NCBI RefSeq assembly: GCF_000526155.1
Contig: NZ_JAFN01000001.1
Span: forward strand, 2,753,014-2,817,013
Length of the DNA: 64,000 nucleotides
Origin: Deferrisoma camini S3R1
GTDB taxonomy: Bacteria; Desulfobacterota; Deferrisomatia; Deferrisomatales; Deferrisomataceae
Direction of reading: 5' to 3'
Shown: piece after piece, positions 1-64,000 of the stretch
How positions within the stretch are numbered: position 1 is the stretch's first letter
Layout of the letters: each line of letters starts with the position of its first letter
Position numbers and translations under genes: made by a program
The notes under the pieces: model-generated
Database searches by the model: none
Told to the model about the DNA's origin: nothing
The model's input: only the letters and a program-made list of their open reading frames with translations

Positions 1-124
1 CGGCCGAGGCGGTGTGCCGGGCCAGGTCCACCAGCTCCACCAGGGTGTCCCGCCCGATCCGGTGCGTCTCGTCGAACCGCCGGTAGCTGCGGTTCCGGAG
101 CACCAGGCTGCGCAGCTCGCTCAT
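1..124 (-). CDS. Nitroreductase family protein, N-terminal fragment
   Basis: The visible 41 N-terminal residues begin MSELRSLVLRNRSYRRFDE and continue with a helix ending RHTASA. The RNRSYRRF segment followed by an amphipathic helix is the usual opening of FMN-dependent nitroreductases, where the Arg/Ser residues bind the FMN phosphate. The start ATG (122-124) overlaps the stop of the thioesterase gene upstream of it, so the two are probably translationally coupled. The rest of the gene lies before the window, so substrate and subfamily cannot be judged. The family call rests on this short segment only. Confidence 0.6.
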   Translation of the reverse strand, partial: MSELRSLVLRNRSYRRFDETHRIGRDTLVELVDLARHTASA

Positions 125-570
125 GTTCGTCCTCCTTCGGATTCGTCCCGGGGGATGTGGGGCAGCACGAGGAACGTGCCCGTGGCGTGGCCCACCAGCT
201 CCCCGGCATCGTCCCACAGGTGCATCTGCGCCACGTCCTGGCGCCGGCCGGCCTTGAGCACCTCGCCCACCGCCCGCAGGCCCACGCGCCTCGCCGGCCG
301 GAGGAAGTGGACCGACATCTCGGACGTGGCGATCCAGCACCGCTCGGTCCGGGCCACGGCGCAGGCGAACCACCCCGCCGAGTCGAGCAGCGTGGCGTAC
401 ACCCCGCCGTGGATCCCCCCCAGCCCGTGGTCGAGGCCCGGGTGATATGGTAGCGTGACGACGGCCCGGTCCCGGTCGTCGAACGCCAGGCGCATCCCGA
501 AGGTCTTGGCGATGGGCGCCCGCTCGTGGAACAGGCGAAGGAGCTCGCTGCGGCGCCGGGCGCGCTCCAT
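121..570 (-). CDS. PaaI-family hotdog thioesterase
   Basis: A 149-residue protein, the normal length for a single hotdog fold. It carries HGGVYATLLDSAGW in the centre, the hallmark of PaaI/4HBT-type acyl-CoA thioesterases, where the Asp/Glu-containing helix after HGG holds the catalytic site. It is likely to hydrolyse an acyl-CoA thioester; the substrate is unknown. The start at 570 was chosen because a strong Shine-Dalgarno sequence (GGGAGGAA) lies just upstream on the minus strand. The reading frame stays open to 873 but that extension is Gly/Arg-rich and looks non-coding. The stop overlaps the following nitroreductase start by 4 bases. Confidence 0.8.
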   Translation of the reverse strand: MERARRRSELLRLFHERAPIAKTFGMRLAFDDRDRAVVTLPYHPGLDHGLGGIHGGVYATLLDSAGWFACAVARTERCWIATSEMSVHFLRPARRVGLRAVGEVLKAGRRQDVAQMHLWDDAGELVGHATGTFLVLPHIPRDESEGGRT

Positions 571-770
571 GGGGGTTCCTCCCGAACGTGAAAAAGGCGA
601 CCCTTTCGGGGCCGCCATTGTGTCACGGTCGACATCGCGAGGCCAGGGCGGTGAGGAAAAAGGGAGGGACGGACCTCCGTGTCCTTCCCGCCCGGACGGG
701 GCTCGCCGGCACCTCCGTGTCCCGGCCCGGGCCGCCCCGCCCATCTCGCCTTCAGCCCATGGATCGGCAG

Positions 771-806
771 CCCCCCGGCCGGGCTTGAGGATTTTTTTCG
801 AAGCAC
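771..806 (+). terminator. Orphan terminator-like hairpin with T-tract
   Basis: A GC-rich inverted repeat centred on CCCGGCCGGG is followed shortly by ATTTTTTTC, which resembles a rho-independent terminator read on the plus strand. No plus-strand gene ends just upstream, so it may be an attenuator in the leader of the ComFB gene at 885 or a chance structure. The 571-884 gap otherwise shows only a direct repeat of ACCTCCGTGTCC at 673-684 and 711-722. Confidence 0.35.
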
Positions 807-884
807 GCCGACCCGGGCGTTCAAGGGCCTGCCGCGGCCGGCCGATCCGGAATCCATTCCCCTGCAAGTGCAAGGAGTTGGGCC

Positions 885-1397
885 ATGGACCTGAAGCGAA
901 CCGTGGAGGCCGTTCTGGAGAGCGGCGTGTGCCCGCCCGACCAGGCCATGGCGATCCTCCGACACCTGGAAGGGGGGCGACCGGGGTCGGAGGAGACCCG
1001 GATGCTGAACCGGCTCCGCGAGGCGCTCGAAACCGGAGAGGTGCGGATCCCGGCCGCCAGCCGCTACCGCAACATCATGGAGGAGCTGGTGTGGGCCGAG
1101 GTGGAGCGCCGGTGCGAGGACCCCGCGGTGCTCCGGGCCGTACGGACCAACCTCCACGACATCATGGCCTACGCCCTGAACCGGCTGCCGCCGCTGTACG
1201 CCACCAGCCTGGAGGGGGCCGCGTTCCAGCGGCACCGGGCCGAGGCGGAGCTGGGCGGGCTGGTGGCCTCGCGGGTGGACGAGGCGCTGGCCACCACGGC
1301 CCGGAAGCCCGAGTGGCACCCCGAACGGGTCCCCCTGGTGGACGACCCGGCCCCCCGGCTGATCGAGGCCCTGCAAAGGCTGGGCGAGGCCCGTTGA
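885..1397 (+). CDS. ComFB-domain protein
   Basis: A 170-residue soluble protein. Residues about 60-110 contain VWAEVERR, then HDIMAYALNRLPPLYATS, which matches the core of the ComFB (late competence) family, where the ALNRLPPxY stretch is the conserved signature. The Cys residues often seen between these segments are absent. In cyanobacteria and other bacteria ComFB-like domains bind cyclic di-nucleotides; whether this one does is inference. AGGAG lies 7-8 bases before the ATG. The stop overlaps a possible TTG start of the following outer-membrane gene. Confidence 0.65.
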   Translation: MDLKRTVEAVLESGVCPPDQAMAILRHLEGGRPGSEETRMLNRLREALETGEVRIPAASRYRNIMEELVWAEVERRCEDPAVLRAVRTNLHDIMAYALNRLPPLYATSLEGAAFQRHRAEAELGGLVASRVDEALATTARKPEWHPERVPLVDDPAPRLIEALQRLGEAR

Positions 1398-2542
1398 CCC
1401 CCGGGTCCACGAGCACAGGGGGGCCGCCGGAACGACGGCGGTGGGGGCCGGTCCTCGCTCCGTTGTGGACCGCGGTGCTGCTCGCGCTGGCGGCGGCCGG
1501 CACGGCCCGGGCGCAGGCCCAGGACCCCGGATCCCCGCCTTCCCCCCGGAAGGTCTCGGTGCTGCCGATCGCCTTCTACACCCAGGAGACGAGCCTCGCC
1601 TTCGGCGGCATGCTGGTGCGGGCGTTCCGGCGGCCCGGCGACGGGGCGGACGCCCGGCCCAGCAGCGTCATCGGGGTGGCCTTCTACACCCTCCGGTCCC
1701 AGTACAACCTGGCCCTCAGCCCCTCGCTGTACCTACGGGACGGCCGGTATCTCCTTCGGTTCTCGGCGGCGTTCAACGAGTGGCCCAGCACGTTCTGGGG
1801 GGTGGGCAGCGGCGTGTCCGACGACGACGAGGAGGACTTCACCCGCCGCACGGTCTCGTTCGAGGCGGCGTTCCTCCGGCGGCTGTGGGGACCGCTGCGG
1901 GCCGGACCGGCGGTGGACCTGTCGTTCACCACGATCTCCGAGGTGGAGCCCGGGGGGTTCCTCGACCGGGAGGCGTTCCGGGGCAGCCGCGGGGGGGACG
2001 TGGCGGGGGCCGGGGGGGTGGTGGAGTGGGACTCCCGGGATCAGGAGTTCTGGCCGACGTCGGGGGCGTACCACACGGTGCGGGTGGTACGGTACGCGGG
2101 CCGGCCCCTGGGGGAGTTTCCGTTCACCCGCATCACCGTGGACCTGCGGGGGTTCGTGTCGCCGTGGCGGGGCCACGTGCTGGCCGCCCAGGTCACCGGG
2201 GCGTTCACCCGGGGCCGGCCCCCGTTCTTCCGGTTGGCCGAGATGGGCGGGCCCGTGAACATGCGGGGGCTGTACGAGGGCCGGCTCCGGGACCGAAACC
2301 TGCTCACGGCCCAGGTGGAGTACCGGGTCCCCCTGGGGGCCCGGTTCGCGGGCGTGCTCTTTGCCGGGGCGGGAGAGGTGGCCCCCAGCCTCCGGGGCTT
2401 CGGCTTGGGGGGGATCCTGGTGTCCGGGGGTGCGGGCCTGCGGTTCGCCCTGGACCCCGAGAACCGCATGAACCTCCGGCTGGACGTGGGCGTCTCCCGC
2501 TTCGGGGCCGCCCCCATCGTTACGGTGAACGAGGCGTTCTGA
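1394..2542 (+). CDS. D15/BamA-like outer-membrane beta-barrel protein
   Basis: A 382-residue protein with an Arg-rich n-region, a hydrophobic signal segment (LAPLWTAVLLALAAAGTARA) and cleavage after ARAQA. The mature part consists of alternating aromatic strands and contains MGGPVNMRGLYEGRLRD. This resembles the GG-x-x-x-RGY/F...RD strand of the bacterial surface antigen (D15) domain of BamA/TamA/patatin-type barrels. No POTRA domains are present, so this is a stand-alone 16-strand-like barrel. The chain ends with Phe, the normal C-terminal recognition signal for the BAM complex. The start is uncertain: TTG at 1394 overlaps the preceding stop and is the only start-type codon that includes the Arg-rich n-region. 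Confidence 0.7.
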   Translation: MTPGSTSTGGPPERRRWGPVLAPLWTAVLLALAAAGTARAQAQDPGSPPSPRKVSVLPIAFYTQETSLAFGGMLVRAFRRPGDGADARPSSVIGVAFYTLRSQYNLALSPSLYLRDGRYLLRFSAAFNEWPSTFWGVGSGVSDDDEEDFTRRTVSFEAAFLRRLWGPLRAGPAVDLSFTTISEVEPGGFLDREAFRGSRGGDVAGAGGVVEWDSRDQEFWPTSGAYHTVRVVRYAGRPLGEFPFTRITVDLRGFVSPWRGHVLAAQVTGAFTRGRPPFFRLAEMGGPVNMRGLYEGRLRDRNLLTAQVEYRVPLGARFAGVLFAGAGEVAPSLRGFGLGGILVSGGAGLRFALDPENRMNLRLDVGVSRFGAAPIVTVNEAF

Positions 2543-4049
2543 CCCCGCCCGGGGGCTGACCCAGCGGGAGCCACACCCGGAACCGGCAGCCCCGCCCCGG
2601 GGCGGTGTCGAGCTCGATCTCGCCGCCGTGGTCGCGCACGATGCCGTAGGCCACGGCCAGGCCCAGCCCCGTGCCGGCCCCCTCCTCCTTGGTGGTGAAG
2701 AACGGTTCGAACGCCTGCTCGGCCACCTGCCGCGGCATGCCCGGGCCGTCGTCCTCCACCTCGAACCACGCCCGACCCGGCTCCGAGCCCACCCGCACCA
2801 CCACGGTTCCCGCCCCGCCTGCGGCCTCGCCGGCGTTGAGGAGCAGGTTCAGGAGCACCTGCTCCATGCCCGACGGATCCGCCTCGACCACCGGTCCGGG
2901 GTCCTGGGGAAGCCGGAACTCCACGCCCTTGGGCAGGGCCGGCCGGGCCAGCTCCGCCACCCGGATCGCCAGCTCGCCGAGGCGCAGGGGCTCCGTCCGC
3001 GGCCGGGACCCCCGGCCGAAGGCGAGCACCCGGTACGCCAGCTCCGAGGCCTGGGCGCACGCCGACAGGATCCGGTCGATCCGTTCCCGGCCCGGGGTCT
3101 CCAGACCGCCGTGCACGTGGAGCAGCTCGGCGTTCCCCTGGATGGTCATCAAGAGGTTCTTGAACTCGTGGGCGAGGCCGGAGGCGAGCCGGCCCAGGCT
3201 CTCCATGCGCTGGGCCCGGGACAGGGCGTCCTCGGTGCGCGCCTCCCGGGTCACGTCGTACAGGGCCAGCAGGGCCCCCGGGGTCAGGCACCCGTCGCGC
3301 AGGGGCGTGATCCACAGGCTGACCACCCGGGGGCCGCCGCGGGGAGAGACGAGGCGCACCCGGGGCCGGAAGGTGGGACGGCCGGAAAGGGCCTCGTCCA
3401 GCAACGCTCCGAGGTCCACGTCCTCCAAGGCCCCCTCGGGGAGCAGCCGGGTCACCGGGGTGCCGGCCTCGGCCGGACCGCCGCAGGCCTCGCGAAACAT
3501 CCGGTTGGCCGTGAGCAGCCGCCGCCGGTCGTCGCACAGGGCCACGGCCATGGGCAGGCTCTCCACCAGGGCCCGCTGGAGGTCCACGGCCCGGGCCTCC
3601 CGCTCCAGTGCCGCGGCCAGCTCCTCGGCCCGATGCAGGTGCAGGGTCAGCACGTCGGCCAGGGAGTCGCACAGCGGCTCGGGTCCGAAGCAGTGGGGGC
3701 AGGGGGTGCCCCCGCACGCGAAAAACCCCAGCAGGCGGCCGGGGGCGTCGAGATACAGGGGGAACATCCGCAGCGGGTCGTCCGGCCCGAGCCCTGCGGC
3801 GCGGCGTAGAAACGGCAGGGGGTCCAGCCCCATGGGAAGGGGATCGGGCCGGGCCCCCGCGCCCCACCACACCGCCGGCTCCAGGGTCTCACCGGCCGGC
3901 CGGGCCAGGAACACCGCGTACACCCGCTGACCGCACAGGGGCTCCAGCGACGCCACGAACGCCTCGGAGGCCTCGACCGGGCTGCGGGCCGACCGCAGGG
4001 CCCGCACCACCCGACCCATGGCGGCCGCAGCCCGCTCAGCCACCTCCAC
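2520..4049 (-). CDS. PAS-containing sensor histidine kinase with N-terminal Cys cluster
   Basis: About 509 residues, cytosolic with no membrane segment. The N-terminal 150 residues look GAF-like and include a cysteine cluster C112-x4-C117-x2-C120-x6-C127. Next come a PAS-like segment (ALVESLPMAVALCDD), an H-box (SGLAHEFKNLLMTIQGN), and a complete HATPase with N-box (NLLLNAGEA), DDGPGMP, FEPFFTTK and GTGLGLA, in the NtrB-like style. It is the last gene of a receiver-KaiC-kinase operon and its start overlaps the KaiC stop. GTG at 4049 was chosen because GAGGGG precedes it; GTG 4043 or ATG 4019 are alternatives. It may phosphorylate a distant regulator, because the adjacent receiver lacks its Asp. 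Confidence 0.8.
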   Translation of the reverse strand: MEVAERAAAAMGRVVRALRSARSPVEASEAFVASLEPLCGQRVYAVFLARPAGETLEPAVWWGAGARPDPLPMGLDPLPFLRRAAGLGPDDPLRMFPLYLDAPGRLLGFFACGGTPCPHCFGPEPLCDSLADVLTLHLHRAEELAAALEREARAVDLQRALVESLPMAVALCDDRRRLLTANRMFREACGGPAEAGTPVTRLLPEGALEDVDLGALLDEALSGRPTFRPRVRLVSPRGGPRVVSLWITPLRDGCLTPGALLALYDVTREARTEDALSRAQRMESLGRLASGLAHEFKNLLMTIQGNAELLHVHGGLETPGRERIDRILSACAQASELAYRVLAFGRGSRPRTEPLRLGELAIRVAELARPALPKGVEFRLPQDPGPVVEADPSGMEQVLLNLLLNAGEAAGGAGTVVVRVGSEPGRAWFEVEDDGPGMPRQVAEQAFEPFFTTKEEGAGTGLGLAVAYGIVRDHGGEIELDTAPGRGCRFRVWLPLGQPPGGVRTPRSP

Positions 4050-5436
4050 CCCCCTCGAACGCCCGCCGGCCCGGTTCGAGCCGGCCCAGCACCCGGATCC
4101 CATGGGAGTCCACGGCGTAGCGCACGATGTCCCGGGAGTGCTCGATGCCCCGGGCCTTCAGCACCGTGAGGGCCATGCCCAGCCGCCCGTCCTCCTCGAG
4201 GTAGCGCAGGAACACCACATTGTCGGCCACGTGGGAGATGCCCACCCCCGAGATCCGGACGGTGCCGAACAGGTCGCTGGACTCCAGGGTGAGCACCAGG
4301 CTCACCCGGCGGTCCTTGAAGTGCTGAACCAGGGAGTAGGCGAAGGCCAGGTACCGATCGCCCGCGCCGGCCCGCAGGTCGGTCAGGCTGTCCACGGCCA
4401 CCAGCCGGGCCCCGCACGCCTCGGCCCGCCGGGCCACGTCGAGCACGTGGCGGTCGGAGCCCAGCTCCACGGGCGAGGTGTAGAAGAACTCCACCCCGTC
4501 GGAGGGCACCCCCAGCCGCCGGGCGGTCCGGGCGAGCTGGTTGGGGTCCTCCTGGAACGAGACGAACAGGCTGGGCTCGCCCCGCCGGGCCGCCGCGGCC
4601 ACCGCGTGGAGGCAGAAGGTGGTCTTGCCCGCGCCGGGTTCCCCCACGAACAGGGTGGCGGTCCCCTCCAGGAACCCCCCGCCGGTGAGCCGGTCGAGCC
4701 CCTCGACCCCCGTGGAGACCTGCCGGTCCAGGGGCTCGTAGGCGGCCGGACGGGCGGGGGTGGAGGAACGGGGGGCCACCCGGACCCCGGACGCGTCGAT
4801 CCACAGGGGGTGCTCCCCCTCCTGAAACCCCGAGCCCCGCAGCTTGACGACCCGCAGGCTCCGGCGGCCGCTCCGGTCGGGGTCCACCTCGTTGCGCAGG
4901 TATACGATGCCGTCCACCACGCTGGCGGCCACCGTCTCCATCACCTCGCGGTCCCCGTACTCGCCCAGCAGCAGGGTGGTCACGGGCAGGGTGGCCAGGT
5001 GGGCCCCCAGTCGGAACACCAAGGGCCGGTACGCCTGGATCGAGGGGGCCAGGTCGCCGATGGCGCGGAAGCTGTCCACCACCAGGTAGGCCGGCTCGTG
5101 GGCCCGGAGCAGCCGCTCCAGCTCGTCGGCCGCGGCCTCGGCTCCGCGTTCGAGCAGAACCGGGCCCAGGTCGGCGAACCGCACCCGCCCGCCCACCGCA
5201 CCCGGGTCGAAGAACCGGTATCCCTCCAGGTTCCGCAACAGCCGGTCCTGGGGCTCGGACAGGGTCGTGCAGTACAGGCCGGGGGCTTCCTCGGTGGCAT
5301 TTCCGAACAGCCACTGCAGGGCCAGCAGGGTCTTTCCCGTCCCCGCCCGGCCGGCCACCAGCACCAACGATCCGGTGGGAAATCCGCCCTGGATCACCGC
5401 GTCCAGGTGGGGCACGTGGGTGGGCACGCGGGTCAC
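4036..5436 (-). CDS. KaiC-like double RecA-domain ATPase
   Basis: 466 residues with two KaiC domains. CI has Walker A GRAGTGKT (residues 29-36), ILDxxIQGGFPxG before it, and VVDSFRAIGDL as Walker B. CII has Walker A GEPGAGKT (about 265-272) and VAVDSLTDLR. This is the family of RecA-like ATPases that in bacteria other than cyanobacteria usually pair with histidine kinases and receivers rather than KaiA/KaiB; none of the latter are seen here. The acidic pair after each Walker A is reduced to Ser-Glu in CI and Gln-Glu in CII. GTG 5436 overlaps the receiver stop as GTGA and has GGGGAGGAA upstream. The stop overlaps the kinase start, so the three genes form one operon. Confidence 0.88.
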   Translation of the reverse strand: MTRVPTHVPHLDAVIQGGFPTGSLVLVAGRAGTGKTLLALQWLFGNATEEAPGLYCTTLSEPQDRLLRNLEGYRFFDPGAVGGRVRFADLGPVLLERGAEAAADELERLLRAHEPAYLVVDSFRAIGDLAPSIQAYRPLVFRLGAHLATLPVTTLLLGEYGDREVMETVAASVVDGIVYLRNEVDPDRSGRRSLRVVKLRGSGFQEGEHPLWIDASGVRVAPRSSTPARPAAYEPLDRQVSTGVEGLDRLTGGGFLEGTATLFVGEPGAGKTTFCLHAVAAAARRGEPSLFVSFQEDPNQLARTARRLGVPSDGVEFFYTSPVELGSDRHVLDVARRAEACGARLVAVDSLTDLRAGAGDRYLAFAYSLVQHFKDRRVSLVLTLESSDLFGTVRISGVGISHVADNVVFLRYLEEDGRLGMALTVLKARGIEHSRDIVRYAVDSHGIRVLGRLEPGRRAFEGGGGG

Positions 5437-5804
5437 GGGTTCCTCCCCTCTCCCGCCGGGCGGGTCACGAGCCGCCGGGCCAGGTTTCGCAGGTCCCGGT
5501 CGGCCAGGGGTTTCTGCAAGAAAAAGTCCGCCCCCGCCTCCCGGGCCCGGTCGGCCAGCGGCAGGCTCGACACCAGGGCGGCGGGCACGTGCCGGGTCAG
5601 CGGGTGGGCCCGGATCCGCCGGATCAGGGCGAGCCCGTCCAGCACCGGCAGGAGCGCCTCGCACACCAGGGCCGCGGGGGGCTCCCGGAACGCCTTCTCC
5701 AGGGCCAGGGCCCCGTCCGCCACCACGTCCACGGGCCACGGGAGGTCCAAGGCCTGCCACCGCCTCTGCCAGAACGGATCTCTCTCCGCCACCAGGATGC
5801 TCAT
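5433..5804 (-). CDS. Receiver-domain protein with phospho-Asp replaced by Glu
   Basis: A 123-residue single receiver domain. Asp9 supplies the acidic pocket, Ser79/Ser80 sit at the conserved Thr/Ser position and Lys98 is the invariant lysine (LQKPL). At the phosphorylation site, where D-x-x-M-P-x-x-D-G is expected, the sequence is CEALLPVLDG, so Glu49 stands in for the Asp. It should not be phosphorylated normally and may mimic the phosphorylated state. It is the first gene of the receiver-KaiC-kinase operon. The ATG at 5804 has AAGGAAGAGAG upstream; an in-frame upstream ATG at 5831 lacks comparable support. Confidence 0.85.
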   Translation of the reverse strand: MSILVAERDPFWQRRWQALDLPWPVDVVADGALALEKAFREPPAALVCEALLPVLDGLALIRRIRAHPLTRHVPAALVSSLPLADRAREAGADFFLQKPLADRDLRNLARRLVTRPAGEGRNP

Positions 5805-5833
5805 CCACTCTCTTCCTTGCCGAAGGCTCACGG

Positions 5834-5862
5834 AACCAAAGCAGATTTCACCGGTTTGTCAA
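5834..5862 (-). promoter_or_regulatory. Candidate sigma-70 promoter for the receiver-KaiC-kinase operon
   Basis: On the minus strand a perfect TTGACA (5862-5857) is followed after 17 bases by TTGGTT (5839-5834), a weak -10. It lies about 30 bases before the receiver start. The -35 is convincing but the -10 is not. Confidence 0.3.
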
Positions 5863-5991
5863 GGAGAGAACATCGGGCTCGGCCGAACATCATGCCCCAA
5901 AAAGGGGGCCGAAATCGAGGGCCCGCCCATGGTAGAGTAACGGCCGGATCCGGCTCTGCCACGGGGAGACGCAGCGACCCAGGAGAACCCG

Positions 5992-6471
5992 ATGTCCACG
6001 ATCGACGACGTGAAGGCGTTCCTGGCCGCCCGCGGGGTGGAGGTGTGGGAGTTCGACGTTCCCACCCCCACCGCCGAGACCGCGGCCGCGGCCGTGGGAT
6101 GCACCCCGGCCGAGATCGCGAAGACCATCCTGTTCCTGGTGGGCGGCCGGCCCGCCGTGGTGGTGACCTCGGGGGACACCCGGGTCAAGGGCTCCAGGCT
6201 CAAGCAGGCCCTGGGCTGGACCGGCAAGGTGCGGCTGCCCCAGGCGGAGGACGTGCTTCGGTTCACGGGGTACGCCCCGGGGGGGGTGTGCCCGTTCCTG
6301 CTGCCGCCGGACGTGCCGGTCCTGATCGACCGGAGCCTGCGAAGGTTCGAGCGGGTGTACCCCGCCGCCGGCAACGACCGCTCGGCCGTCCCCCTGACCG
6401 TGGACCGGTTGGTCGAGATCACCGGCGGCCGGGAGGCGGACGTGTGCGAGGCACAAGCTCGCACCCCATGA
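5992..6471 (+). CDS. YbaK/EbsC-family aminoacyl-tRNA deacylase
   Basis: A 159-residue single-domain protein of the YbaK/ProX editing fold. The conserved elements are visible: AEIAKTILF in the first third (the Lys that contacts the substrate), then VVTSGD, a LxxALG helix, and GGVCPFLL where the family has the Gly-Gly-x-x-P-F loop. Family members hydrolyse mischarged tRNA such as Cys- or Ala-tRNA(Pro). Which substrate applies here cannot be read from sequence. AGGAG precedes the ATG by 7 bases. It is divergent from the KaiC operon and separate from the aroF-like gene that follows. Confidence 0.85.
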   Translation: MSTIDDVKAFLAARGVEVWEFDVPTPTAETAAAAVGCTPAEIAKTILFLVGGRPAVVVTSGDTRVKGSRLKQALGWTGKVRLPQAEDVLRFTGYAPGGVCPFLLPPDVPVLIDRSLRRFERVYPAAGNDRSAVPLTVDRLVEITGGREADVCEAQARTP

Positions 6472-6531
6472 CGAGAAGGCCCCTTCGGCCCTGGGGGCCC
6501 TACGACGTGCGACGTAACAGGACGCCCTCCC

Positions 6532-6617
6532 GCGGGGGCAAGGGGCCTGCTTCCGGCCGCGCGTGAGCGCAGTATCCGACTCACGCCCGGCGCTCCACCA
6601 GGCCCCTTGCCCCCGGG
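6532..6617. repeat. Short palindromic intergenic element (about 86 bp)
   Basis: Outer arms CGGGGGCAAGGGGCCTG and CAGGCCCCTTGCCCCCG are exact inverted repeats. Inside, CTTCCGGCCGCGCGTGAG and CTCACGCCCGGCGCTCCA pair imperfectly. The inner part matches the ends of the 255 bp elements at 18754 and 37955 (CTTCCGGCC and GGCGCTCCACCAGG), so it looks like a minimal relative of that family. It occupies most of the gap between the YbaK and DAHP synthase genes. Confidence 0.75.
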
Positions 6618-6663
6618 TTGGCGAAAGCCACTTGCCCGGCGGACCGAAGGCCCGACCTCCGCT

Positions 6664-6693
6664 TTGACAACCCACCACCGATTGGGGGATGTT
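6664..6693 (+). promoter_or_regulatory. Candidate promoter for DAHP synthase and the Jet genes
   Basis: A perfect TTGACA at 6664-6669 is followed by GATGTT at 6688-6693 with an 18-base spacer. The -10 is weak. It is the only recognisable -35 before the 6735 start and, because the downstream genes overlap, it could drive the aroF-like gene and JetA-C together. Confidence 0.35.
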
Positions 6694-6734
6694 GGGGGGT
6701 CGCACCGGCCGGGAGATGAGAGGGAGAGATTCGG

Positions 6735-7748
6735 ATGCTGATTGTGATGGACCATTTCGCCTCGCCGGAGCAGGTGGAGGCGGTGTGCCGGCGGATCCGG
6801 GACCTGGGGCTCACCCCCCAGCCGATTCCCGGGGGCGAGCGGGTGGCGATCGGGGTGCTGGGGAACCAGGGGTACGTGGACGAGGCCCCGTTCCGGGACC
6901 TGGAGGGCATCCGCGAGTTCATCCACGTCACCAAGCCCTACAAGCTGGTGAGCCGCGACTTCCACCCCGAGGACACCGTGGTGCGGGTGGGGCCCGTGGA
7001 GATCGGGTGGAGCCGCGACCCCGTGGTGATCGCCGGACCCTGCGCCGTGGAGAGCGCCGAGCAGGTGCGGGCCGCGGCCCGGGCCGTCAAGGCGGCCGGG
7101 GCCCACCTGATGCGCGGGGGCGCGTTCAAGCCCCGGACCGGCCCCCACTCGTTCCAGGGGCTGGGGTACGAGGGGCTCGACCTCCTGGCCGAGGCGGCCC
7201 GGGAGGCGGGCCTGCCGGTGGTCACCGAGGTGATGCGGATCGACCAGCTGGAGAAGGTGGCCGAGGTGGCCGACTGCGTGCAGATCGGGGCCCGCAACAT
7301 GCAGAACTTCGACCTGCTCAAGGAGGCGGGTCGGGCCGGCAAGCCCGTTCTGCTCAAGCGGGGCATGAGCGCCACCCTGGACGAGTTCCTGGCGGCCGCC
7401 GAGTACATCCTGCTCGAGGGGAACGAGCAGGTGATCCTGTGCGAGCGGGGCATCCGCACCTTCGAGCGGGCCCTCAGGAACACCCTGGACCTGGCCGTGG
7501 TGCCCTACCTGCGCGCGGCCACCCACCTGCCGGTGATCGTGGACCCCAGCCACGCCCTGGGCCGGCGGAGCCTGGTGCCGCCCATCGCCAAGGCGGCGTT
7601 CCTGGTGGGGGCGGCCGGGATCATGGTGGAGGTCCACCCCGACCCCTGCCGGGCCCTGTGCGACGGGCCCCAGTCCCTGGACTTCCCCACGTTCACCCGC
7701 CTGATGGCCGAGCTCGACCGGGTGGGCCGGCTGAGGGGGGGTGGGTGA
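6735..7748 (+). CDS. aroF: 3-deoxy-7-phosphoheptulonate (DAHP) synthase, type I-beta
   Basis: 337 residues. It condenses phosphoenolpyruvate and erythrose-4-phosphate in the first step of the shikimate pathway. The first 70 residues form a ferredoxin-like regulatory domain (MLIVMDHF...), as in Thermotoga-type enzymes that are feedback-controlled by aromatic amino acids. The TIM barrel follows, with IAGPCAVES (Cys103, metal ligand), GAFKPRTGPHSFQG, LKRGMSAT, DPSHALG (His273) and VEVHPDP. Length and order are standard. AGGGAGAG lies before the ATG. Its TGA overlaps the GTG of JetA, which couples a housekeeping biosynthetic gene to a defence locus. Confidence 0.93.
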   Translation: MLIVMDHFASPEQVEAVCRRIRDLGLTPQPIPGGERVAIGVLGNQGYVDEAPFRDLEGIREFIHVTKPYKLVSRDFHPEDTVVRVGPVEIGWSRDPVVIAGPCAVESAEQVRAAARAVKAAGAHLMRGGAFKPRTGPHSFQGLGYEGLDLLAEAAREAGLPVVTEVMRIDQLEKVAEVADCVQIGARNMQNFDLLKEAGRAGKPVLLKRGMSATLDEFLAAAEYILLEGNEQVILCERGIRTFERALRNTLDLAVVPYLRAATHLPVIVDPSHALGRRSLVPPIAKAAFLVGAAGIMVEVHPDPCRALCDGPQSLDFPTFTRLMAELDRVGRLRGGG

Positions 7749-9376
7749 GGCCGGACGTGGACGCGTCCGAGGTCCTCCGCCGGCACCCCTACCTCCGGGA
7801 CCACGCCGACCGGTGCCGGTCGGTGCTGGTGTTCTACCCCGTGCTGCGGCTGCTGTCCCGGTTCTACGGCGACGACATCGCCGAGGGCAACCGGGGGTTC
7901 ACCGTGGCCATGGCGATCCTGGCCCACGTGTGCGAGTGCATGCTCACGGGCCGCGGCGGCGCCACCCACCGGGAGCTGCTGGATGCCCTCACCCCCCTGG
8001 TGCTCGGCCAGGCCCGGGCCGAGGGCCGGGAGATGGGGCGGGGCGACGCCGAGGCCCTGGTGGCCCGGGTGCTCAACGAGCTCCAGAACTCCGGCGAGAT
8101 CTTCCGCACCGAGTTCTTCGACTTCGCCTCGGGCCGGACCGTGACCCACGCGTTCCGGATCCTGGAGGCCGAGGCGTCCCGGGAGCGCGGGGCCTACAAG
8201 CTCAAGCTCACCCCAGCCGGCATCGACCTCTTTTTCCGGCTCAAGGAGGTGTACGGCGCCCTCGACACCGACATGGAGCGCCTGTTCCTGGAGCACCAGG
8301 TCAAACGGGGGTGCTACGCCGAGGCCGGCCGGGTGGTGGACACCCTGCTGCTCAAGATCACCCAGGCCCAGGAGCGCCACCGGGAGCTCAGGGGCAAGCT
8401 CCGGTCCAACCCCGGCGAGGTCTCGGCCGAGGAGATCGAGTACTTCGGCGAGGTGGTGGCCGACCGGCTCCGGGAGGAGAAGGAGCACTTCGCCCGCATC
8501 CGCGACCTGATCGAGGGGCAGATGCGCACGCTCCTGCGCCAGGTCCGCCGGAAGGGCCCCACCGACCCCGTGGTCCGCGACAACCTGGCCGCCCTCCGGG
8601 AGCTCCAGGCCGGCACGGCCCGGATCGTGGACCGCCACAACGTGTTGTTCGCCCTGAACACCGAGCTGCGCCGGGAGTTCCGGCGGCTCAAGCTGGGGCT
8701 GCTGACCTTCACCCCCACCCTTCGCCGGCTCCCCATGGAGACCGAGGTGCTCGACCCGGTGCTCCGCAAAGGGCCCGGGCTCGACGAGGTCCACCGGTTC
8801 CTGGGCCCCCTGCTGGGGCCCCGCCGGCCCCGGTGGTTCCACCTGGCCCACGCCTTTCCGCCCCCGCCCCAGACCCGCGACGCCCCGGGCGAGGCGTTCC
8901 TGGCCGACCCCTGGGCCGACCCCGAGTGGACCGCCCGGGAGCGCCGCCGCCTGGAGCGGCTCGTCGGCCACCTGCGGGCCCTGCTGGCCTACCTGTGGAG
9001 CCGGCCCGACGGCCGGGGCGACCTGGAGGGCCTGGCGGCCCACGACGTGCCCGCCCGGCCCGTGGTGGACGAGACCGGCCGGGTCGTGGCGGAGGAGCCG
9101 GTGTGCCTGATGGACATGGACGCGGCCGAGACCCGGGGGTTCCTGCGGTTCCTGCTGTGGCTCCACAACCGGGGCCGGATCGCCCTGCGGGGGGCCGAGA
9201 CCCGGGAGGCGTTCGACCGCCTCGTGGCCGAGGAGCCCGAGTGGGCCGGGGCCGAGGAGGTCCGGGTGCGGGCCCTGCCCGGATGGACGCGGGTGGGCGA
9301 CAACCGGGCCCGGCGCTTGGGGTTCGAGCTGGTGCGGGCGGGGGACCGCCCGCAGGAGGAGGCCGTGGATGCCTGA
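7745..9376 (+). CDS. jetA: Wadjet JetA-like protein (kleisin/MksF-type subunit)
   Basis: 543 residues, soluble. I recognise it mainly by position: first of a contiguous A-B-C-D set with a MukB-like SMC third and a toprim nuclease last. The helical N-terminus contains CRSVLVFYPVLRLLSRFYGDD. The middle has a long coiled-coil stretch (about 180-300) with EKEHFARIRDLIEGQMRTLLRQVRRK, and the C-terminal winged-helix-like part ends ALRGAETREAFDRLVAEE. In Wadjet/MksBEFG systems JetA is the kleisin bridging the SMC heads. GTG 7745 overlaps the aroF stop; the stop overlaps the JetB ATG. Subtype is not assigned: a profile search would be needed to separate types I-III. Confidence 0.72.
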   Translation: MRPDVDASEVLRRHPYLRDHADRCRSVLVFYPVLRLLSRFYGDDIAEGNRGFTVAMAILAHVCECMLTGRGGATHRELLDALTPLVLGQARAEGREMGRGDAEALVARVLNELQNSGEIFRTEFFDFASGRTVTHAFRILEAEASRERGAYKLKLTPAGIDLFFRLKEVYGALDTDMERLFLEHQVKRGCYAEAGRVVDTLLLKITQAQERHRELRGKLRSNPGEVSAEEIEYFGEVVADRLREEKEHFARIRDLIEGQMRTLLRQVRRKGPTDPVVRDNLAALRELQAGTARIVDRHNVLFALNTELRREFRRLKLGLLTFTPTLRRLPMETEVLDPVLRKGPGLDEVHRFLGPLLGPRRPRWFHLAHAFPPPPQTRDAPGEAFLADPWADPEWTARERRRLERLVGHLRALLAYLWSRPDGRGDLEGLAAHDVPARPVVDETGRVVAEEPVCLMDMDAAETRGFLRFLLWLHNRGRIALRGAETREAFDRLVAEEPEWAGAEEVRVRALPGWTRVGDNRARRLGFELVRAGDRPQEEAVDA

Positions 9377-10232
9377 GCACACCACCGACACCCTGCCCAT
9401 CGGCGCCGTGCGCACGGCCCTACGCGCGTTCCGCCGGCTGCTGACCCAGGGGCAGATCACCGAGCGCGATCCCGAGCTCCTCAACGCGGTGCTGGCCGAC
9501 GCCCGGGTGGGCGAGGTGCTCGCCGTGCTCGAGGAGGAGTTCGAGGTGCGCATCCTCCGGGGCCGCAGCCGGGTGGACCTCTCGCCCGACCCGGACAACC
9601 GGGAGCTGGGGTACCGGCTCACCGACCTGCGGGACCGGTTCGGCGACCGCACCGGCTCGGCCTACCTGGTGATGCTGGGGCTCCTGGCCCTGTTCTTCCG
9701 ATCGGGCAACTTCCGGGTACCCGACTACGACTACGTGGAGGTGTTCGACCTGGAGGAGTACCTGACCCGCAAGGCCCGGGCCGTGGTGGAGCGGCAGGGG
9801 GAGGCCCGGGCGGTGGAAGAAGCCGTGGGCACCCGGGTGTTCGAGCCGTGCCGCGAGTGGCTGAGCCGCGAGAAGTACAAACAGGGCCCGGGGTACCGGT
9901 CGACCCGCTACTCGGTGATCAAGGCGGTGGTGGGATTTCTGGCCGAGCAGGGCCTGGTCCACCGGGAGGCCACCGTGGGGGAGAACGAGCGGATCTACCC
10001 CACCGACAAGCTCAAGGCCCAGGCCGAGGCCCTGGCCCTGGACGAGCGCTACGCCGCCATGGCCGCGCTCCTGTCCGGCGACGACGAGGCCCTGGAGCCG
10101 TGGGCGTCCCGGGCCGAACCGGCGGAAGAGCCCGAGCCGGAGCCGCCCCACCGCCCCCGCAGACGCCGCAGGAAGGCGGCCGCGGACCCCAAGCCCAAGG
10201 TGCTCGACCTGTTCGGAGATCCAACCCGATGA
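9369..10232 (+). CDS. jetB: Wadjet JetB-like protein (kite/MksE-type subunit)
   Basis: 287 residues. The N-terminal 200 residues form a helical, tandem winged-helix-like domain with VDLSPDPDNRELGYRLTDLR and EYLTRKARAVVE. The last 50 residues are a Pro/Glu then Arg/Lys-rich tail (PHRPRRRRRKAAA) that may contact DNA. The gene lies between JetA and the SMC subunit, where the small MukE/MksE-like kite protein belongs. It overlaps both neighbours: it starts 8 bases inside JetA, and its TGA overlaps the JetC ATG as ATGA. Assignment depends on context plus a loose resemblance to DUF6063/DUF4194-type JetB proteins. Confidence 0.68.
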   Translation: MPEHTTDTLPIGAVRTALRAFRRLLTQGQITERDPELLNAVLADARVGEVLAVLEEEFEVRILRGRSRVDLSPDPDNRELGYRLTDLRDRFGDRTGSAYLVMLGLLALFFRSGNFRVPDYDYVEVFDLEEYLTRKARAVVERQGEARAVEEAVGTRVFEPCREWLSREKYKQGPGYRSTRYSVIKAVVGFLAEQGLVHREATVGENERIYPTDKLKAQAEALALDERYAAMAALLSGDDEALEPWASRAEPAEEPEPEPPHRPRRRRRKAAADPKPKVLDLFGDPTR

Positions 10233-13200
10233 GCCGGATCCGCCGTATCCGCGTCGTCAACGTGGGCCACGAGGACGCCTACTACCCCGACCTCGTGCTG
10301 GAGTTCCACGGCGAGGACACCCTGGTGTGCCTGGCCAACGGCGGCGGCAAGACCACCCTGCTGCACCACGTGCTCCAGGTGGTGCGGCCCGGGGCCCAGA
10401 TCGATCGTCGGCGCATCGGCGACTACTTCGGGGGCCGGCGCCGCACCGTGCACGTGGCCATCGAGTTCATCCTGGACGAGAGGGCCGGAGGGCTGCTGCG
10501 GGACGACCCGCCCCTGCTCCTCGCGGGGGTGTGCTTCGAGAACCGGGGGACCGACCGGGGCCTGGACCGGCTCACCTACACCTGCGAGTACCCGGCGGGC
10601 CTGGTGGACCGGGTGGAAGGCCGGGGGCTGGTGCACGCCGGCGATCCCCCCACCCTGGGCACCCTGCCCCTCACCGTGGGCGAGGACGGCTCCCGCCGGG
10701 TGGCCACCCTGCGGGAGCTGCGCCAGGCCCTGCGGGAGGGCGGTCAGGTCAGCCTGTACCGGGCCGACCAGGCCCGGGAGTACGAGGAGAAGCTGCGCAG
10801 CTTCCACATCGAGCGGGAGACCTGGGAGGGCATGGTCCGGATCAACCGGGTGGAGGGCGGCCTCAAGCACTACTTCGAGACGGTGAACACCGTGGAGAAG
10901 CTGGTGCGCGAGCACTTCCTGCCCGCGGTGCTCGACCCGGACGAGGAGGCCAACCTGCGCGAGGCCGTGCGCCAGATCGCCGAGAGCGCGGCCGAGCTGC
11001 CCCGGCTCGAGGCCGAGGTGCGGCTGTGCGAGGCCTACCTGGACCACTTCGGCCGGCTCCGCCAGGCGAGCGCCGAGCTCCACGAGGCCGAGCTCCGGCA
11101 GGCAGACCTGGGCCGTCGGGTGGCGGACCGGGCGGCCCGCATCGAGGCCACGGCCGCGGCGGCGGCCTCCCGGGTGAGCCGGGCCGCCCAGGCCCTGGAG
11201 GAGGCCGAGGCCGCCCACTTCGAGGCCAAGGCCCGAAGGGGCGCGTTCGTCCGGCTCCGGGCCCTGCGGGACCTGGAGGCCCTTCGGGAGGCCGAGGCCC
11301 GCGCGGCCGACGCCCTGGATGCGGCCCGGGCCGAGGAGGACCGGTGCCAGGCGGACCTGCGGCGGGTCGACGCGCTGGACCTCGCCGTGGCCAACCTGAG
11401 GGACCGGGCCCGGATCGAGGCGCTGGAGGAGAAGCGGCGGCTCCTCCTCCAGGGCCACGAGGAGAAGGAGGCGGCGTGGCGCACCGCGGCCGGTCTGGCG
11501 GCCGGCGCGGCCCGGCGGGTGCTGGCCGGCCTGGAGGACGAGCGGGCCGCCCTGGAGACGCGCCGCGCCGAGGTGTCCCGACGCGCCGAGGCCGCCCGGG
11601 CCCGGCGGGCCGAGCTGGAGCAGGAGCGGGCCGGCCAGGCCGAGGCCCTGGGCCGAAACCGGGAGCGCCTGCGGGCCGGGGACGAGGAGCTCCGGGCCCT
11701 GGAGCCCCTGCTCCAGGGCCGGGCGGTTCCCGAGGCCCTGGCCGAGCTGCGAACCGACGCCGACCGGGAGCGCGCCCGGGCGGACCGGCTCGAGGGCGAG
11801 GCCCGCGAGGTCCGGTCCCGGGCCGACGAGGCCCGGGCTCGGGCGGCCGAGGCCCGGGAGCGGGCGGCCCGCTCGGAGACCGAGGCGGCCGCGTGGCAGG
11901 AGAGGCTGGACGCCCAGGCCGAGGCGGTGGAACGGATCGGCCCGGTCCTGGCCCGGTGGGGCTGCCAGCCCGACCTGCCGTACCGGGAGCGCGACAGCGC
12001 CCTTCGGGCCGTGGAGGAGGCCGTGGCCGACCGCAGGGACCGGCTCCTCGAGGCCGAGGCCCTGCGCTCCCGGGCCGAGCGGGAGCAGGCCTTCGCCCGG
12101 GACGAGGGGTTTCCCCTGCCGACCGAGGACCTGCTGCGGGTGCGCGACGCCCTGGCCCGGGCCGGCATCCCCACCGAGCCCGGATCCCGCTGGCTGCTGC
12201 ACGCGCCCCCGGCCTCGCGGGACGCCGTGGTGGCGCGGTGGCCGTTCGCGCCCTACGCCCTGGTGGCCGAGGGCCGGGCCGCGTGGCACGCGTTCCTGGA
12301 GCGGGGCGCCGAGGTGCTGCGCGCCCTGGACCTGCGGGCGCCGGTGCCGGTGGTGTCCCAGGGCCTGCTGGACCGCACCCTGGCCGAGGCCGCCGCGTTC
12401 GAGCCCGCCACCGGCCGCATCGTGGAGCTCTCGGAGGGCGCCGCGTTCCCCCTGCCCGAGGCGGCGGCCCCGTTCTGGGACCCCGATGCCTTCGCGAGCC
12501 TTCGGGCCCGGGCCGAGGAGCTCGCGGCCGAGGCGACCGCAGACCTGGACCGGGCGCGCCGGGCGTGGGAGGCGGCCCTCCAGGACCGGGACACCCTCCA
12601 GGAGTTCTACCGCCGGTTCCCCGAGGAGGAGGCGGGCGCCTGGCGCACCGCCCTGGAGGACGCCCGGGCCACGGCCCGCGAGGCCCGGGCCGACGCCCTC
12701 CGGGCCGGGGAGGAGGCCGAGGCCTGCGCGAGCCGGGCGGACGAGCTCCTGGAGCAGGCCCGCGCGGCTCGGGAGCGGGCCCGGGAGCAAGACGCCGCGG
12801 CCGCCCGGCTCGAGGCGTACTGGGACCGCCACGGCCGCCACCGCCCGGCCCTGGAGCGTCAGATCCGGGCGGCCCAGGACGCCCTGGCCCGCCTGGAGCG
12901 GGAGGCCGGGGAGCTGGCCGCCGAGCTCCAGGCCTTGGAGGCCGAGCACACCGCCTTGGAGCTCAGAGCCGCGGCCCTGGATCGGGAGGCGGCCGACGTG
13001 CGGGCCGTGCTCGCGGAGCTGGGCGGGGCGGAGCCCATGGAGCCCCCGGCCGAGGCCGGCCTGCCCGAGCTGCTGGCCCGGGCCCGGGCCGCCCGGGAGG
13101 CCCTGCACTCCCAGGCCCGGGAGGTGGGGGGCATCGACGACCAGGTGCGAACGCTCCTCGGCCACATCGACGAGCGCGCCGCTCGGATCCGACGGTTGGG

Positions 13201-14710
13201 GGTGGGGGAGCCGCCCCGCGACGAGGTGACCCGGGCGGCGTCGGCCTGGGACCCGGACGGGGCCCGCCGTCCGGTCCTGGCCCGGCTGGAGCAGGCCCGG
13301 GCGGCCGTGGAGCGCGCCCGGCAGGCCCTCGAGGAGGCTCGAGCCGCGGTGGCGGCGGCCGAGCGCGACGACGCCGTGGAGCGGGGCCGGTTCCAGGAGC
13401 GCTACGGCCGGCCGCCCGAGGCGTTCCAGGAGCCCGGGTGGCAGGACCTGCCCCGGGACGAGGAGGTGGGGTTCCAGCGTACCCTGCAGATGGCCGTGGC
13501 CCGGGCGGCCCGGGCCGAGGCGAGGGCCCGGGCCGGGCTGGACGAGGCCCGCCGGTTCCTGGAGGGGGCCGAGCACGCGGCGGATCGGGCCCGGGTGGTG
13601 CGGGCCGCCTGCGGCCTCGAAGCCGGGGCCGAACCCGGCGAGCCCTTGGACGCCGGGGCCCTGGATGCGGCCCTCTCCGACCTGGAGACGGCCGGGGACG
13701 AGCTCGGATCGGTACAGGCCAAGGCCCACCAGGCCTCGTCCCGACGGGACAAGGCCCTGGCCGCGTTCGTGGAGTTCCTGCGGACCGACGCGGCCCGGCT
13801 CGCCGGCCGGCTCCACCTGGTGGCCGAGGACGCCGAGACCGCCCTCACCACCCACGAGGGCGTGGAGCACTACTGGCAGGCCCACTCCAAGGCGGTGGAG
13901 GACCTGCGCCGCAGCGCCCTGGCCGAGAAGGAGAAGCTCGAGAAGGAAAAGGAGGACATCGCCGCCCGGTGCGCCGGGTTCGCCCGCCACCTGGCCGACG
14001 AGATCCGCTCGATCCAGCGGTACTCCACCGTGCGGTTTGGGGGCGGCGCGTCCCGGAGACTTTTGCAGGTGGACCTGGCCCTGCGGGACGAGGCCGCGGC
14101 CCTGGCCGAGATGCAGGCGTTCGTCCAGCGGTTCGTGGAGCTGTACTCGGCTGCGCCCGAGGCCGACCGGGCCGGGCTCGCGGCCCGCTCCGTGACCGGG
14201 TTCGAGCTGCTCGGGGTGGTTTGCCGGCTGGACCGGGCGCGGGTGCGGATCTTCAAGCCCAAGACCCCCGGCGCGCCGGCCCGGTACTCGGACTGGGAGG
14301 AGGTGCGGGCCTGGAGCGGGGGCGAGAAGCAGGTGGCCTGCTACCTCCTGTTCGTGGCCACCCTGACCTACGCCACCTACCGGGCCGCCGGCCGGGACGA
14401 CGCCACCAAGGTGCTGCTGCTGGACAACCCGGTGGGCGAGGCCAGCTCGGCCCACCTGCTCCGGATCATGGTGGAGCTGGCCCGGGAGAACGCGATCCAG
14501 CTCATCGTGCTCACGGCGCACCAGGACCCGGGCATCTGGAAGTACTTCCGCAACCTGGTGAGCCTGGTGCCGGTGCCCACCTCCCGCCGGACCTACGTCC
14601 AGCTCGACCGGGACACCATGGAGGCGTTCCGGGCCAACTTCGAGCTGGAGGAGGCCACCTTGCTCACCGCCCCCAACCGGGACTGGGAGGAGGACTTCCC
14701 GGAGGGGTGA
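10229..14710 (+). CDS. jetC: Wadjet JetC-like SMC ATPase (MukB/MksB-type)
   Basis: 1493 residues. Walker A NGGGKTT lies at about 37-43. An Arg/Glu/Ala-rich coiled coil fills about 250-620 and 755-1290. A globular hinge-like section (about 625-755, with PPASRDAVVARWPFAPYALVAEG) separates the two arms. The ABC signature WSGGEKQ is at about 1362-1368 and Walker B KVLLLDNPVGEAS at about 1394-1406, followed by the switch histidine in LTAHQ. This is the architecture of an SMC-family loop-extruding motor. In Wadjet the JetABC complex extrudes plasmid DNA and signals JetD to cut small circles. The ATG overlaps the JetB stop; the stop is followed by 148 bp before the toxin-antitoxin pair. Confidence 0.85.
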   Translation: MSRIRRIRVVNVGHEDAYYPDLVLEFHGEDTLVCLANGGGKTTLLHHVLQVVRPGAQIDRRRIGDYFGGRRRTVHVAIEFILDERAGGLLRDDPPLLLAGVCFENRGTDRGLDRLTYTCEYPAGLVDRVEGRGLVHAGDPPTLGTLPLTVGEDGSRRVATLRELRQALREGGQVSLYRADQAREYEEKLRSFHIERETWEGMVRINRVEGGLKHYFETVNTVEKLVREHFLPAVLDPDEEANLREAVRQIAESAAELPRLEAEVRLCEAYLDHFGRLRQASAELHEAELRQADLGRRVADRAARIEATAAAAASRVSRAAQALEEAEAAHFEAKARRGAFVRLRALRDLEALREAEARAADALDAARAEEDRCQADLRRVDALDLAVANLRDRARIEALEEKRRLLLQGHEEKEAAWRTAAGLAAGAARRVLAGLEDERAALETRRAEVSRRAEAARARRAELEQERAGQAEALGRNRERLRAGDEELRALEPLLQGRAVPEALAELRTDADRERARADRLEGEAREVRSRADEARARAAEARERAARSETEAAAWQERLDAQAEAVERIGPVLARWGCQPDLPYRERDSALRAVEEAVADRRDRLLEAEALRSRAEREQAFARDEGFPLPTEDLLRVRDALARAGIPTEPGSRWLLHAPPASRDAVVARWPFAPYALVAEGRAAWHAFLERGAEVLRALDLRAPVPVVSQGLLDRTLAEAAAFEPATGRIVELSEGAAFPLPEAAAPFWDPDAFASLRARAEELAAEATADLDRARRAWEAALQDRDTLQEFYRRFPEEEAGAWRTALEDARATAREARADALRAGEEAEACASRADELLEQARAARERAREQDAAAARLEAYWDRHGRHRPALERQIRAAQDALARLEREAGELAAELQALEAEHTALELRAAALDREAADVRAVLAELGGAEPMEPPAEAGLPELLARARAAREALHSQAREVGGIDDQVRTLLGHIDERAARIRRLGVGEPPRDEVTRAASAWDPDGARRPVLARLEQARAAVERARQALEEARAAVAAAERDDAVERGRFQERYGRPPEAFQEPGWQDLPRDEEVGFQRTLQMAVARAARAEARARAGLDEARRFLEGAEHAADRARVVRAACGLEAGAEPGEPLDAGALDAALSDLETAGDELGSVQAKAHQASSRRDKALAAFVEFLRTDAARLAGRLHLVAEDAETALTTHEGVEHYWQAHSKAVEDLRRSALAEKEKLEKEKEDIAARCAGFARHLADEIRSIQRYSTVRFGGGASRRLLQVDLALRDEAAALAEMQAFVQRFVELYSAAPEADRAGLAARSVTGFELLGVVCRLDRARVRIFKPKTPGAPARYSDWEEVRAWSGGEKQVACYLLFVATLTYATYRAAGRDDATKVLLLDNPVGEASSAHLLRIMVELARENAIQLIVLTAHQDPGIWKYFRNLVSLVPVPTSRRTYVQLDRDTMEAFRANFELEEATLLTAPNRDWEEDFPEG

Positions 14711-14808
14711 GGGATGAAGAACCTCGCGATCAGCGCGGTCCTCCGGGGGCAGGCCCCCTCCTCTCCGAGCAGGGAGGTGTGCGTGCCTATCTTTTGCGGA
14801 CCGACAAC

Positions 14809-14837
14809 TTGACCATGGTCATTGACCACTTTAGACT
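14809..14837 (+). promoter_or_regulatory. Sigma-70 promoter of the Phd-PIN pair
   Basis: TTGACC (14809-14814) and TAGACT (14832-14837) are separated by exactly 17 bases. The predicted transcript start is about 14 bases before the antitoxin ATG. This gives the toxin-antitoxin pair, and probably JetD behind it, a promoter independent of the aroF-JetC operon. Confidence 0.6.
14810..14821. promoter_or_regulatory. Palindromic operator TGACCATGGTCA
   Basis: A perfect 12-base palindrome covers most of the -35 and the start of the spacer, and a partial copy (TTGACCA) follows within the spacer. Phd/YefM antitoxins repress their own promoters through such palindromes, so this is the expected autoregulation site. 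The binding itself is inferred. Confidence 0.55.
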
Positions 14838-14858
14838 CCCCCGTACCGGAGGGCGGTC

Positions 14859-15101
14859 ATGGAGACCATCGGGATCTCGAAGTTCAAGGCCACGTGCCTC
14901 GCGGTGCTCGAAAGAGTTCGGCGCACCGGGAAGCCCGTTCTGATCACGCGCAGGGGGGAGCCGGTGGCCGAGGTCGTGCCTCCGCCCCCCCGGACCGGGG
15001 GGGTCTCGTGGCTCGGTGCGATGCGCGGAACCGGGCGGATCGTCGGCGATGTGGTCTCCCCCGCCGGCGAGGAGGAGGACTGGGAGGCCCTCTCCCCGTG
15101 A
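14859..15101 (+). CDS. Phd/YefM-family antitoxin
   Basis: 80 residues. The N-terminal half, METIGISKFKATCLAVLERV then RTGKPVLITRRGEPVAEVVP, matches the Phd/YefM DNA-binding fold. The C-terminal half is acidic (GEEEDWEAL), the part that folds onto and blocks the toxin. GGAGG lies before the ATG. The TGA overlaps the GTG of the PIN toxin, the usual coupling. The pair sits between the JetC and JetD-like genes rather than outside the defence locus. Confidence 0.88.
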   Translation: METIGISKFKATCLAVLERVRRTGKPVLITRRGEPVAEVVPPPPRTGGVSWLGAMRGTGRIVGDVVSPAGEEEDWEALSP

Positions 15102-15493
15102 GGTTGCTCCTCGACACCCATATCTTCCTATGGAGCCTGCTCGAACCGGAACGGCTGGGCGGCCGGATCGCGGCCGAGCTGGAGAACCCGGACAACGAGC
15201 TGTGGCTCTCGTCGATCAGCGTGTGGGAGATCCTGGTGCTCGCGGAGAAGGGGAGAATCCAGCTGGACCAGGACCCGCCCGCCTGGATCCACACGGCCCT
15301 CAAGAAGGTCCCGATCCGAGAGGTCCCGGTGGACCACGAGGTGGCGATCCACAGCCGCCTTGTCGACCTGCCCCACGACGATCCTGCGGACCGGTTCCTG
15401 GCCGCCACCGCCCGGGTCCGCAACCTGACCCTGGTCACCGCCGACCGGCGCCTGATCGGCGCAGCCGGTTTCGAGGTGCTGCCCAACCGGTGA
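15098..15493 (+). CDS. PIN-domain ribonuclease toxin
   Basis: 131 residues of the PIN-domain toxin group that is normally paired with Phd antitoxins. All four acidic catalytic positions are present: Asp6 (LLLDTH), Glu44 (SVWEI), Asp98 (PADRF) and Asp116 (VTADRRL). It should therefore be an active Mg-dependent RNase when free of antitoxin. The start is GTG 15098 overlapping the antitoxin stop. The JetD-like gene begins 53 bases after its stop, so JetD expression may depend partly on the antitoxin-controlled promoter. Confidence 0.9.
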   Translation: MRLLLDTHIFLWSLLEPERLGGRIAAELENPDNELWLSSISVWEILVLAEKGRIQLDQDPPAWIHTALKKVPIREVPVDHEVAIHSRLVDLPHDDPADRFLAATARVRNLTLVTADRRLIGAAGFEVLPNR

Positions 15494-15546
15494 GGCCGTT
15501 TCCCACAGGGAGGATCCTTCCCGACCCTCGAGGTTCGCCGCCCCGG

Positions 15547-16650
15547 ATGAAGGCCCCAGCAAGCAGAGAAAACGAGATCCGGCAAGCCGCCGAGGCGTTC
15601 CTGTCCGCGGTCGAGCGGGCCAGGCGCCGCACGTTCGCCCTGGCCGACCTGGAGGCCCACGTGCAGGCCGCCCTGGGGCCGGAGGCCTACGTGGAGGCCG
15701 GGGAGTACCAGGCCTTGGCCGCGGTGGTGCAGGCCCTGGTGGACGAGGATCGCATCGCCCCCATCCGAGCCCGGGGCCCCAACGGCCGCAACCCGCCCCT
15801 GTACCGCGGCTACCGGCTGGCGCCGGCCCGCCCCCCCGAGGCGCCCGCCGCGGATCTGGTGGGCCAGCACCCCCGCATCGACCGGGCCGGGCTCCGGCGC
15901 CTGGGCGGCCAGGACGCCGGCATGGTGCGGGCCGTGTCCGAGTACCTGTTCGCCCACCCCGGCCGCTCGGACCGGCCGGCGGTGCCCCGCAACGAGCGAA
16001 GCCTCGAGATCTTCGGGGACGAGAAGTTCCTGGAGAGGCGCCCCGGGTTCCTCCGGGCCCTGGGCCTCGAGCCCGCCGACATCCACGCCCTGGAGGTGCG
16101 CGAGCCGTTCTTCCACCGGCGGTTCGACCCGCCCGGGCCCGAGGCGTTGGTTCTGGAGAACCTGGCCACGTTCTGGTCGGTGTGCCGGGTGCTGGAGTCG
16201 GAGGCCGCCTGGCGATGGGGTCCCCGGCCGGCCCTGGTGATCTACGGCGAGGGCAAGAAGATCCTGCGGTCCATCGGGTTTCTGGAGGTCTTTCCCGAGG
16301 TGGAGCGGGTGGCCTACTTCGGCGACCTGGACCCGGAAGGGGTCGGGATCCTGGCGGGGCTGCGCGAGCGGGAGCCCCGATGCGTGCCGGCCGAACCGCT
16401 CTACCGGGGGCTCCTCCGGCAGCAGCGCCGGGCCCGGCCGCTCAAGCGAGCCCCCGGCCGGGTCGATGGGAAGGAGGCGTTCGCCGGGTGCGGGGATCTG
16501 GCGGAACGGGTGGAGGATCTGTTCGCCCGGGGACGGTGGCTCCCCCAGGAGGCCCTGGGGCTGGAGGCGCTTCTTGGAGATGTACCTGGGAAGCCCTGTC
16601 AGGCCCCTTCGGGGCCGTCTAGAGACTGGAAACTAGAGACTAGAAACTAG
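15547..16650 (+). CDS. jetD: Wadjet JetD-like toprim nuclease
   Basis: 367 residues. The N-terminal 110 residues look like a winged-helix arm. The middle has PRNERSLEIFGDEKFLE. The toprim fold follows, with Glu204 (ALVLENLATF), LVIYGEGKK, and Asp260/Asp262 in YFGDLDPEGVGI, which are the metal-binding residues of the topo VI-like JetD nuclease that cleaves small circular DNA. It is the fourth Jet component but is separated from JetC by a Phd-PIN pair. The last nine codons (RDWKLETRN and TAG) lie inside a 7-base tandem repeat at 16618-16650, so the original C-terminus seems to have been replaced or extended. ATG 15547 is the only sensible start. Confidence 0.83.
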   Translation: MKAPASRENEIRQAAEAFLSAVERARRRTFALADLEAHVQAALGPEAYVEAGEYQALAAVVQALVDEDRIAPIRARGPNGRNPPLYRGYRLAPARPPEAPAADLVGQHPRIDRAGLRRLGGQDAGMVRAVSEYLFAHPGRSDRPAVPRNERSLEIFGDEKFLERRPGFLRALGLEPADIHALEVREPFFHRRFDPPGPEALVLENLATFWSVCRVLESEAAWRWGPRPALVIYGEGKKILRSIGFLEVFPEVERVAYFGDLDPEGVGILAGLREREPRCVPAEPLYRGLLRQQRRARPLKRAPGRVDGKEAFAGCGDLAERVEDLFARGRWLPQEALGLEALLGDVPGKPCQAPSGPSRDWKLETRN

Positions 16651-16830
16651 GGAAATCTTAGAGACCTCGGTCCGTGAGGCGGGCGGCCGTCTCGCCATGC
16701 CCCTGCCCCCCGGACCGTGTGTCAGGTGAAGGCGAAGAGGTGTGGTGGTGCCTAGAACGTGCGGGAATCCGGAGGATTTTCAAGCCTTCTAGCCTCCTAG
16801 CCTTTGCGCTGCCCAGCGGGCCGAAGGCCC
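16618..16830. repeat. Composite repeat element with heptamer ends and GGGCCGAAGGCCC hairpin
   Basis: The left edge is an array of 7-base units (AGACTGG, AAACTAG, AGACTAG, AAACTAG) at 16622-16650. The right edge is TTCTAGCCTCCTAGCC at 16787-16802, followed by the hairpin GGGCCGAAGGCCC at 16818-16830. The right edge is the reverse complement of the unit array at 24877-24916, so the edges form an imperfect inverted repeat around about 130 bp. The 16651-16860 gap holds nothing else that I can see. Confidence 0.55.
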
Positions 16831-16860
16831 TGACCAACGACCGAACTGGGAGGACCGAGC

Positions 16861-17607
16861 ATGATCGCACGCGTGGCAACGATGGCCTTGGCGGCCTGCA
16901 TGGTCTGGGCCGGAACGGCAGGGGCCTTCGAGGTGGGGGCCCGGGCCGCCTACTGGATTCCCCAGCTCTCCGGTGACGTCCGGCTCGACGACGGCACCCG
17001 GGGCGACACCCTGGACTTCACCGACGACCTCGGGGTGGACGACGAGAGCTTCTTCTTCGGCGATGCCTGGCTGTGGATCGGGGATCACCACCTGATCCTG
17101 TCCGGCACCCGGGTGGACTACTCGGGCACGAAGACCCTCGCCGGGGTGACGTTCGGGGGCAGGACCTTCACGGGTCGCACCGACGCGTCCCTCGAGTACA
17201 CCCAGCTCGATCTGGCGTACCGGTACGACCTGATCGACCTGGAGAACCTTCTGGCGGGGTTCTCCCTGGGGCCCCAGGTCCAGGTGAAGTACCTGGACGG
17301 CGAGGTGCGGCTCGAGACGACGGGGGTGGAGGAGTCCCAGTCGTTCCAGATCCCCATCCCCCTGGCGGGGGTTGGAGGTCACCTGGGCATCCTGGCCGAT
17401 CTCTTGGAGGTGCGGGCCCAGGCCGTGGGCATGGGGTACCGGGGGAACACGATCGTGGAGGCCTCGGCCGAGGTCTCGTACAACCCCATCCCGTTCGTCG
17501 AGCTCGTGGCCGGGTACCGGTACTTCCGGATCGACGTGGAGGCGGACGACCTCACCCTGGACTACCGGCAGGCCGGCCCCTACGTGGGGATCGGGGCGAA
17601 GCTCTGA
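16861..17607 (+). CDS. Predicted outer-membrane beta-barrel protein
   Basis: 248 residues beginning with a typical signal peptide (MIARVATMALAACMVWAGTAGA, cleavage before FEVGARAAYW). The mature part is a run of amphipathic strands with aromatic girdle residues, such as YTQLDLAYRYDLIDL, VELVAGYRYFRIDV and DYRQAGPYVGIGAKL. That layout suggests an 8-10 strand barrel. No specific family motif is recognised, so transport or structural roles cannot be separated. GGGAGGACC precedes the ATG, just downstream of the GGGCCGAAGGCCC repeat edge. The next gene starts 11 bases after its stop. Confidence 0.6.
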   Translation: MIARVATMALAACMVWAGTAGAFEVGARAAYWIPQLSGDVRLDDGTRGDTLDFTDDLGVDDESFFFGDAWLWIGDHHLILSGTRVDYSGTKTLAGVTFGGRTFTGRTDASLEYTQLDLAYRYDLIDLENLLAGFSLGPQVQVKYLDGEVRLETTGVEESQSFQIPIPLAGVGGHLGILADLLEVRAQAVGMGYRGNTIVEASAEVSYNPIPFVELVAGYRYFRIDVEADDLTLDYRQAGPYVGIGAKL

Positions 17608-17617
17608 CGGGGGCCCC

Positions 17618-17986
17618 GTGGAGGTCGTGATCGCGGGCCAGCCCCGGGAGGTGGACGACCTGATCTGCGCCGGGCCCGGGCTCCTGGCCGACGACCCGGA
17701 CAAGACCGGGGTGGTGCGCCGCTGGGGCCGTTCGGGCCCCCGGGACCACCTGGCCGCCGTGCAGACGGCCCGGCTCCTCGTGGAGGAGTACCCCGAGGAC
17801 TGCCTGCCCCTGGCCCCGGGGATCCGCGGGCCCGGGGGGGAGGACGCGGCCGACGCGATCCTGGCGGTGGCCCGGGCCCAGGGGCGGGTGCTGGTGTGGA
17901 CCCGGCTGGATCCGGAGCAGACCCAGGCCGCCCTGGCTCGGCTCGAGCGGTACCTCACCCGGCTCGTGCGCCTCGACACGCCGTAG
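17618..17986 (+). CDS. Hypothetical small protein
   Basis: 122 residues from GTG 17618, beginning VEVVIAGQPREVDDLICAGP. It reads as a compact alpha/beta protein with acidic and Arg-rich helices and ends ALARLERYLTRLVRLDTP. No membrane segment, signal or known motif is visible. The start is weakly supported by a GGGGG run; no ATG is available in frame. Third-position GC and composition fit coding. It follows the outer-membrane gene closely and may be cotranscribed with it. Confidence 0.5.
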   Translation: MEVVIAGQPREVDDLICAGPGLLADDPDKTGVVRRWGRSGPRDHLAAVQTARLLVEEYPEDCLPLAPGIRGPGGEDAADAILAVARAQGRVLVWTRLDPEQTQAALARLERYLTRLVRLDTP

Positions 17987-18001
17987 CCGGCGCCCCCCGG
18001 G

Positions 18002-18643
18002 TCACACCCCCCGGTCCCGGCCGGGCCACAGGATGCGGTGGAGCTGCACCTGGAGGCGGGCGTCCAGGCGGTCGGCGAGCATCCACCGCGCCAGTTCGGC
18101 CGGGTCGAGGCGGCCCCACACGGGCGACAGGCTCACCCGCACCCGGCCCCACAGGTTTCGGCGGGCGATCTCGGCCACGGCCCAGTCGTAGTCGGCCCGG
18201 TCGGCGCACACCACCTTGATCTCGTCCCCCGGGCCGAGCCGCTCCAGGTTCTCCCACCGGTTCCGATCCACCATTCCCGATCCCGGGGTCTTCAGGTCCA
18301 TCACGATGTGCACCCCAGGGGGTACGGGCTCCAAGGGCAGGCTGCCGTTGGTCTCGAGCAGCACCCGTCGGCCGGCCTCGAGCAGGGCCTCCAGCAGGGC
18401 CGGCGCCCCCGGCTGGCACAGCGGCTCCCCGCCGGTGACCTCCACCGTGCCCTGCCCCTCCCGGTCCACGGCCCGGAGCACCTCCTCCACCCCCATGGGG
18501 GTTCCCCCTTCCCAGGCGTAGGCGGTGTCACAGTAAGAGCAGCGCAGGTTGCACCCGGCCAGCCGCACGAAGGTGCAGGGGTACCCCGCCCAGTGGGACT
18601 CGCCCTGGATGCTGGAGAAGATCTCGATCACCTTCAGTTCCAC
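18002..18643 (-). CDS. queE: 7-carboxy-7-deazaguanine synthase QueE (radical SAM)
   Basis: 213 residues. QueE converts 6-carboxytetrahydropterin into the deazaguanine core of queuosine/archaeosine-type bases. The N-terminus VELKVIEIFSSIQGESHWAG is the QueE substrate-binding opening. C31-x3-C35-x2-C38 (CNLRCSYC) is the radical-SAM 4Fe-4S site, and VTGGEPL binds SAM. The length fits the short-type QueE. The start codon is GTG at 18643 with AAAGGTG upstream. No other queuosine gene is in the window. Confidence 0.92.
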   Translation of the reverse strand: MELKVIEIFSSIQGESHWAGYPCTFVRLAGCNLRCSYCDTAYAWEGGTPMGVEEVLRAVDREGQGTVEVTGGEPLCQPGAPALLEALLEAGRRVLLETNGSLPLEPVPPGVHIVMDLKTPGSGMVDRNRWENLERLGPGDEIKVVCADRADYDWAVAEIARRNLWGRVRVSLSPVWGRLDPAELARWMLADRLDARLQVQLHRILWPGRDRGV

Positions 18644-18656
18644 GGGGCACCTTTCG

Positions 18657-18705
18657 TCTCGGGCCCTCGGCCCGCTGGAAAGCTGGAAAGCCGGGAAGCT
18701 GGGAC
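18657..18705. repeat. Octamer repeat with GGGCCCTCGGCCC hairpin
   Basis: A GGGCCCTCGGCCC hairpin runs directly into GCTGGAAA, GCTGGAAA, GCCGGGAA, GCTGGG, the same units as at 24877-24916. It lies upstream of queE between that gene and the 255 bp element. The 18644-19014 gap holds only this and the next element. Confidence 0.55.
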
Positions 18706-18753
18706 AATTCGGTCGACGGTCGGGACCTTCAGCCTGCTCGGCGGCTATTACTC

Positions 18754-19008
18754 CAAACGAAAGGGATTGCCAGGCCCGTGCCTCCTTCCCCTTGGGGAGT
18801 ACGGGGTGGGGGTCTGGTGGAGAGCCGGGCGCGGCCCCTTAGCTCGCCGCGCCCTCCGAACGTCCGGATCGCCTCAGGATCCCAAGGTTTCCGCTATCGT
18901 GGTCTGGATCGACGGGCAAACGGCGGCATGAGAAGGCGCGGCGATCGGATGCCGCACTCGCGCCCGGCCGGAACCAGGCCCCCACCCCGTACTCTGGCAA
19001 TCCGTTTG
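18754..19008 (+). repeat. MITE-like 255 bp palindromic element, copy 1
   Basis: The element begins CAAACG, ends CGTTTG and has long imperfect terminal inverted repeats. The left end, GGATTGCCAG...GTACGGGGTGGGGG..CTGG..CGGGCGC, matches the reverse complement of the right end. A second copy lies in inverse orientation at 37955-38207. It has no coding capacity, so mobilisation would need an enzyme in trans. Its right edge lies 7 bases from the DUF294 gene stop. Confidence 0.75.
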
Positions 19009-19014
19009 TTACTA

Positions 19015-20927
19015 TCAGGCCCCGAGCACGCCCCCGAAGCTCGCGCGCACCAGGTCCTGGAGCCGGCCGGCGGCCTCGAGGGCGTGGCGCAGCAGGTAGC
19101 GCTCCTGGATCGGCAGGGCCGAGGGGTTCAGGTAGGTGTCGGGCGGCCGGCCCGCGGCCAGGGCGCGGGCCTGGGCGCGGAGCAGGAAGAACAGCATCGT
19201 CCGGTACGCGGTCTGCACGAACTCGGCCTCCTCGGCCGGGACGGCGCCCCGGTCGGCCAGGGCCTGCAGCCGGCCGATGGTCGAGGTCTCGCCCACCCCG
19301 TGGCGCAGGGCCAGGATCCGGGCGCACTCGGCCACGAACAGGAGCCCCGAGCGTTTGAGATCCAGCTCGCCCCGGTGGGGGCCCTTGCGCTCGGTCACGA
19401 ACGCCTTGAACCAGGTCAGCGGCACCCGGTGCCGCGCAGCCTCCCCGTACAGGCTCTGGAGCAGGTGGAAGTTCCGGCGGACCCCCTGCAGCAGGAACCG
19501 CCGGAGCTCGTGGGCCAGGGTGGCGTCCCCCCAGATCGGCGCGAAGTCGTAGAACAGGGTGGAGTACCGCACGGCAACGGAGCCGGGCCGGTCGAACCAG
19601 CCCTGCACCTGCCGCCGCCACTCGCCCGCGGGCTTGCGCCACACGGGATTCCGGCTCATCACGTGACCCCGGCAGGCCGGGAACCCCACGGCCTCGAGCG
19701 CGGCCGACACCCGGTGGCCCAGCTCCATGAAGTAGGGCTCCACCCGCCCCCAGTCGGAGGCAGGGTAGTCGGCCAGGATCATGCCGTGGTCCTGGTCGGT
19801 GGCCAGGTGGTTCTCGCCCCGGCCGTGGCTGCCCATCACGATGAAGCAGAACCGCACCGGCGGCCGCCCCCACCCTTCCTCCTCCAACTTTCCGATCGTG
19901 AGCTCCAGGGCCCGGCGGTGGATGTCGCGGTGGAGGTGGGAGAGCGCCCGGGCCACCTCGTCGCCGGCGAGCCCCTCGTCCACCAGCCCCACGCACACCC
20001 GTACGGCCTCGTCCCGGGCCCGGCGCAGGTCGTCCAGGGTCTCGGCCGCCTCGATCGACTCCACCAGCTCCAGGGTGCCACGGGTGAGCAGGGGCAGCAG
20101 CTCCCGCATGGACACCACCCCCAGCACCCGTTCGCCCTCGGCGACCGGCAGGTGCCGGATGCGGTGCCGGCCCATCACCCCCAGGGCCTTGTACACATAG
20201 GTGTCCGGGGCCACGCGGATCACCGGGGCCGACATCACGGCCTCCACCGGCGTGGTGTCCGGGTCACGGCCCCGGGCCAGGACCTTGCCCACCAGGTCCT
20301 TCTCGGTGAGGATGCCGCGCAGGACGCCGGCCTCCTCCACCAGCGCCGACCCGGCCCGCCGTGCGGCCATGGATTGGGCGGCCTGTCTGACCGAATCCAG
20401 GGGGTCACCCGGACCGGCGGGGCCGACATCACCTCCACCACCCGCCGCCGGAACGCGGCCGCGTCGGCCCGCCCCGCCAGGGCACCGGATCGAGCCTCCT
20501 CCCGGACCCTCAGGAACAGGTCCTGGAGCCGGCGGGCCATGGACGCCGCCAGCAACGATCCCACCTCGGGGTGCCGGGACGCCAGGTCCCGGAGCACGGC
20601 GGTGGGGATCTCGAGGGCCTCGCCCGGGGCGGCCACCCGCGCCGAGGCCGGAAACGGCTCGGGGGCGAACACCGACAGCCAGCCCACCAGATCCCCCGGG
20701 CCCGAGACGCTCACCACCCGTTCGTCGTCCCCCGCCCCCACCCGGATCTCCACGGTGGCCGAGATCAGGTGGTACACCCGGCCCGGCGGTCCCTCTCCCT
20801 GGCGGAACAGGTACTCCCCGGGGCCGAGGGTGCGGCGGGTCAAGGCCCGGCCGAGCACGTCCAGGGCCTCGGCCGGCAAGCGGGTCAGGGCGGGGGCGGC
20901 TTGCTTCAGCAGCTCCAGATCGTTCAC
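19015..20927 (-). pseudogene. cNMP-binding/CBS/DUF294 nucleotidyltransferase, one-base frameshift
   Basis: Two adjoining frames together make one normal protein of about 637 residues. The first part (20927 to about 20404) has a cyclic-nucleotide-binding domain (LGPGEYLFRQGEG). The second part (about 20404 to 19015) has a CBS pair (VLRGILTEKDLVGKV, VLGVVSMRELL), a DUF294 nucleotidyltransferase with MGSHGRGENHLATDQD, and a helical C-terminal domain. The break is at a run of five G (20400-20404). One more base would restore the reading VTPLDSVRQAAQSM across the junction. It could be a true pseudogene, a slippage switch or a read error. GTG 20927 overlaps the preceding stop. Such proteins often sit beside symporter-kinases, as here. 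Confidence 0.85.
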
Positions 20928-21487
20928 GGGTCCGACCGTTCCAGGAGGTCCAGGGTGGCCAGCATCCGCTTCGCCTGGGCGTCGTCCGGAACGAGCTCGA
21001 GAACCCTGCCGTACCACAGCCGGACGGACTCCCGGTCGCCGGCAGCGGCTGCCAGGGCCCCGGCGTCCCGGGCGATCCGCACCTTCAGCTCCGGCCGAAG
21101 ATCCGGCACCTCCCAGGCCCGGGCCAGCAGATCCCGGCAGGCCCGGGGGTCGCCCCCGGCCGCCGCACGCACCGCCGCCAGCTCCACCAGCACCGTCGCG
21201 TACAGGGGGGTCCGGGTCCCGCCGTCGGCCTCCTCCAGGGCCCGCAGGGCCCCCTCCAGGGCATCCACGGCCTGTTTCGGCTCGCCGCGGCCGTGGGCGT
21301 CGCGGGCCGAGGCCACCTGACCCGCAACTCGACGCGCCAGATCCAGCGCGGCTTCCCGTTCGGCCTGGCGCCGCCGGGCTCCCACCCACAACCCGGCGGC
21401 CGTTCCCAAGACCACCACCAGCGCCCAGATCCACAGGCGCCGCAGCAGGCGCCTACGGATCGGCTGCGAAGACGTGCCGGGTTCGAT
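20924..21487 (-). CDS. Membrane-anchored helical (TPR-like) protein, possible ATC start
   Basis: One N-terminal membrane anchor (LWIWALVVVLGTAAGLWVG) after an Arg-rich stretch is followed by about 140 residues of Ala/Arg/Glu-rich paired helices that resemble tetratricopeptide repeats (QAVDALEGALRALEEA, YGRVLELVPDDAQAKRMLATLDLLE). AAGGAGG lies with ideal spacing before the codon at 21487, but that codon is ATC. The first ordinary start is GTG at 21421 or 21418, which would begin inside the anchor. The stop overlaps the DUF294 start. Function unknown; the position suggests it belongs to the same regulatory module. Confidence 0.55.
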   Translation of the reverse strand: MEPGTSSQPIRRRLLRRLWIWALVVVLGTAAGLWVGARRRQAEREAALDLARRVAGQVASARDAHGRGEPKQAVDALEGALRALEEADGGTRTPLYATVLVELAAVRAAAGGDPRACRDLLARAWEVPDLRPELKVRIARDAGALAAAAGDRESVRLWYGRVLELVPDDAQAKRMLATLDLLERSDP

Positions 21488-21792
21488 GGCTTTCCTCCTT
21501 CGGGCCTTCGGCCCGTTGGGCGGCTTGCGGAGTATCTGCTCCCTCCCGCCCGTGGGAGCAACCTCCAGGCCTCGACGAAAACGAAAAAGGCCGACCTGGC
21601 CCCGATGCTACGGGCGCACCCGGAGGGTGTCAATCGGGTTAGGACGGGGGCGCCACCGAGGGTTTCGGGACCGGCACACCGGGCCGAGGCCCCTCCAGAG
21701 GGCCGGGTCTTTTCTCCCGGGCGGTTTTGAGATAAGGTTTGAAATCCTGCTTTGGCCGTTCGTTTCGGGGGCTCGGGTCGGAGGGGTTCGCG

Positions 21793-22173
21793 ATGGAGCC
21801 GAAGAAGAAAATCAAGGTCCTGGCGGTGGACGACGAACCGAACATCCTGCTGTCGCTGGAGTACATCCTGGAGCAGGAGGGCTACGACGTGCACGTGGCC
21901 CGCGACGGGGACGAGGCCATCGAACGGGCCGACGAAATCCGGCCGGACGTGGTGCTGCTGGACGTGGCCATGCCCCGGAAGGACGGGTACGAGGTCTGCC
22001 GGGCCCTGCGCCAGAACGAGAACCTGGCTTCCACCCGGATCGTGATGCTCACGGCCAAGGGCCAGCCCCTGGAGCGCAAGAAGGGCCTGGAGGTGGGGGC
22101 GGACCTGTACGTGACCAAGCCGTTCGCCACCGACGAGCTCCTCGACAAGATCCGCAAGGTGCTGTCCGGATGA
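21793..22173 (+). CDS. Single-domain response regulator
   Basis: 126 residues, a bare receiver. Visible are the acidic pair in VLAVDDEPN, the phospho-acceptor Asp in VVLLDVAMPRKDG, the Thr in MLTAKG and the Lys in VTKPFATDELL. No output domain is attached, so it acts through protein contacts, as CheY does. Its stop overlaps the start of the kinase-exonuclease gene (ATGA). It is the first plus-strand gene of the symporter-kinase module and is divergent from the DUF294 genes. GGAGGGG lies upstream of the ATG. Confidence 0.88.
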   Translation: MEPKKKIKVLAVDDEPNILLSLEYILEQEGYDVHVARDGDEAIERADEIRPDVVLLDVAMPRKDGYEVCRALRQNENLASTRIVMLTAKGQPLERKKGLEVGADLYVTKPFATDELLDKIRKVLSG

Positions 22174-24878
22174 CCCCCCCTGCCCCGGCACCCCGGCGCA
22201 CCGGCGTACGCCGCCGGATGGTCGCGGCGTTCCTGGGCCTGGCCGTGGTGCCGTTCGCGGCCGCCCTCTCCATCCTGTTCTTCGTGGCCCGTTACGACGT
22301 GGTCGAGGTGCGGGCCGGTGCCCTGGCCCGCCAGGCGGGCATGCTGGCCGAGCTGCTCGCCTCCCGCATCTCCTCCCTGACCCAGGCAGCCGCGGGCGTG
22401 GCAGGGGTGCCCGAGGTGCGCGCCCACGTCACCCGCGCCCGAGAGCTGCCCCCGGGCTGGGCCTCCACCGTGCGCCGGGTGCTGCCCGAGGTTCGGCGGG
22501 TGTGGGTCGAGCCGGCCCAGCCCGGCATGGAGGAGCCGGGCCTGAGGGTGTCCGGCGCCCTCCTGCACATTCGGGTGCCGGTGTTCACCCTGGGGGGAGA
22601 TCCGGCCGCGACCCTGGTGGTGGAGGCCGGGCTGGACCGGCTGCAGCACGACCTGGAGTGGTTCCGGGTGGGCGAGAACGGGGAGGCCGTGTGGCTGGGC
22701 CCGAACGGCGAGCGCCTGGCCGGCACCGACGAGGTGCCGGTGCCCCCGCCCCCCCTGGGCAAAGGCTGGACCCGGTTCGAGGCGAAGGGCCACACTTACG
22801 TGGCCGGCACGGCCCCGGTGCCGATCGGCACGCCCGAGCCCTCCGGCTGGACCGTTGCCCTGGTGCAACCCATCTCCGCCCTCCTCGCCCCGTTCTACCG
22901 CGTGGTGGGCCAGCTGGCCCTGCTGCTGGTGATCCTGGCCGCGGCCGTGCTGGCCCTGGCGTGGCGCATGGCCGACAGCTTCGTGCGCCCCCTCCTCCGG
23001 ATCCGCGACGGCGCCGAGATCGTGTCGCGGGTGAACCTGGGGCACCGGATCGAGGTGGACACCGGCGACGAGCTCCAGGACCTGGCCGAGGCGTTCAACC
23101 GGATGGCCGAGTCCCTGTCACGCAGCTACCGGGAGCTGGAGAACCGGGTGGCCGACACCACCCGGGTGCTCCAGGAGGAGCGCAACCGGCTGGCCACGGT
23201 GCTGCGGACCATGCGCGAGGGGGTGGTCCTGGCGAACCTGGCCGGGGAGGTGGTCCTCATGAACCCCCGAGCCCGGGCCGTTCTCGAGTCCGGCCCGGAG
23301 TCGCCGATCGGGGCTCCCCTCTCGCGCCTGCTGCCCGAGGATCGCACGGCGTTCTACGTGCGGCGGGTCCGGCGCCGCTGGGACGAGGGCAAGGAGGCCC
23401 AGGAGGAGGTGGTGTTCCCCCTGGAACGGGGGGGGCTCCTGCGGGGCACCCTGGCCGGGGTTCCCGGCCCGGGCGGCGAGCTGGCCGGTTTCCTGCTGGT
23501 GTTCCGCGAAGCCCACCTGAGCCCCGAGGAGCACCGGGCCGACGAGACCCTCATGCAGATGCCGGAGCTCCTGAAGGGGCCGGTGGCCACTTCCCAGGCC
23601 CTGTTGGAGGCCCTGGACCGGCACCCCGCCATGAAGCCGGCCCAGCGGGAGCGGTTCCTCCACGCCCTGGCCGAGGAGGCCACACGCATGGCCGAGCGGA
23701 TCCGGGCCGCCGAGGAGGCCGCGGCCTTGCTGGCCGGGGCCCGGTGGGAGATGGTGCCGGCCGACCCTCGCAACCTCCTGGAGGAGGCGGTGGGCCTGGT
23801 GCCCGGGGCCTACGTGAACCTGAGGGACTCGGACCAGACCGTGCCCCGGGTCCTGGTGGAGCCGTTCCTGTGGGTGGCGTCCCTGGCCGCGGCCCTGCGG
23901 TGGCTGAGCGAGCGCACCACGGGGTGGAGCCCGGTGGACGTCTCCCTGGAGGTCTCGGACGAGGCGGTTCTCACCGTGCTCCGGATCGCCTCCGGCGGAT
24001 CCCTCTCGTCCGAGGACCTGGAGCAGGTGGGGGTGGCCGCCAAGGGCGAGCCCCCCCTCCCCCTGGGCGAGGCGGTACGCCGGAACCGGGGCGAGCTGTG
24101 GATCCGCACCGGGGACGAGGGGGCCCAGGAGGTATGCTTCGGTCTGGAGAGGGCCACCCGGCGGCTGGAGGAGGAGCCCCGGCCCGGAATCTTGGACGAC
24201 CAGCCCGAGTTCTACGACTTCGACCTGTTCCTGCCCCGGCCGGCGTTGGAAGGCCCCGAGCTGCTCGGCACCCCCCTTCGGGATCTGGAGGCCGTGGTGC
24301 TCGACACCGAGACCACAGGCCTCGAGCCGTCCAAGGGGGACCGGATCATCAGCCTGAGCGCCGTGAAGATCCGGGGGGGCAAGGTGGTGGCGGGAAGCCA
24401 GTTCCACACCCTGGTCAACCCCGGCCGCCCCATCCCGGCGGCCTCCAGCGAGTTTCACGGGCTCCGGGACGAGGACGTGGCCGACGCCCCCCCGCTCGCG
24501 GAGGTGCTGCCCAAGTTCCACGCCTTCGTGGGCAGCGCCGTGCTGGTGGCCCACAACGCGGCCTTCGACAAGAAGTTCCTGGACATGGGGGCCCGGGAGG
24601 CGGGCCTGCCTCTCCTGGAGAACCCGGTCCTGGACACCCTGTTCCTGTCGTACGGGGTCCACAAGGACCTGGAAGGGCACAACCTGGACGCCATCGCCGA
24701 GCGGCTGGGGGTCACCATCGAGGGACGCCACACCTCCCTGGGCGACGCCCGGGCCACGGCCGAGATCTTCCTGCGGCTGATCCCCCTGCTCGAGGCCCGG
24801 GGCATCCGGACCCTGGGCGAGGCCAAGGCGTTCTGCGACCGGATGCTGCTGCTGCGCTGGCAGTCGTCGAGGTTTTGA
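22170..24878 (+). CDS. Degenerate sensor kinase (HAMP-PAS) fused to DEDDh 3'-5' exonuclease
   Basis: 902 residues. Membrane segment 1 is at about 17-40, a periplasmic sensor at 45-235, membrane segment 2 at about 245-270, then a HAMP domain (PLLRIRDGAEIVSRVNLGHRIEV) and a PAS-like domain (RTMREGVVLANLAGEVVLMN). The following helical and HATPase-like parts lack an H-box histidine and a clear N-box, so kinase activity looks lost. From about residue 705 there is a DnaQ-type exonuclease with Asp712/Glu714 (LDTETTG), Asp800 (HNAAFD) and His854/Asp859 (HTSLGDA), all catalytic residues intact. The gene overlaps the receiver upstream. The repeat at 24877 begins at its stop codon. Confidence 0.85.
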   Translation: MTPPAPAPRRTGVRRRMVAAFLGLAVVPFAAALSILFFVARYDVVEVRAGALARQAGMLAELLASRISSLTQAAAGVAGVPEVRAHVTRARELPPGWASTVRRVLPEVRRVWVEPAQPGMEEPGLRVSGALLHIRVPVFTLGGDPAATLVVEAGLDRLQHDLEWFRVGENGEAVWLGPNGERLAGTDEVPVPPPPLGKGWTRFEAKGHTYVAGTAPVPIGTPEPSGWTVALVQPISALLAPFYRVVGQLALLLVILAAAVLALAWRMADSFVRPLLRIRDGAEIVSRVNLGHRIEVDTGDELQDLAEAFNRMAESLSRSYRELENRVADTTRVLQEERNRLATVLRTMREGVVLANLAGEVVLMNPRARAVLESGPESPIGAPLSRLLPEDRTAFYVRRVRRRWDEGKEAQEEVVFPLERGGLLRGTLAGVPGPGGELAGFLLVFREAHLSPEEHRADETLMQMPELLKGPVATSQALLEALDRHPAMKPAQRERFLHALAEEATRMAERIRAAEEAAALLAGARWEMVPADPRNLLEEAVGLVPGAYVNLRDSDQTVPRVLVEPFLWVASLAAALRWLSERTTGWSPVDVSLEVSDEAVLTVLRIASGGSLSSEDLEQVGVAAKGEPPLPLGEAVRRNRGELWIRTGDEGAQEVCFGLERATRRLEEEPRPGILDDQPEFYDFDLFLPRPALEGPELLGTPLRDLEAVVLDTETTGLEPSKGDRIISLSAVKIRGGKVVAGSQFHTLVNPGRPIPAASSEFHGLRDEDVADAPPLAEVLPKFHAFVGSAVLVAHNAAFDKKFLDMGAREAGLPLLENPVLDTLFLSYGVHKDLEGHNLDAIAERLGVTIEGRHTSLGDARATAEIFLRLIPLLEARGIRTLGEAKAFCDRMLLLRWQSSRF

Positions 24879-25069
24879 AAGCTGGAAAGCTGGAACGCTA
24901 GAAGGCTGGGAGGCTCCTTGCCCCCCGAAACGGGGCGGCGTGTCCGTGTCGGGTGGAAGCGGACAAAAGACGGGAACTCCCGGAACGCAGTTCGGGTTCC
25001 CGGGGGGGAGAGCCGCGTAGCTGCCTAGCCGCCTAGCCCGCCTAGCTGCCTAGTGGGCCGAAGGCCCCA
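24877..25069. repeat. Composite repeat element with octamer ends
   Basis: The left edge is an array of 8-base units (AAAGCTGG, AAAGCTGG, AACGCTAG, AAGGCTGG) at 24878-24909. The right edge is TAGCTGCC, TAGCCGCC, TAGCCCGCC, TAGCTGCC at 25018-25052, followed by GGGCCGAAGGCCC (25055-25067). It has the same plan as 16618-16830 and fills the gap between the exonuclease fusion and the small membrane-protein gene. Confidence 0.6.
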
Positions 25070-25100
25070 GACCGAAGACCGTCGACCGGTGACTTCTCCC

Positions 25101-25289
25101 ATGGATCCTGGAGCCCGACGTCTCGCCGCCCTGTTCGTCCTCGGGGTGATCGCGTTCTTCTCGCCCCTGGTGCTGCTGTTCAACCGGCCGGAGCCGGCGG
25201 CCGGGGTGGCGCTGCTGCCCCTGTACCTGTTCGGCGTGTGGGCCGCATTGATCTTGCTGGCCCCCCTCCTCCTCCGAAGGTCCAGATGA
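25101..25289 (+). CDS. Small two-helix membrane protein upstream of symporter-kinase
   Basis: 62 residues: a short basic start, hydrophobic helix ALFVLGVIAFFSPLVLLF, a loop NRPEPAAGV, helix LLPLYLFGVWAALILLAPLLL, and a basic tail RRSR. Its stop overlaps the ATG of the symporter-kinase. Small proteins of this shape commonly precede sodium/solute symporter-histidine kinase fusions and may act as an accessory subunit, but that role is inferred from position. ATG 25101 was preferred to the upstream GTG 25053, which lies within the repeat edge. Confidence 0.7.
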   Translation: MDPGARRLAALFVLGVIAFFSPLVLLFNRPEPAAGVALLPLYLFGVWAALILLAPLLLRRSR

Positions 25290-28200
25290 CCCGTACGTTC
25301 TGGGTCGCCCTCCTCGGTCTCGGCTACGTGCTCGGGCTGTTCGCCCTGGCTTACGCGGCCGACCGTGCCCGGGAGCGGGGCCGCAGCCCGGTGGACCACC
25401 CCCTGGTCTACAGCCTGTCCCTCGCCGTGTACTGCACGGAGTGGACCTTCTACGGAAGCGTGGGCCGGGCCGCATCCAAGGGCATGGGGTTCCTGCCCAT
25501 CTATCTGGGGCCGACCTTGGTGTTCTTTCTGGCGCCCCTGGCCCTCGGAAAGATGGTTGGGTACTGCCGGGCCCGGGGCATCACCACCCTGCCCGACCTT
25601 CTGGAGGAGCTCTACGGCAAGGGTGCCACCCTGGGCACCTTGGCCACCTTCATCCTGGTGGCCGGGGTCACCCCCTACATCGGCCTCCAGCTCAAAGCCG
25701 TGGGCCAAACCTTCGACCTCCTGACCGGCCGGGTGGCGGGCGGGGGGCTGGCCCACGACGCGGCCTTCTGGGCGGCGCTGGGGCTCGCCACCTTTGCCGT
25801 TCTGTTCGGGGCCCGCACCCTGGTGGTGAGCGAGCGCCACGAGGGCATGGTGGCGGCCGTGGCGTTCGAGAGCGCGGTCAAGCTGGGAGCCTTCCTGGTG
25901 CTGGGGATCTACATCACCTGGGGCATCGGCGGGGGGCTCCGCAGCGTCTTCGGCCGGGCCCTGGAGCACCCGGAGCTCAGGGAGATCCTGGTCATCGGCC
26001 CCCGCACCACGGTCCCCGAGTGGATCACCCTGAGCCTGCTGTCCATGGTGGCCGTGGTGCTCCTGCCCCGGCAGTTCCACATGCTGGTGGTGGAGAACGT
26101 GCGCGAGCGCCACCTGCGCCAGGCCTCGTGGATCTTCCCGTCGTACCTGCTGCTCATGAACCTGTTCGTGCTGCCGGTGGCCCTGGTGGGGCTCCTGGCC
26201 CACGCGCCGGGGCCGCCCGACTCGTTCATGATCAGCCTGCCCCTGAGCCGGGGGCACACCGGCCTGGCCGCCCTGGCGTTCCTGGGCGGGTTCTCGGCCG
26301 CGGCCAGCATGGTGATCGTGTCGTCGGTGGCCCTGGCCACCATGATCCTCCACCATCCCGGCATCGCCCTGCTGGGCAAGCTCTCCCCGACCCTGGGCAC
26401 CGAGACCCGCCGCGACCTGTCGCGCCAGTTGCTGACGGCCAAGCGGCTGTTCATCTTCGGCGTGGTACTCCTGGGCTACGGGTTCTACCGGTGGATCGGC
26501 GAGTCCCAGACCCTGGTGAACATCGGGCTCCTGTCGTTCTCGGCCGTGACCCAGTTCGCCCCGGCCGTGCTCCTGGGGCTGGTGTGGAAGGGCCGCACCC
26601 GATCCGGGGCCCTCACGGGTCTGACCCTGGGGTTCGGCGTGTGGGCCTACACCCTGCTGCTCCCCACCTTCGTGGGCTCCGGCTGGATGGACCCGGGCAT
26701 CCTCGACCGGGGACCGTGGGGCATCGCCGCGCTGCGGCCCCACGCCCTGTTCGGCCTGGAGGGGCTCGACCCCTGGTCCCACGCCCTGGTGTGGAGCCTG
26801 GTGTTCAACCTGGGGGGATTCCTGGCGGTCAGCCTGTTCGCCGGGGGTCGCCGGGGTGGGCAGGCGCCGGCGGTTCCCGTGGGGTGGGTCAGCCGGGAGG
26901 ACGTGGTGGGGCTCCTGACCCGGTTCGTGGGCCCGGCCAAGGCCCGGGAGGTCATGGTGAGCCTGCCCCCCCGGGCCGGGCCACAAACCCTGGTGGAGGC
27001 GGCCGAACGGTGCCTGGCCAGCGCCCTGGGCACCCCCTCGGCCCGGATGATCCTCCAGAGCTTCCTGGCCTGGCCCCGGGACCAGGCCGTGGAGATCCTC
27101 GACGTGTTCGGCCGGGTGTCGCGCACCTTGGCCCAGAGCCGTGAGGCCCTGGAGCGCCAACTGCGCGAGCTGCTGGTGCTCCACGAGGCGGCCGGCCTCA
27201 TGTCCCGGAGCCTCGACATCGACGCCGTGTTGAGCGGGGTGCTCAGCCTGATCCATCGGGAGTTCGGGTTCGAGTACCTGGCGGTCCGGCTGCTGGACGA
27301 CGACGGCAAGCTCCGAATCCGGGCCCACGTGGGGCTGAACCCGGCCTACGTGGCCCTGTCGGCCGTGCCGCCGTCGGAGGAGAGCTACTTCGGCACCTGC
27401 TTCCTGCGGGGGGAGCCGGTGGTGTTGGAGGACGCCCGCAACGTGGACAAGCCGATCTTCTTCGGCCAGCTCACCCAGGACGTGCCGGTCACGGCGCTGA
27501 TCCACGCTCCCATGATCCACGAGGGCAAGCCCATGGGGGTGCTCACAGCCTACGGCACCCGGGGCCCCATGCACTTCACCGAGGAGTTCGTGAGCCTGTT
27601 CTGCGCCTTGGCCAACCAGCTCGGCATGGCCGTGGCCAACGCCCGGCTGTACCAGGAGGTTCAGGCCTACAGCCAGGCCATGGAGGAGAAGGTGCGCCAG
27701 CGCACGGCCGAGCTCGAGGCGGCCAACGTGCGGCTTCGGGAGATCGACCGGCTGAAGAGCGAGTTCCTGTCCACGGTGAGCCACGAGCTCAGAACCCCGC
27801 TCACCTCGATCCGGTCCTTCAGCGAGATCCTGCTGAAGTACGGGGTGGACGACCCGGAGAAGCGCCGGGAGTTCCTCCAGATCATCCAGCAGGAGGCCGA
27901 GCGGCTCACCCGCATGATCAACGAGCTGCTGGACCTTTCCAAGATCGAGGCCGGCCGGGTGGAGTTCCACGTGGAGGCCGTGGACCTGCGCGCGGCCATC
28001 GACAAGGCGGTGGAGGTGGCCCGGCCCCTGTTCGAGGAGAAAGGGGTGGGCGCGAGGATCTCGGTGGAGGAGGGGCTACCGCCCGTGGCGGCCGATCCCG
28101 ATCGGCTCCAGCAGGTGCTGGCCAACCTGCTCTCCAACGCGGTCAAGTTCTCTCCGCAGGGGGGCACGATCTGGATCGGGGCCGTGAGCGGCCGGGATGA

Positions 28201-28450
28201 GGCCGTGGTGAGCGTGGCGGACGAGGGGCCCGGCATCCCGTCCGACCGGCTCGACGAGGTGTTCGAGCGCTACGCCCAGATCCGCGACCCCCAGAAGAGC
28301 CACCCCTTGGGCACGGGCCTGGGGCTCGCCATCTCCCGGGAGATCGTCCAGCGCCTGGGCGGCCGCATCTGGGCCGAGAGCCGCCCGGGCACCGGCGCCA
28401 CCTTCTCGTTCACGGTGCCGTTCGTGAAGGCCGTGACGGGTGAGGGGTGA
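25286..28450 (+). CDS. Sodium/solute symporter-histidine kinase fusion (CrbS-like)
   Basis: 1054 residues. Residues 1-545 form an SLC5/SSS-type transporter with about 13 membrane helices (for example VYCTEWTFYGSVG in the second). A linker is followed by a GAF domain at about 635-790, and then by a coiled helix and a full kinase core: H-box SHELRTPLTSIRSF with His833, NLLSNAVKFS, DEGPGIP, and GTGLGLAI. Proteins of this build, such as CrbS of Vibrio and Pseudomonas, control acetate metabolism genes. The solute sensed here is not known. It is the last gene of the module with the receiver and the exonuclease fusion. Confidence 0.88.
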   Translation: MTRTFWVALLGLGYVLGLFALAYAADRARERGRSPVDHPLVYSLSLAVYCTEWTFYGSVGRAASKGMGFLPIYLGPTLVFFLAPLALGKMVGYCRARGITTLPDLLEELYGKGATLGTLATFILVAGVTPYIGLQLKAVGQTFDLLTGRVAGGGLAHDAAFWAALGLATFAVLFGARTLVVSERHEGMVAAVAFESAVKLGAFLVLGIYITWGIGGGLRSVFGRALEHPELREILVIGPRTTVPEWITLSLLSMVAVVLLPRQFHMLVVENVRERHLRQASWIFPSYLLLMNLFVLPVALVGLLAHAPGPPDSFMISLPLSRGHTGLAALAFLGGFSAAASMVIVSSVALATMILHHPGIALLGKLSPTLGTETRRDLSRQLLTAKRLFIFGVVLLGYGFYRWIGESQTLVNIGLLSFSAVTQFAPAVLLGLVWKGRTRSGALTGLTLGFGVWAYTLLLPTFVGSGWMDPGILDRGPWGIAALRPHALFGLEGLDPWSHALVWSLVFNLGGFLAVSLFAGGRRGGQAPAVPVGWVSREDVVGLLTRFVGPAKAREVMVSLPPRAGPQTLVEAAERCLASALGTPSARMILQSFLAWPRDQAVEILDVFGRVSRTLAQSREALERQLRELLVLHEAAGLMSRSLDIDAVLSGVLSLIHREFGFEYLAVRLLDDDGKLRIRAHVGLNPAYVALSAVPPSEESYFGTCFLRGEPVVLEDARNVDKPIFFGQLTQDVPVTALIHAPMIHEGKPMGVLTAYGTRGPMHFTEEFVSLFCALANQLGMAVANARLYQEVQAYSQAMEEKVRQRTAELEAANVRLREIDRLKSEFLSTVSHELRTPLTSIRSFSEILLKYGVDDPEKRREFLQIIQQEAERLTRMINELLDLSKIEAGRVEFHVEAVDLRAAIDKAVEVARPLFEEKGVGARISVEEGLPPVAADPDRLQQVLANLLSNAVKFSPQGGTIWIGAVSGRDEAVVSVADEGPGIPSDRLDEVFERYAQIRDPQKSHPLGTGLGLAISREIVQRLGGRIWAESRPGTGATFSFTVPFVKAVTGEG

Positions 28451-28590
28451 CGAGCCCCCTCCGGGCCGGGCTCCCCCGTTCCCCTTCGCGGTCAAGCGTC
28501 GTGTCGATGCCCCGGACACCCCCCCGGGAGTTGGGCAGCCCGGAGTGGCGAGTACCGAAGCTTTGGACCATCACGGCGAGGAGGGATGCC

Positions 28591-29028
28591 ATGGGCGTGA
28601 GGTTTGAAGACCTTTTCGAGGCGTTCGCGTTCGTTACAGGAGGTGGGTTCGTCGAACACCGGGCGTTCGTCCACCGGGAGTCCGGGGAGGTCCTGTTCTG
28701 GAGCGACGACCTCGAATGGTTCGACGACGATCCTCCCGAGGGCGTCGAGTACCCCGACGACCTGGGGCCGGAGTGGATCGAGGTGCCCAATCCGGGCCAT
28801 CTGGACCTTGGCCGAGCGCTGGTCCGGCGGTTCGTGGAGGCCCACATCCCGGACGAGGCCCGCACCGTGGAAGGGTTCTTCCGGCGGAAGGGAGCCTACG
28901 GCCGCTTCAAAGACTTCCTGCACGACCGCGGCCTTCTCGAGACCTGGTACCGGTTCGAGGAGGAGGCGCAAAGGAGCGCCCTTCGGCAGTGGGCAAAAGA
29001 CGAAGGGCTCACCCTCATCGAGGAGTGA
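28591..29028 (+). CDS. UPF0158-family protein, copy 1
   Basis: 145 residues. It matches the UPF0158 pattern: FVTGGGFVEHRAFVHRESGEVLFW at the start, acidic middle, then FVEAHIPDEARTVEGFFRRKGAYGRFKDFL and ETWYRFEEEAQRSALRQWAKDEGL. Biochemical function of the family is not established. It lies wholly within the 881 bp direct repeat and differs from copy 2 at four residues. GGAGGG precedes the ATG. A truncated YoeB-like toxin remnant follows, which suggests a degraded toxin-antitoxin neighbourhood. Confidence 0.8.
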   Translation: MGVRFEDLFEAFAFVTGGGFVEHRAFVHRESGEVLFWSDDLEWFDDDPPEGVEYPDDLGPEWIEVPNPGHLDLGRALVRRFVEAHIPDEARTVEGFFRRKGAYGRFKDFLHDRGLLETWYRFEEEAQRSALRQWAKDEGLTLIEE

Positions 29029-29116
29029 GCCGCCCCGCCCCCCTTGAGCGGTCTTCCCGCGGTCGTTCAGGGAGCGGGTGGGGGACCGGGCAACTTGTTG
29101 CTCGCCCAACGTGTAG

Positions 29117-29266
29117 GCGCAACCTCCCCAGGGGCTGGGAAAGCCCGAACCCCTGAAATACCTCGATCCCAACGTCTGGTCCCGTCGGATCACCCAGGAA
29201 CACCGCCTGGTGTACCGCGTAACCGCGGACCGCGTGGACTTCCTCCAAGCCCGATACCACTACTGA
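29117..29266 (+). pseudogene. Txe/YoeB toxin C-terminal remnant, copy 1
   Basis: Fifty codons open after an in-frame TAG at 29114 read GLGKPEPLKYLDPNVWSRR and end DRVDFLQARYHY. This is the C-terminal half of a Txe/YoeB RNase toxin (the family ends EHRLVYxV...RYHY). The N-terminal half and the antitoxin are absent. The 29029-29495 gap otherwise holds only the REP-like palindrome and the end of the direct repeat. Confidence 0.82.
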
Positions 29267-29358
29267 CCCGGGCCGGTAGACCGCCGCGAATCGTGCCCCG
29301 AGAATCGTTGTCGGGGACCGTTGGGACGAGGGGCAGCCGGGCGCACGGGCCCACATCG

Positions 29359-29380
29359 GTAGGAGCCTGCTCCCGCAGGC
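29359..29380 (+). repeat. GTAG-type REP-like palindrome, copy 1
   Basis: GTAGGAGCCTGCTCCCGCAGGC has a GTAG head followed by a stem of GCCTGC and GCAGGC. This is the layout of REP sequences that RAYT (TnpA-REP) transposases act on in Pseudomonas and relatives. No RAYT gene is in the window. Confidence 0.6.
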
Positions 29381-29495
29381 CATCCCGGGCAGCAGGCCCG
29401 GCCGGCTCGGCGGTCAGCGTTTTGGCCCTCCAGGGTCGGCATTAGGCAACTACGCAGCAGCGTTATCCCCTCTCCGGGTCCGGGTGGCATCCCCC

Positions 29496-32400
29496 TCACC
29501 ACCCCAGCACCCGCAGGAAGCACCCGCCGCCCCCGCCTCCGCTCCCAGGCGGGGTGGCGCCGTCGGCGTCCGCGGGTTCGGTCCCGGTGTCCTGGCCACC
29601 GGTGGGCGGCGGGGTTTCGGTTCCGCCGTCCGGTTGACCCTCTCCGGCCCCGGGCGGGGTGGCGCCGTCGGCGTCCCGCGATGACCCGGACGCCTCGAAG
29701 ACCACCGCGCGGCCCGTGGCCGTGGACGCGAGCACCACCGAGCCCATCCCGTCGCCGTCCAGGTCCGGACCCGGTTGCACCTCGCCGCCCAGGGCCGCAC
29801 CGGCCTGGTCCCCGGCCACAAAGGCCACGGCTGCCCCGCCCGAGGGATCGAGCAGGTAGGCGCCGCCCGCGTCTTCCAGGCCCCCGGGGTCGGCGCCGGG
29901 CGCGCCCACCAGGAGCAGGACCCCGCCCCCTGGAAGCTCCAGCCGGGCCACCGCGGTCCCGAAGCCCTCGCCGGGCTGGCCCCGGGCCTCCCAGACCTCC
30001 TGGCCCGAGGCGCCGTCCAGGAGCACGGCCCGGCCGGCCGCTGTGTCGGCATCGGCCGCGATCCGGCCCAGGCCGGCCGGGGAACTGGCCGGGGCACCCA
30101 CGATGAGTTCTGCGGCGCCGTCGCCGTTCAGGTCGCCGGCGCTTGCCAGCGCGGCGCCGAACCGCTCGCCGGCCTTTCGGCCCTGGGCCAGCACCGCCAG
30201 GTCCCCGCCGGAGGGGGAGATGCGGTACACCGCGCCCGGACCCTGGTCCGGGGCGCCCACGGCCAGGTCCTCGCCCAGAAGGGCGAGCGCGCTTCCGAAC
30301 CCGTCACCGGCGGTCCCGGGGCTCCAGCTTGCCGCCACCTCGCCGTCCTGGATGCGGTGCACGGCGCCCGCGACCTGGCCGCCCCCCGGGGCCCCGGCCC
30401 ACAGCGCATCGCCGTCCCACAGGAGCCTCTCTCCCAGTCGGCCGCCCGCCACGGCGCCCTCCACCCGGCCGATCTCGGAGCCGTCCTTGCCGGAAACGAA
30501 CACCACGGCGCCCGCGTCCTGGAGGAACCCGCCCGGGTCAAACCCCGGGGCGCCCACGGCCAGGTCGGGCGTGCCGTCCCCGTCCAGGTCGGCCACGGGC
30601 ACGGCCGAGCCGCCGAAGCCGTCGCCGGGCCCGAACCCCAGGTCTGCGCCCCGAACGCTCCACAGGCCCTGGAGGTTCGTGCCGACCAGGTGCACGGTCC
30701 CGGCGGCCGGGTCCCGGAACAGCAACCCGGGCCGGCCGGCCGGATCCCCCGGGTCGGGCAGGGCCGGTCCTGCGGCCGGCGGCACGTACAGCCCCCGGAA
30801 GCCCCCCAGGGCCTGGAACACCTCGTGGGCCGCCTCGATCCTCTCGGGCACCGAGCGTTCCGGGTTGGTGGGGTCCACGTCGAACCAGTCGGGCGCACCG
30901 TCGCCGTCGGAGTCCGGATCGCACACGTCCCCCAGGCCGTCGCCGTCCAGGTCCTCCTGGAGGGGGTTTTCGTCCAGGGGGCAGTTGTCTTCCGGGTCCG
31001 ACGCGCCGTCGCCGTCGGAATCGCCGGAACAAGGGTTGAGTCCGAGGGCCCACTCCTCTTGGTTGGTGAGCCCGTCGTGATCGCGGTCGCTGTCCGGTCC
31101 GGCGAACCCGTCGGGCCACGTGGGATCGAAACACCCCCAACGCTCCCGCATCTCCACCTCGAAACGGTCGGACCCGCCGTCCCGGTCCGTGTCCTCCGAG
31201 CAGGGGTTGGTGCGGTACCTCTTTTCCTCGCCGTCGTCCAGGCCGTCGTCTTCGGAGTCCGGGTTCGTGGGGTCCAGGCAACGGTACGGGAGGGAATCGC
31301 CCCTGCGATCCAGGGCCCAGTCCACCTCCTCCCGGCTGGTGAGCCCGTCGCCGTCCGGGTCGTCGTCCGGACCGTCCAGGATGAAAAGCGACAGGGGAAC
31401 CCGCCAGGTCTCGGTTCTCGGAACGCTCGGGGGGTCCTCATAGGTCCCCAGGAGAAAGGTCACCGTGGCCTCGGTCTCCACGGTGGTGGCCCAGCCCGAG
31501 GGCATGGCGTTGGGCTCCAGGGTGAACCGCACGGCCTGCAAGGCGCCCACTTGGAGGTCCCCAGAGTCGGGAGAGACCCCGAGCCAAGGGGGTGCGTCCT
31601 CGGCCCAGGCCACCTCAAAGCCCGCGCCGTATCGCCGTTCGGCGTAGGTGGGCAGGTCGTCCACCTCCATGGTGGGGAGCGCCGTTAGGTTGGTCACGGC
31701 AACGTTCAGGCTGAGGGCGTTGAAGGTGGTCGAGGCCCGGCGGCCCGGATCCAGGCCCCACCGGGCGTACGACCACGAGGCCCGAAGCGACTGGGTCCGG
31801 GCGTCCGGGTCGAAGTCGCTGCGCACCGCGAACAGGGGCGGCCTCGGGCCCCCCGGCCCCTGGGGCGCGGGCTCCACCAGCGAACGGTTTCCGGGTGGCT
31901 CGAGATCTTCGTAAGGGACGATGCCGACGGCGTTCAGGATGGAGTCCAAACCGGGCTGGCCCCGGCCCAGGCTGTCGCTGCCCATGCGCTCGGTCCAGGC
32001 CAGGTAGAAGTCCGTGAGGTCCGGGGCGTCGGCCACAAAGGCGTACGGCCCGGTGGGGTCCAGTTCCCTGTCGAAGATCTGGAGGATGGTGCGGTGGCCG
32101 TCGATGGCCGGGCCGTCCACGGTGTCCCAGGCGTCCGGTCCCGAGCCCAGCCCGTCGGTCAGGTCCCACAGGGTCGCCAGGATGTTCCCCTCCACCGAGA
32201 TCCACCGCTCCTCGTCCCCGGTGTCCCGCCAGGTGATGCTGGTGCAGGGGGTCTCCGGCGAGGGGCCGCCCAGGATGCTTCGGGTGCGCACCGTGCTGAG
32301 CTCGGGGTTTTGGTCGATCAGGTACAGGGCCGCGTAGGTGGGGAACGCCTCGGAAAAGGCGAACTCCGGGTCGTTCCACTCGCCCGTGTCGATCTCGCGG

Positions 32401-33230
32401 CACGTCGAGTGGCTTCCGTCGTGGCCGTCCCAGGTGCTGATCTCGTACTGGAGGTGGTGGAAGTACTCGTGGATCACCGTCTCGTCCACATACCCGAAGT
32501 CCAGCCCGCTCGACGCGGCGCTGGAACAGGTGAGCACCAGGTCGCTGAAGTAATGGTTCCAGGCGGTGTCACAGTACTCCACGTCCACCTGGCCGATGGT
32601 GTCGTCCTCGGCCGGGTCCCGGTTGTCCTCCATGTGGCTCCAGGTGATCTGGATCGTCTCGTTGATGTTGAGGGCGGCCGCGAACGAGACCGGTATGTCC
32701 ACCGATCCGCCCCACACGCACTCGCCCACCGTGACCGTGGTCCACTCGGCCGGCACGTTGATCCGCCCCAGATCCACCTGCCCGCCCGCCAGGAGATCGC
32801 GCAGGTCCACCTCGGCCAGCTTCCGGCGAAGCCGCTCGTTGGTGCAGTCGGTGTCGGCCCACACGCGCATCCACCGGTTGTCCACCTCGGCCACCACCCG
32901 GCCGATCCAGTCCTCGTCCCCGGCGGCCGCGAGGGGGTCCACGGTGAACGCGAATCGGCCGTAGCGGTCGGTGTAGCCCCGGCCGGCCACGATCTCAGAC
33001 CCCATGTAGTCGACCGAGGGGTCGAACACCACCTCGATCTTCACGTAGCGGGCCGGCACCCAGCGCTCGGTGCCCGGCACCAGGCCCGGGCCCGAACCGG
33101 TGCTCTGCACGTCGCCGTCCTGGTAGTACAGGGTGCCGGTCACCAGGACCCTGGCCTGGGCCGGCCCGGCGAGCAGGCCCGCGGCCCCCAGGAACCCCCA
33201 CAGCCCCACTGCCCATCGCCGTGTCCTCAT
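29496..33230 (-). CDS. Secreted HExxH/thrombospondin-3/FG-GAP repeat protein
   Basis: 1244 residues with a signal peptide (GLWGFLGAAGLLAGPAQA). An N-terminal globular part contains VIHEYFHHLQYE, a zinc-protease HExxH motif (His254, Glu255, His258) with a Glu-rich helix after it. Around 620-800 are calcium-binding thrombospondin type-3 repeats (DSDGDGASDPEDNCPLDENP, DLDGDGLGDVCDPDSDGDG). From about 860 there are FG-GAP/integrin-alpha beta-propeller blades (VADLDGDGTPDLAVGAP, AGDLNGDGAAELIVGAP). The tail is Pro/Thr-rich and ends GSGGGGGGCFLRVLGW, a poly-Gly-Cys terminus reminiscent of surface-sorting tails but without a following helix. The ATG overlaps the stop of the preceding gene. Confidence 0.8.
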   Translation of the reverse strand: MRTRRWAVGLWGFLGAAGLLAGPAQARVLVTGTLYYQDGDVQSTGSGPGLVPGTERWVPARYVKIEVVFDPSVDYMGSEIVAGRGYTDRYGRFAFTVDPLAAAGDEDWIGRVVAEVDNRWMRVWADTDCTNERLRRKLAEVDLRDLLAGGQVDLGRINVPAEWTTVTVGECVWGGSVDIPVSFAAALNINETIQITWSHMEDNRDPAEDDTIGQVDVEYCDTAWNHYFSDLVLTCSSAASSGLDFGYVDETVIHEYFHHLQYEISTWDGHDGSHSTCREIDTGEWNDPEFAFSEAFPTYAALYLIDQNPELSTVRTRSILGGPSPETPCTSITWRDTGDEERWISVEGNILATLWDLTDGLGSGPDAWDTVDGPAIDGHRTILQIFDRELDPTGPYAFVADAPDLTDFYLAWTERMGSDSLGRGQPGLDSILNAVGIVPYEDLEPPGNRSLVEPAPQGPGGPRPPLFAVRSDFDPDARTQSLRASWSYARWGLDPGRRASTTFNALSLNVAVTNLTALPTMEVDDLPTYAERRYGAGFEVAWAEDAPPWLGVSPDSGDLQVGALQAVRFTLEPNAMPSGWATTVETEATVTFLLGTYEDPPSVPRTETWRVPLSLFILDGPDDDPDGDGLTSREEVDWALDRRGDSLPYRCLDPTNPDSEDDGLDDGEEKRYRTNPCSEDTDRDGGSDRFEVEMRERWGCFDPTWPDGFAGPDSDRDHDGLTNQEEWALGLNPCSGDSDGDGASDPEDNCPLDENPLQEDLDGDGLGDVCDPDSDGDGAPDWFDVDPTNPERSVPERIEAAHEVFQALGGFRGLYVPPAAGPALPDPGDPAGRPGLLFRDPAAGTVHLVGTNLQGLWSVRGADLGFGPGDGFGGSAVPVADLDGDGTPDLAVGAPGFDPGGFLQDAGAVVFVSGKDGSEIGRVEGAVAGGRLGERLLWDGDALWAGAPGGGQVAGAVHRIQDGEVAASWSPGTAGDGFGSALALLGEDLAVGAPDQGPGAVYRISPSGGDLAVLAQGRKAGERFGAALASAGDLNGDGAAELIVGAPASSPAGLGRIAADADTAAGRAVLLDGASGQEVWEARGQPGEGFGTAVARLELPGGGVLLLVGAPGADPGGLEDAGGAYLLDPSGGAAVAFVAGDQAGAALGGEVQPGPDLDGDGMGSVVLASTATGRAVVFEASGSSRDADGATPPGAGEGQPDGGTETPPPTGGQDTGTEPADADGATPPGSGGGGGGCFLRVLGW

Positions 33231-34612
33231 TGCGCGCTACCTCCCTGGATCAGGTGGTCCGCGGGCTCCTCCACCTGGGGCTCGCTCACCGACGCCGTGC
33301 CCTGGTCAAGGTCCACGTAGACCGGCACCCGGTACGTGGCGATGTCCACCGGACCGTTGTTCACCCGTACGATCACATCGAACGACGTCTGCCTGGGCTG
33401 GATCTCCTTGTCGTCGCCCTCCGGGCTCGGCGCCCACACCCCTGTGGCACGGTACAGGCCGGTGAGCGTCACGGTCTCGCCGGCATCCACCGAGCCGCTG
33501 AACGCGGCCGATCCGGCCCCCGGGCGCAGGGAAAGCCCTTTGCCGCCGGTGAGCCGGGCCTGTACGCTCTTGCGCGCCACGGGCCAGGTGACCTTCACGA
33601 TCACCTCGAACGGCTGGTCGGCGCTCACCGGTTCCTGGGGAGGCACCACCTGGATCTCGGGGGGGTCGGGCATGGGGAACGCCCGGCGCAGCGCCCACAC
33701 GGCCTGGTGCGCAGCCATGCGCAGGTAGGGGTCGCTGGTGTTCTGGCCCACCCGGGCGAGGGTCTCGATGGCTTCGGGGTCGGCCAGTTCGACCAGGGCC
33801 AGGGCGGCCCGCTCGCGCACGTAAGGGTCCAGGTCCGGGTCGGCGGCGGCCCGGCGCAGGGCCTCGGCCGCGGCCGGGCTCGGCTGAAGCAAGGCCTGCT
33901 CGATGGCGGCCACCTGGGCGTCCGGATCGGCCTGGGAGGGGTCCAGGGCTGCGGACAGGTCCTGCGCGGCCCCTTCGTCCGGGCCCGGCTCGAACATCAC
34001 GTCGTCGATCACCGGGGTCTTCCCCTGGGGGAGTTCCAGTTGGGCCCACCGGATCACGGGTTTGTCGGCCTGCACCCCGATGAAGGCAGCTCCCGCGCCG
34101 GCGGGCTCGGACCACTGGAACCCGGTGGTGAACGTGGGCAGGTAGGGATCGCCCGCGGGCGGCGTGTACACCGCCGTGTACACCTCCCGGCCGGCGCTGT
34201 CGTAGGTTCGCAGGAGCACCGCGTCGTTGGGGCCGAGCGGGCCGAGAACGTACAGCCCCACCCGCTGCACCCCGTGCTCGAAGCGGAGGACCACGGTTTG
34301 GGCCCCCTCCGCCACGGCCACGTGGGGGGGCGACACGGCTTGGAGGTTCATGCCGGCCGGGTCCCGAACGGCCAGGGGGGTGCCGTTCCCGGTCGCCAGG
34401 ACCAGCCCGTGGAGCCGGTACTGGACGTCCAGGTCCTGCCCGGGGACGAGCCCGTCGAACCCGGCCACCACGGCCTCCTCGGAGAACGCGCTCCGCTCGG
34501 CCCACCCGGCGGACCAGGCCGGCGTTGCGGCAAGGCCCGCGAGGATCACGGCCCAGAGCGCTTTCATGTGCCAAGAAAGATTGGATCGCTTCGGACTGAG
34601 GGGGGTTGGCAT
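33227..34612 (-). CDS. Secreted protein with HEAT-like helices and Ig-like C-terminus
   Basis: 461 residues. ATG 34612 has an excellent AGGAGGG site; a second ATG at 34567 starts directly at the signal peptide MKALWAVILAGLAATPAWSA. Residues about 45-220 are beta-rich (a DUF-like lectin fold is possible). Residues about 235-315 contain helical repeats of HEAT type (DPYVRERAALALVELADPEA, DPYLRMAAHQAVWALRRA). Residues about 325-450 are an Ig-like beta domain. Its stop overlaps the start of the HExxH protein, so the two are probably made and exported together. No enzymatic motif is seen. Confidence 0.68.
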   Translation of the reverse strand: MPTPLSPKRSNLSWHMKALWAVILAGLAATPAWSAGWAERSAFSEEAVVAGFDGLVPGQDLDVQYRLHGLVLATGNGTPLAVRDPAGMNLQAVSPPHVAVAEGAQTVVLRFEHGVQRVGLYVLGPLGPNDAVLLRTYDSAGREVYTAVYTPPAGDPYLPTFTTGFQWSEPAGAGAAFIGVQADKPVIRWAQLELPQGKTPVIDDVMFEPGPDEGAAQDLSAALDPSQADPDAQVAAIEQALLQPSPAAAEALRRAAADPDLDPYVRERAALALVELADPEAIETLARVGQNTSDPYLRMAAHQAVWALRRAFPMPDPPEIQVVPPQEPVSADQPFEVIVKVTWPVARKSVQARLTGGKGLSLRPGAGSAAFSGSVDAGETVTLTGLYRATGVWAPSPEGDDKEIQPRQTSFDVIVRVNNGPVDIATYRVPVYVDLDQGTASVSEPQVEEPADHLIQGGSAQ

Positions 34613-34660
34613 GGCGTTTCCCTCCTGGTGCCGGGGAGGGGGGGGATGGAACTCCTACGG

Positions 34661-34690
34661 ATTCCTGACAATACTAGTATAGTCAGGAAT
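34661..34690. promoter_or_regulatory. Near-perfect 30-base palindrome upstream of secreted operon
   Basis: The arms ATTCCTGAC and GTCAGGAAT flank a palindromic core ATACTAGTAT, with one mismatched base pair (A-A) on each side. It is an AT-rich island in very GC-rich DNA, 49 bases before the start of the minus-strand secreted operon, and it includes a TATACT that could serve as a -10. It looks like an operator for a dimeric repressor; no matching regulator is recognised nearby. The rest of 34613-34820 shows no gene. Confidence 0.55.
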
Positions 34691-34831
34691 TATCATGCCT
34701 GATTCGTCTCCCCTGTCAACACTGCGGCCGGTTTTCCGCGGGCGGGGGTCTGCCGTTCCCCCTTTTTTCGCTGTCGTCACGTCCCCCGTTACGACGGAAA
34801 ACCCCCGTCATCTCAAGGGCGGAGGGATGCC

Positions 34832-35269
34832 ATGGGCGTGAGGTTTGAAGACCTTTTCGAGGCGTTCGCGTTCGTCACAGGAGGTGGGTTCGTCGAACAC
34901 CGGGCGTTCGTCCACCGGGAGTCCGGGGAGGTCCTGTTCTGGAGCGACGACCTCGAATGGTTCGACGACGATCCTCCCGAGGGCGTCGAGTACCCCGACG
35001 ACCTGGGGCCGGAGTGGATCGAGGTGCCCGATCCGGGCCATCTGGACCTCGGCCGAGCGCTGGTCCGGCGGTTCGTGGAGGCCCACATCCCGGACGAGGC
35101 CCGCACCGTGGAGGGGTTCTTCCGGCGGAAGGGAGCCTACCGTCGGTTCAAGGACTTCCTGTACGACCGCGGCCTTCTGGAGACCTGGTACCGGTTCGAG
35201 GAGGAGGCGCAAAGGAGCGCCCTTCGGCAGTGGGCAAAAGACGAGGGGCTCACCCTCGTCGAGGAGTGA
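34832..35269 (+). CDS. UPF0158-family protein, copy 2
   Basis: 145 residues, the duplicate of the protein at 28591. Differences are VPDPGH for VPNPGH, GAYRRF for GAYGRF, FLYDRG for FLHDRG and LTLVEE for LTLIEE. The reading frame is intact, so both copies could be expressed. It keeps the same ribosome-binding site (GGAGGG), since the repeat boundary lies just before it, but the promoter region upstream is different in the two copies. Confidence 0.8.
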   Translation: MGVRFEDLFEAFAFVTGGGFVEHRAFVHRESGEVLFWSDDLEWFDDDPPEGVEYPDDLGPEWIEVPDPGHLDLGRALVRRFVEAHIPDEARTVEGFFRRKGAYRRFKDFLYDRGLLETWYRFEEEAQRSALRQWAKDEGLTLVEE

Positions 35270-35357
35270 GCCGCCCCGCCCCCCTTGAGCGGTCTTCCCG
35301 CGGTCGTTCAGGGAGCGGGTGGGGGACCGGGCAACTTGTTGCTCGCCCAACGTGTAG

Positions 35358-35507
35358 GCGCAACCTCCCCAGGGGCTGGGAAAGCCCGAACCCCTGAAAT
35401 ACCTCGATCCCAACGTCTGGTCCCGTCGGATCACCCAGGAACACCGCCTGGTGTACCGCGTAACCGCGGACCGCGTGGACTTCCTCCAAGCCCGATACCA
35501 CTACTGA
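35358..35507 (+). pseudogene. Txe/YoeB toxin C-terminal remnant, copy 2
   Basis: The same 50-codon remnant as at 29117, preceded by the same in-frame TAG and ending in RYHY. Because both copies share the truncation, the toxin was already broken before the duplication. The 35270-35766 gap otherwise holds only the second REP-like palindrome and the end of the direct repeat. Confidence 0.82.
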
Positions 35508-35599
35508 CCCGGGCCGCCAGACTGCCGTGGATCGTGAGACGTAAATCGTTGTCGGGGACCGTTGGGACGAGGGGCAGCCGGGCGCGCGGGCCCACATCG

Positions 35600-35621
35600 G
35601 TAGGAGCCTGCTCCCGCAGGC
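35600..35621 (+). repeat. GTAG-type REP-like palindrome, copy 2
   Basis: Identical GTAGGAGCCTGCTCCCGCAGGC to the copy at 29359. Here it is followed by GATC, close to the GA that ends many GTAG REPs; copy 1 continues with CATC. Confidence 0.6.
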
Positions 35622-35766
35622 GATCCCGGGCAGCAGGCCCGGCCGGCTCGGCGGTCAGCGTTTAGCCCTCCCGGCTCGGCATTAGGCAACTACGCAGCAG
35701 GGCCTCCCGTGGAGTACGTGTTCACCCAGTGACGACGGCCGCCGTCCCGGTGATCCGGAGGCGCCC

Positions 35767-36402
35767 TCACGCGCTCTCCGTCAGCGCGAGCCGGACACCG
35801 AGCCCCAGCAGGACCGACCCCAGCAGCCGGTCTAGCCACACCGAGGCCCTCCGGTTCCGCCGGAACAGGGCGGTCGCCCGGGCCGCCACCAGGACGACCC
35901 CGAACTCCACCACCACGGCCACCAGGATCACCAGGACACCGAGCAGCAGGAGCTGGCCGGTGGGGTTGCCCAGCTCGGGCCGGACGAACTGGGGCAGGAA
36001 CGCCATGAAGAAAACCGCCACCTTGGGGTTCAGGATGTCCACCAGGGCCCCCTGCTTGAACGCGCCCCACGGCGTGGTCCGGACCGCCTCCGGTGTCGGC
36101 GCGTCGAACGCGGTGCCCTTGGACCGCAGGTGCCCGATCCCCAGCCAGGTCAGGTACGCCGCGCCCGCGAATTTGACGACCGTGAAGGCCGCCGCAGAGG
36201 TCGCGATGATCGTGGAGACGCCGAACGCCGTCGCGAGCACGTGCACCAGGGCGCCGGTGCACACCCCCAGGGACGACGCCACCCCCACCCGCCGCCCCCG
36301 GGCGACCGTGTTCGACACGATGTGGACCAGATCCGGGCCCGGCGACAGGTTGATCGCCAGGGCCGCGGAGAAAAAGACCATCCAGTAGGCGCCCGCTTCC
36401 AT
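35767..36402 (-). CDS. LysE/RhtB-family amino-acid exporter
   Basis: 211 residues with six predicted membrane helices, the standard size for LysE/RhtB exporters. The opening MVFFSAALAINLSPGPDLVHIVSNTVARGRRVG carries the family signature (A-x-x-x-S-PGPD-x-x-x-V). GALVDILNPKVAVFFMAFLPQFV is the second conserved block. It probably exports an amino acid or a derivative such as a homoserine lactone; which one is unknown. It stands alone on the minus strand between the direct repeat and a broken PIN gene, and it overlaps neither. The 36403-36633 gap shows no gene. Confidence 0.9.
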   Translation of the reverse strand: MEAGAYWMVFFSAALAINLSPGPDLVHIVSNTVARGRRVGVASSLGVCTGALVHVLATAFGVSTIIATSAAAFTVVKFAGAAYLTWLGIGHLRSKGTAFDAPTPEAVRTTPWGAFKQGALVDILNPKVAVFFMAFLPQFVRPELGNPTGQLLLLGVLVILVAVVVEFGVVLVAARATALFRRNRRASVWLDRLLGSVLLGLGVRLALTESA

Positions 36403-36633
36403 CGGATCCCGTCCCGGGTTTCAGGGTTGAACAGCCGGTCACTCGGCCGGCCGTTTGTACCCGCTGGGACCAACCGGGTCAAGCGCCCTCGCCCCGCCGG
36501 ACCAAGCCAGAGACCAGGTTGGACACCGCTTGACCGGACGCAACCGAAAGATCGCGGTGCCCTCGACGACTCGCGCCCGGACCGCCCCGGCATCGTCGCT
36601 CCCCTCCCCCCACCCTCCCGTACGTGGTTCCCA

Positions 36634-37010
36634 TCAGGGTGTCAACACGTGCTCTTGGAACCATTTGGGCGAGACGATGCGAAGATCGTCGATGCGCGAC
36701 AGCGCCAGCAGATCGCGATCCCCTGTGACAAGATGGTCGGCCCCGGCCATCACGGCATGAGCCACGAGGTAGTCGTCCTTCGGATCCCGAACCACCGCAG
36801 GGATCGGCTTGGAGATCTCCGGAAGCATCTCCCCGACCTCTCGGAGGATATCGAGGAGCTCCTCCATGTCCTCCGTGCGAATCCGCTCCGCAAGATACGC
36901 CTTGCCTTCCACGCACCCAACGATTTCCTCGAGCAGGCCGGTGGGCACGAGCGAGGCGAATCGCCCGAGGATCCCCGCCCGCACAATCGCACCCACCGGG
37001 CCCTTCCGGC
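36634..37010 (-). pseudogene. PIN-domain toxin, N-terminus lost
   Basis: The frame ending at 36634 gives GPVGAIVRAGILGRFASLVP, then LLEEIVGCVEGKAYL, then VRDPKDDYLVAHAVMAGADHLVTGDRDLLAL. This matches the VapC-like PIN_3 family from about residue 15 onward. The acidic residues of the second half (PKDD, TGDRDLL) are present, but the first strand with the catalytic Asp (normally VxDTN) is missing. A GTG at 36996 with GGAAGGG upstream could still start a 120-residue product. The expected antitoxin is absent, replaced by the end of the neighbouring secreted-protein gene. Confidence 0.7.
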
Positions 37011-37070
37011 CCGGCCTCGTCGGGGAGCAAGCCGGGCCGCCGATGGGAACGAACCACGCGAGCCCGGCGC

Positions 37071-37916
37071 TTACGGCCGGGCGTTTTTGGCGTAGAGCTG
37101 GCCGTCGAAGTAGTACATGGTGCCCAGGAAGACCCGACCGTTCTCCCGGTGGACCACGTACGAGATCTCGTTCCGGCCTCCGCCGGCATAGGTGAGCACG
37201 AGCTCTCCCTCCTCCAGGGTTCCCCGAACCTCCCACCGGCCCGACGCGGCTGCCGTGCCCAGGGCGCTGCCGGCGTCGTTGGAGTAGCCGGTCTCGCCGC
37301 CCATCACGAAGGTGCCGTCCGCCCGCAGGGCCACCGTGCTCTCCCGGGTGGAGTAGCTGCTCGGGATGCCGCTCTTCTCGTAGTGCCACCACACCCCCAC
37401 GAACCGGGCCGCCAGGGAGCGGTCCGGCGCCAGGAACCGCAGGGACCGGACCACCTGCTCCACCGCCTCCCGGTGCGACGGGCCGTAGGCGTCGGCCGAG
37501 GTGACGGCGAGCACGGCCGCGCCGCCGCCCCCCTCGGGGGCGAGGACCATGGCACCCCACCCCTTCACGGCGGCGCCGTTGGAGGTCCCGGCCAGGGGAC
37601 CGGCGATTCCCCGCCTACCCAGGGGCTCCACCGGCCCCGAAGGGGCGATCCGGGTGCCGCCGTCGGTGACGCCTTGGGAAAAGAGGCGCCGCAGATCGTC
37701 GGGAGTGGTGGCCTCGTGGCGGAATACCACCAGGAGCCCTGGGATCGTCGCGTGCCCCAGCACCGCCCCTTGGGGCGTCTGCCGGGCCGTCCACCCGGGC
37801 GGGGGCCGAAAGGCGAATCCGGCCGCCGGCAGGCTCACCTCGGTACCGGCCGCTCCGGAAACCTGGGCCCCAAAAAGAAGGGCCGCGACCACTCCGATCC
37901 ATCGCCGAGTGCCCAT
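37071..37916 (-). CDS. Secreted protein with C-terminal GVWW domain
   Basis: 281 residues with a signal peptide (WIGVVAALLFGAQVSGAAG). The first half (FAFRPPPGWTARQ..., then LLVVFRHEATTPDDLRRLF) resembles PsbP/DUF1795-like folds. The second half begins FVGVWWHYEKSG and contains STVALRADGTFVMGGETGYS, GRWEVRGTLEEGELVLTY, a lipocalin-like beta domain. The same domain ends the lipoprotein at 41772-42518 (GVWWGYAG...GSWTVTG...TIHVSY). No catalytic motif is visible. ATG 37916 is placed at the signal peptide; a TTG upstream is possible. It is the last of the long series of exported proteins on the minus strand. Confidence 0.65.
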   Translation of the reverse strand: MGTRRWIGVVAALLFGAQVSGAAGTEVSLPAAGFAFRPPPGWTARQTPQGAVLGHATIPGLLVVFRHEATTPDDLRRLFSQGVTDGGTRIAPSGPVEPLGRRGIAGPLAGTSNGAAVKGWGAMVLAPEGGGGAAVLAVTSADAYGPSHREAVEQVVRSLRFLAPDRSLAARFVGVWWHYEKSGIPSSYSTRESTVALRADGTFVMGGETGYSNDAGSALGTAAASGRWEVRGTLEEGELVLTYAGGGRNEISYVVHRENGRVFLGTMYYFDGQLYAKNARP

Positions 37917-37954
37917 GTCCGTTGCTTCTCGTGCCTCACGCCAAGGCACTAATC

Positions 37955-38207
37955 CCAACGAAAGTATTGCCAGACCCGTGCCCCTTCCCCTTGGGGAGTG
38001 CGGGGTGGGGGCCTGGTTCCGGCCGGGCGCGAGTGCGGCATCCGATCGCCGCGCCTTCTCATGCCGCCGCTTGTGCGTCGATCCAGGCCACGATAGCGGA
38101 ACCCACGGAATCCGGAGGGGATCCGGACGTTCGGAGGGCGCGGCGAGCTAAGGGGCCGCACCCGGCGCTCCACCAGGCCCCCACCCCGCACCCTGGCAAT
38201 ACGTTTG
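37955..38207 (-). repeat. MITE-like palindromic element, copy 2 (inverted)
   Basis: The reverse complement of the element at 18754-19008, with differences mostly in the middle. The ends are again CAACG and CGTTTG with TATTGCCAG/CTGGCAATA subterminal repeats and GTGCGGGGTGGGGG. It fills the gap between the GVWW protein and the clostripain gene, 20 bases from the stop of the latter. Confidence 0.75.
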
Positions 38208-38227
38208 CAGGTCTTAGCAACTCGAGA

Positions 38228-41200
38228 TCACCGAGCCCGTGCGTACCGGGTGACTCCCCCCATCTCGTCCTGCAGGATCAGCTCCGCCGCCCCCAGCCGG
38301 AACCGGAACACCATGGTCGTGCCGGTGACCAGGCTCTGCGCCTCGATCGTGTCCCCCTGCACCCGGAGCACGCCCTGATCCACCGGCTGGCCGAACTCGT
38401 AGTACACCCACTGGGTGCCCTGGATCACCAGCCCCGTGCCCTCTGCCGACCGCCACACGCCGTCGAGGGACACCGCACCGGCTCCGGGTGCGGTGCCGCC
38501 CGGGCCCGGGGGCTGCCCGGCCGGCACCGATGCGGGGGCCGACCGCAGCCTGAGGGCCGGGCCGGACCGCTTCACGAACACCTGAAGCTCTCCGCTCAAC
38601 AGGTCCATCGCGAGCATGACCCCCCGGCCGTTCACCTGGTCGAACACCGGATAGGTCATGGCGTAGCCGTAGTCGAACCGGGGCGAGCCCCGCTCGTCCA
38701 GCACGTACTGGCGCAGGTGGGGCAGGCCCTGGCGCTGGATCACCGTGACCACGTCGAGCCCCCGGTACAGGTCCTGCCCCCGAGGCCGGCTCACGATCTT
38801 CTTGAGCACGCCCTTCAGCCGAGGGTGGGGCCGGTAGGTCACGAACCCTCCCAGGGGCACCATCCGGCGTGCCTGGAACCACGCGTTGGGATCGATCAGC
38901 TCCCACTCCCCCTCGAGGTTCTCGGCCGTCAACTCCTCGGCGGCGGACTCCCGGTTGGCCAGCAGGTCGTCCCCCCGCTCGGCCACCCGGAAGGTATGCC
39001 GGCCGAGATTGGACCGGCCGGTGAGGGACTCCAACGCCAGCAGCACCTCGTACTGCCCCGGCGGCACCAGATCGATGGTCAAGATGGGGCCGTCCTTCCA
39101 CGCCATCTCGCCCGTGGGGGTGTAGCTCACCCCTCCCCGGTCGTCCACGGTCTCCAGCAGGGGCCGGATCCGCGCATCGGGCGGCGGGTCCACCTCGGCG
39201 TACACCACGGTGCCGTCCTTGCGGGGCACCTCCACCACCACCGAGGCGGGCAACCACAGCCAGTTGTAGTACACCGTGGCGAAGAACTCCCCGTACTTGG
39301 GGTCCACGTACTGCACCGGCACGGTCATCACGTGGGCCACGTTGTTGCCGATATCGGTTTCGTCCAGGGTGACCGGGAACGCGGCCTCTCCGTTGGCGAG
39401 CAGGTGGCGGGTACCGTCGTAACGGAACCGCACGTCATGCCGACCGTCGGGGTACGTGTACACCTGAAGGAGCTCCGCCCGGCCGCGCTTGGGCACGGCG
39501 CCGCCCTCGTCGCCCGGGGATGCCTTGCGCAGCAGCGACTTGCGAAAGAGCAGGGTCCGCCCCCCGGCGTCGTCCCGTTCCCCGATCAGGGCGTAGGCAT
39601 AGAGCAGATTGGTGCCCTCGAAGGTGAACTCGAATCCGTCCTGACCGAGGTGGAGCACCTCGCCCACGGGCTGATTCCGAAGCAGGCTGATCGTCCGGAT
39701 GCCGCCCAGCCGGATCCGGGCCGGGTTCTCCCGCTGGGCCGCGTACAGGGCCCGGAGGGTCGGCACCCACCGGGTCTCCGTTCCGAACCGCGTCGCTAGG
39801 TAGGCGTCGTTGAGCAGGTCGGCCCGGAACGGCGCATACACCGCCACGCCGCGGCTGTTGCGGTGGCGGGAGCTGGTGCGGCTGCGGATCACCACCCGCC
39901 GGAGGGCCGCCTCGAACCCGGCGTACTCCGGCAGCGATCCCACCGCCGGGGTCAAACGGGCCAGGTTGGCGAAGGCGTTGCCGAGATCCACGCTCAGAAG
40001 CCCGTTCTTGCCCTTGCGCACGTCTCCCAACGAGGCGTAGCCCTCGGAGAAGAACAGGGTCCGGGTGAACGCCGGCCAGTTCTCGCCCAGGGTGCTCCCG
40101 ATGCGGCCCAGCAGGGCGTCCAGGGCCTCCACCGTCCCGCCGACCTCCCGGAGATCCAGGGCCGACAGGGTGGTGACCGCCTCGTTGCGGGCCAGGTAGT
40201 AGGCGTCGAACGCGTCCACGATGTCGGCCGCCACCTGCCGAGGGCTCCGGCCGGGCCGGCCGAACAGGGGGAGCACCGTGTCGTAGGGCCAGCCGTCCCC
40301 GGGCTCCACGGCCTCGGAGGCCACCATCACGTCGGCCACGTCCCGAAGCTCGTAGGCGGCCTCGATCTGGGCCATCAGGCACATGTCGAACCCCACCAGG
40401 TCCAGCCGGGCCACGTCCGCGTCCCGAAGCCCGGCCTCGATGGCCCGGCGCAGCTCGGGCAGGGTCAGGTGGTCCTCCCCGCTGTCGACGCCCGGCGCCT
40501 GTTCGTCGCTGACGTGGCTCGCCCACCCGCCCCCGTGGTCCCACAGGAGCAGCGCCCGCCGTTTGGACGGAGCGAGCCCGAACCCCTTCGCGATAAACGC
40601 GCGCAGCACCGCGGGGTCGCCCATGTTCACCTCGCCCAGGTCGGCCAGCACCTTCGACTGGATCCCGGCCTCGGGCGCCCGGCGGACCCGGAGAATCCGG
40701 GCTCCGGTCCAGTCCCCCTCGGCATCGGTGTACCCTTTGGCGCGATCCAGCAGCACCAGCACCTCCACCCCCTTGGCCGGCAGGGCGCGCTCCATCTCCT
40801 CGAGGTCCTTCAGGGCGAACGGCTCCAGGTTGTTGTCGCCGTCCAGGTACACGAGCACGGTCCACTCGGCCCCGGCCGCCGGAGGAGCCTCCGGCCCCTC
40901 CGGGGCGTCGGCCGTGGGGGCCGGCGCGGACTGGGCGGCCTGCCTGGCCGGGTACACGAAGAACGGCGCCCATGCCAGCCGCTGGTCGCCCGCGTACACC
41001 TCGAATCGGTACCATCCCTGGGGCCAGCCTCCCTCCGGTCGCCCGGCCCGAAACCGGAGCAGGTTCGTTCCGGCGGACTCGATGGTCACCGTGGTCTCCC
41101 CCAACACGCCCCCGGCCGCCGCCGAGCTCCACACGCCCCGGATCCGGACACCTGGATTCAGGTTCTCGATCATGGCCAGCCCGAAGATCGTCTCGACCTC

Positions 41201-41719
41201 GGTGTCGAACTCGTCCGCGAACGCCTCGGGACGGCCGTTGGCCGTGAGGGCGCGGGCGAGGCCCAGGGTGGTGAACAAGGGGGGTGGGTCGCCGTCGCGG
41301 GGAGCGATCGAGAACGGGACCCGGCCGAACGCCTCTCCGTCAAGGGACAGAACCACCGCGTAGTTGCCGGGCGGCCAGGTCCGCCCTTCGGCCAAAGAGA
41401 TCTGAAGGTGCGCCCGGGTGAACCCGTCGGCTTCGATGGGGATGTCGGTGGTGGCGATCACGTAGTCGGGCTCGCTCACCGCATCCACCGCCACCCACGC
41501 GCCCTTTATCGTGGTCCCTGTCTTCACGCCGTTCAGGTCCACCACCGCATGGAGTTCGCGTTGGTCTTCCGGGAACCTCTGGCCCACCCCCTTGGGCACC
41601 ACGTCCTCGGTGATCCCCACCGACACGGTGCCGGACAGCAGCTCGGCCGCCCGGACCCCCGGAGCCAGGAGGTCCAGCAGAAGGCACAGCACGAAGAACG
41701 GTCGGACGAGCCGGGTCAT
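38228..41719 (-). CDS. Secreted clostripain-family (C11) cysteine protease
   Basis: 1163 residues with a signal peptide (FFVLCLLLDLLAPGVRA). Two beta-rich N-terminal domains (to about 270) precede a C11 catalytic domain that starts EWTVLVYLDGDNNLEPFALKDL. The catalytic dyad is His395 in LLWDHGGGW and Cys447 in GFDMCLM; VASEAVEPGDGWPYD follows. Clostripains cleave after basic residues and are often calcium-dependent and autoprocessed. The C-terminal half is beta-rich and ends with a lipocalin-like GVWRSAEGTG... domain that recalls the GVWW domains next door. The lipoprotein and beta-helix genes upstream on this strand may share its transcript. Confidence 0.85.
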   Translation of the reverse strand: MTRLVRPFFVLCLLLDLLAPGVRAAELLSGTVSVGITEDVVPKGVGQRFPEDQRELHAVVDLNGVKTGTTIKGAWVAVDAVSEPDYVIATTDIPIEADGFTRAHLQISLAEGRTWPPGNYAVVLSLDGEAFGRVPFSIAPRDGDPPPLFTTLGLARALTANGRPEAFADEFDTEVETIFGLAMIENLNPGVRIRGVWSSAAAGGVLGETTVTIESAGTNLLRFRAGRPEGGWPQGWYRFEVYAGDQRLAWAPFFVYPARQAAQSAPAPTADAPEGPEAPPAAGAEWTVLVYLDGDNNLEPFALKDLEEMERALPAKGVEVLVLLDRAKGYTDAEGDWTGARILRVRRAPEAGIQSKVLADLGEVNMGDPAVLRAFIAKGFGLAPSKRRALLLWDHGGGWASHVSDEQAPGVDSGEDHLTLPELRRAIEAGLRDADVARLDLVGFDMCLMAQIEAAYELRDVADVMVASEAVEPGDGWPYDTVLPLFGRPGRSPRQVAADIVDAFDAYYLARNEAVTTLSALDLREVGGTVEALDALLGRIGSTLGENWPAFTRTLFFSEGYASLGDVRKGKNGLLSVDLGNAFANLARLTPAVGSLPEYAGFEAALRRVVIRSRTSSRHRNSRGVAVYAPFRADLLNDAYLATRFGTETRWVPTLRALYAAQRENPARIRLGGIRTISLLRNQPVGEVLHLGQDGFEFTFEGTNLLYAYALIGERDDAGGRTLLFRKSLLRKASPGDEGGAVPKRGRAELLQVYTYPDGRHDVRFRYDGTRHLLANGEAAFPVTLDETDIGNNVAHVMTVPVQYVDPKYGEFFATVYYNWLWLPASVVVEVPRKDGTVVYAEVDPPPDARIRPLLETVDDRGGVSYTPTGEMAWKDGPILTIDLVPPGQYEVLLALESLTGRSNLGRHTFRVAERGDDLLANRESAAEELTAENLEGEWELIDPNAWFQARRMVPLGGFVTYRPHPRLKGVLKKIVSRPRGQDLYRGLDVVTVIQRQGLPHLRQYVLDERGSPRFDYGYAMTYPVFDQVNGRGVMLAMDLLSGELQVFVKRSGPALRLRSAPASVPAGQPPGPGGTAPGAGAVSLDGVWRSAEGTGLVIQGTQWVYYEFGQPVDQGVLRVQGDTIEAQSLVTGTTMVFRFRLGAAELILQDEMGGVTRYARAR

Positions 41720-41771
41720 GGGAAACGCCTCTCGCTAGCGGGTCGGTGCCCGCAGGGGGAAAGGACCCGTC

Positions 41772-42518
41772 TCATCGACAGGTGGTCGATTTGCGGCACA
41801 GGGTGCTGCCCTCGAACGACAGGCACCCCGGGTCGTTGATCCGGCGAAACCGGATGGTGGCCGTGTCTCCGTTGGCGTACGATACGTGGATCGTCCCCCC
41901 GCTGGCGTCGCCCGTGACCGTCCACGAGCCCGAGCCGCCGCCCCGGCTCGCGGCCCCCCACGCCATGGTCTGGTTGCCGTACTGGTCGGTGGAGGTGCCC
42001 GAGTAGCCCGACTCGGTGAACTCCCGGTACACCCCGCCCGGGCACAGGCCGATCTGGCGCTCGGTGCTGCCCGCGTAGCCCCACCACACCCCGGCGATCT
42101 GCCGGGCCAGGCGGGGGTCGTTGGGACCCGCGGGAGCTGCGCCGCCGCCGGCCGGGGCGGCCGCCGCGTAGTTCATCACCCCGCCCGGGGCGTTCAGGTC
42201 GATATCGAGCCGCAGGTCCCGGTCCACCACCGTGACCTCCCGGGTCACCTTCTCGGCCCGCACCGCGTAGGAGCCCGGCGGCAGCCCGGAGAACCCGTAC
42301 TTGCCGAACATGTCGGTCTGGGCCGACGCCACCGGCCGACCCGAACGCACGTCGAACAGGGTCACCGGCACCATCGCGGCCGGCGCGGTCGGCCCGCGTC
42401 CCAGGTACCCCCACACCGAGAACCCCCGCTGCAGGTCGCCCTTGGGCGGGGCTCCCACGCACGCGGCCAGCAGCACCGCCGTCGCGGCCGCACACCACCA
42501 GGTCTTCGTGCCCATCAT
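41772..42518 (-). CDS. Lipoprotein with carboxypeptidase-regulatory-like and GVWW domains
   Basis: 248 residues. The signal ends in the lipobox LLAAC, so Cys20 should be acylated. Residues about 32-110 form a transthyretin/carboxypeptidase-regulatory-like fold (VTLFDVRSGRPVASAQTD, FGKYGFSGLPPGSYAVRAEK). A Gly/Ala/Pro-rich linker leads to IAGVWWGYAGSTERQIGL and the same lipocalin-like C-terminal domain as in 37071-37916. It contains four C-terminal Cys that may form disulfides. ATG 42518 has AAGGAGA seven bases upstream. It lies between the clostripain and the beta-helix lipoprotein. Confidence 0.72.
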   Translation of the reverse strand: MMGTKTWWCAAATAVLLAACVGAPPKGDLQRGFSVWGYLGRGPTAPAAMVPVTLFDVRSGRPVASAQTDMFGKYGFSGLPPGSYAVRAEKVTREVTVVDRDLRLDIDLNAPGGVMNYAAAAPAGGGAAPAGPNDPRLARQIAGVWWGYAGSTERQIGLCPGGVYREFTESGYSGTSTDQYGNQTMAWGAASRGGGSGSWTVTGDASGGTIHVSYANGDTATIRFRRINDPGCLSFEGSTLCRKSTTCR

Positions 42519-42587
42519 TCCGAGTCTCCTTCGAGGTTTCCGCCTCCGCGTCCGGGCCGCACGCATCGGCCCGTTGGAGAAGGCGGT

Positions 42588-45500
42588 CTACAGGAACTGC
42601 GGCTCCACCTCCACCGCCCCAATGTCGCACGCGGCCGTGCCGTCCCCGTCGCCGTCCTGGGGCCGGGACACCCCCCGCTGGTCGGTGGCGGGGCACACCC
42701 CGTCGTCCCCCGCGTCGATGGCCGGGCTGCCCCCCTGGGGGAGCAGGGTCCAGGTGGGGCCGCCGTTGTCGGCCAGGGGGCCGAGCTGGGGGTCGGTGTT
42801 CACGAGGTCGCCGGCGGCGGCAGAGCCGCAGGTGCTGCCGCTGTCGATGTTGGTGCCGTTGGAGACCACCGCCGCGCCGGTCAGGTCGCAGTCGCCCGCG
42901 GAAAAGACGGTGTTCGCCATCTCGACGTTGCCGGAGGAGGCGATGTGGCCGCCGGTCCAGGTGGACTGGTTGGCGTGGAAGGTCGTGTTCCGCAACGACA
43001 GGTCCCCGCTGTCGGTGGAGGAGATCGCCCCGCCCGCGCTGTTGGTGCCGTTGTTGACGTTGCCCGAGAAGGTCGCGTTGACGATGGTCGCCGTCCCGGC
43101 GATGAAGACACCGGCGCCGCCACCGCCGCCCCCCAGGGTGCTCTCGATCCTGTTGTTGGAGATGGTCGACCCGGTGATGGTGACCGTGCCGTCCGAGTAG
43201 ATCCCGGCGCCGCTGAAGCTGAAACTGCCGACCGCTGTGCCGGTGTTCCCGTCGATCGTCGAGTCGACGACGTTCAGCACCGCGCCGGCGCCGGTACTGC
43301 TCACCCCACCCTCCAGGTTGTCGACGATCTGCGAACGGACGATGTTGATGGTGGAACCGCTCGAGCCTGTGACGGCGCGGCCGGCCTGGGTGTTCGAGAT
43401 GGTGGAGTCCGTGATGTTGATGGTCGCGTTGTCGGCACCCCGGACGGCCTCGGCGTACCCGGCAGCGTTGTTGTCGAGCAGCGTGTCGGTGATGTTGATC
43501 GTCGAACCGGCCCCCCCGTAGATGGCCGCCCCGTAATGTCCGTATGCGTAGGGCATAGTGTTCCCCGACAGGGTGGATCCGGAAAGGTTCAGCGTCCCCT
43601 CCACCCGGATGGCACCGCCGTAACTACCGGTCGATGTATTGTTCGACATCGTCGTGTCGGTGACGGTGACGGTGGCCACCGGACTCCACGCGTTGATCCC
43701 CGTGCCGTCCCCCCCCGTGTTGTCCGAGATCGCGGCGTTGCGCACGGTGAGATCCCCGCCGGTCGCGATGCCGCCACCGGAACTGGCGATATCGACGTTT
43801 TGCAGGGTCAGGCCGTCGAAGGTCGTGGGCACGTCGTTCAGGACGTGGAAGATCCGGTCGTCGAACGGGGCGCTCCCGTCGATGACGGTCGTCGCCGCCC
43901 CGGCGCCCTGGATCGCGAGGTCGTCGGTGACGTCCAGATCGCCGGTGGCGCCCGCATCCTCACCGCTCCCCACGAGGGTCAGGGCGTAGGTGCCCGCCGG
44001 CAGGGTGATCGCATCCCGGCCGGCGCAGGCGTTGGTCTCCTGGATCGCGGCGCGCAGGGTGCAGTTGCCGGAAGCGTCGGCGCACACGCCATCGCCGATG
44101 TCCGCGTCCACGGCATCGCCGGTGCTGTCCACCGTCGGGTCCGCCCCCCCGTTGGCCTGCAGGCACGTGACGTCGGCCACCTGGCCCTCCACCGCGCCGA
44201 TGTCGCACGCGCCGTCGGTGCGGGCCACGCCCCGCTGGTCGGTGGCGGGGCACACCCCGTCGTCCCCCGCGTCGAGGGCCGGGCTGCCGGCCAGCAGTCC
44301 CCGGGTCCGGGTCGGCCCGCCGTTGTCCGCCAGGGGGCCGAGCTTCGGGTCGGTGTTCACGAGGTCCCCGGCGGCGGCAAACCCGCAACTGTTGCGGCTG
44401 TCGATGTTGTGACCGCCGGAGGTGATGGTGCCACCGTTCGTCGAGCAGTTGGGGCCGTTGCCGTAGAGAATGGAATTCGTGAGCGAGGCAGCGGCGTTTC
44501 TCTCCGCTCGGATCCCTTCCCTGGTGTTGTTCGTGATCGTGCTGTTGGTGACCGTGGTCTGTGCCTCGTACAACAACACGCCGCGACCGGTGTTTCCAAC
44601 GACCGTGCTGTTCTCGATCGTCAGGTTCGATGGGGAGTTCGAGTAATCAAATATGCCGGCGGCGTAGTAGGGCCAGCTATCCCCGACATTGTACGAAACG
44701 GTTGCGTTGACCAGTACGAGAGTGCTGTTTGCAAACGTGATCCCGCCGCCGCTCCCGGCGGAGTTGTGTGAAATCTCCGAGTCCTCGAACACGGCCGTCC
44801 CCGTCCACGTGTAGAAGCCCCCACCCAAGGACGTCGCCACGTTTCCCGTGAGGAACACCCCTCGGAAGGTCACCCGCGTGGCACCGGAAGAGACACCGCC
44901 CCCGGACCCGGAGACGTTGCCGTTCCGGATGGCCAGGTTTTCAAAGGTTGCAGCGGCGACGGTTCCCACCGAGAAGACGCGGCTGGCGGCGTTGCCGTCG
45001 ACGATCGTCGAGCCCGCCCCCGCGCCGCTGACCGTCAGGTCGTCGGTGATCCCCAACCCGCCGAGGGTCAGCACGTAGGTCCCCGCGGGCACCTCGACCA
45101 CGTCGGCCCCCTCGCAGGCGTTGGCCTCCTCGATCGCCGCCCGCAGGGTGCACGCCGCGGTGTCCACGTCCGCGCACAGGCCGTCGCCAGGGTTCGCATC
45201 CGAGGCGTCGCTCGTGCTGTCCACCAGGAGGTACCCGCCCAGGCAGGTGACCGACAGGACCCGCAGCGACACCTCGTCGGAGGCGGTCCCGTCCGCCACG
45301 CTGACCGCCTTGACCGTCACGGTGTCCGGGCTCGGCACCGCGGCCGGCGGGGTGTAGGTGCCGTCGGCGGCGATCGTGCCCACGGTGGCGTCGCCGCCGG
45401 CCACGTCGTTCACGTACCACTCGACGGCGGTGTCGGCATCGCCCGTCACGGTGGCGGAGAACCCGGCGGTGGAGCCGAGCTGTACCGCGGCAGGACCGGT

Positions 45501-48335
45501 CACGGTGACCGCGACCGCCACGTTCACCGTCACCGCAGCCGTGGCGCTCTTGGTATTGTCGGCGTTGCTGGTGGCCCGCACCGTCTCGGCGCAGTCGACG
45601 GCGGGGCTTCCCGCGGTGTAGGTGCCGTCGGCGGCCACGGTGCCGGGGTCCGTGCAGGTGGAGCCCTCCACCGTCCAGGCCACCGTGGTTTCGGCATCCC
45701 CGATGACCGCGGCGGCAAAGGCCTGGGAGCCGCCCGGGGCCACCGTGGCGCTCCCGGGGCTCACCGCCACTGCCACGGGCGCATCCACCGTGACCGTGGC
45801 GGCGGCGCTCTTGGTGTTGTCGGCGTTGCTGGTGGCGCGCACCGTCTCGGTGCAGTCGGCGGCCGGGTCGCCCGCCGTGTAGGTGCCGTCGGGGGTCACG
45901 GTGCCGGGGTCCGTGCAGGTGGAACCCTCCACCGTCCAGGTCACCGCGGTGTCCGCATCCCCGGTGACCGCGGCGGCAAAGGCGTAGGAGCCGCCCGGGG
46001 CCACCGTGGCACTCCCGGGGCTCACCGCCACTGCCACCGGCGCGTCCACCGTCACCGTGGCCGTGGCGCTCTGGGTGGGGTCCGCGTTGCTGGTGGCGCG
46101 CACCGTCTCGGCGCAGTCGTCGGCAGGGCTGCCCGCGGTGTAGGTGCCGTCTGCCGCCACGGTGCCGGGGTCGGTGCAGGTGGTGCCCACCACGGCCCAG
46201 GTGACGGAGGTGTCCGTGTCCCCGGTGACCGCGGCGGCAAAGGCGTGGGAGCCGCCCGGAGCCACCGTGGCGCTCCCGGGGCTCACCGCCACCGCCACGG
46301 GCGCGTCCACCGTCACCGCAGCCGTGGCGCTCTGGGTGGGATCGGCGTTGCTGGTGGCGCGCACCGTCTCGGTGCAGTCGGCGGCCGGGTCGCCCGCCGT
46401 GTAGGTGCCGTCGGCGGCCACGGTACCGGGGTCGGTGCAGGTGGAGCCCTCCACCGCCCAGGTCACCGTGGTGTCAGGCGAACCGGCCACCGAAGCGGAA
46501 AAGGCGGTCGTCCCCCCGGGGGCCACCGTGGCCGTGGTGGGGCTGACGACCACGACCACGCCGCTGCTCTGGAACTCGACCGCCCCCAGGTCGCACGCGC
46601 CGTCGTCCCGGGGGAACCCCCGCTGGTCGGTGGCGGGGCACGCGGCAGCGTCGCCCGCGTCGATGGCCGGGCTGCCCGCCGCCAGGGCGTGGGTCCACGT
46701 CGGCCCCCCGTTGTCGGCCAGGGCGGCCAGGAGCGGGTCCGCCGTGGTCGCGTCGCCGCAGGAACCGTCGGTGTCGAGGCTCGCCGTCACCACGAGCTGG
46801 CCGGCGTTGGCGCAGTCGCTGCCGCCCGACGAGTCGGCGACGAGGCTGTTGACCAGGGTGACCGTGCCCGCGCCCTGGGACGCGTCGTTGTCGATGCCGG
46901 CCCCCACCGATGCCGCGTTCCCGGCGACCGTGACATGGGTCAGGGTCGCGGTGGCGGCCGCGTAGTTCATGAGACCCCCGCCGGTGAGCCCGCCCTGGTT
47001 GCCGCTGATCGTCCCGTTGACCACGGTGAGGGTGCCCCCCTGGTTGTTGATGCCGCCGCCCTGCTGGGTGGCGGTGTTGCCGGAGACGGTGCTGCGCTCC
47101 AGGGTCACCTCCCCCACGTAGTTGTGGATCCCGGCGCCGTACCGGGCGGAGTTCCCGCTGACGGCCGTGTCCACGACGGTGAGCACGCCGCCCTCCCCCA
47201 CCACGAGGCCGCCGCCCCCTTCCGTGGCACCGTTGTTCTCGACGACACAGCGGCTGACGGTCGCGGTTCCGCTTCCGGTGACGCTGATCCCCCCGCCGTA
47301 CCGGACGTTGCCCCCGTTGCGGATCCTGAGATCCTGCAGGGTCACCGCACCGCGGAGTTCGGCGACGCGGTCGAGCCCTCCCCCGTCGATCACGGTGCTG
47401 CCGGCACCCGCTCCGGTGAGGGTCACGTCGCCGTAGATGTCCAGGTCCCCGGTGGCCGCGGCGCCCTCCCCCGCACCCGCCAGGGTCAGGGTGTACGTCC
47501 CCGCCGGCAGGACGATCTCCTGGTCCCCCGGGCACGCGTTGGCCTCCTGGACCGCGGCGCGCAGGGTGCACGCGCCCGAGGCGTCGGCGCACACGCCGTC
47601 CCCGGGGTCGGCGTCCACCGCGTCGGCCGTGCTGTCCACGGTCAGGGTCCCGCACGCGAGGGGGGGCTCGATCGTCACCCGGGCCTCCGCGTACAGGTCC
47701 GGGGCCAGGGCGCTGGCCACCCGGATCGCGACCTCGGCCGGGGTCGGGACCGCGTCGGGCGCCGTGTAGGTGCCGTCGTCGGTGATCGTGCCCACCGCGG
47801 CGTTGCCGCCCGTCACCCCGTTGACCGTCCACACCACGGCCGGGTTCTCGAACCCGGTCAGGTCCACCGCCAGGGTGGTGGTCTCCGACACCCGGAGGGC
47901 CCCCGGCGGCGGGGCGGAGAAGGTGATGGTGCCCAGCTCCTCGACGGTGATCGAGACGGTGGCCGTCTCGTTCACCCCGAGGCTCGGCAACAGGGTGGAC
48001 CCCGCCATGCGGTGGGTCGTCCCCGCCCACGCGTCGGCCGAGAACAGCCGGTCCCGGCCGGCCGGGATGACGAGCACCAGGGGCGTGCCGTCCAGGGGCA
48101 GGTCGCCCGACACGGGGTCCATGCCGGGGCCGGTGCAGGTGATCTCGATCCGTTCCACGTCGTCCGGGAGGCCGGGGCCCACCGCCGGGGCGGCCCGCCC
48201 GGCCCGGGCCGTCCGGCCGAGGGACACGGTCACCCGCCCCGTCCCCGGCTCCGCGCCGGGATCCACCGGCCCGCTGCACGCGGCCAGCAGGGCCGCTGCG
48301 ACCACCCCCCACGGCCAACGCCACCAGTGTCCCAT
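42588..48335 (-). CDS. Giant lipoprotein with beta-helix/CSLREA and Ig-like repeats
   Basis: 1915 residues with lipobox LLAAC. It starts with Ig-like domains, then a CSLREA-type motif (DGVCADASGACTLRAAVQEA) followed by a parallel beta-helix with polymorphic-outer-membrane-type repeats (NTATQQGGGINNQGGTLTVV). In the middle are four tandem Big_2-like Ig repeats of about 87 residues and a fifth divergent Ig domain. Two further CSLREA plus beta-helix units follow. Each helix is closed by LADNGGPTWT...AIDAGD...CPATDQRG...CDIGAVE, the choice-of-anchor Q pattern. This is a surface-exposed adhesin-like protein. ATG 48335 has AAGGGGAGAG upstream. Confidence 0.85.
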   Translation of the reverse strand: MGHWWRWPWGVVAAALLAACSGPVDPGAEPGTGRVTVSLGRTARAGRAAPAVGPGLPDDVERIEITCTGPGMDPVSGDLPLDGTPLVLVIPAGRDRLFSADAWAGTTHRMAGSTLLPSLGVNETATVSITVEELGTITFSAPPPGALRVSETTTLAVDLTGFENPAVVWTVNGVTGGNAAVGTITDDGTYTAPDAVPTPAEVAIRVASALAPDLYAEARVTIEPPLACGTLTVDSTADAVDADPGDGVCADASGACTLRAAVQEANACPGDQEIVLPAGTYTLTLAGAGEGAAATGDLDIYGDVTLTGAGAGSTVIDGGGLDRVAELRGAVTLQDLRIRNGGNVRYGGGISVTGSGTATVSRCVVENNGATEGGGGLVVGEGGVLTVVDTAVSGNSARYGAGIHNYVGEVTLERSTVSGNTATQQGGGINNQGGTLTVVNGTISGNQGGLTGGGLMNYAAATATLTHVTVAGNAASVGAGIDNDASQGAGTVTLVNSLVADSSGGSDCANAGQLVVTASLDTDGSCGDATTADPLLAALADNGGPTWTHALAAGSPAIDAGDAAACPATDQRGFPRDDGACDLGAVEFQSSGVVVVVSPTTATVAPGGTTAFSASVAGSPDTTVTWAVEGSTCTDPGTVAADGTYTAGDPAADCTETVRATSNADPTQSATAAVTVDAPVAVAVSPGSATVAPGGSHAFAAAVTGDTDTSVTWAVVGTTCTDPGTVAADGTYTAGSPADDCAETVRATSNADPTQSATATVTVDAPVAVAVSPGSATVAPGGSYAFAAAVTGDADTAVTWTVEGSTCTDPGTVTPDGTYTAGDPAADCTETVRATSNADNTKSAAATVTVDAPVAVAVSPGSATVAPGGSQAFAAAVIGDAETTVAWTVEGSTCTDPGTVAADGTYTAGSPAVDCAETVRATSNADNTKSATAAVTVNVAVAVTVTGPAAVQLGSTAGFSATVTGDADTAVEWYVNDVAGGDATVGTIAADGTYTPPAAVPSPDTVTVKAVSVADGTASDEVSLRVLSVTCLGGYLLVDSTSDASDANPGDGLCADVDTAACTLRAAIEEANACEGADVVEVPAGTYVLTLGGLGITDDLTVSGAGAGSTIVDGNAASRVFSVGTVAAATFENLAIRNGNVSGSGGGVSSGATRVTFRGVFLTGNVATSLGGGFYTWTGTAVFEDSEISHNSAGSGGGITFANSTLVLVNATVSYNVGDSWPYYAAGIFDYSNSPSNLTIENSTVVGNTGRGVLLYEAQTTVTNSTITNNTREGIRAERNAAASLTNSILYGNGPNCSTNGGTITSGGHNIDSRNSCGFAAAGDLVNTDPKLGPLADNGGPTRTRGLLAGSPALDAGDDGVCPATDQRGVARTDGACDIGAVEGQVADVTCLQANGGADPTVDSTGDAVDADIGDGVCADASGNCTLRAAIQETNACAGRDAITLPAGTYALTLVGSGEDAGATGDLDVTDDLAIQGAGAATTVIDGSAPFDDRIFHVLNDVPTTFDGLTLQNVDIASSGGGIATGGDLTVRNAAISDNTGGDGTGINAWSPVATVTVTDTTMSNNTSTGSYGGAIRVEGTLNLSGSTLSGNTMPYAYGHYGAAIYGGAGSTINITDTLLDNNAAGYAEAVRGADNATINITDSTISNTQAGRAVTGSSGSTINIVRSQIVDNLEGGVSSTGAGAVLNVVDSTIDGNTGTAVGSFSFSGAGIYSDGTVTITGSTISNNRIESTLGGGGGGAGVFIAGTATIVNATFSGNVNNGTNSAGGAISSTDSGDLSLRNTTFHANQSTWTGGHIASSGNVEMANTVFSAGDCDLTGAAVVSNGTNIDSGSTCGSAAAGDLVNTDPQLGPLADNGGPTWTLLPQGGSPAIDAGDDGVCPATDQRGVSRPQDGDGDGTAACDIGAVEVEPQFL
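45530..46510 (-). repeat. Tandem 261 bp coding repeat (four units)
   Basis: Four copies of about 261 bp encode the Big_2-like Ig domains. Each has VAVAVSPGSATVAPGGS (VVVSPTTATVAPGG in the first), TWxVEGSTCTDPGTVAADGT and TETVRATSNAD. The middle copies are almost identical at DNA level, so unit number can be expected to vary by recombination. Confidence 0.88.
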
Positions 48336-48375
48336 GGCTCTCCCCTTCGTCTTCCCAAACGGCGACGCCACCGGG

Positions 48376-49584
48376 TCACCCTCCCTCGGGCAGCAGGCCC
48401 GTCGTCCGCAGCAGACTCCGCCAGCGCCCGTGGTGGTACGCGAACCCCAGCTCCACCCCCCGGCGCCACGAGCCCGCCGGGAAGGCGAACTCCAGGACCC
48501 GGTCCGTCCGGGTCGCGAACCTCTCGACCCGCGCCACCTCCTGGCCGCCCTGGGTGATCACCAGGTAGCCGGAGCACCCGAACCCCTCCCCTTCCACCCG
48601 GACGCGGTCGCCCACCCGGACCTTTGCCGACCCCGAGACGCCGCCGACCCGCGCCACGCGCACCGACGGCACCCGGTCGACCACCTCCCGGTACGACACG
48701 ATCTCGTTGCCGGCGATCACCACCTCCCAGAACAGGGGCGCGTACCCGTAAGGCGAGCCGCACGCCGTACCCAGCCACGCGCCGTCGGGCAGCAGGACCC
48801 GGTACCGGCCCCCCTCGGCCTGCACCCGGGCCACCGGGCCGCCGGGACCCCACCCCTCTGCCCTCGCCCAGAACACCACCGGGGCACCGGCCGTCGGGGA
48901 TCCGTCCGGCCCCCGCACCCACCCGCTCACCTCGGTGAGTCCGGTGGTGGGCGCGGTGGTGAGGCCCACGTCGGTGGGCGGCGGGGCCGGCGGTGCGGCC
49001 GCGTCGCCCGCACCCGCCTGGCTCGCGTTCGTCGGCTGTGGCGGGGAGGCGGCTGGACCCGGCTGCCCCTTCACCGGCGCCTGGGCGCCGCTGTCCGCCG
49101 AGGTCCCGGCCGCCTTGCCGGTGCTTGGCGAAGCGGCGGCGCCCGCACCCGCCGGGCCGGCGTCCCCCGGCCGGGAAGCCGCCCCGGCCCCCGGTCGTCC
49201 CTTGCCCGGCGCCCGGGCGTCGCTGCTCGCCGGGGCTTCCCGCGTCGGCGTCACGGCCTTGCCGGCGGCCGCGGCACCGGGTGCCGGGGTGGAGGGGGCG
49301 GCCGTCCCCTGCTGACTCGCGGCCGCCGGCGCCGGCGTCTTCTGGGGGGCGGCCTTTCCGGTGTCGCCGGCGTCCCGCGCGGCCGGCGGGGCGGGCGCGG
49401 GGGCGGCCTTTCCGGCGGCGGGCGCGGACCCGGCCGCCGAGGACGGGGCCGCCGGGGACGCGGCCTGGCCGGTCGGGGGCGGCTTGTCGATACGGACCGC
49501 CTTGTCGAACGCGGCCGCGTCCGGGACCGGCGCGCCCCAGAGCAGCGAACCGCACACGGTCAGCGCCAGGAGCGGCCGTCTCAT
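48376..49584 (-). CDS. Secreted Pro/Ala-rich protein with C-terminal beta domain
   Basis: 402 residues. A signal peptide (MRRPLLALTVCGSLLWGAPVPDAAA) precedes about 170 residues of low-complexity Pro/Ala/Lys/Gly linker (GKAAPAPAPPAARDAGDTGK and similar). A globular C-terminal part follows (from about residue 215): VSGWVRGPDGSPTAGAPVVFWARAEGW has a carboxypeptidase-regulatory-like look, then KVRVGDRVRVEGEGFGCSGYLVITQGG resembles an IPT/Ig domain. The long flexible linker suggests a surface stalk. The start overlaps the stop of the FN3 protein (ATGA). No enzyme motif is seen. Confidence 0.7.
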   Translation of the reverse strand: MRRPLLALTVCGSLLWGAPVPDAAAFDKAVRIDKPPPTGQAASPAAPSSAAGSAPAAGKAAPAPAPPAARDAGDTGKAAPQKTPAPAAASQQGTAAPSTPAPGAAAAGKAVTPTREAPASSDARAPGKGRPGAGAASRPGDAGPAGAGAAASPSTGKAAGTSADSGAQAPVKGQPGPAASPPQPTNASQAGAGDAAAPPAPPPTDVGLTTAPTTGLTEVSGWVRGPDGSPTAGAPVVFWARAEGWGPGGPVARVQAEGGRYRVLLPDGAWLGTACGSPYGYAPLFWEVVIAGNEIVSYREVVDRVPSVRVARVGGVSGSAKVRVGDRVRVEGEGFGCSGYLVITQGGQEVARVERFATRTDRVLEFAFPAGSWRRGVELGFAYHHGRWRSLLRTTGLLPEGG

Positions 49585-50840
49585 GGCTTCGCCTCCCGGG
49601 GCGCCGTGACAGCGGCCGACGGCGCGGACAGCCGCCCCCCTGCGTAGAACGCCCGCACCCGGTACCACGCCCCCTCCGGGGCGGCCCGGTCGAGGAAGCC
49701 CGGCTCCCGGACCAGCCCCGAGAGCTTCACGAACCCGTCGTCCCGGTCCGGGCTCCGGTACACGAAGTACCCGGCCAGGGCGCCGGACGCCACGGCGGGC
49801 CAGGTGATCCGGACCCCGTCCGCCTCCCGGTCCGCCGAGGGCGCCCCGGGTCCCGGCACGCCCTCCGGCGCGACCCGGGCGCGGGCGGCCGCCGGCGCGG
49901 ACAGCTTCGAGACGTTGCCGGCCGCGTCCACCGCCGCCACCGCGTACCGGTACGCCACCCCGGGCACGGCGGTGCGGTCGGTGGCTTCCGAGACGCCGGC
50001 GGGCTGCTCCGAGACCACGGCCGGCTCGCCGCCGTCCCGGCTCCGGTACAGCCGGTAGCCGGCCACGTCGTCCCCCGGCACCCCGGCCCACCGGACCGTG
50101 ACGGTCCCGTCGGCCCCGCTGGACACCCCGGTCACCACCGGAGACGGGGGCGGGGTGCGGTCGGGCGCCCGGACCTGCACCTCGGGGGTCCGGGGACCCA
50201 GGTTGCCCCCCGCGTCCAGGGCGGCCACGGCGTAGTGGTAGGTGTACCCGGCCCACGGGTCGATGCGGTCCTCGGCCCGGGTGGTGCCGGGCCGGAACGC
50301 CCCGATCACCGACCACGACGCGTCGCTCCCCACGCGGCGGAACAGCTGCACCTGGGCCACGTCGGGCGACGGGCTCGGCTCCCAGCGGATCGTCACCACG
50401 CCGTCCTCCCCGGCCTCGGCCACCAGCCCCGAAGGGGGGTCCGGCGGGGTCTCGTCCACGAGCACCGCCAGCACCGGCGCCGAAGGGCGTCCCTCGTTCC
50501 CGTCCCGGTCCACGGCCGTCACCCGGTACACGTAGAGCAGGCCGGGCTCCACCGCCCGGTCCACGTAGGCGCCGGTCCCGGCGGGCAGCTCGGCCACCAC
50601 GGGTCCCAGCTCCGGGGTGCGGCGGCCGTCCGCCGGGGGCTTCATCGCGAACCGGTGGACCCGGACCGCCGTCTTCCCGGGGGAGGACCACGCGAGGGTC
50701 ACGTCCGTGGCCGTGGCCGTGGCCCGCAGCCCCTCCACGGCCGGCACAGCCGGGCCGGCGGCCGCCGCGGCCGGGACGCACACCGCGAGCACCCACGCGG
50801 CGACCCACCCACCGATCCATCCCCTGGTTGCGCTACTCAT
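49581..50840 (-). CDS. Secreted fibronectin type III repeat protein
   Basis: 419 residues with a signal peptide (GGWVAAWVLAVCVPAAAAA). Four FN3 domains of about 90-95 residues follow, each with the W (strand B) and the Y-x-V-x-A-V-D-x-x-G-N (strand F) pattern, for example VYRVTAVDRDGNEG, HYAVAALDAGGNLG and RYAVAAVDAAGNVS; the fourth is more divergent (YRVRAFYAGG). It is probably a binding or spacer protein at the cell surface. The ATG lies inside the last codons of the giant gene (8-base overlap), and its stop overlaps the Pro/Ala-rich gene, so the three are translationally coupled. Confidence 0.8.
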   Translation of the reverse strand: MSSATRGWIGGWVAAWVLAVCVPAAAAAGPAVPAVEGLRATATATDVTLAWSSPGKTAVRVHRFAMKPPADGRRTPELGPVVAELPAGTGAYVDRAVEPGLLYVYRVTAVDRDGNEGRPSAPVLAVLVDETPPDPPSGLVAEAGEDGVVTIRWEPSPSPDVAQVQLFRRVGSDASWSVIGAFRPGTTRAEDRIDPWAGYTYHYAVAALDAGGNLGPRTPEVQVRAPDRTPPPSPVVTGVSSGADGTVTVRWAGVPGDDVAGYRLYRSRDGGEPAVVSEQPAGVSEATDRTAVPGVAYRYAVAAVDAAGNVSKLSAPAAARARVAPEGVPGPGAPSADREADGVRITWPAVASGALAGYFVYRSPDRDDGFVKLSGLVREPGFLDRAAPEGAWYRVRAFYAGGRLSAPSAAVTAPREAKP

Positions 50841-53800
50841 GGTTCGGCTCCGTCATCACCTGGCCCGGCACGGCCGCGTCGGGCCGGAACTGGCCGTCCC
50901 GTCCCGCGCACATGTCCCGGTCGCACACGTTGTAGGGGCTGGGGCTCCACCCGACCCACGCCGGGGAGGGGTGCGTCACGGTGATCCCGGCCAGGGCCCC
51001 GTCGGACACGGGCATGTGGAGGACCCAGCTCTCCGGGTCGGTGGGGAACTCCCCGAGCCCGAACGAGAACCCCTTCGTGCCCAGCACCCCCCAGGCGCCG
51101 ACGGACTGGCCCGCCGGGGTGGTGGACACGAGCAGCTGCAGGCCTTCGCACACGCCGCGGGCCAGGGCGTCCTCCTCCGGGATGGGGGTGCAGTCGATCT
51201 CCGGCAGGTCGGTCTTCACGTCGGGGATCGAGAGCCGGAACTTGATCCCGACCTCCGCGTCCTCCGGCGCGGTGTCCACCGCACCGAAGAACTGCGCCTC
51301 CAGGCCGGTCCCGGGGCTCTCGACGTCAAACCCGAGGAAGTACCCCCGCACCCACGGCGAGACGCACATGCCGAGGCCGAGGCGGGCCGCGGTACCGGAC
51401 AGGACCGCGTCCCCGGACTGGCCGAGGGCCAGGCCGAGTTCGAGGCCCGCCGCCGGGAACATGGGGATGATCACCTGCACGGCCGCCCCCCCCTTCGCCC
51501 CGAACCCGATCGCGTCGCCCTGCTTGTAGAAGTACCCGCCGGCCTCGGCCGTGAGCCCGCCGCTCAGCAGGGAGAACGGGGGCGGCACCACCGGCAGGGC
51601 GAGGTCGCCGCACATCCCCACGTCGAACGCCCGGACGAACGCCTCGGGGGGCAGCGGGCGGCCGTCGGCCGCCGCGGGCACGGTCATGAACCCGGACAGG
51701 TTCACTCTGCCCAGGGGGAGCGCCCCCAGGTTGGCGTCCGCGTACGCCCACAGCCGGGCGTACGCGCCGGCGTCGTTGTGGCCGAGCCAGCCGAACAGCT
51801 CCGCCTCGGCCCCGCCGACCAGGGACTCGGCCAGCTGGTTGGCGGGCACGCTCACCCCGATCGACTGGAACCCCGCGTCCAGGTCGGGGTAGTTGCCCCC
51901 CGCCTGGATCTTCACCAGCCACTCGTTCGGCCCCAGGGTCTCGTAGGTGAACTGGGCGGCCACCTTCAGCAGGGCCGGCAGGGTGAACCGGCCCACCAGC
52001 TCGAGCCGGACCCGCTCGTCCAGGGGGCGTACGCCGCCCCCGGCCAGGGACCACCGCCGCCACACCCCGCCGCCGATGCCGGTGAACGTCGCGCCGCCGA
52101 TCGTTTCGGTGAACACCGAGTCGGCCAGCACCTGTTCGGCCCCCACCTGGACCTGGTTCCCCGTGGGCAGCCGGTCCACGAACGACACCGCCATCCGGGC
52201 CAGGTCGATCACCCCCACCACCGCCTTTTTCGCGTCGTCGACCACCGCGGCGCGCGCCGCCGGGTCGATCACCGCCCGGTTCAGGTTGTTGACCCGCGCC
52301 ACGGTATCGGCCCACAGGTCCTCGTCGCCCAGGTTGGCGAGCACCGGCACGCCGTCCGCGTCGGCCCCCGCGAGGATCGGGAGGGTCCGCAGGTACCCCC
52401 ACGCCTCGTCGTTGGCGTGGGCGTCGTCCGGCAGGTCGGGGAGGATCGTCCGGCGCAGGTCCCCGAGGGCGCCCAGGATCAGGTTGCGGGCGCCCTTGCC
52501 CTCGCCGGGGTCGCACGCGTCGGGGGCGAGGAGCAGCTCCCGGTCGCCGATCTTCTCGCAACTGCCCGACAGCAGCCGCATCGGCTTCTGGAGGGCGGGG
52601 TCGCTGGCGAGGATGTCGATCACCTCCCCGGCCATCTTCGGCACCCCGAGGGCGAACTGCACCTGGGTCACGGGGTCCTGCACCTGGCCGGCGAGCAGGT
52701 GGTACACGCCCAGGGACCGGGCCGGGGGCCACGTGGCCGGGTCGGCCTGGGCGCCCCACCACAGCACCTTGAGCACCCGCGACAGGGTGTGGGGGTTCTC
52801 CCCGGCGAGGGCCTCGGCGGTGTAGACCGCTGCCACGGCCACCCGGCCCGCCAGCTCGAACGGGTCGCGGACCGACTCCAGGTCCTTGAACTGGCGGATC
52901 AGGATCCCCAGGGCGGAGGGCTCCACCCCGGCGAACGGCCCGTCCCCGCAGGACAGGGGCACGCGGGAGTACAGGTAGTCCGCCCCCCCTGCGGCCACGT
53001 CGATCAGCACCCGGGGCGCGTCGTCGGTGCCGAGGAGGGCGGCGTTTTTGGCCACCTCGTTGATCAGGACGAACGGCGCCACCAGGGCGCGGGGCGTCAC
53101 GTCGAGGCCGTCCACGTGGCGGTCCAGGATGCACGCGAGCTTCGGCGCCCCGTCCGCGGCCACCAGGGCCCCGGCCAGGGCGGGCAGCCCCTGCTCCGGC
53201 CCCTGGGCGAGGGCCGCCTCCTGCCCCGCCACCAGGTCCAGCGCCCAGTGGGACAGCTCCCGGCCCGCGGACGGCGCACGGCCGGGCGACGGGAACAGGG
53301 CGTTGGCCGCGGCCTTGAGGAACGCGTACAGGATCGGGTCGCCCGCCACCCGGCGGGGCGGCGCGTCGGCGGTGTCCCCCGGTTGCAGCGTCCACGCGTA
53401 GGAGAGCGCGTCCACCGGCACCTGGGCGGCGAGCCGGACGCCGGTGCGCACGGGCTCCGGCAACCCGTCCACGGTGGTCTGGAAGTCCCCCTCCTGCACC
53501 AGCCGCCCCAGCAGGTCCACCGCCTCCCGGCCCTGGGCCTCGGGATCGGACGGCCCGCCCGTCTCCGCCACGGCGAGCCCCAGGAGGGTGGTGTCCGCCA
53601 TCAGCCGGACCCAGAACCCGCTCGTTCCCGACGACAGGGGCGTCACGGCGTCGCGCAGGACCCGGTTCCAGTCGATCGGGTTTCCGGCGACCGTGCCCTG
53701 GTACCCGGCCGACAGGACGCCGTCCACCACGCCGCCCAGGAGGCTGGCGGCGCCCCCGGGCCACCCCGTGGACGGCAGTCCGGCCGCCGCCAGGGTGGTC

Positions 53801-56800
53801 CGGAACATCCGGGCGAGTTCCTGGCCGGGGGAGAACCCGGGCCGGGGCTTGAGCAGGGTGAACGCGCCGGTGAGCATCCCTTCGGGGGACAGCTGGGCCG
53901 CGAGCTGCTCGGCCGTGTACGCGCCCGGCTGCACCAGGCCCAGGGGGCGGAGGCCGCCCTCCTCCACCACGAACCGGGCGAGTTCCGCGGCCAGGGCGTC
54001 CCGGAACGGGTCGGCCGCGCTGGCCGCGGGGTCGGGCAGGCGGGCCGCCAGCCGCCCGGCCAGCAGGCCGTGGCTGCCGAGCACGGCGCGGGCCGGCTCC
54101 AGGGCGGCCGCGACCGCCTCGTAGCGCGCCCCCGGGTCCTGCTCGGCGAACGCCTCGACCGAGAGCACCTGGCCGCTCTGGGCGGCGGTGGCCAGGCTGT
54201 CCCCGTCGCGCAGGGCCAGGCGGTCGAGCTGGTCGAACAGGTCGTCCACGTCCCCGTTCACCGCTTTCTGGATCAGCTCCGTCACGTCGAGCTGGGTGGC
54301 CGCGAACCGCTCGAGGAGGCCCTGGATCCCGGCCGCCGCCGCGGCCAGGGGGTCCGGGCTGGGCACGGGGTAGTCCACCGGCAGGGCGGCCACCGCCGTC
54401 ACCCGCCGGTAGAGGCGCTGCAGCTCGCCGAAGTCGTCGCTGTCGGTCGGGTCCAGCTCGTCCGTCCGGGCCCCCACCCACCGGGCCGCCGCGGCCCGGC
54501 CGGCCGGCCCTTCCTCCGCCTTCTCCTGGAGGACGAAGCCGGTGCACAGGGCGGCGTAGTCGCTCTCGGGGTCGGTGGCCAGGGCCACCTCCTGCACCGC
54601 CTCCCGGTCCGCGCTGACGGCCTCGCTGCCGTCGAACCCGAGCAGCTGGGCCTGGGTCTCCAGGAACAGCGCGGTCTCCAGGTGGCGCTTGAGGCACGCC
54701 CCCTCGGCCACGCACGCGGCGTTGGCCGCGGAGCGCTCCACGAGGACGGAACCCACCACCGCGACGGCCGACTCCTGGTCCGCCCCGGGCAGGTAGCCGC
54801 CCAAGGACAGGTCCGCGCCGAGCAACTGGGCCGTGGCCAGGAGCGCCATCATCTCCCGGATCGCGGCGTCGTCCCGGTCGGCCAGCAGGCGGGCCCGGAC
54901 GCTCCAGTACGCGTCGCGCAGCACCTCCTCCAGGGCCGTCGCGGACGGGCCGGCGTCCAGGGACGGGGCGTCCCAGCCGAACTGCTGCCCCACCACCATG
55001 GCGTCCAGGATCTCCCGGACCGACGCGGACCACCGGGTCGGGTCGGCCCGCGCCGCGGCCACGGCCGCCTGCACCCGCGCGTCCACCGCCGCGCCGATCC
55101 GCGACACCAGCCCCTCGGCACCGAGTTCGTCCAGGAGGTCGGGCCAGAACCCCACCGCCGCCCACTGCTCGCCGGTGGGGTGTTCGGGCAACGCGGCCAG
55201 GTCGGCGGCCAGGACCGGTTCCACCAGGGACGCCACGGTGGGGAAGTCCGCGGCGGGCAACGCGGCCAGGTCGGCGGCCGCAGCCGCCCACCGCTTCACC
55301 GTGGCCAGGTCCTCCCCCGGGTCGGCGCCGGTGCGCGCCGCCTCCACCACCCGGCCGAGGGGTTCGGCGATCTGCGCCCGCACCCGCTGGGCCAGACCGG
55401 CCAGGCGGGACGGCAGGTCCACCGGCCGGTTCAGCCCGGCGGCGGCCGGCGCCGCGGCCGCGAGGTCGACCAGCTCCCGGACGGCGGCGGGCTCGGGCAG
55501 GCGGTCCACGGCCTGGCCCCAGTAGTCGCGCCACAGGTCGGCGGCCGCGTCGGCCCCGGCCGCGCCGGCGATCCCGGCCAGGCGGGCGGTCAGGTCGGTG
55601 CCGGCCCAGGTCCCCAGCCGCGCCTCCAGGGCGTCGGCCAGGACGGCCAGCGGGTCGGGCGACGGGAGCGCGGCCCCCGGCGTGTTCAGCGGCTGGGCGG
55701 CGAGGATGCGGGCCCGGTCGGCCAGGACCCGGAGGAGCCGGCGCTCCCCCTCCACCCGGGGGTCGAGCCCCGCGGCCACCCGCTCCAGGAGGCCGGCGGC
55801 CCGGCCGCGTGCGTCCGCGTTCCGGGTGGCGAGCTGCTCCAGGACCATGGGGGTGACGACCTGCCCGTCCCAGTCGCCGGACGCTGCCGCGGTGGTGGCG
55901 CGCACCACCGCGTGGAGGTGCCGCTCCACCGCCGGGGCGTCGGCCCCCAGCAGCTGCGCGTCGGCCGCGAGCCGCAGGGCCTCCTCCAGGTTCCGGGTGA
56001 GGCAGGTGCCGACGGCGACGCACCGGGCGTTCTCGGCCGCCCGGTCCTCGAGGCGGGCGCCCAGGTGGTCCACCACCGCGGCGAGATCGGCCTCGGCCGG
56101 GAACCCGTCCACGGGCAGCAGTTCCACCCCGAGCATCTGGGCCGTGGCCAGGACCGAGAGCAGTTCCCGGGCCGCCCCGTCGAAGTCGCCGCCGTCCACC
56201 GCCCGGCGGGCGGTCGTGTAGGCCTCCCGGAGCACCGGGAGCAGGTCGGCGCCGGCGCTCGCCGACAGGGCCGGCAGGTCCCACCCCAGGCGCTGGGCGG
56301 CGGCGTGGATCCGGAGGATCGCCCGGACCGCGTACTCCCACGGCACGGCGCCGGAGCGGCCCCGTTCCACCAGGGTGGCGATCCGGTCGTCCAGGGCGGC
56401 GCCCAGGGCGGCGCGGGTCCGGTCGGCGCCGAGGGCGGCGGCCAGGTCGGGCCACAGCGCGAGGGGCGCGAGATCCGCTTCGGACGGCGCGGGCGGGAGC
56501 GCCTCGAGGAGCGGCCGCAGGCGCGACAGCAGCGCGTCGTCGGCGGTGAACGGGGCCCACCCGGGCACGGCGTCGGCCAGCAGCCGGAGGGTGTCGGCCA
56601 GGTCCCGGACGGCCGCCACGGACGGGTCGGCCGGGTCCACGACCGGGTCGGCCGCCCGGCCCAGCTCGTCCAGGAAGCGGTCGAGGCGGCCCGTCAGGCC
56701 GTCCGCGAGCCGCTGCCGCAGGCGGTCCCTGGCGCCGTCCACGTCGAGGTCCGGCCGGCCCAGGGTGCGTTCCACCCGGGTGCCGAGCCGGGCGAGCCGG

Positions 56801-59800
56801 GCCACCTCGGCCACGCGGTCGGCCACGGGCGGGGCGTCGTCCGGCGGGTACACGAGGGTGAGGGCGGCCCCGTTCCAGGCCGCGGTCCAGATGTTGCGGA
56901 TCCTGGCGACCACGGCGTCCTCCAGCACGCCGAGGTCGTCCGGCTTGCCCGCCCACACCGCGTCCCACGACGGGTCGCGGTCCGCCTCGGCCGGCAGGGG
57001 GACCTCCTGGAGGCGGCGGACGCGGAACAGGTAGTGGAGGAGCCGGTCCAGGGAGTCCTCGGCCTCGGGCAGGGCGTCCACCGCCGCGCCCAGCCGCTCC
57101 ACGGCCGCGGCCCGGCCGGCGAGCCCGTAGCGGGCGATCTGTTCCGCCAGCCGGGAGGTGAACGCGAGGTCGAAGGACGCGCGTTCGGTGCCGCCGGTGC
57201 TCACCGCCAGGTCGGCCGAGACCCGCTCCGTCACCCGCAGCGCGAGGTCGGTGGCGTCGAACGGCCGGTACCCGACGGCGGCGAACGCGGGGGACAACGC
57301 CTCCCCCACGGCCGGGCAGCCGAGCATCTGGTTGTCGCGCTCCACCGCCAGGGCGGCCCGCGCGTCGGCGGTGACGAACACCCGGTTCGGGTCCGCGAGC
57401 AGGCCCTCCAGGCGGTCGTACGCGGCCCGGGCCGCCTGGCACAGCAGGGCCAGGTCGGCGGCGGCCGCCGCCGCCAGGTTCTCGGCTCCGTACACCAGCT
57501 CGGGGTCGACCACCCCCTGCTGGACGAACGCGTTGAGCCCCAGGAGGCGGGCGCCGTCGTCCGGCTGCGGGGCCGTCTCCATCCGCTCGCGCAGGGCGAG
57601 GTAGGTCCGGCGCAGGGCCAGGCCGAGGCGGGCCCCCACCCGATCGGCCACGACCAGGCCCGTCTCCTGGGCCAGGGTGAGGTGCCCGAGCAGGGCGGCG
57701 ATCGGGTTGTCCCCCTCCGGGGGAGGCGTCAACCAGTCCGTCACCGCGGTCGGGTCCGAGGCCCGGGCCTCCACCGCGGCCAGGGCGTCGTCCACCAGGG
57801 CCGACAGGCCGGCGGCCAGGGTCTCCAGGACCTGGGGCCCCACCCCGTCGACGGCCCAGCCGTTGGCCTCGGCCTCCGCCCACAGGGCCAGGAGGCGCCC
57901 GGCGCCCTCGTCGGAGGGCGCCCCGGCAAAGGCGGCCCGGGCCGTCTCCAGGGCGTTCAGGAACGCGGTCTTGTGCGCGTAGAGCGGGTCGTCTTCAGGG
58001 GGCGCCGTCACCCGGCCGGGCGGGCCGGGGTACGACACGGCGGGCTCGTCCCGGTCGTACTCCGCGTGGTAGCGGGTGCCGTCCGCGCGCTCGATGTCGA
58101 TCACCTCGCGGCCGGCGGCGGTGGCGAGGCGGCGGGTGGTCTCCTCCGGGGTGGCGAGCACCGACTCCACGTCGCCCCCGGGCCGGGTGGTGACGTTCAG
58201 CACGGCCGGCCGGCCGCCCTCGAGGATCCACGCGGTGCGCCGGTGCTGCCCGTCGCGGTCGGACCAGGTGGTGACCCGCCGGCCGTCCACCGCCTGCTCG
58301 GACCGGGGGGCGGCCCCCTCCGGGTACACGGTGACCGCGCCGTCGGCTGCGGCGAACACGGGCTCCCCGGTCCCGCCGGTGACCACGATGCCGCCCTCCG
58401 GGGTCCGGGCCACCGCGAGCCGGCTGAACGCCTCCATCTGCGCCGCGACCCGGGCGTCCAGCGCCTCGCCGGTGAGGCCGGTGCTCTCCAGCTGGTCGCG
58501 CACCAGCTGCTCCACGTCCACCACGTCGGCGAACCCGAGCTGCTCGGCCACGGTGCCCGCCCCGGCCGGGTCGCCGAACAGGCTGACGCCCTGGGCGTCC
58601 ACCACGTCGCCGGACGCGGTGGCGCGCAGCAGCAGGGGGCCGTGGGCCAGATCCTGGTCCGGGGCCGGCACCGCCGCGCCGGGCGGCACCGCCGGGAACG
58701 CGTAGATCTCGGCCGAGCCGTCCGGCGCCACGTACGCCGCGAACTCGCCGGGCCGGTACAGGTGGCGGGTGCCGTCGGCGAACACCACCTGCCGCTCCAG
58801 GAGGGCACCGCCGACCTCCAGGCCGGCCGGGTCCGTCGGCGCCTCGGCCGGCTCGAACGCGACCACGTCGAAGCTCTCCCCCTGCCCCACGTGCACCGTT
58901 CCGCGCCCCTCGGTGTAGCGCACCCGCAGGTCCGGCCGGCCCGGCAGGGGCCCCTCGTACGCGAGCAGCCGCCCGTCCAGGGGCACCGCGGCCACGTCCG
59001 TGAACGCCACGTCGCCGGCCACGAACCGCAGCTGCCGCTCGCCCGTGGCCGGGTCGGAGATCGAGACCGCCTCCATCTGGGGCTGGAACGCGATGCGGCG
59101 CCCCCCGGCGTCCAGCCACCGGGCCTCCAGGAGGGTGCCCGAGATCTCGTCCCCCGGGGTTCCCCGGGGCGGCGGCGCCGCCACCAGGAGGAGGCGGTAC
59201 GGCACGAAGGTGCCGTCCGCCCGGCCGGCGGTCACCTTGACCACCTCGCCCAGCTGGCGGTTGTACGAGACCCGGCCGCCCCGGCCGTCCCGGTACTCCC
59301 GCTCCTGGACCGTCGCGTCGGTGGCCAGGGTCTGCTCGACCCCCGCCAGGTCGGTCAGGCGGTCCTCGGGCAGGTCCTCGACCCCGTCCAGCACGTGCAG
59401 CTCGCGCAGGCCGGGGAAGTCGGGGTGATCGTCCGGGTACCGGACGGACAGGACCCCGCCCAGCTCCAGGTCGAGGGTCCGCTCCACGCCGGACAGGTCC
59501 ACCTGGCGCACCCGGCGGACCGTCCCGCCGGCCCGGGTCACCCACACGCCGACCCGGGAGGCGGGCGGCCGGCGCAGCACGTACAGGGCCCGCGCCACCG
59601 CTTTCCGGCCCGCCGGGTCGGCGACCCGCTCCGCCTCCGTCTCCAGCAGGGCCTCGAGGGTGCGGGGGTACGTGTCGGCCGGCGGCCGGTCGGCCCACAC
59701 CGGGTCCACGGCCCGCAGGGCGGCGGCCAGGGGCGCCGTGAACTCCCCCGCCGGCTGGTAGGCCGTGGCCAGGTCGTCGAGCATTCGGGCCACCACCGGC

Positions 59801-62800
59801 GGGGTGAGACCGCCGGCCTCGAACACGCCCAGCGCCCCCCGCAGCACGGCCGCGGCCACCCGCAACGGGCCGGCCGCCCGGCCGGGAGCGGCCGCCGGGA
59901 GGAACCGGGCCAGCGCCCGGTCGTCGCCGGCCCACGCCACCAGGACCGGGTCGCGGTCGAGGCTCGCCGTGATCCCTCCCCGCTCGTCGGCCCGGATCAG
60001 CAGGTCGATCAGCTCGAGGCCGACCTGCAGCACCTCGGGGAGCCGCTGGATCTCGGCCCCGTACAGGGACACGAACTGCAGGACCCCCCGGGTGTACGCG
60101 AGGCCGTCCGACAGGAGGGGGTCGCTCGCCGCGCCGGGCAGGCCCTGGAGTTCGGCGACCACCCCGTCCAGGCTGCGGCCCCAGGTCGCGAGCCCGTCCC
60201 ACCGGTCCGCGTCCGCCAGGGGGACCAGGGCGTCGAGGATGCCGGCCACGATGTGGACGTACCGGACGGCGGTCCGGTCGCCCGTGGCCCGCCGGGCGAC
60301 CAGGCCCAGGGGGCGCGCCAGCTGCGACCCCACCTGGAGCACCTGGACCGGGGGCGGGTCGGCGTCGTCCAGCTGGGCCAGGGCCCGCCGCAGGTCCCGC
60401 AGGGCGGCCACCTCGTCGAAGGCGAGGGTGCCCGGCGCGATCGCCCGCACCGTGTTGGCCACCTGGACCAGGAGATCGGCCCCCCACCGGGCCGTTCCGA
60501 GGTTCCCTTCGGGCACCGCGCTCACCCCCCGGAGGGCCACCTGGCCCAGGCGCAGGGCGGCCTTCACCTGGGCGTCGAACCGGCCGTAGTCCACCCGGGC
60601 GGTGACGGCGCCGCACCGGACCTGGCCGGCGGCGGAGCCGGCCAGGGGGTCGAGGACGTCCACCAGGGCGCCGGCCACGGCCGCCGGGTCGGCGGTGCCC
60701 CCGTCCACCAGATCCTTGAGCGAGGCGAACACCTGCCGGGACACCACGGCCACGTTCCGGAACTCCTGGCGGGTCGTCACCGGGGGATCGCCGGAGGTCA
60801 GGGGGTCCCCCACCTCCGGGTTGGCGCACACGAACGCGCTCACCTCGTCGGCGAGGTCCACCACCTGCGCCAGGTCCACCGGCGTGCCGGCGTTCACCCC
60901 CTGCCCGATGGCCACCCCGGTCTGTGCCAGGGCCACGGCCAGGGGCAGGGCGCCCAGGGCCGGGTTGCCGCTCTCGATCTCGGCGTACCGGCGCACCACG
61001 TCCACGGACGCGTCGGCCAGGCGCCACGCGGTGGTCGAGTCGATGGTGCCCCGCTCCACCAGGGCCCGGGCGGCCGTGACCAGGACCTTGGCCACCTGGA
61101 GGGCCAGGTCCACCTGGGCGTCCACCTCGGGCGGGTCGTACTGCATCGACTGGAGGATCGGGATCGCGGTGTCGAGGGTCTGGAGCACCAGGGCGGCGGC
61201 CTGCTCCGGGGTGATCTCGTCGAACTGCACCCCCATGTTGGCCGCGGTGATGGCGATGTCGGCGAGTTCCATGGCCACGTACTCGGGGTCCGTGGCCTCC
61301 GGGGACGGCTTGAACAGGTCAGGCGACAGGTACAGGGCCTTGAGCAGGTCCACCGACGCCCCGGCCAGGGACAGCCCGTTGCCCACCAGGGCCCGGACCT
61401 CTTCCACGCCCACGCCGCCGGCACCGCCGGCCGACGCGCCGGTGGCCGCAGCCGCGGCCACGGTGGTGACCACCGAGCTGGCGAACGCGGCCGCCTCGGT
61501 GGCCACGTTGATCACCTCGGCCCCGACCCCCTCGGCCCCGGTCACCTCGCCGGCGATCGAGCCGCCCAGCCGGGCCGCCGTCTCCCCGATGTGGAGGGCG
61601 GCGAGGGCCGCCTTGACGATGTCCACCCCGGCCCCGGCCCCCACCTTCTCGTAGGCGGTGAGGGCGCCGCCGGCGTCCACGTACTGTCCCACCTCGGCGA
61701 GGCCGTCGAACGACAGGGCCCCGAGCACCTCCACCGTGGCCTTGCCGAGGAACGCCTTGAACTGCTTGGGCTGGGCCTCGTCGTACCGGTCGCCGTCGGC
61801 GCTGCCGACCAGCCGGGCGTCCACCACGGTGTCCGGGGTGCCGTAGGTGTTCAGGAACTTAAGGGTGGCGTCGATGTAGATCGCGCCGCCGGGGTCCCCC
61901 ACGATCGGCTCGGGGGCGCCGTCTTCGTTGCGGTGCTGGGGCTCCACGTACGGCACCATCGCCCCCAGGGCGGTGTGGAACACGGTGACGTGGCGGGGCT
62001 TGAACAGCTGGAACGCGACCCTTCCGTCCAGGCGCACCCGCCAGTCCCGGGTGGGCGGCGCGTCGGGCGGCGGCGGCCGGTGGTCCCCCACGTAGCGGCG
62101 GAACGACAGGGCCGTCTCCCCCTCCCGGGCGGTGGCCGCCACCTCGGGGGTGAACGGGATCCCGAGGAACCGCAGGCCCGACCCGGCGGGGGCGATGGGC
62201 GGGCTGCCCCGCGGGTCCCGGTCGTACCCGATGTTGCCGTCGGGGTAGATGTCGAGGGTGACCGTGAACGGGTGCTCGGCGCCGTCGGCCCGGAACTCCA
62301 CGCCGCCGTACGCGTCGGGCACCGCAAGCGCGAGCCCGGCGTCCTGGATCACGATCCGCCGGCCCGGCCCGTCGAGGACGACGCCCGGCGCCGCCCCGTC
62401 GGCGGCGGCCCGGGGGTGCAGCGTGGCCGACCAGTACCGGAGGGGCCAGCCGGCGGACGCGTCCGGGGGCACGAGGCCGTCGGGCCCCACCAGGATCTGG
62501 CCCGACGCGTCCACCTCGCCGCGGAACCCGAGGGCCAGGTCCACCGGGTACGGCACCAGCAGGTCGCCTTCCACCAGGCTGCGGGCCACGGCCGAGTCGT
62601 CGAACTCCACCACCGCCCCGCCGATGCGCGCCCGGAACCCGGCCACCTCCCGCGCCACGAAGTCCCGCTCCAGCAACCACAGGCCGTCGGCGCCGGACGA
62701 GGTGAGCACCACGGCCGCCCGCTGCCCCCACGCCTGGACGACGTCGGACAGGGGGGTGCCGTCCACCTGGATCGCGGCCAGCCCCCCGCCGCCGTCGCCG

Positions 62801-64000
62801 GCCCCCTCCCGCGGCGCGGGCAGGGGCGGGGCCTCGGGCCACGGCAGGTCCACCCGCCCGCCGGTGAGGTGGAGCCCTCCCCGGCCGGCGAGACCGGCCC
62901 GGTACTCGGCGATCCACGCGTCGGCCTCCTCGGCGGACGCCGGCGGCACCAGGGCGCGCCGGGGCGGGCCCGGCCGGAGGTCCCCGGCCGCCGCGGACCG
63001 GCCCCCGGGGATCACCAGCCGGGCCTCGGCCGGGCGGTACGTGAACCCGCCCAGCTGCACCGCGCCGGCCGGCAGGGGCTCGGTCTGGAACCCGCTGCTC
63101 CCGGGCGCGCGGCCGAGGTTCTGGAACCGCACGGGCTGGGCGGCGTACGCGGCCGGCAGACGCACCTCGCCCGCCAGGGAGAGCCCCCCGACCCCGTCGC
63201 CGTCCAGCTCGAACACACCCCCGTCCACCGCCAGCTCGAACCCGGCCGGGTCCTCCAGGCGGAGGGGCTCGGCGGACGGGGCGACGCCGAAGAACGCCGG
63301 CGCCTCGGCCGCCGGCACCACCTCGATCTCGCCGGTGAGGCGTCCGTCCGTGGCCAGCTCGAGGCGGGCGAACCGGCCGTACAGGTACGCGCTCGCCGGG
63401 TCCACGGTCTCGAACAGGCCGGTCCGGGACTCGTCCACCCCCGGGGTCAGGGCCAGGTCCGACCGGGCGTGGACGGCCACCCGCACGTAGCCCCCGGCCA
63501 GGGCCACCCCCTGCCACTCGGGGCCCTGGCCGCCGTGGGTGGCGTACCCCAGGTGGGGGGAGAAGTCCGCCACGATCCGGGCCCCGGCCAGCTTCAACGC
63601 GACGTCGTCCCCGTAGGGCACGAACACCCCGGGCCGCACGTACGGGTGGAGGTCGGGCAGGTCGTCGGGGAACCGGCGCTCGGCCACGAACTCGCCGCCC
63701 GAGACGATCTCGACCCGCTCCAGGGGGAGCACCCCCGGGACGTCCACGGGGCGCACCGCGCCGGGCATCGGGTACCACAGGTCCAGGTCGGCGGTGGCCC
63801 GGGACGCCTCCAGGTCCAGGCGCCGCAGGCTGAACCCGTGCCCGCCCAGGGACAGGGGGACCGGCTCGCCCTGGAGCGAGGCCGTGCCCATGGTGACCCG
63901 GGCCACCAGGGGGTCGGGGGTGGCCTCGACCCTCACCCCCTCGAAGCGCACAGGGACCTCGGCCCCGGAGGTGTCGCCCCGCCACGTGAGGTGGGCGGTG
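50833..64000 (-). CDS. Giant secreted-type protein, C-terminal 4388 residues (5' end outside window)
   Basis: The frame is open from 50833 to the window edge with no stop (at least 4388 codons), so the first GTG (63951) need not be the start. The visible N-terminal part (about 64000-61900) is beta-rich. The middle (about 61800-52200) is a very long Ala/Leu/Asp-rich helical region. It has a duplicated module of about 440 residues containing ATAQ-M/L-LG, then CVAxGxCL, then AQLLG (56700-55400 and 55400-54100). The last 450 residues return to beta structure with paired Cys (YNVCDRDMCAGRDGQFRPD). I recognise no catalytic or secretion domain in what is visible. It is the first visible gene of an exported-protein operon; function unknown. 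Confidence 0.85.
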   Translation of the reverse strand, partial: TAHLTWRGDTSGAEVPVRFEGVRVEATPDPLVARVTMGTASLQGEPVPLSLGGHGFSLRRLDLEASRATADLDLWYPMPGAVRPVDVPGVLPLERVEIVSGGEFVAERRFPDDLPDLHPYVRPGVFVPYGDDVALKLAGARIVADFSPHLGYATHGGQGPEWQGVALAGGYVRVAVHARSDLALTPGVDESRTGLFETVDPASAYLYGRFARLELATDGRLTGEIEVVPAAEAPAFFGVAPSAEPLRLEDPAGFELAVDGGVFELDGDGVGGLSLAGEVRLPAAYAAQPVRFQNLGRAPGSSGFQTEPLPAGAVQLGGFTYRPAEARLVIPGGRSAAAGDLRPGPPRRALVPPASAEEADAWIAEYRAGLAGRGGLHLTGGRVDLPWPEAPPLPAPREGAGDGGGGLAAIQVDGTPLSDVVQAWGQRAAVVLTSSGADGLWLLERDFVAREVAGFRARIGGAVVEFDDSAVARSLVEGDLLVPYPVDLALGFRGEVDASGQILVGPDGLVPPDASAGWPLRYWSATLHPRAAADGAAPGVVLDGPGRRIVIQDAGLALAVPDAYGGVEFRADGAEHPFTVTLDIYPDGNIGYDRDPRGSPPIAPAGSGLRFLGIPFTPEVAATAREGETALSFRRYVGDHRPPPPDAPPTRDWRVRLDGRVAFQLFKPRHVTVFHTALGAMVPYVEPQHRNEDGAPEPIVGDPGGAIYIDATLKFLNTYGTPDTVVDARLVGSADGDRYDEAQPKQFKAFLGKATVEVLGALSFDGLAEVGQYVDAGGALTAYEKVGAGAGVDIVKAALAALHIGETAARLGGSIAGEVTGAEGVGAEVINVATEAAAFASSVVTTVAAAAATGASAGGAGGVGVEEVRALVGNGLSLAGASVDLLKALYLSPDLFKPSPEATDPEYVAMELADIAITAANMGVQFDEITPEQAAALVLQTLDTAIPILQSMQYDPPEVDAQVDLALQVAKVLVTAARALVERGTIDSTTAWRLADASVDVVRRYAEIESGNPALGALPLAVALAQTGVAIGQGVNAGTPVDLAQVVDLADEVSAFVCANPEVGDPLTSGDPPVTTRQEFRNVAVVSRQVFASLKDLVDGGTADPAAVAGALVDVLDPLAGSAAGQVRCGAVTARVDYGRFDAQVKAALRLGQVALRGVSAVPEGNLGTARWGADLLVQVANTVRAIAPGTLAFDEVAALRDLRRALAQLDDADPPPVQVLQVGSQLARPLGLVARRATGDRTAVRYVHIVAGILDALVPLADADRWDGLATWGRSLDGVVAELQGLPGAASDPLLSDGLAYTRGVLQFVSLYGAEIQRLPEVLQVGLELIDLLIRADERGGITASLDRDPVLVAWAGDDRALARFLPAAAPGRAAGPLRVAAAVLRGALGVFEAGGLTPPVVARMLDDLATAYQPAGEFTAPLAAALRAVDPVWADRPPADTYPRTLEALLETEAERVADPAGRKAVARALYVLRRPPASRVGVWVTRAGGTVRRVRQVDLSGVERTLDLELGGVLSVRYPDDHPDFPGLRELHVLDGVEDLPEDRLTDLAGVEQTLATDATVQEREYRDGRGGRVSYNRQLGEVVKVTAGRADGTFVPYRLLLVAAPPPRGTPGDEISGTLLEARWLDAGGRRIAFQPQMEAVSISDPATGERQLRFVAGDVAFTDVAAVPLDGRLLAYEGPLPGRPDLRVRYTEGRGTVHVGQGESFDVVAFEPAEAPTDPAGLEVGGALLERQVVFADGTRHLYRPGEFAAYVAPDGSAEIYAFPAVPPGAAVPAPDQDLAHGPLLLRATASGDVVDAQGVSLFGDPAGAGTVAEQLGFADVVDVEQLVRDQLESTGLTGEALDARVAAQMEAFSRLAVARTPEGGIVVTGGTGEPVFAAADGAVTVYPEGAAPRSEQAVDGRRVTTWSDRDGQHRRTAWILEGGRPAVLNVTTRPGGDVESVLATPEETTRRLATAAGREVIDIERADGTRYHAEYDRDEPAVSYPGPPGRVTAPPEDDPLYAHKTAFLNALETARAAFAGAPSDEGAGRLLALWAEAEANGWAVDGVGPQVLETLAAGLSALVDDALAAVEARASDPTAVTDWLTPPPEGDNPIAALLGHLTLAQETGLVVADRVGARLGLALRRTYLALRERMETAPQPDDGARLLGLNAFVQQGVVDPELVYGAENLAAAAAADLALLCQAARAAYDRLEGLLADPNRVFVTADARAALAVERDNQMLGCPAVGEALSPAFAAVGYRPFDATDLALRVTERVSADLAVSTGGTERASFDLAFTSRLAEQIARYGLAGRAAAVERLGAAVDALPEAEDSLDRLLHYLFRVRRLQEVPLPAEADRDPSWDAVWAGKPDDLGVLEDAVVARIRNIWTAAWNGAALTLVYPPDDAPPVADRVAEVARLARLGTRVERTLGRPDLDVDGARDRLRQRLADGLTGRLDRFLDELGRAADPVVDPADPSVAAVRDLADTLRLLADAVPGWAPFTADDALLSRLRPLLEALPPAPSEADLAPLALWPDLAAALGADRTRAALGAALDDRIATLVERGRSGAVPWEYAVRAILRIHAAAQRLGWDLPALSASAGADLLPVLREAYTTARRAVDGGDFDGAARELLSVLATAQMLGVELLPVDGFPAEADLAAVVDHLGARLEDRAAENARCVAVGTCLTRNLEEALRLAADAQLLGADAPAVERHLHAVVRATTAAASGDWDGQVVTPMVLEQLATRNADARGRAAGLLERVAAGLDPRVEGERRLLRVLADRARILAAQPLNTPGAALPSPDPLAVLADALEARLGTWAGTDLTARLAGIAGAAGADAAADLWRDYWGQAVDRLPEPAAVRELVDLAAAAPAAAGLNRPVDLPSRLAGLAQRVRAQIAEPLGRVVEAARTGADPGEDLATVKRWAAAAADLAALPAADFPTVASLVEPVLAADLAALPEHPTGEQWAAVGFWPDLLDELGAEGLVSRIGAAVDARVQAAVAAARADPTRWSASVREILDAMVVGQQFGWDAPSLDAGPSATALEEVLRDAYWSVRARLLADRDDAAIREMMALLATAQLLGADLSLGGYLPGADQESAVAVVGSVLVERSAANAACVAEGACLKRHLETALFLETQAQLLGFDGSEAVSADREAVQEVALATDPESDYAALCTGFVLQEKAEEGPAGRAAAARWVGARTDELDPTDSDDFGELQRLYRRVTAVAALPVDYPVPSPDPLAAAAAGIQGLLERFAATQLDVTELIQKAVNGDVDDLFDQLDRLALRDGDSLATAAQSGQVLSVEAFAEQDPGARYEAVAAALEPARAVLGSHGLLAGRLAARLPDPAASAADPFRDALAAELARFVVEEGGLRPLGLVQPGAYTAEQLAAQLSPEGMLTGAFTLLKPRPGFSPGQELARMFRTTLAAAGLPSTGWPGGAASLLGGVVDGVLSAGYQGTVAGNPIDWNRVLRDAVTPLSSGTSGFWVRLMADTTLLGLAVAETGGPSDPEAQGREAVDLLGRLVQEGDFQTTVDGLPEPVRTGVRLAAQVPVDALSYAWTLQPGDTADAPPRRVAGDPILYAFLKAAANALFPSPGRAPSAGRELSHWALDLVAGQEAALAQGPEQGLPALAGALVAADGAPKLACILDRHVDGLDVTPRALVAPFVLINEVAKNAALLGTDDAPRVLIDVAAGGADYLYSRVPLSCGDGPFAGVEPSALGILIRQFKDLESVRDPFELAGRVAVAAVYTAEALAGENPHTLSRVLKVLWWGAQADPATWPPARSLGVYHLLAGQVQDPVTQVQFALGVPKMAGEVIDILASDPALQKPMRLLSGSCEKIGDRELLLAPDACDPGEGKGARNLILGALGDLRRTILPDLPDDAHANDEAWGYLRTLPILAGADADGVPVLANLGDEDLWADTVARVNNLNRAVIDPAARAAVVDDAKKAVVGVIDLARMAVSFVDRLPTGNQVQVGAEQVLADSVFTETIGGATFTGIGGGVWRRWSLAGGGVRPLDERVRLELVGRFTLPALLKVAAQFTYETLGPNEWLVKIQAGGNYPDLDAGFQSIGVSVPANQLAESLVGGAEAELFGWLGHNDAGAYARLWAYADANLGALPLGRVNLSGFMTVPAAADGRPLPPEAFVRAFDVGMCGDLALPVVPPPFSLLSGGLTAEAGGYFYKQGDAIGFGAKGGAAVQVIIPMFPAAGLELGLALGQSGDAVLSGTAARLGLGMCVSPWVRGYFLGFDVESPGTGLEAQFFGAVDTAPEDAEVGIKFRLSIPDVKTDLPEIDCTPIPEEDALARGVCEGLQLLVSTTPAGQSVGAWGVLGTKGFSFGLGEFPTDPESWVLHMPVSDGALAGITVTHPSPAWVGWSPSPYNVCDRDMCAGRDGQFRPDAAVPGQVMTEPNHE

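Follow-up and report, generated by a model that had tools for sequence, protein, structure and literature searches.

A rare, lineage-restricted Phd-PIN toxin-antitoxin insertion between jetC and jetD of a type III Wadjet operon in Deferrisoma

Wadjet systems consist of a motor, JetABC, and a nuclease, JetD, which in published work on the family cuts small circular DNA. We analyzed a window of 64,000 nucleotides from Deferrisoma camini S3R1, whose positions 7745-16650 hold, in this order, the genes for JetA, JetB, JetC, a Phd antitoxin, a PIN toxin and JetD. The features, numbered by position in the window, are these:

7745..9376, plus strand: jetA (type III), GTG start, from ORF translation and PADLOC
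9369..10232, plus strand: jetB (type III; DUF6063), from PADLOC and Pfam
10229..14710, plus strand: jetC, SMC-like ATPase, from PADLOC and motifs
14809..14837, plus strand: sigma-70-like site TTGACC-17-TAGACT, from a consensus scan
14810..14821, plus strand: perfect palindrome TGACCATGGTCA inside the sigma-70-like site, a candidate Phd operator
14859..15101, plus strand: phd antitoxin, 80 aa, from Pfam and NCBIfam
15098..15493, plus strand: PIN (VapC-like) toxin, 131 aa, from Pfam and acidic residues
15547..16650, plus strand: jetD, toprim nuclease, 367 aa, from PADLOC, Pfam and acidic residues

The GTG start of jetA overlaps by 4 nt the stop of an upstream DAHP synthase gene (aroF-like; named by NCBIfam). 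The PIN ORF overlaps that of phd by 4 nt, the antitoxin gene coming first, and jetD follows PIN after 53 nt when started at 15547; with an alternative GTG start at 15490 it would overlap the PIN stop by 4 nt. No Rfam family matched at gathering scores in 5000-20000. The gene order, already described in a first-pass annotation of this DNA, recurs identically in a separate assembly, that of a congener (locus L006), so an assembly artefact is unlikely and we rejected a chimeric or misassembled window.

The best PADLOC matches of the four Jet proteins were all type III profiles (JetA3, 1.5e-40; JetB3, 7.3e-32; JetC3, 2.8e-52; JetD3, 7.6e-57), which bears out the Wadjet identity first proposed, and the full set lies in one locus with two genes interrupting C and D. 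Against Pfam, JetD reached 31.9 bits with JetD_C (cut-off 22) and JetB 76.8 bits with DUF6063 (cut-off 27), JetC found only SbcC_Walker_B, below cut-off (21.9 vs 27), and JetA matched no family. NCBIfam gave no match for JetA, JetD or PIN, and Phd alone was named among the locus proteins. JetC carries SGGEK at residues 1363-1367 and LLLDN at 1396; its Walker A motif, LANGGGKT, was missed by a pattern search and was read directly in the translation. In an alignment of the window JetD with those of 48 of 54 loci, E204 is kept in all 48 rows having a letter there, and D260 and D262 in 49 of 49. No solved structure matched JetD at E up to 1, and among the six plasmid records with a JetD match none covered 80% of the protein. 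Together, profiles and motifs support the view that JetABCD is a type III Wadjet system with all parts looking functional.

The inserted genes belong to equally recognizable families. Phd scored 40.4 bits against Pfam PhdYefM (cut-off 29.8) and 34.8 against NCBIfam TIGR01552 (cut-off 20.8), and the toxin 55.4 bits against Pfam PIN (cut-off 23.6), confirming the pair as first named. The acidic residues D6, E44 and D95 of the toxin are kept in 17 of 17 rows, and D116 in 16 of 17, of an alignment of the window PIN with 16 of 19 matches, and the pair, too, looks functional. Solved structures gave no PIN match at E up to 0.01 and five weak ones for Phd (best E 0.023). The pair resembles other Phd-PIN (VapBC-like) type II modules in having the antitoxin first, the 4-nt overlap, the acidic residues and a palindrome-bearing promoter-like site upstream; it differs in that a defence nuclease gene lies within 53 nt or overlaps it. 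Between the window and L006 the pair shows six synonymous changes and one nonsynonymous (P = 0.0019 under equal rates), and because of this excess it looks to be under purifying selection.

Comparison with relatives places the insertion in time. The congener L006 shares the arrangement, its Phd being 100% and its PIN 98% identical to those of the window, whereas in a sister-genus genome (L007) jetD follows jetC after 18 nt, with no pair; the corresponding distance in the window is 836 nt. A further congener (L024, in genome G002) has lost the Wadjet system: a decayed piece of phd and the 3' end of jetD remain, PIN and most of jetD are missing from the locus, and JetC has no match in this genome, which is about 81% complete. 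The DAHP synthase gene of G002 shares 96.7% nucleotide identity with that of the window over 1102 bases. All three loci compared are metagenome-assembled. Since L006 has the pair, L007 lacks it and L024 keeps a remnant, the pair is, on this comparison, an insertion that predates the separation of the window and L006 lineages. Synonymous difference between window and L007 is 0.147 +- 0.036 in the jetC tail (123 codons), 0.270 +- 0.026 in jetD (347 codons) and 0.343 +- 0.029 in the DAHP synthase gene (327 codons). We do not claim that jetD was replaced together with the pair; the lower jetC-tail value hints at separate histories, but it comes from 123 codons. The sequence GGATGAAG occurs at 14712 and 15545, that is, at both ends of the insert, and as a target-site duplication it is suggestive only, since an 8-mer is shared by 11% of random stretches with matching lengths.

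The arrangement is uncommon. A search for other genomes with a pair between jetC and jetD, covering 73 distinct type III loci in which a neighbour of jetD is visible, returned L006 only. In 69 of these loci no more than 150 nt separate jetD from a jet gene next to it, and the A-B-C-D order of the window, to which jetC-jetD adjacency is confined, is a minority; in 36 of the 49 loci judged for order jetD stands directly before jetA. The window thus shares with type III Wadjet all four PADLOC profiles and intact toprim and ATPase motifs, and differs in this order and in its two extra genes. With two congeners and one remnant, a widespread Wadjet variant was rejected, and the locus is, as far as these genomes go, a rare, lineage-restricted toxin-antitoxin insertion in a Wadjet operon. 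No such pair between jetC and jetD was found in the literature searched, whose coverage left out most subscription journals and bioRxiv, and ten papers checked for the wording 'between jetC and jetD' do not contain it. A partial likeness is the type III Wadjet of Desulfosporosinus lacus (L025), which also has a two-gene insert within the operon (DUF2442 and DUF4160), although that insert is antisense, separates jetD from jetA and is made up of other families; its DUF4160 protein scores 73.9 bits against the NCBIfam toxin-antitoxin toxin DhiT, below the cut-off of 100. In SMC-HicA proteins, likened by their authors to Wadjet and Lamassu (PMC10865869), a toxin domain is joined to an SMC protein, but there the toxin is HicA fused into one protein, whereas the Phd-PIN pair consists of genes of its own within a jet operon.

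A single sigma-70-like site was found in 7500-16900 (shuffles: mean 0.1), and it ends 21 nt before phd. The palindrome inside it has one exact match in the window, where 0.05 would be expected with up to one mismatch; a one-mismatch copy lies inside PIN (15426-15437). Among the loci compared the palindrome is confined to this locus of the two congeners, so that independent conservation is lacking. The stretch between PIN and jetD yielded no promoter- or terminator-like site, the coding strand between jetC and jetD no terminator-like hairpin, and a search of 14705-14870 for direct and inverted repeats only two short families of direct repeats. Applied to 5800-7800, the stretch ahead of the DAHP synthase gene and jetA, the same consensus scan returned no site, and because it misses whatever promoter drives these genes its silence elsewhere is weak evidence. 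The only promoter-like site found precedes phd and contains a perfect palindrome, and none of either kind was found in the PIN-jetD gap; these findings lend circumstantial support to a coupling of jetD with the antitoxin, and co-transcription of jetD under Phd control is plausible. What we infer is that the promoter-like site is active, that the palindrome is bound by Phd and that transcription from the site reaches jetD. The first-pass annotation had held that a one-off insertion with independently transcribed jetD would undo its coupling: the insertion does appear to be single and lineage-specific, being absent from L007, but jetD shows no promoter-like site of its own.

We think it rather probable that an intact type III Wadjet acquired a Phd-PIN pair at its jetC/jetD boundary, at a time when the sister genus had already split off but the window and L006 lineages had not yet parted, and that the pair came with a promoter and a palindromic operator. 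jetD would now be the third cistron of phd-PIN-jetD, and jetABC would lie behind the DAHP synthase gene. As an ordinary selfish or stabilising module the pair would persist under purifying selection, and its main consequence for defence would be that JetD is probably transcribed in part from the phd promoter.

A less likely, though quite possible, explanation is that the pair has no effect on Wadjet, with jetD transcribed by read-through from jetABC and the pair kept only since loss of the antitoxin alone would be toxic. jetC, phd, PIN and jetD are all co-oriented and no terminator-like hairpin was found on that strand between jetC and jetD, so transcription from jetABC may run on into jetD in any case; Phd is a frequent family here (13, 8, 6 and 3 matches in genomes G000, G001, G002 and G003 at E of 0.001 or better), and the arrangement was seen in one genus only. 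The insert nevertheless moves jetD 836 nt from jetC, against 18 in the sister genus, and holds the only promoter-like site found. Going beyond the insertion account, the nuclease, separated from its motor, might have come under a promoter that the antitoxin autoregulates, so that degradation of Phd, under stress or on plasmid entry, would co-induce PIN and JetD; we hold this to be unlikely.

We consider it improbable that the pair stabilises the Wadjet locus by killing cells that lose it, the punishment for locus loss that had been suggested. The pair is intact, sits inside the operon and is apparently under purifying selection, but the congener with the remnant (G002) survived losing both the system and PIN, which weakens this suggestion, although the toxin may have gone first. 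We know of no link between Jet proteins and Phd stability. CreTA, which is reported to act as an addiction module of CRISPR-Cas (PMC12737573), is likewise a toxin-antitoxin module linked to a defence locus, but it is RNA-based and Cascade represses its toxin (PMC12737573; PMC9458426), a dependence not shown for Phd-PIN and Wadjet. Very improbable is a scheme in which Wadjet destroys plasmids carrying related PIN toxins and resident Phd neutralises the leftover toxin: PIN relatives occur on 345 of 72,556 plasmid records, every one below 60% identity, including 16-kb pAQ3 (52.5%, overlapped upstream by a 231-nt gene), but the window Phd matches just one plasmid record at E 1e-5, so cross-neutralisation looks unlikely for most plasmids.

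With jetD behind a toxin-antitoxin pair that has its own promoter-like site, and with pair-free sister and decayed loci at hand, this lineage offers a test of whether such pairs can take control of the expression of a defence effector. Even as a mere passenger the pair would be instructive: the locus, with the toxin-antitoxin-like insert of D. lacus, documents entry of a pair into a defence operon with its genes unbroken. The insertion carries a testable regulatory consequence for Wadjet, and gating of JetD by Phd, if true, would make a plasmid cutter that is always armed into one that is armed only under certain conditions.

Six genes, all in one orientation, occupy 7745-16650. The gene identities proposed in the first-pass annotation, and the placing of a toxin-antitoxin pair between jetC and jetD, proved correct. 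The features discussed here, which lie in the order jetA, jetB, jetC, phd, PIN toxin gene and jetD, are as follows.

7741-7760, end of the upstream DAHP synthase gene and start of jetA, which lies within its stop codon (GTGA; 4-nt overlap)
14809-14837, sigma-70-like site TTGACC-17-TAGACT, ending 21 nt before phd
14859-15101, phd antitoxin gene
15098-15493, PIN toxin gene, overlapping phd by 4 nt
15426-15437, one-mismatch copy of the palindrome TGACCATGGTCA, within PIN
15547 (ATG) or 15490 (GTG, overlapping the PIN stop), candidate starts of jetD

All four Jet proteins matched type III profiles of PADLOC (best E-values: JetA3 1.5e-40, JetB3 7.3e-32, JetC3 2.8e-52, JetD3 7.6e-57); the Phd antitoxin was named by both Pfam and NCBIfam, and the PIN toxin by Pfam. 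NCBIfam gave no family for PIN, JetA or JetD, and Pfam no match for JetA. The catalytic residues previously noted are intact, and are kept in aligned relatives. The DAHP synthase gene, which we label aroF-like, was recognized by NCBIfam (475 bits against a cut-off of 335), and its overlap with jetA raises the possibility of translational coupling between the defence operon and an amino-acid biosynthesis gene. Furthermore, jetB and jetC each overlap the preceding gene. Read as codons against L006, the locus of the congener G001, positions 15490-15546 show one synonymous and three nonsynonymous changes, and the longer jetD is therefore unsupported by constraint. The end of jetD (16575-16650) enters a CTAGAGACTAGAAACTAG-type stretch, JetD residues 344-367 also match elsewhere in the genome (G000:C1:1603509-1603580), and jetD of L006 ends earlier, with TAG where the window has TGG.

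To place this arrangement among Wadjet loci, 133 pattern matches of a JetD scan were reduced to 54 loci, 49 of them with a visible neighbouring jet gene (L010, L024, L029, L033 and L045 had none and were left out). JetD3 was also searched for in the window's phylum (13 of 395 genomes matched, mostly weakly), the phylum of L025 (107 of 398), the order of L047 (18 of 390) and the phylum of L054 (24 of 380), the best loci being taken further each time; a general JetD_C search matched 15 of 297 genomes. Profiles made from the first set were then used to judge the resulting 65 loci, 12 of them from the general search, and 24 more. A jet neighbour was recognized in 35 of these 89, 11 of which duplicated the first set, leaving 24 new loci and a total of 73 distinct loci besides the window. 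The remaining 54, mostly weak JetD3 matches and probably of Wadjet types I and II, have neighbours that the profiles do not name and bear on the question neither way.

Only four of the 73 loci had more than 150 nt between jetD and the adjacent jet gene. The gap of L006 (305 nt, taken from an upstream in-frame start) holds the same pair; L006 is the only one to do so among the 17 loci with C-D gene order. Six-frame reading of the gaps in L158 (200 nt) and in Desulfoluna L052 (356 nt between jetC and jetD, 7104-7461) gave no convincing gene, bar the in-frame start of L052 jetD. The type III Wadjet of Desulfosporosinus lacus, L025, has a 798-nt gap; its insert differs in being antisense and lying between jetD and jetA, and consists of two genes (DUF2442/DUF4160, 9180-9772), the second of which matches the toxin-antitoxin toxin family DhiT below cut-off. 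Near-identical 23-nt copies (9070 and 9847; one mismatch) flank this gene pair within 9070-9876, and the right-hand copy lies immediately ahead of the predicted start of jetA. Among L201-L224 the largest upstream frame lay at most 81 nt from jetD in 20 of 24, with L208, L210, L220 and L224 left out. Judged from these genomic comparisons, the arrangement is a lineage-specific toxin-antitoxin insertion and not a general Wadjet design.

JetD was present in 4 of the 59 genomes searched, counting G000, the window's own single-contig genome (4,236,551 bases). Three relatives, all metagenome-assembled, were informative: G001 (L006), G003 (L007) and G002 (L024), the stretches being identical under either name. 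L006 has the identical six-gene order (identities: JetC 98%, Phd 100%, PIN 98%, JetD 96%). In L007, a Deferrisomatales bacterium of the sister genus whose contig terminates inside jetC, the final 124 jetC codons are followed by 18 nt and then jetD; the pair is absent. The best DAHP synthase match of G003 (84%) is on a different contig, and the 4.0 kb around it held no jet, phd or PIN match; therefore its Wadjet seems to lie at another site. The 4.2-kb contig L024, of a congener, carries the DAHP synthase gene and continues into the first bases of jetA (96.7%, up to window 7760); next come about 0.3 kb in which a phd-like piece matches window 14918-15098 (73% over 185 columns), and then a match at 90.7% to window 16427-18678, from the last 70-odd jetD codons through the downstream genes. 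What is left of the Wadjet in L024 is a deletion scar (1540-2055), bounded by the DAHP synthase gene and the conserved genes downstream and containing the decayed phd-like piece and those last jetD codons; G002 (about 81% complete) gave no JetC match.

The pair thus entered the lineage after the sister-genus split and before the window and L006 parted, probably also before the parting of L024, in whose species it was lost together with Wadjet. The phd piece outliving the toxin would fit toxin-first loss; since it has diverged more than its flanks, it could possibly derive from a different phd. The suggestion that the pair punishes loss of the locus is weakened, as a congener lost it. A published study (PMC12287153) describes JetD as the DNA-cleaving toprim nuclease of Wadjet, and reports a mutant of C. 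cellulovorans in which a spontaneous deletion took in Wadjet genes.

Between the window and L006 the pair shows six synonymous changes and one nonsynonymous. Nonsynonymous sites make up 73% of the total, and equal rates would give a nonsynonymous count this low with a probability of 0.0019, transition bias ignored. The reading frames of phd and PIN are uninterrupted in each of the two genomes. Third-position GC is 0.90 in phd, 0.92 in PIN and 0.90 in jetD, and 0.98 in the DAHP synthase gene and jetA, 0.97 in jetC and 0.94 in jetB. PIN relatives occur in 12 of 59 genomes (G000 counted) and on 345 of 72,556 plasmid records; a search of 50,697 phage records gave none. The best plasmid relative (52.5%) adjoins a small overlapping gene on the 16-kb pAQ3, and the window Phd matched one plasmid record. 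A plasmid origin of the pair is possible.

The sigma-70-like site before phd is the single one in 7500-16900 on both strands (mean 0.1 in shuffles), and contains the perfect palindrome TGACCATGGTCA. TTGACCATGGTCA was found in 13 of 142 loci, every one being this locus of G000 or G001. Of 28 other Phd matches in G000-G003, 11 have some palindrome (arms of at least 5, at most 90 nt upstream), a raw count without chance control, and none of these is TGACCATGGTCA. The same scan gave no promoter-like site in 5800-7800; real promoters therefore escape it, and its negatives carry little weight. On the + strand, the interval between jetC and jetD held no terminator-like site. The simplest reading would be an autoregulated phd-PIN-jetD transcript on top of read-through from jetABC, and the possible control of jetD by Phd is the point of interest here.

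Follow-up and report, generated by a model that had tools for sequence, protein, structure and literature searches.

A putative outer-membrane barrel and a shared N-terminal domain beside the gene for a 5106-residue protein of Deferrisoma camini

In two-partner secretion (type Vb; FHA/FhaC and CdiA/CdiB), an outer-membrane barrel is encoded next to a very large exported partner, which has a conserved N-terminal head and a variable remainder. The Slam systems place a dedicated barrel beside its client genes, and the clients share one domain that the barrel recognises while differing from each other in function. MtrB/PioB-type porins are large outer-membrane barrels, and the chaperone-usher and type IX systems (SprA, PorP/SprF) likewise use large barrels, to export surface proteins or to hold them. 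The locus analysed here shares something with each of these. It occupies the end of a window of 64,000 nucleotides (G000:C1:2753014-2817013, with a G+C content of ~67-81% in this region) from the 4.24-Mb, single-contig genome of D. camini S3R1, and continues past it.

A first-pass annotation of the window had described a minus-strand operon of exported proteins around a giant protein of no known family, in which the genes for the giant, an FN3 protein and a Pro/Ala-rich protein overlap and are followed by a beta-helix lipoprotein, a GVWW lipoprotein and a clostripain. All of these genes are present, on that strand and in that order, and Pfam holds nothing significant for the giant. The operon itself is real, but it had been ended too early: it runs on for ~8 kb outside the window, taking in a lipoprotein gene and a barrel gene, as far as a BTAD-type regulator. 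The features, from the regulator downstream, are these:

Upstream of P0003: regulator P0004, with a BTAD domain (PF03704, 3.5e-13).
L001:6154-7044, the upstream end of the operon: P0003, a GVWW-type protein.
Upstream of the giant, between P0003 and P0017: P0002, the "barrel", 726 aa, carrying a signal peptide, a pair of Ig-like domains and an extended strand-rich part.
Directly before the giant: P0017, a 147-aa lipoprotein (lipobox LAGC) whose sole domain is the A2 domain.
50833-64000, minus: the giant protein, with the C-terminal 4388 of its 5106 aa inside the window.
49581-50840, minus: secreted FN3 protein, 419 aa (Pfam fn3, 5e-14), whose gene begins 8 nt inside the giant's end.
48376-49584, minus: Pro/Ala-rich protein, 402 aa, with no Pfam match; its gene overlaps the stop of the FN3 gene by 4 nt.
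42588-48335, minus: large beta-helix lipoprotein, 1915 aa (lipobox LLAAC).
41772-42566, or to 42518, minus: GVWW lipoprotein, 248 aa from the second ATG at 42518.
38228-41719, minus: clostripain (Pfam PF03415, 1.6e-46; 159.9 bits for the Peptidase_C11 domain against a cut-off of 25.8).
37071-37892, minus: exported GVWW-type protein, 57% identical to P0003, together with which it flanks the cassette.

The sequence upstream of position 64000, which the annotation had singled out as a place to look for secretion genes, holds the barrel and the A2 lipoprotein. No other members of the set are as well conserved, and these two hint at the giant's route to the surface. About 500 residues of P0002 appear to form amphipathic strands, as judged from alternating hydrophobicity, with 32 strand-like peaks where chance would give 25 +- 3, and every one of the 16 aligned family members ends in F, W or Y. 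This strand pattern, the terminal aromatic residue and weak Pfam matches (MtrB_PioB at 0.0013 and OMP_b-brl at 0.014, one member each) point tentatively to an outer-membrane beta-barrel, whose N-terminal Ig-like pair would probably lie on the periplasmic side. Neither a POTRA domain nor any other known translocation feature was detected in the barrel. The A2 domain, ~112 aa long, also opens the giant, where an FN3-like domain stands next to it; its signature is GATTGPL..RVELTFPNG..TV..ARA.IRY.GNG.L...W.VDGR..TLTFG..LPTFEPG.H.VTL..IRYFV. Neither the giant nor the barrel nor A2 had a significant match in Pfam, NCBIfam, PDB sequences or profile searches, and none of P0017, P0002 and P0003 matched a known family.

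By analogy, the barrel and its A2 proteins may work like the dedicated barrel/client pairs of two-partner secretion and Slam. As in the former, the barrel adjoins a very large partner with a conserved head and a variable rest; unlike there, the barrel carries Ig-like domains, and an A2-only lipoprotein and accessory genes accompany the pair. Among the 16 barrel-family members Pfam found neither POTRA nor ShlB (the genome's only ShlB match lies at 627 kb, far from the cassette), and it found no TPS (haemagglutination activity) domain in the giant's N-terminus or in P0016. A dedicated barrel with clients sharing one domain recalls Slam, from which this locus differs in having no TPR part and in the N-terminal position of the shared domain; a Pfam scan of the 16 barrels gave no Slam (DUF560) match. 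The likeness to MtrB/PioB-type porins lies in the large barrel and the weak similarity of the one member, whereas the partners here are no cytochromes and the barrel begins with Ig-like domains. With respect to chaperone-usher and type IX systems, Pfam gave no usher match in the 16 barrels, no chaperone or pilin match in those cassette proteins that were scanned, no T9SS match at a useful E-value (PorP_SprF reached only 0.11, in one member), and no type IX C-terminal sorting domain at E up to 10 in the giant, its C-terminus included.

The giant's reading frame (50833-63999) is still open at the window end, and with the genome sequence beyond it the protein begins at an ATG at C1:2819166, ~2.15 kb further on, with the Sec-type signal MGTHRIGRVLLVALLAGLLGAPARA. 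The same DNA also contains an open frame of 4461 aa on the plus strand. It was ruled out, and the minus frame is taken as the real gene, because of codon statistics and the pattern of substitutions relative to the sister species G001. There the giant has the same 5106 codons and zero indels, dN/dS is 0.39, and the substitutions at minus-frame codon positions 1/2/3 number 51/38/92. In full-length numbering its parts are:

~38-155: A2 domain, after the signal.
~155-290: FN3-like.
~290-1460: beta-rich.
~1460-2050: mostly helical.
~2050-2720: beta-rich.
~2720-4300: alpha-helical solenoid.
~4320-4940: conserved C-terminal part of mixed structure.

The part inside the window has zero Pfam matches at E up to 10, and the N-terminal 717 aa have no significant one. 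Structure prediction makes residues 3250-3960 all-helical, with 30 helices, in a model good for helix content only (pLDDT 64, pTM 0.36); AlphaFold2 from the single sequence gave a pLDDT of 37 for the C-terminal 789 aa. The helical middle is under weaker constraint, with dN/dS up to ~0.9 in one 500-codon block that holds few changes. A long alpha-solenoid between beta-rich ends would most likely serve attachment or as a surface scaffold.

Co-occurrence of the gene set had been proposed as a check on the operon, and the set does recur. A second, diverged cassette lies at C1:133-158 kb of the same genome, in matching order: BTAD regulator, barrel (52% identical to that of the main cassette), A2 lipoprotein (59%), a giant of 4611 aa, FN3 protein (41%), a CarboxypepD/TIG-like protein and a large lipoprotein. 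The two giants have kept residues 6-470, 686-1099, 1167-1875 and 4330-4939, at 25-42% identity, and the genome's four A2 domains are divided two per cassette, with none elsewhere. G001 and G002, the sister species, also have both loci, in part truncated where contigs end, and a third copy in G007, from another family of the order, has the same sequence of barrel, A2 lipoprotein, giant (2709 aa), FN3 protein (37% identical) and large lipoprotein. Giants thus range from 2709 to 5106 aa across cassettes, and an A2-only lipoprotein stands between barrel and giant in D. camini's own genus and in G007. In G002 the barrel at the main-cassette site (L027 97-2205, on G002:C172), next to cobalamin genes, is ~33% identical to that of D. 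camini and the second-locus barrel 85%, which may reflect fast change or a replacement at one locus.

The accessory members are conserved in part. The Pro/Ala-rich protein has a conserved C-terminal region that resembles a CarboxypepD-type plus a TIG-type domain, with a 39%-identical region in the second cassette. The large lipoprotein contains CSLREA, choice-of-anchor-Q, Ig-like repeats and a right-handed beta-helix; its N-terminal domain recurs in the lipoproteins that occupy the corresponding position of the other cassettes, and beyond it these proteins vary, from beta-helix in the main cassette to a beta-propeller-like stretch in the second and Ig-like repeats in G007 (the last two read by eye). 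The first-pass annotation had taken all these products for parts of one extracellular structure, with the clostripain as its processing protease. The idea of one surface operon with no known family is supported, and that of a processing protease is not: the second cassette has no clostripain, in G007 the clostripain and barrel genes are on different contigs, and G004 and G006 have a clostripain but no barrel. As a part of the machine it is ruled out, being a genus-level neighbour that is not conserved with the barrel; the GVWW lipoprotein adjoins it in G001 and G002 as well.

Other features of the genome were recorded in passing. At C1:158680-164502 (L014), beside the second cassette, lie apparent multihaem cytochromes and a barrel-like protein, a group that reads by eye as a porin-cytochrome conduit. 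Its cytochrome-like protein at C1:158680-161700 ends in GSTGCFLQTLSRP, similar to the end, PGSGGGGGGCFLRVLGW, of a 1237-aa product of a two-gene minus-strand segment in the window (29496-34567); such C-termini are perhaps a sorting or lipidation signal. That segment is flanked by two nearly identical 145-aa proteins (28591-29028 and 34832-35269, plus strand). The window also holds a Wadjet type III defence operon at 7745-16650, plus strand (JetA3 1.5e-40, JetB3 7.3e-32, JetC3 2.8e-52, JetD3 7.6e-57). Its JetC and JetD genes are separated by a small pair at 14859-15493 that reads by eye as antitoxin/PIN-like; G001 also has JetD with this pair.

Barrel and A2 profiles were then searched in 395 genomes of the phylum. 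The barrel profile matched 31 of them at E 1e-3, ~20 strongly, and the A2 profile 17, from 12 families, all inside the barrel-positive set; by our own arithmetic, which ignores relatedness, such nesting would arise at random with a probability <1e-18. A strong barrel match lies on the same contig as A2 in 16 of the 17, and in the other (G113) the barrel is a fragment, truncated by the end of its contig. Barrel and partner genes share a strand, with the partner downstream; most cassettes have nothing between the two, and one further gene intervenes in G121 and in the cassettes with the extra A2 lipoprotein. This arrangement holds wherever the contig allows. A barrel match with an A2 gene close downstream on the same strand was found in both D. 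camini cassettes and 14 further genomes. Across 16 cassettes, distances between barrels correlate with those between A2+FN3 regions (r 0.94; 0.90 without D. camini's own genus; Mantel p 2e-4), and vertical descent accounts for part of this correlation. Three genomes of one genus (G211, G188 and G233; L074, L075 and L076) encode a diverged, shortened barrel-family protein of ~555 aa and no A2 gene detectable with the A2 profile, making them a test case for the barrel having a function of its own. No relatives were found in viral contigs (A2) or in plasmids, and literature searches found no description of the barrel/A2 system.

Behind a constant A2-FN3 head, the C-terminal cargo of the partner varies. 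It is absent in G040, G147, G346 and G091, where the partner measures 352-360 aa; it is a subtilase with intact D/H/S motifs in seven genomes (G090, G121, G136, G271, G290, G337 and G113), an extension containing PKD/Big_7/CARDB in G293 (2084 aa) and G141 (>1214 aa), and a giant in D. camini's own genus and G007. Profile comparison of the extension types tested revealed no relation among them; only the two subtilase sets matched each other. A constant head with swappable cargo beside one barrel has the look of a recognition module, and this is the main argument for docking to the barrel or export by it.

Regulation varies as well. In four genomes of the subtilase type (G090, G271, G290, G337) the cassette comes after an ECF sigma gene and a membrane anti-sigma or anti-sigma-like gene (L063 933-1565, L068, L070 7157-7777, L073 1174-1755), and D. 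camini's own genus and G141 have a BTAD regulator instead. The anti-sigma protein of G090 carries zf-HC2, and its periplasmic C-terminus matches the Fervidolysin prodomain family, of subtilase type (PF22148, 1.9e-4), as if the factor bore a domain resembling an inhibitor of the exported protease. We treat this as no more than a lead, since a direct comparison of profiles between anti-sigma C-termini and the cognate subtilase prodomains was not significant.

The cassette is best read as an outer-membrane barrel/partner pair with the giant as its largest surface passenger, docked via A2-FN3, a reading to which we give about an even chance. Sec would export all parts of the cassette, the barrel would insert in the outer membrane, and the giant's N-terminal A2 and FN3-like domains would dock at it; the barrel would then hand the docked giant to the cell surface or hold it there. 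The A2-only lipoprotein could be a second ligand of the same barrel site (a plug, anchor or co-factor), and the FN3 protein, the Pro/Ala-rich protein and the large lipoprotein would be accessory surface components. Stated more generally, the barrel/A2 two-gene unit is probably a surface-display system listed in no family library. The broader proposal of a new outer-membrane delivery or display system, in which a POTRA-less, Ig-bearing barrel and a ~112-residue N-terminal docking domain would serve interchangeable surface cargoes, from proteases wired to an ECF sigma/anti-sigma pair up to a 5106-residue scaffold, is one that we advance tentatively and with some doubt.

The barrel may instead be an outer-membrane anchor only, with A2 tethering the partners from outside or from the periplasm and export proceeding by type II secretion or not at all. 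Another export route does exist, because the genome encodes secretins (two genes), but these are generic, and no link between them and the cassette was seen. That A2 also occurs in a lipoprotein, which needs no channel, and that a cargo-free A2-FN3 partner would be sensible as a structural protein both fit this explanation, which we regard as possible but doubtful. It is unlikely that the giant is a periplasmic scaffold or inter-membrane bridge, held by the barrel at the outer membrane and never exposed. Its Sec signal with no recognised surface-export or sorting domain, its long alpha-solenoid and the probable periplasmic side of the barrel's Ig-like domains would all suit such a location; the swapping of giants with subtilases and with PKD, CARDB and He_PIG repeats suits exposed proteins better, as does fast divergence within the genus (main-locus barrels of G000 and G002 at 33%, other locus at 85%).

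Much less probable still is a giant that carries a contact-dependent or polymorphic toxin through the barrel: the pairing of a large exported protein with an adjacent barrel gene of its own recalls CdiA/CdiB, and a beta-rich stretch, on a reading of the sequence, loosely recalls YD repeats, but the giant has no Pfam toxin, TPS or repeat domain, the barrel no POTRA or ShlB match, and the giant's C-terminal part is ~25% identical between paralogs, with a tip that is not swapped. Equally improbable is a gathering of independent surface genes by chance with no joint structure, since the gene order is repeated at both loci of D. camini and once more in another family, and all 17 genomes with A2 have a barrel as well. 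These findings contradict it for the barrel, A2 lipoprotein, giant, FN3 protein and large lipoprotein, although the clostripain and GVWW genes, not kept with the barrel outside the genus, may still be chance neighbours.

If the giant is indeed a passenger of the barrel/partner pair, a single logic of constant docking head, own barrel and exchangeable cargo would apply to large exported proteins that have so far been nameless, and the export route of the giant would become directly testable. Should transport through the barrel be confirmed, this would add a route of secretion or display that the known list lacks, and its short export head could be tried on other cargoes.
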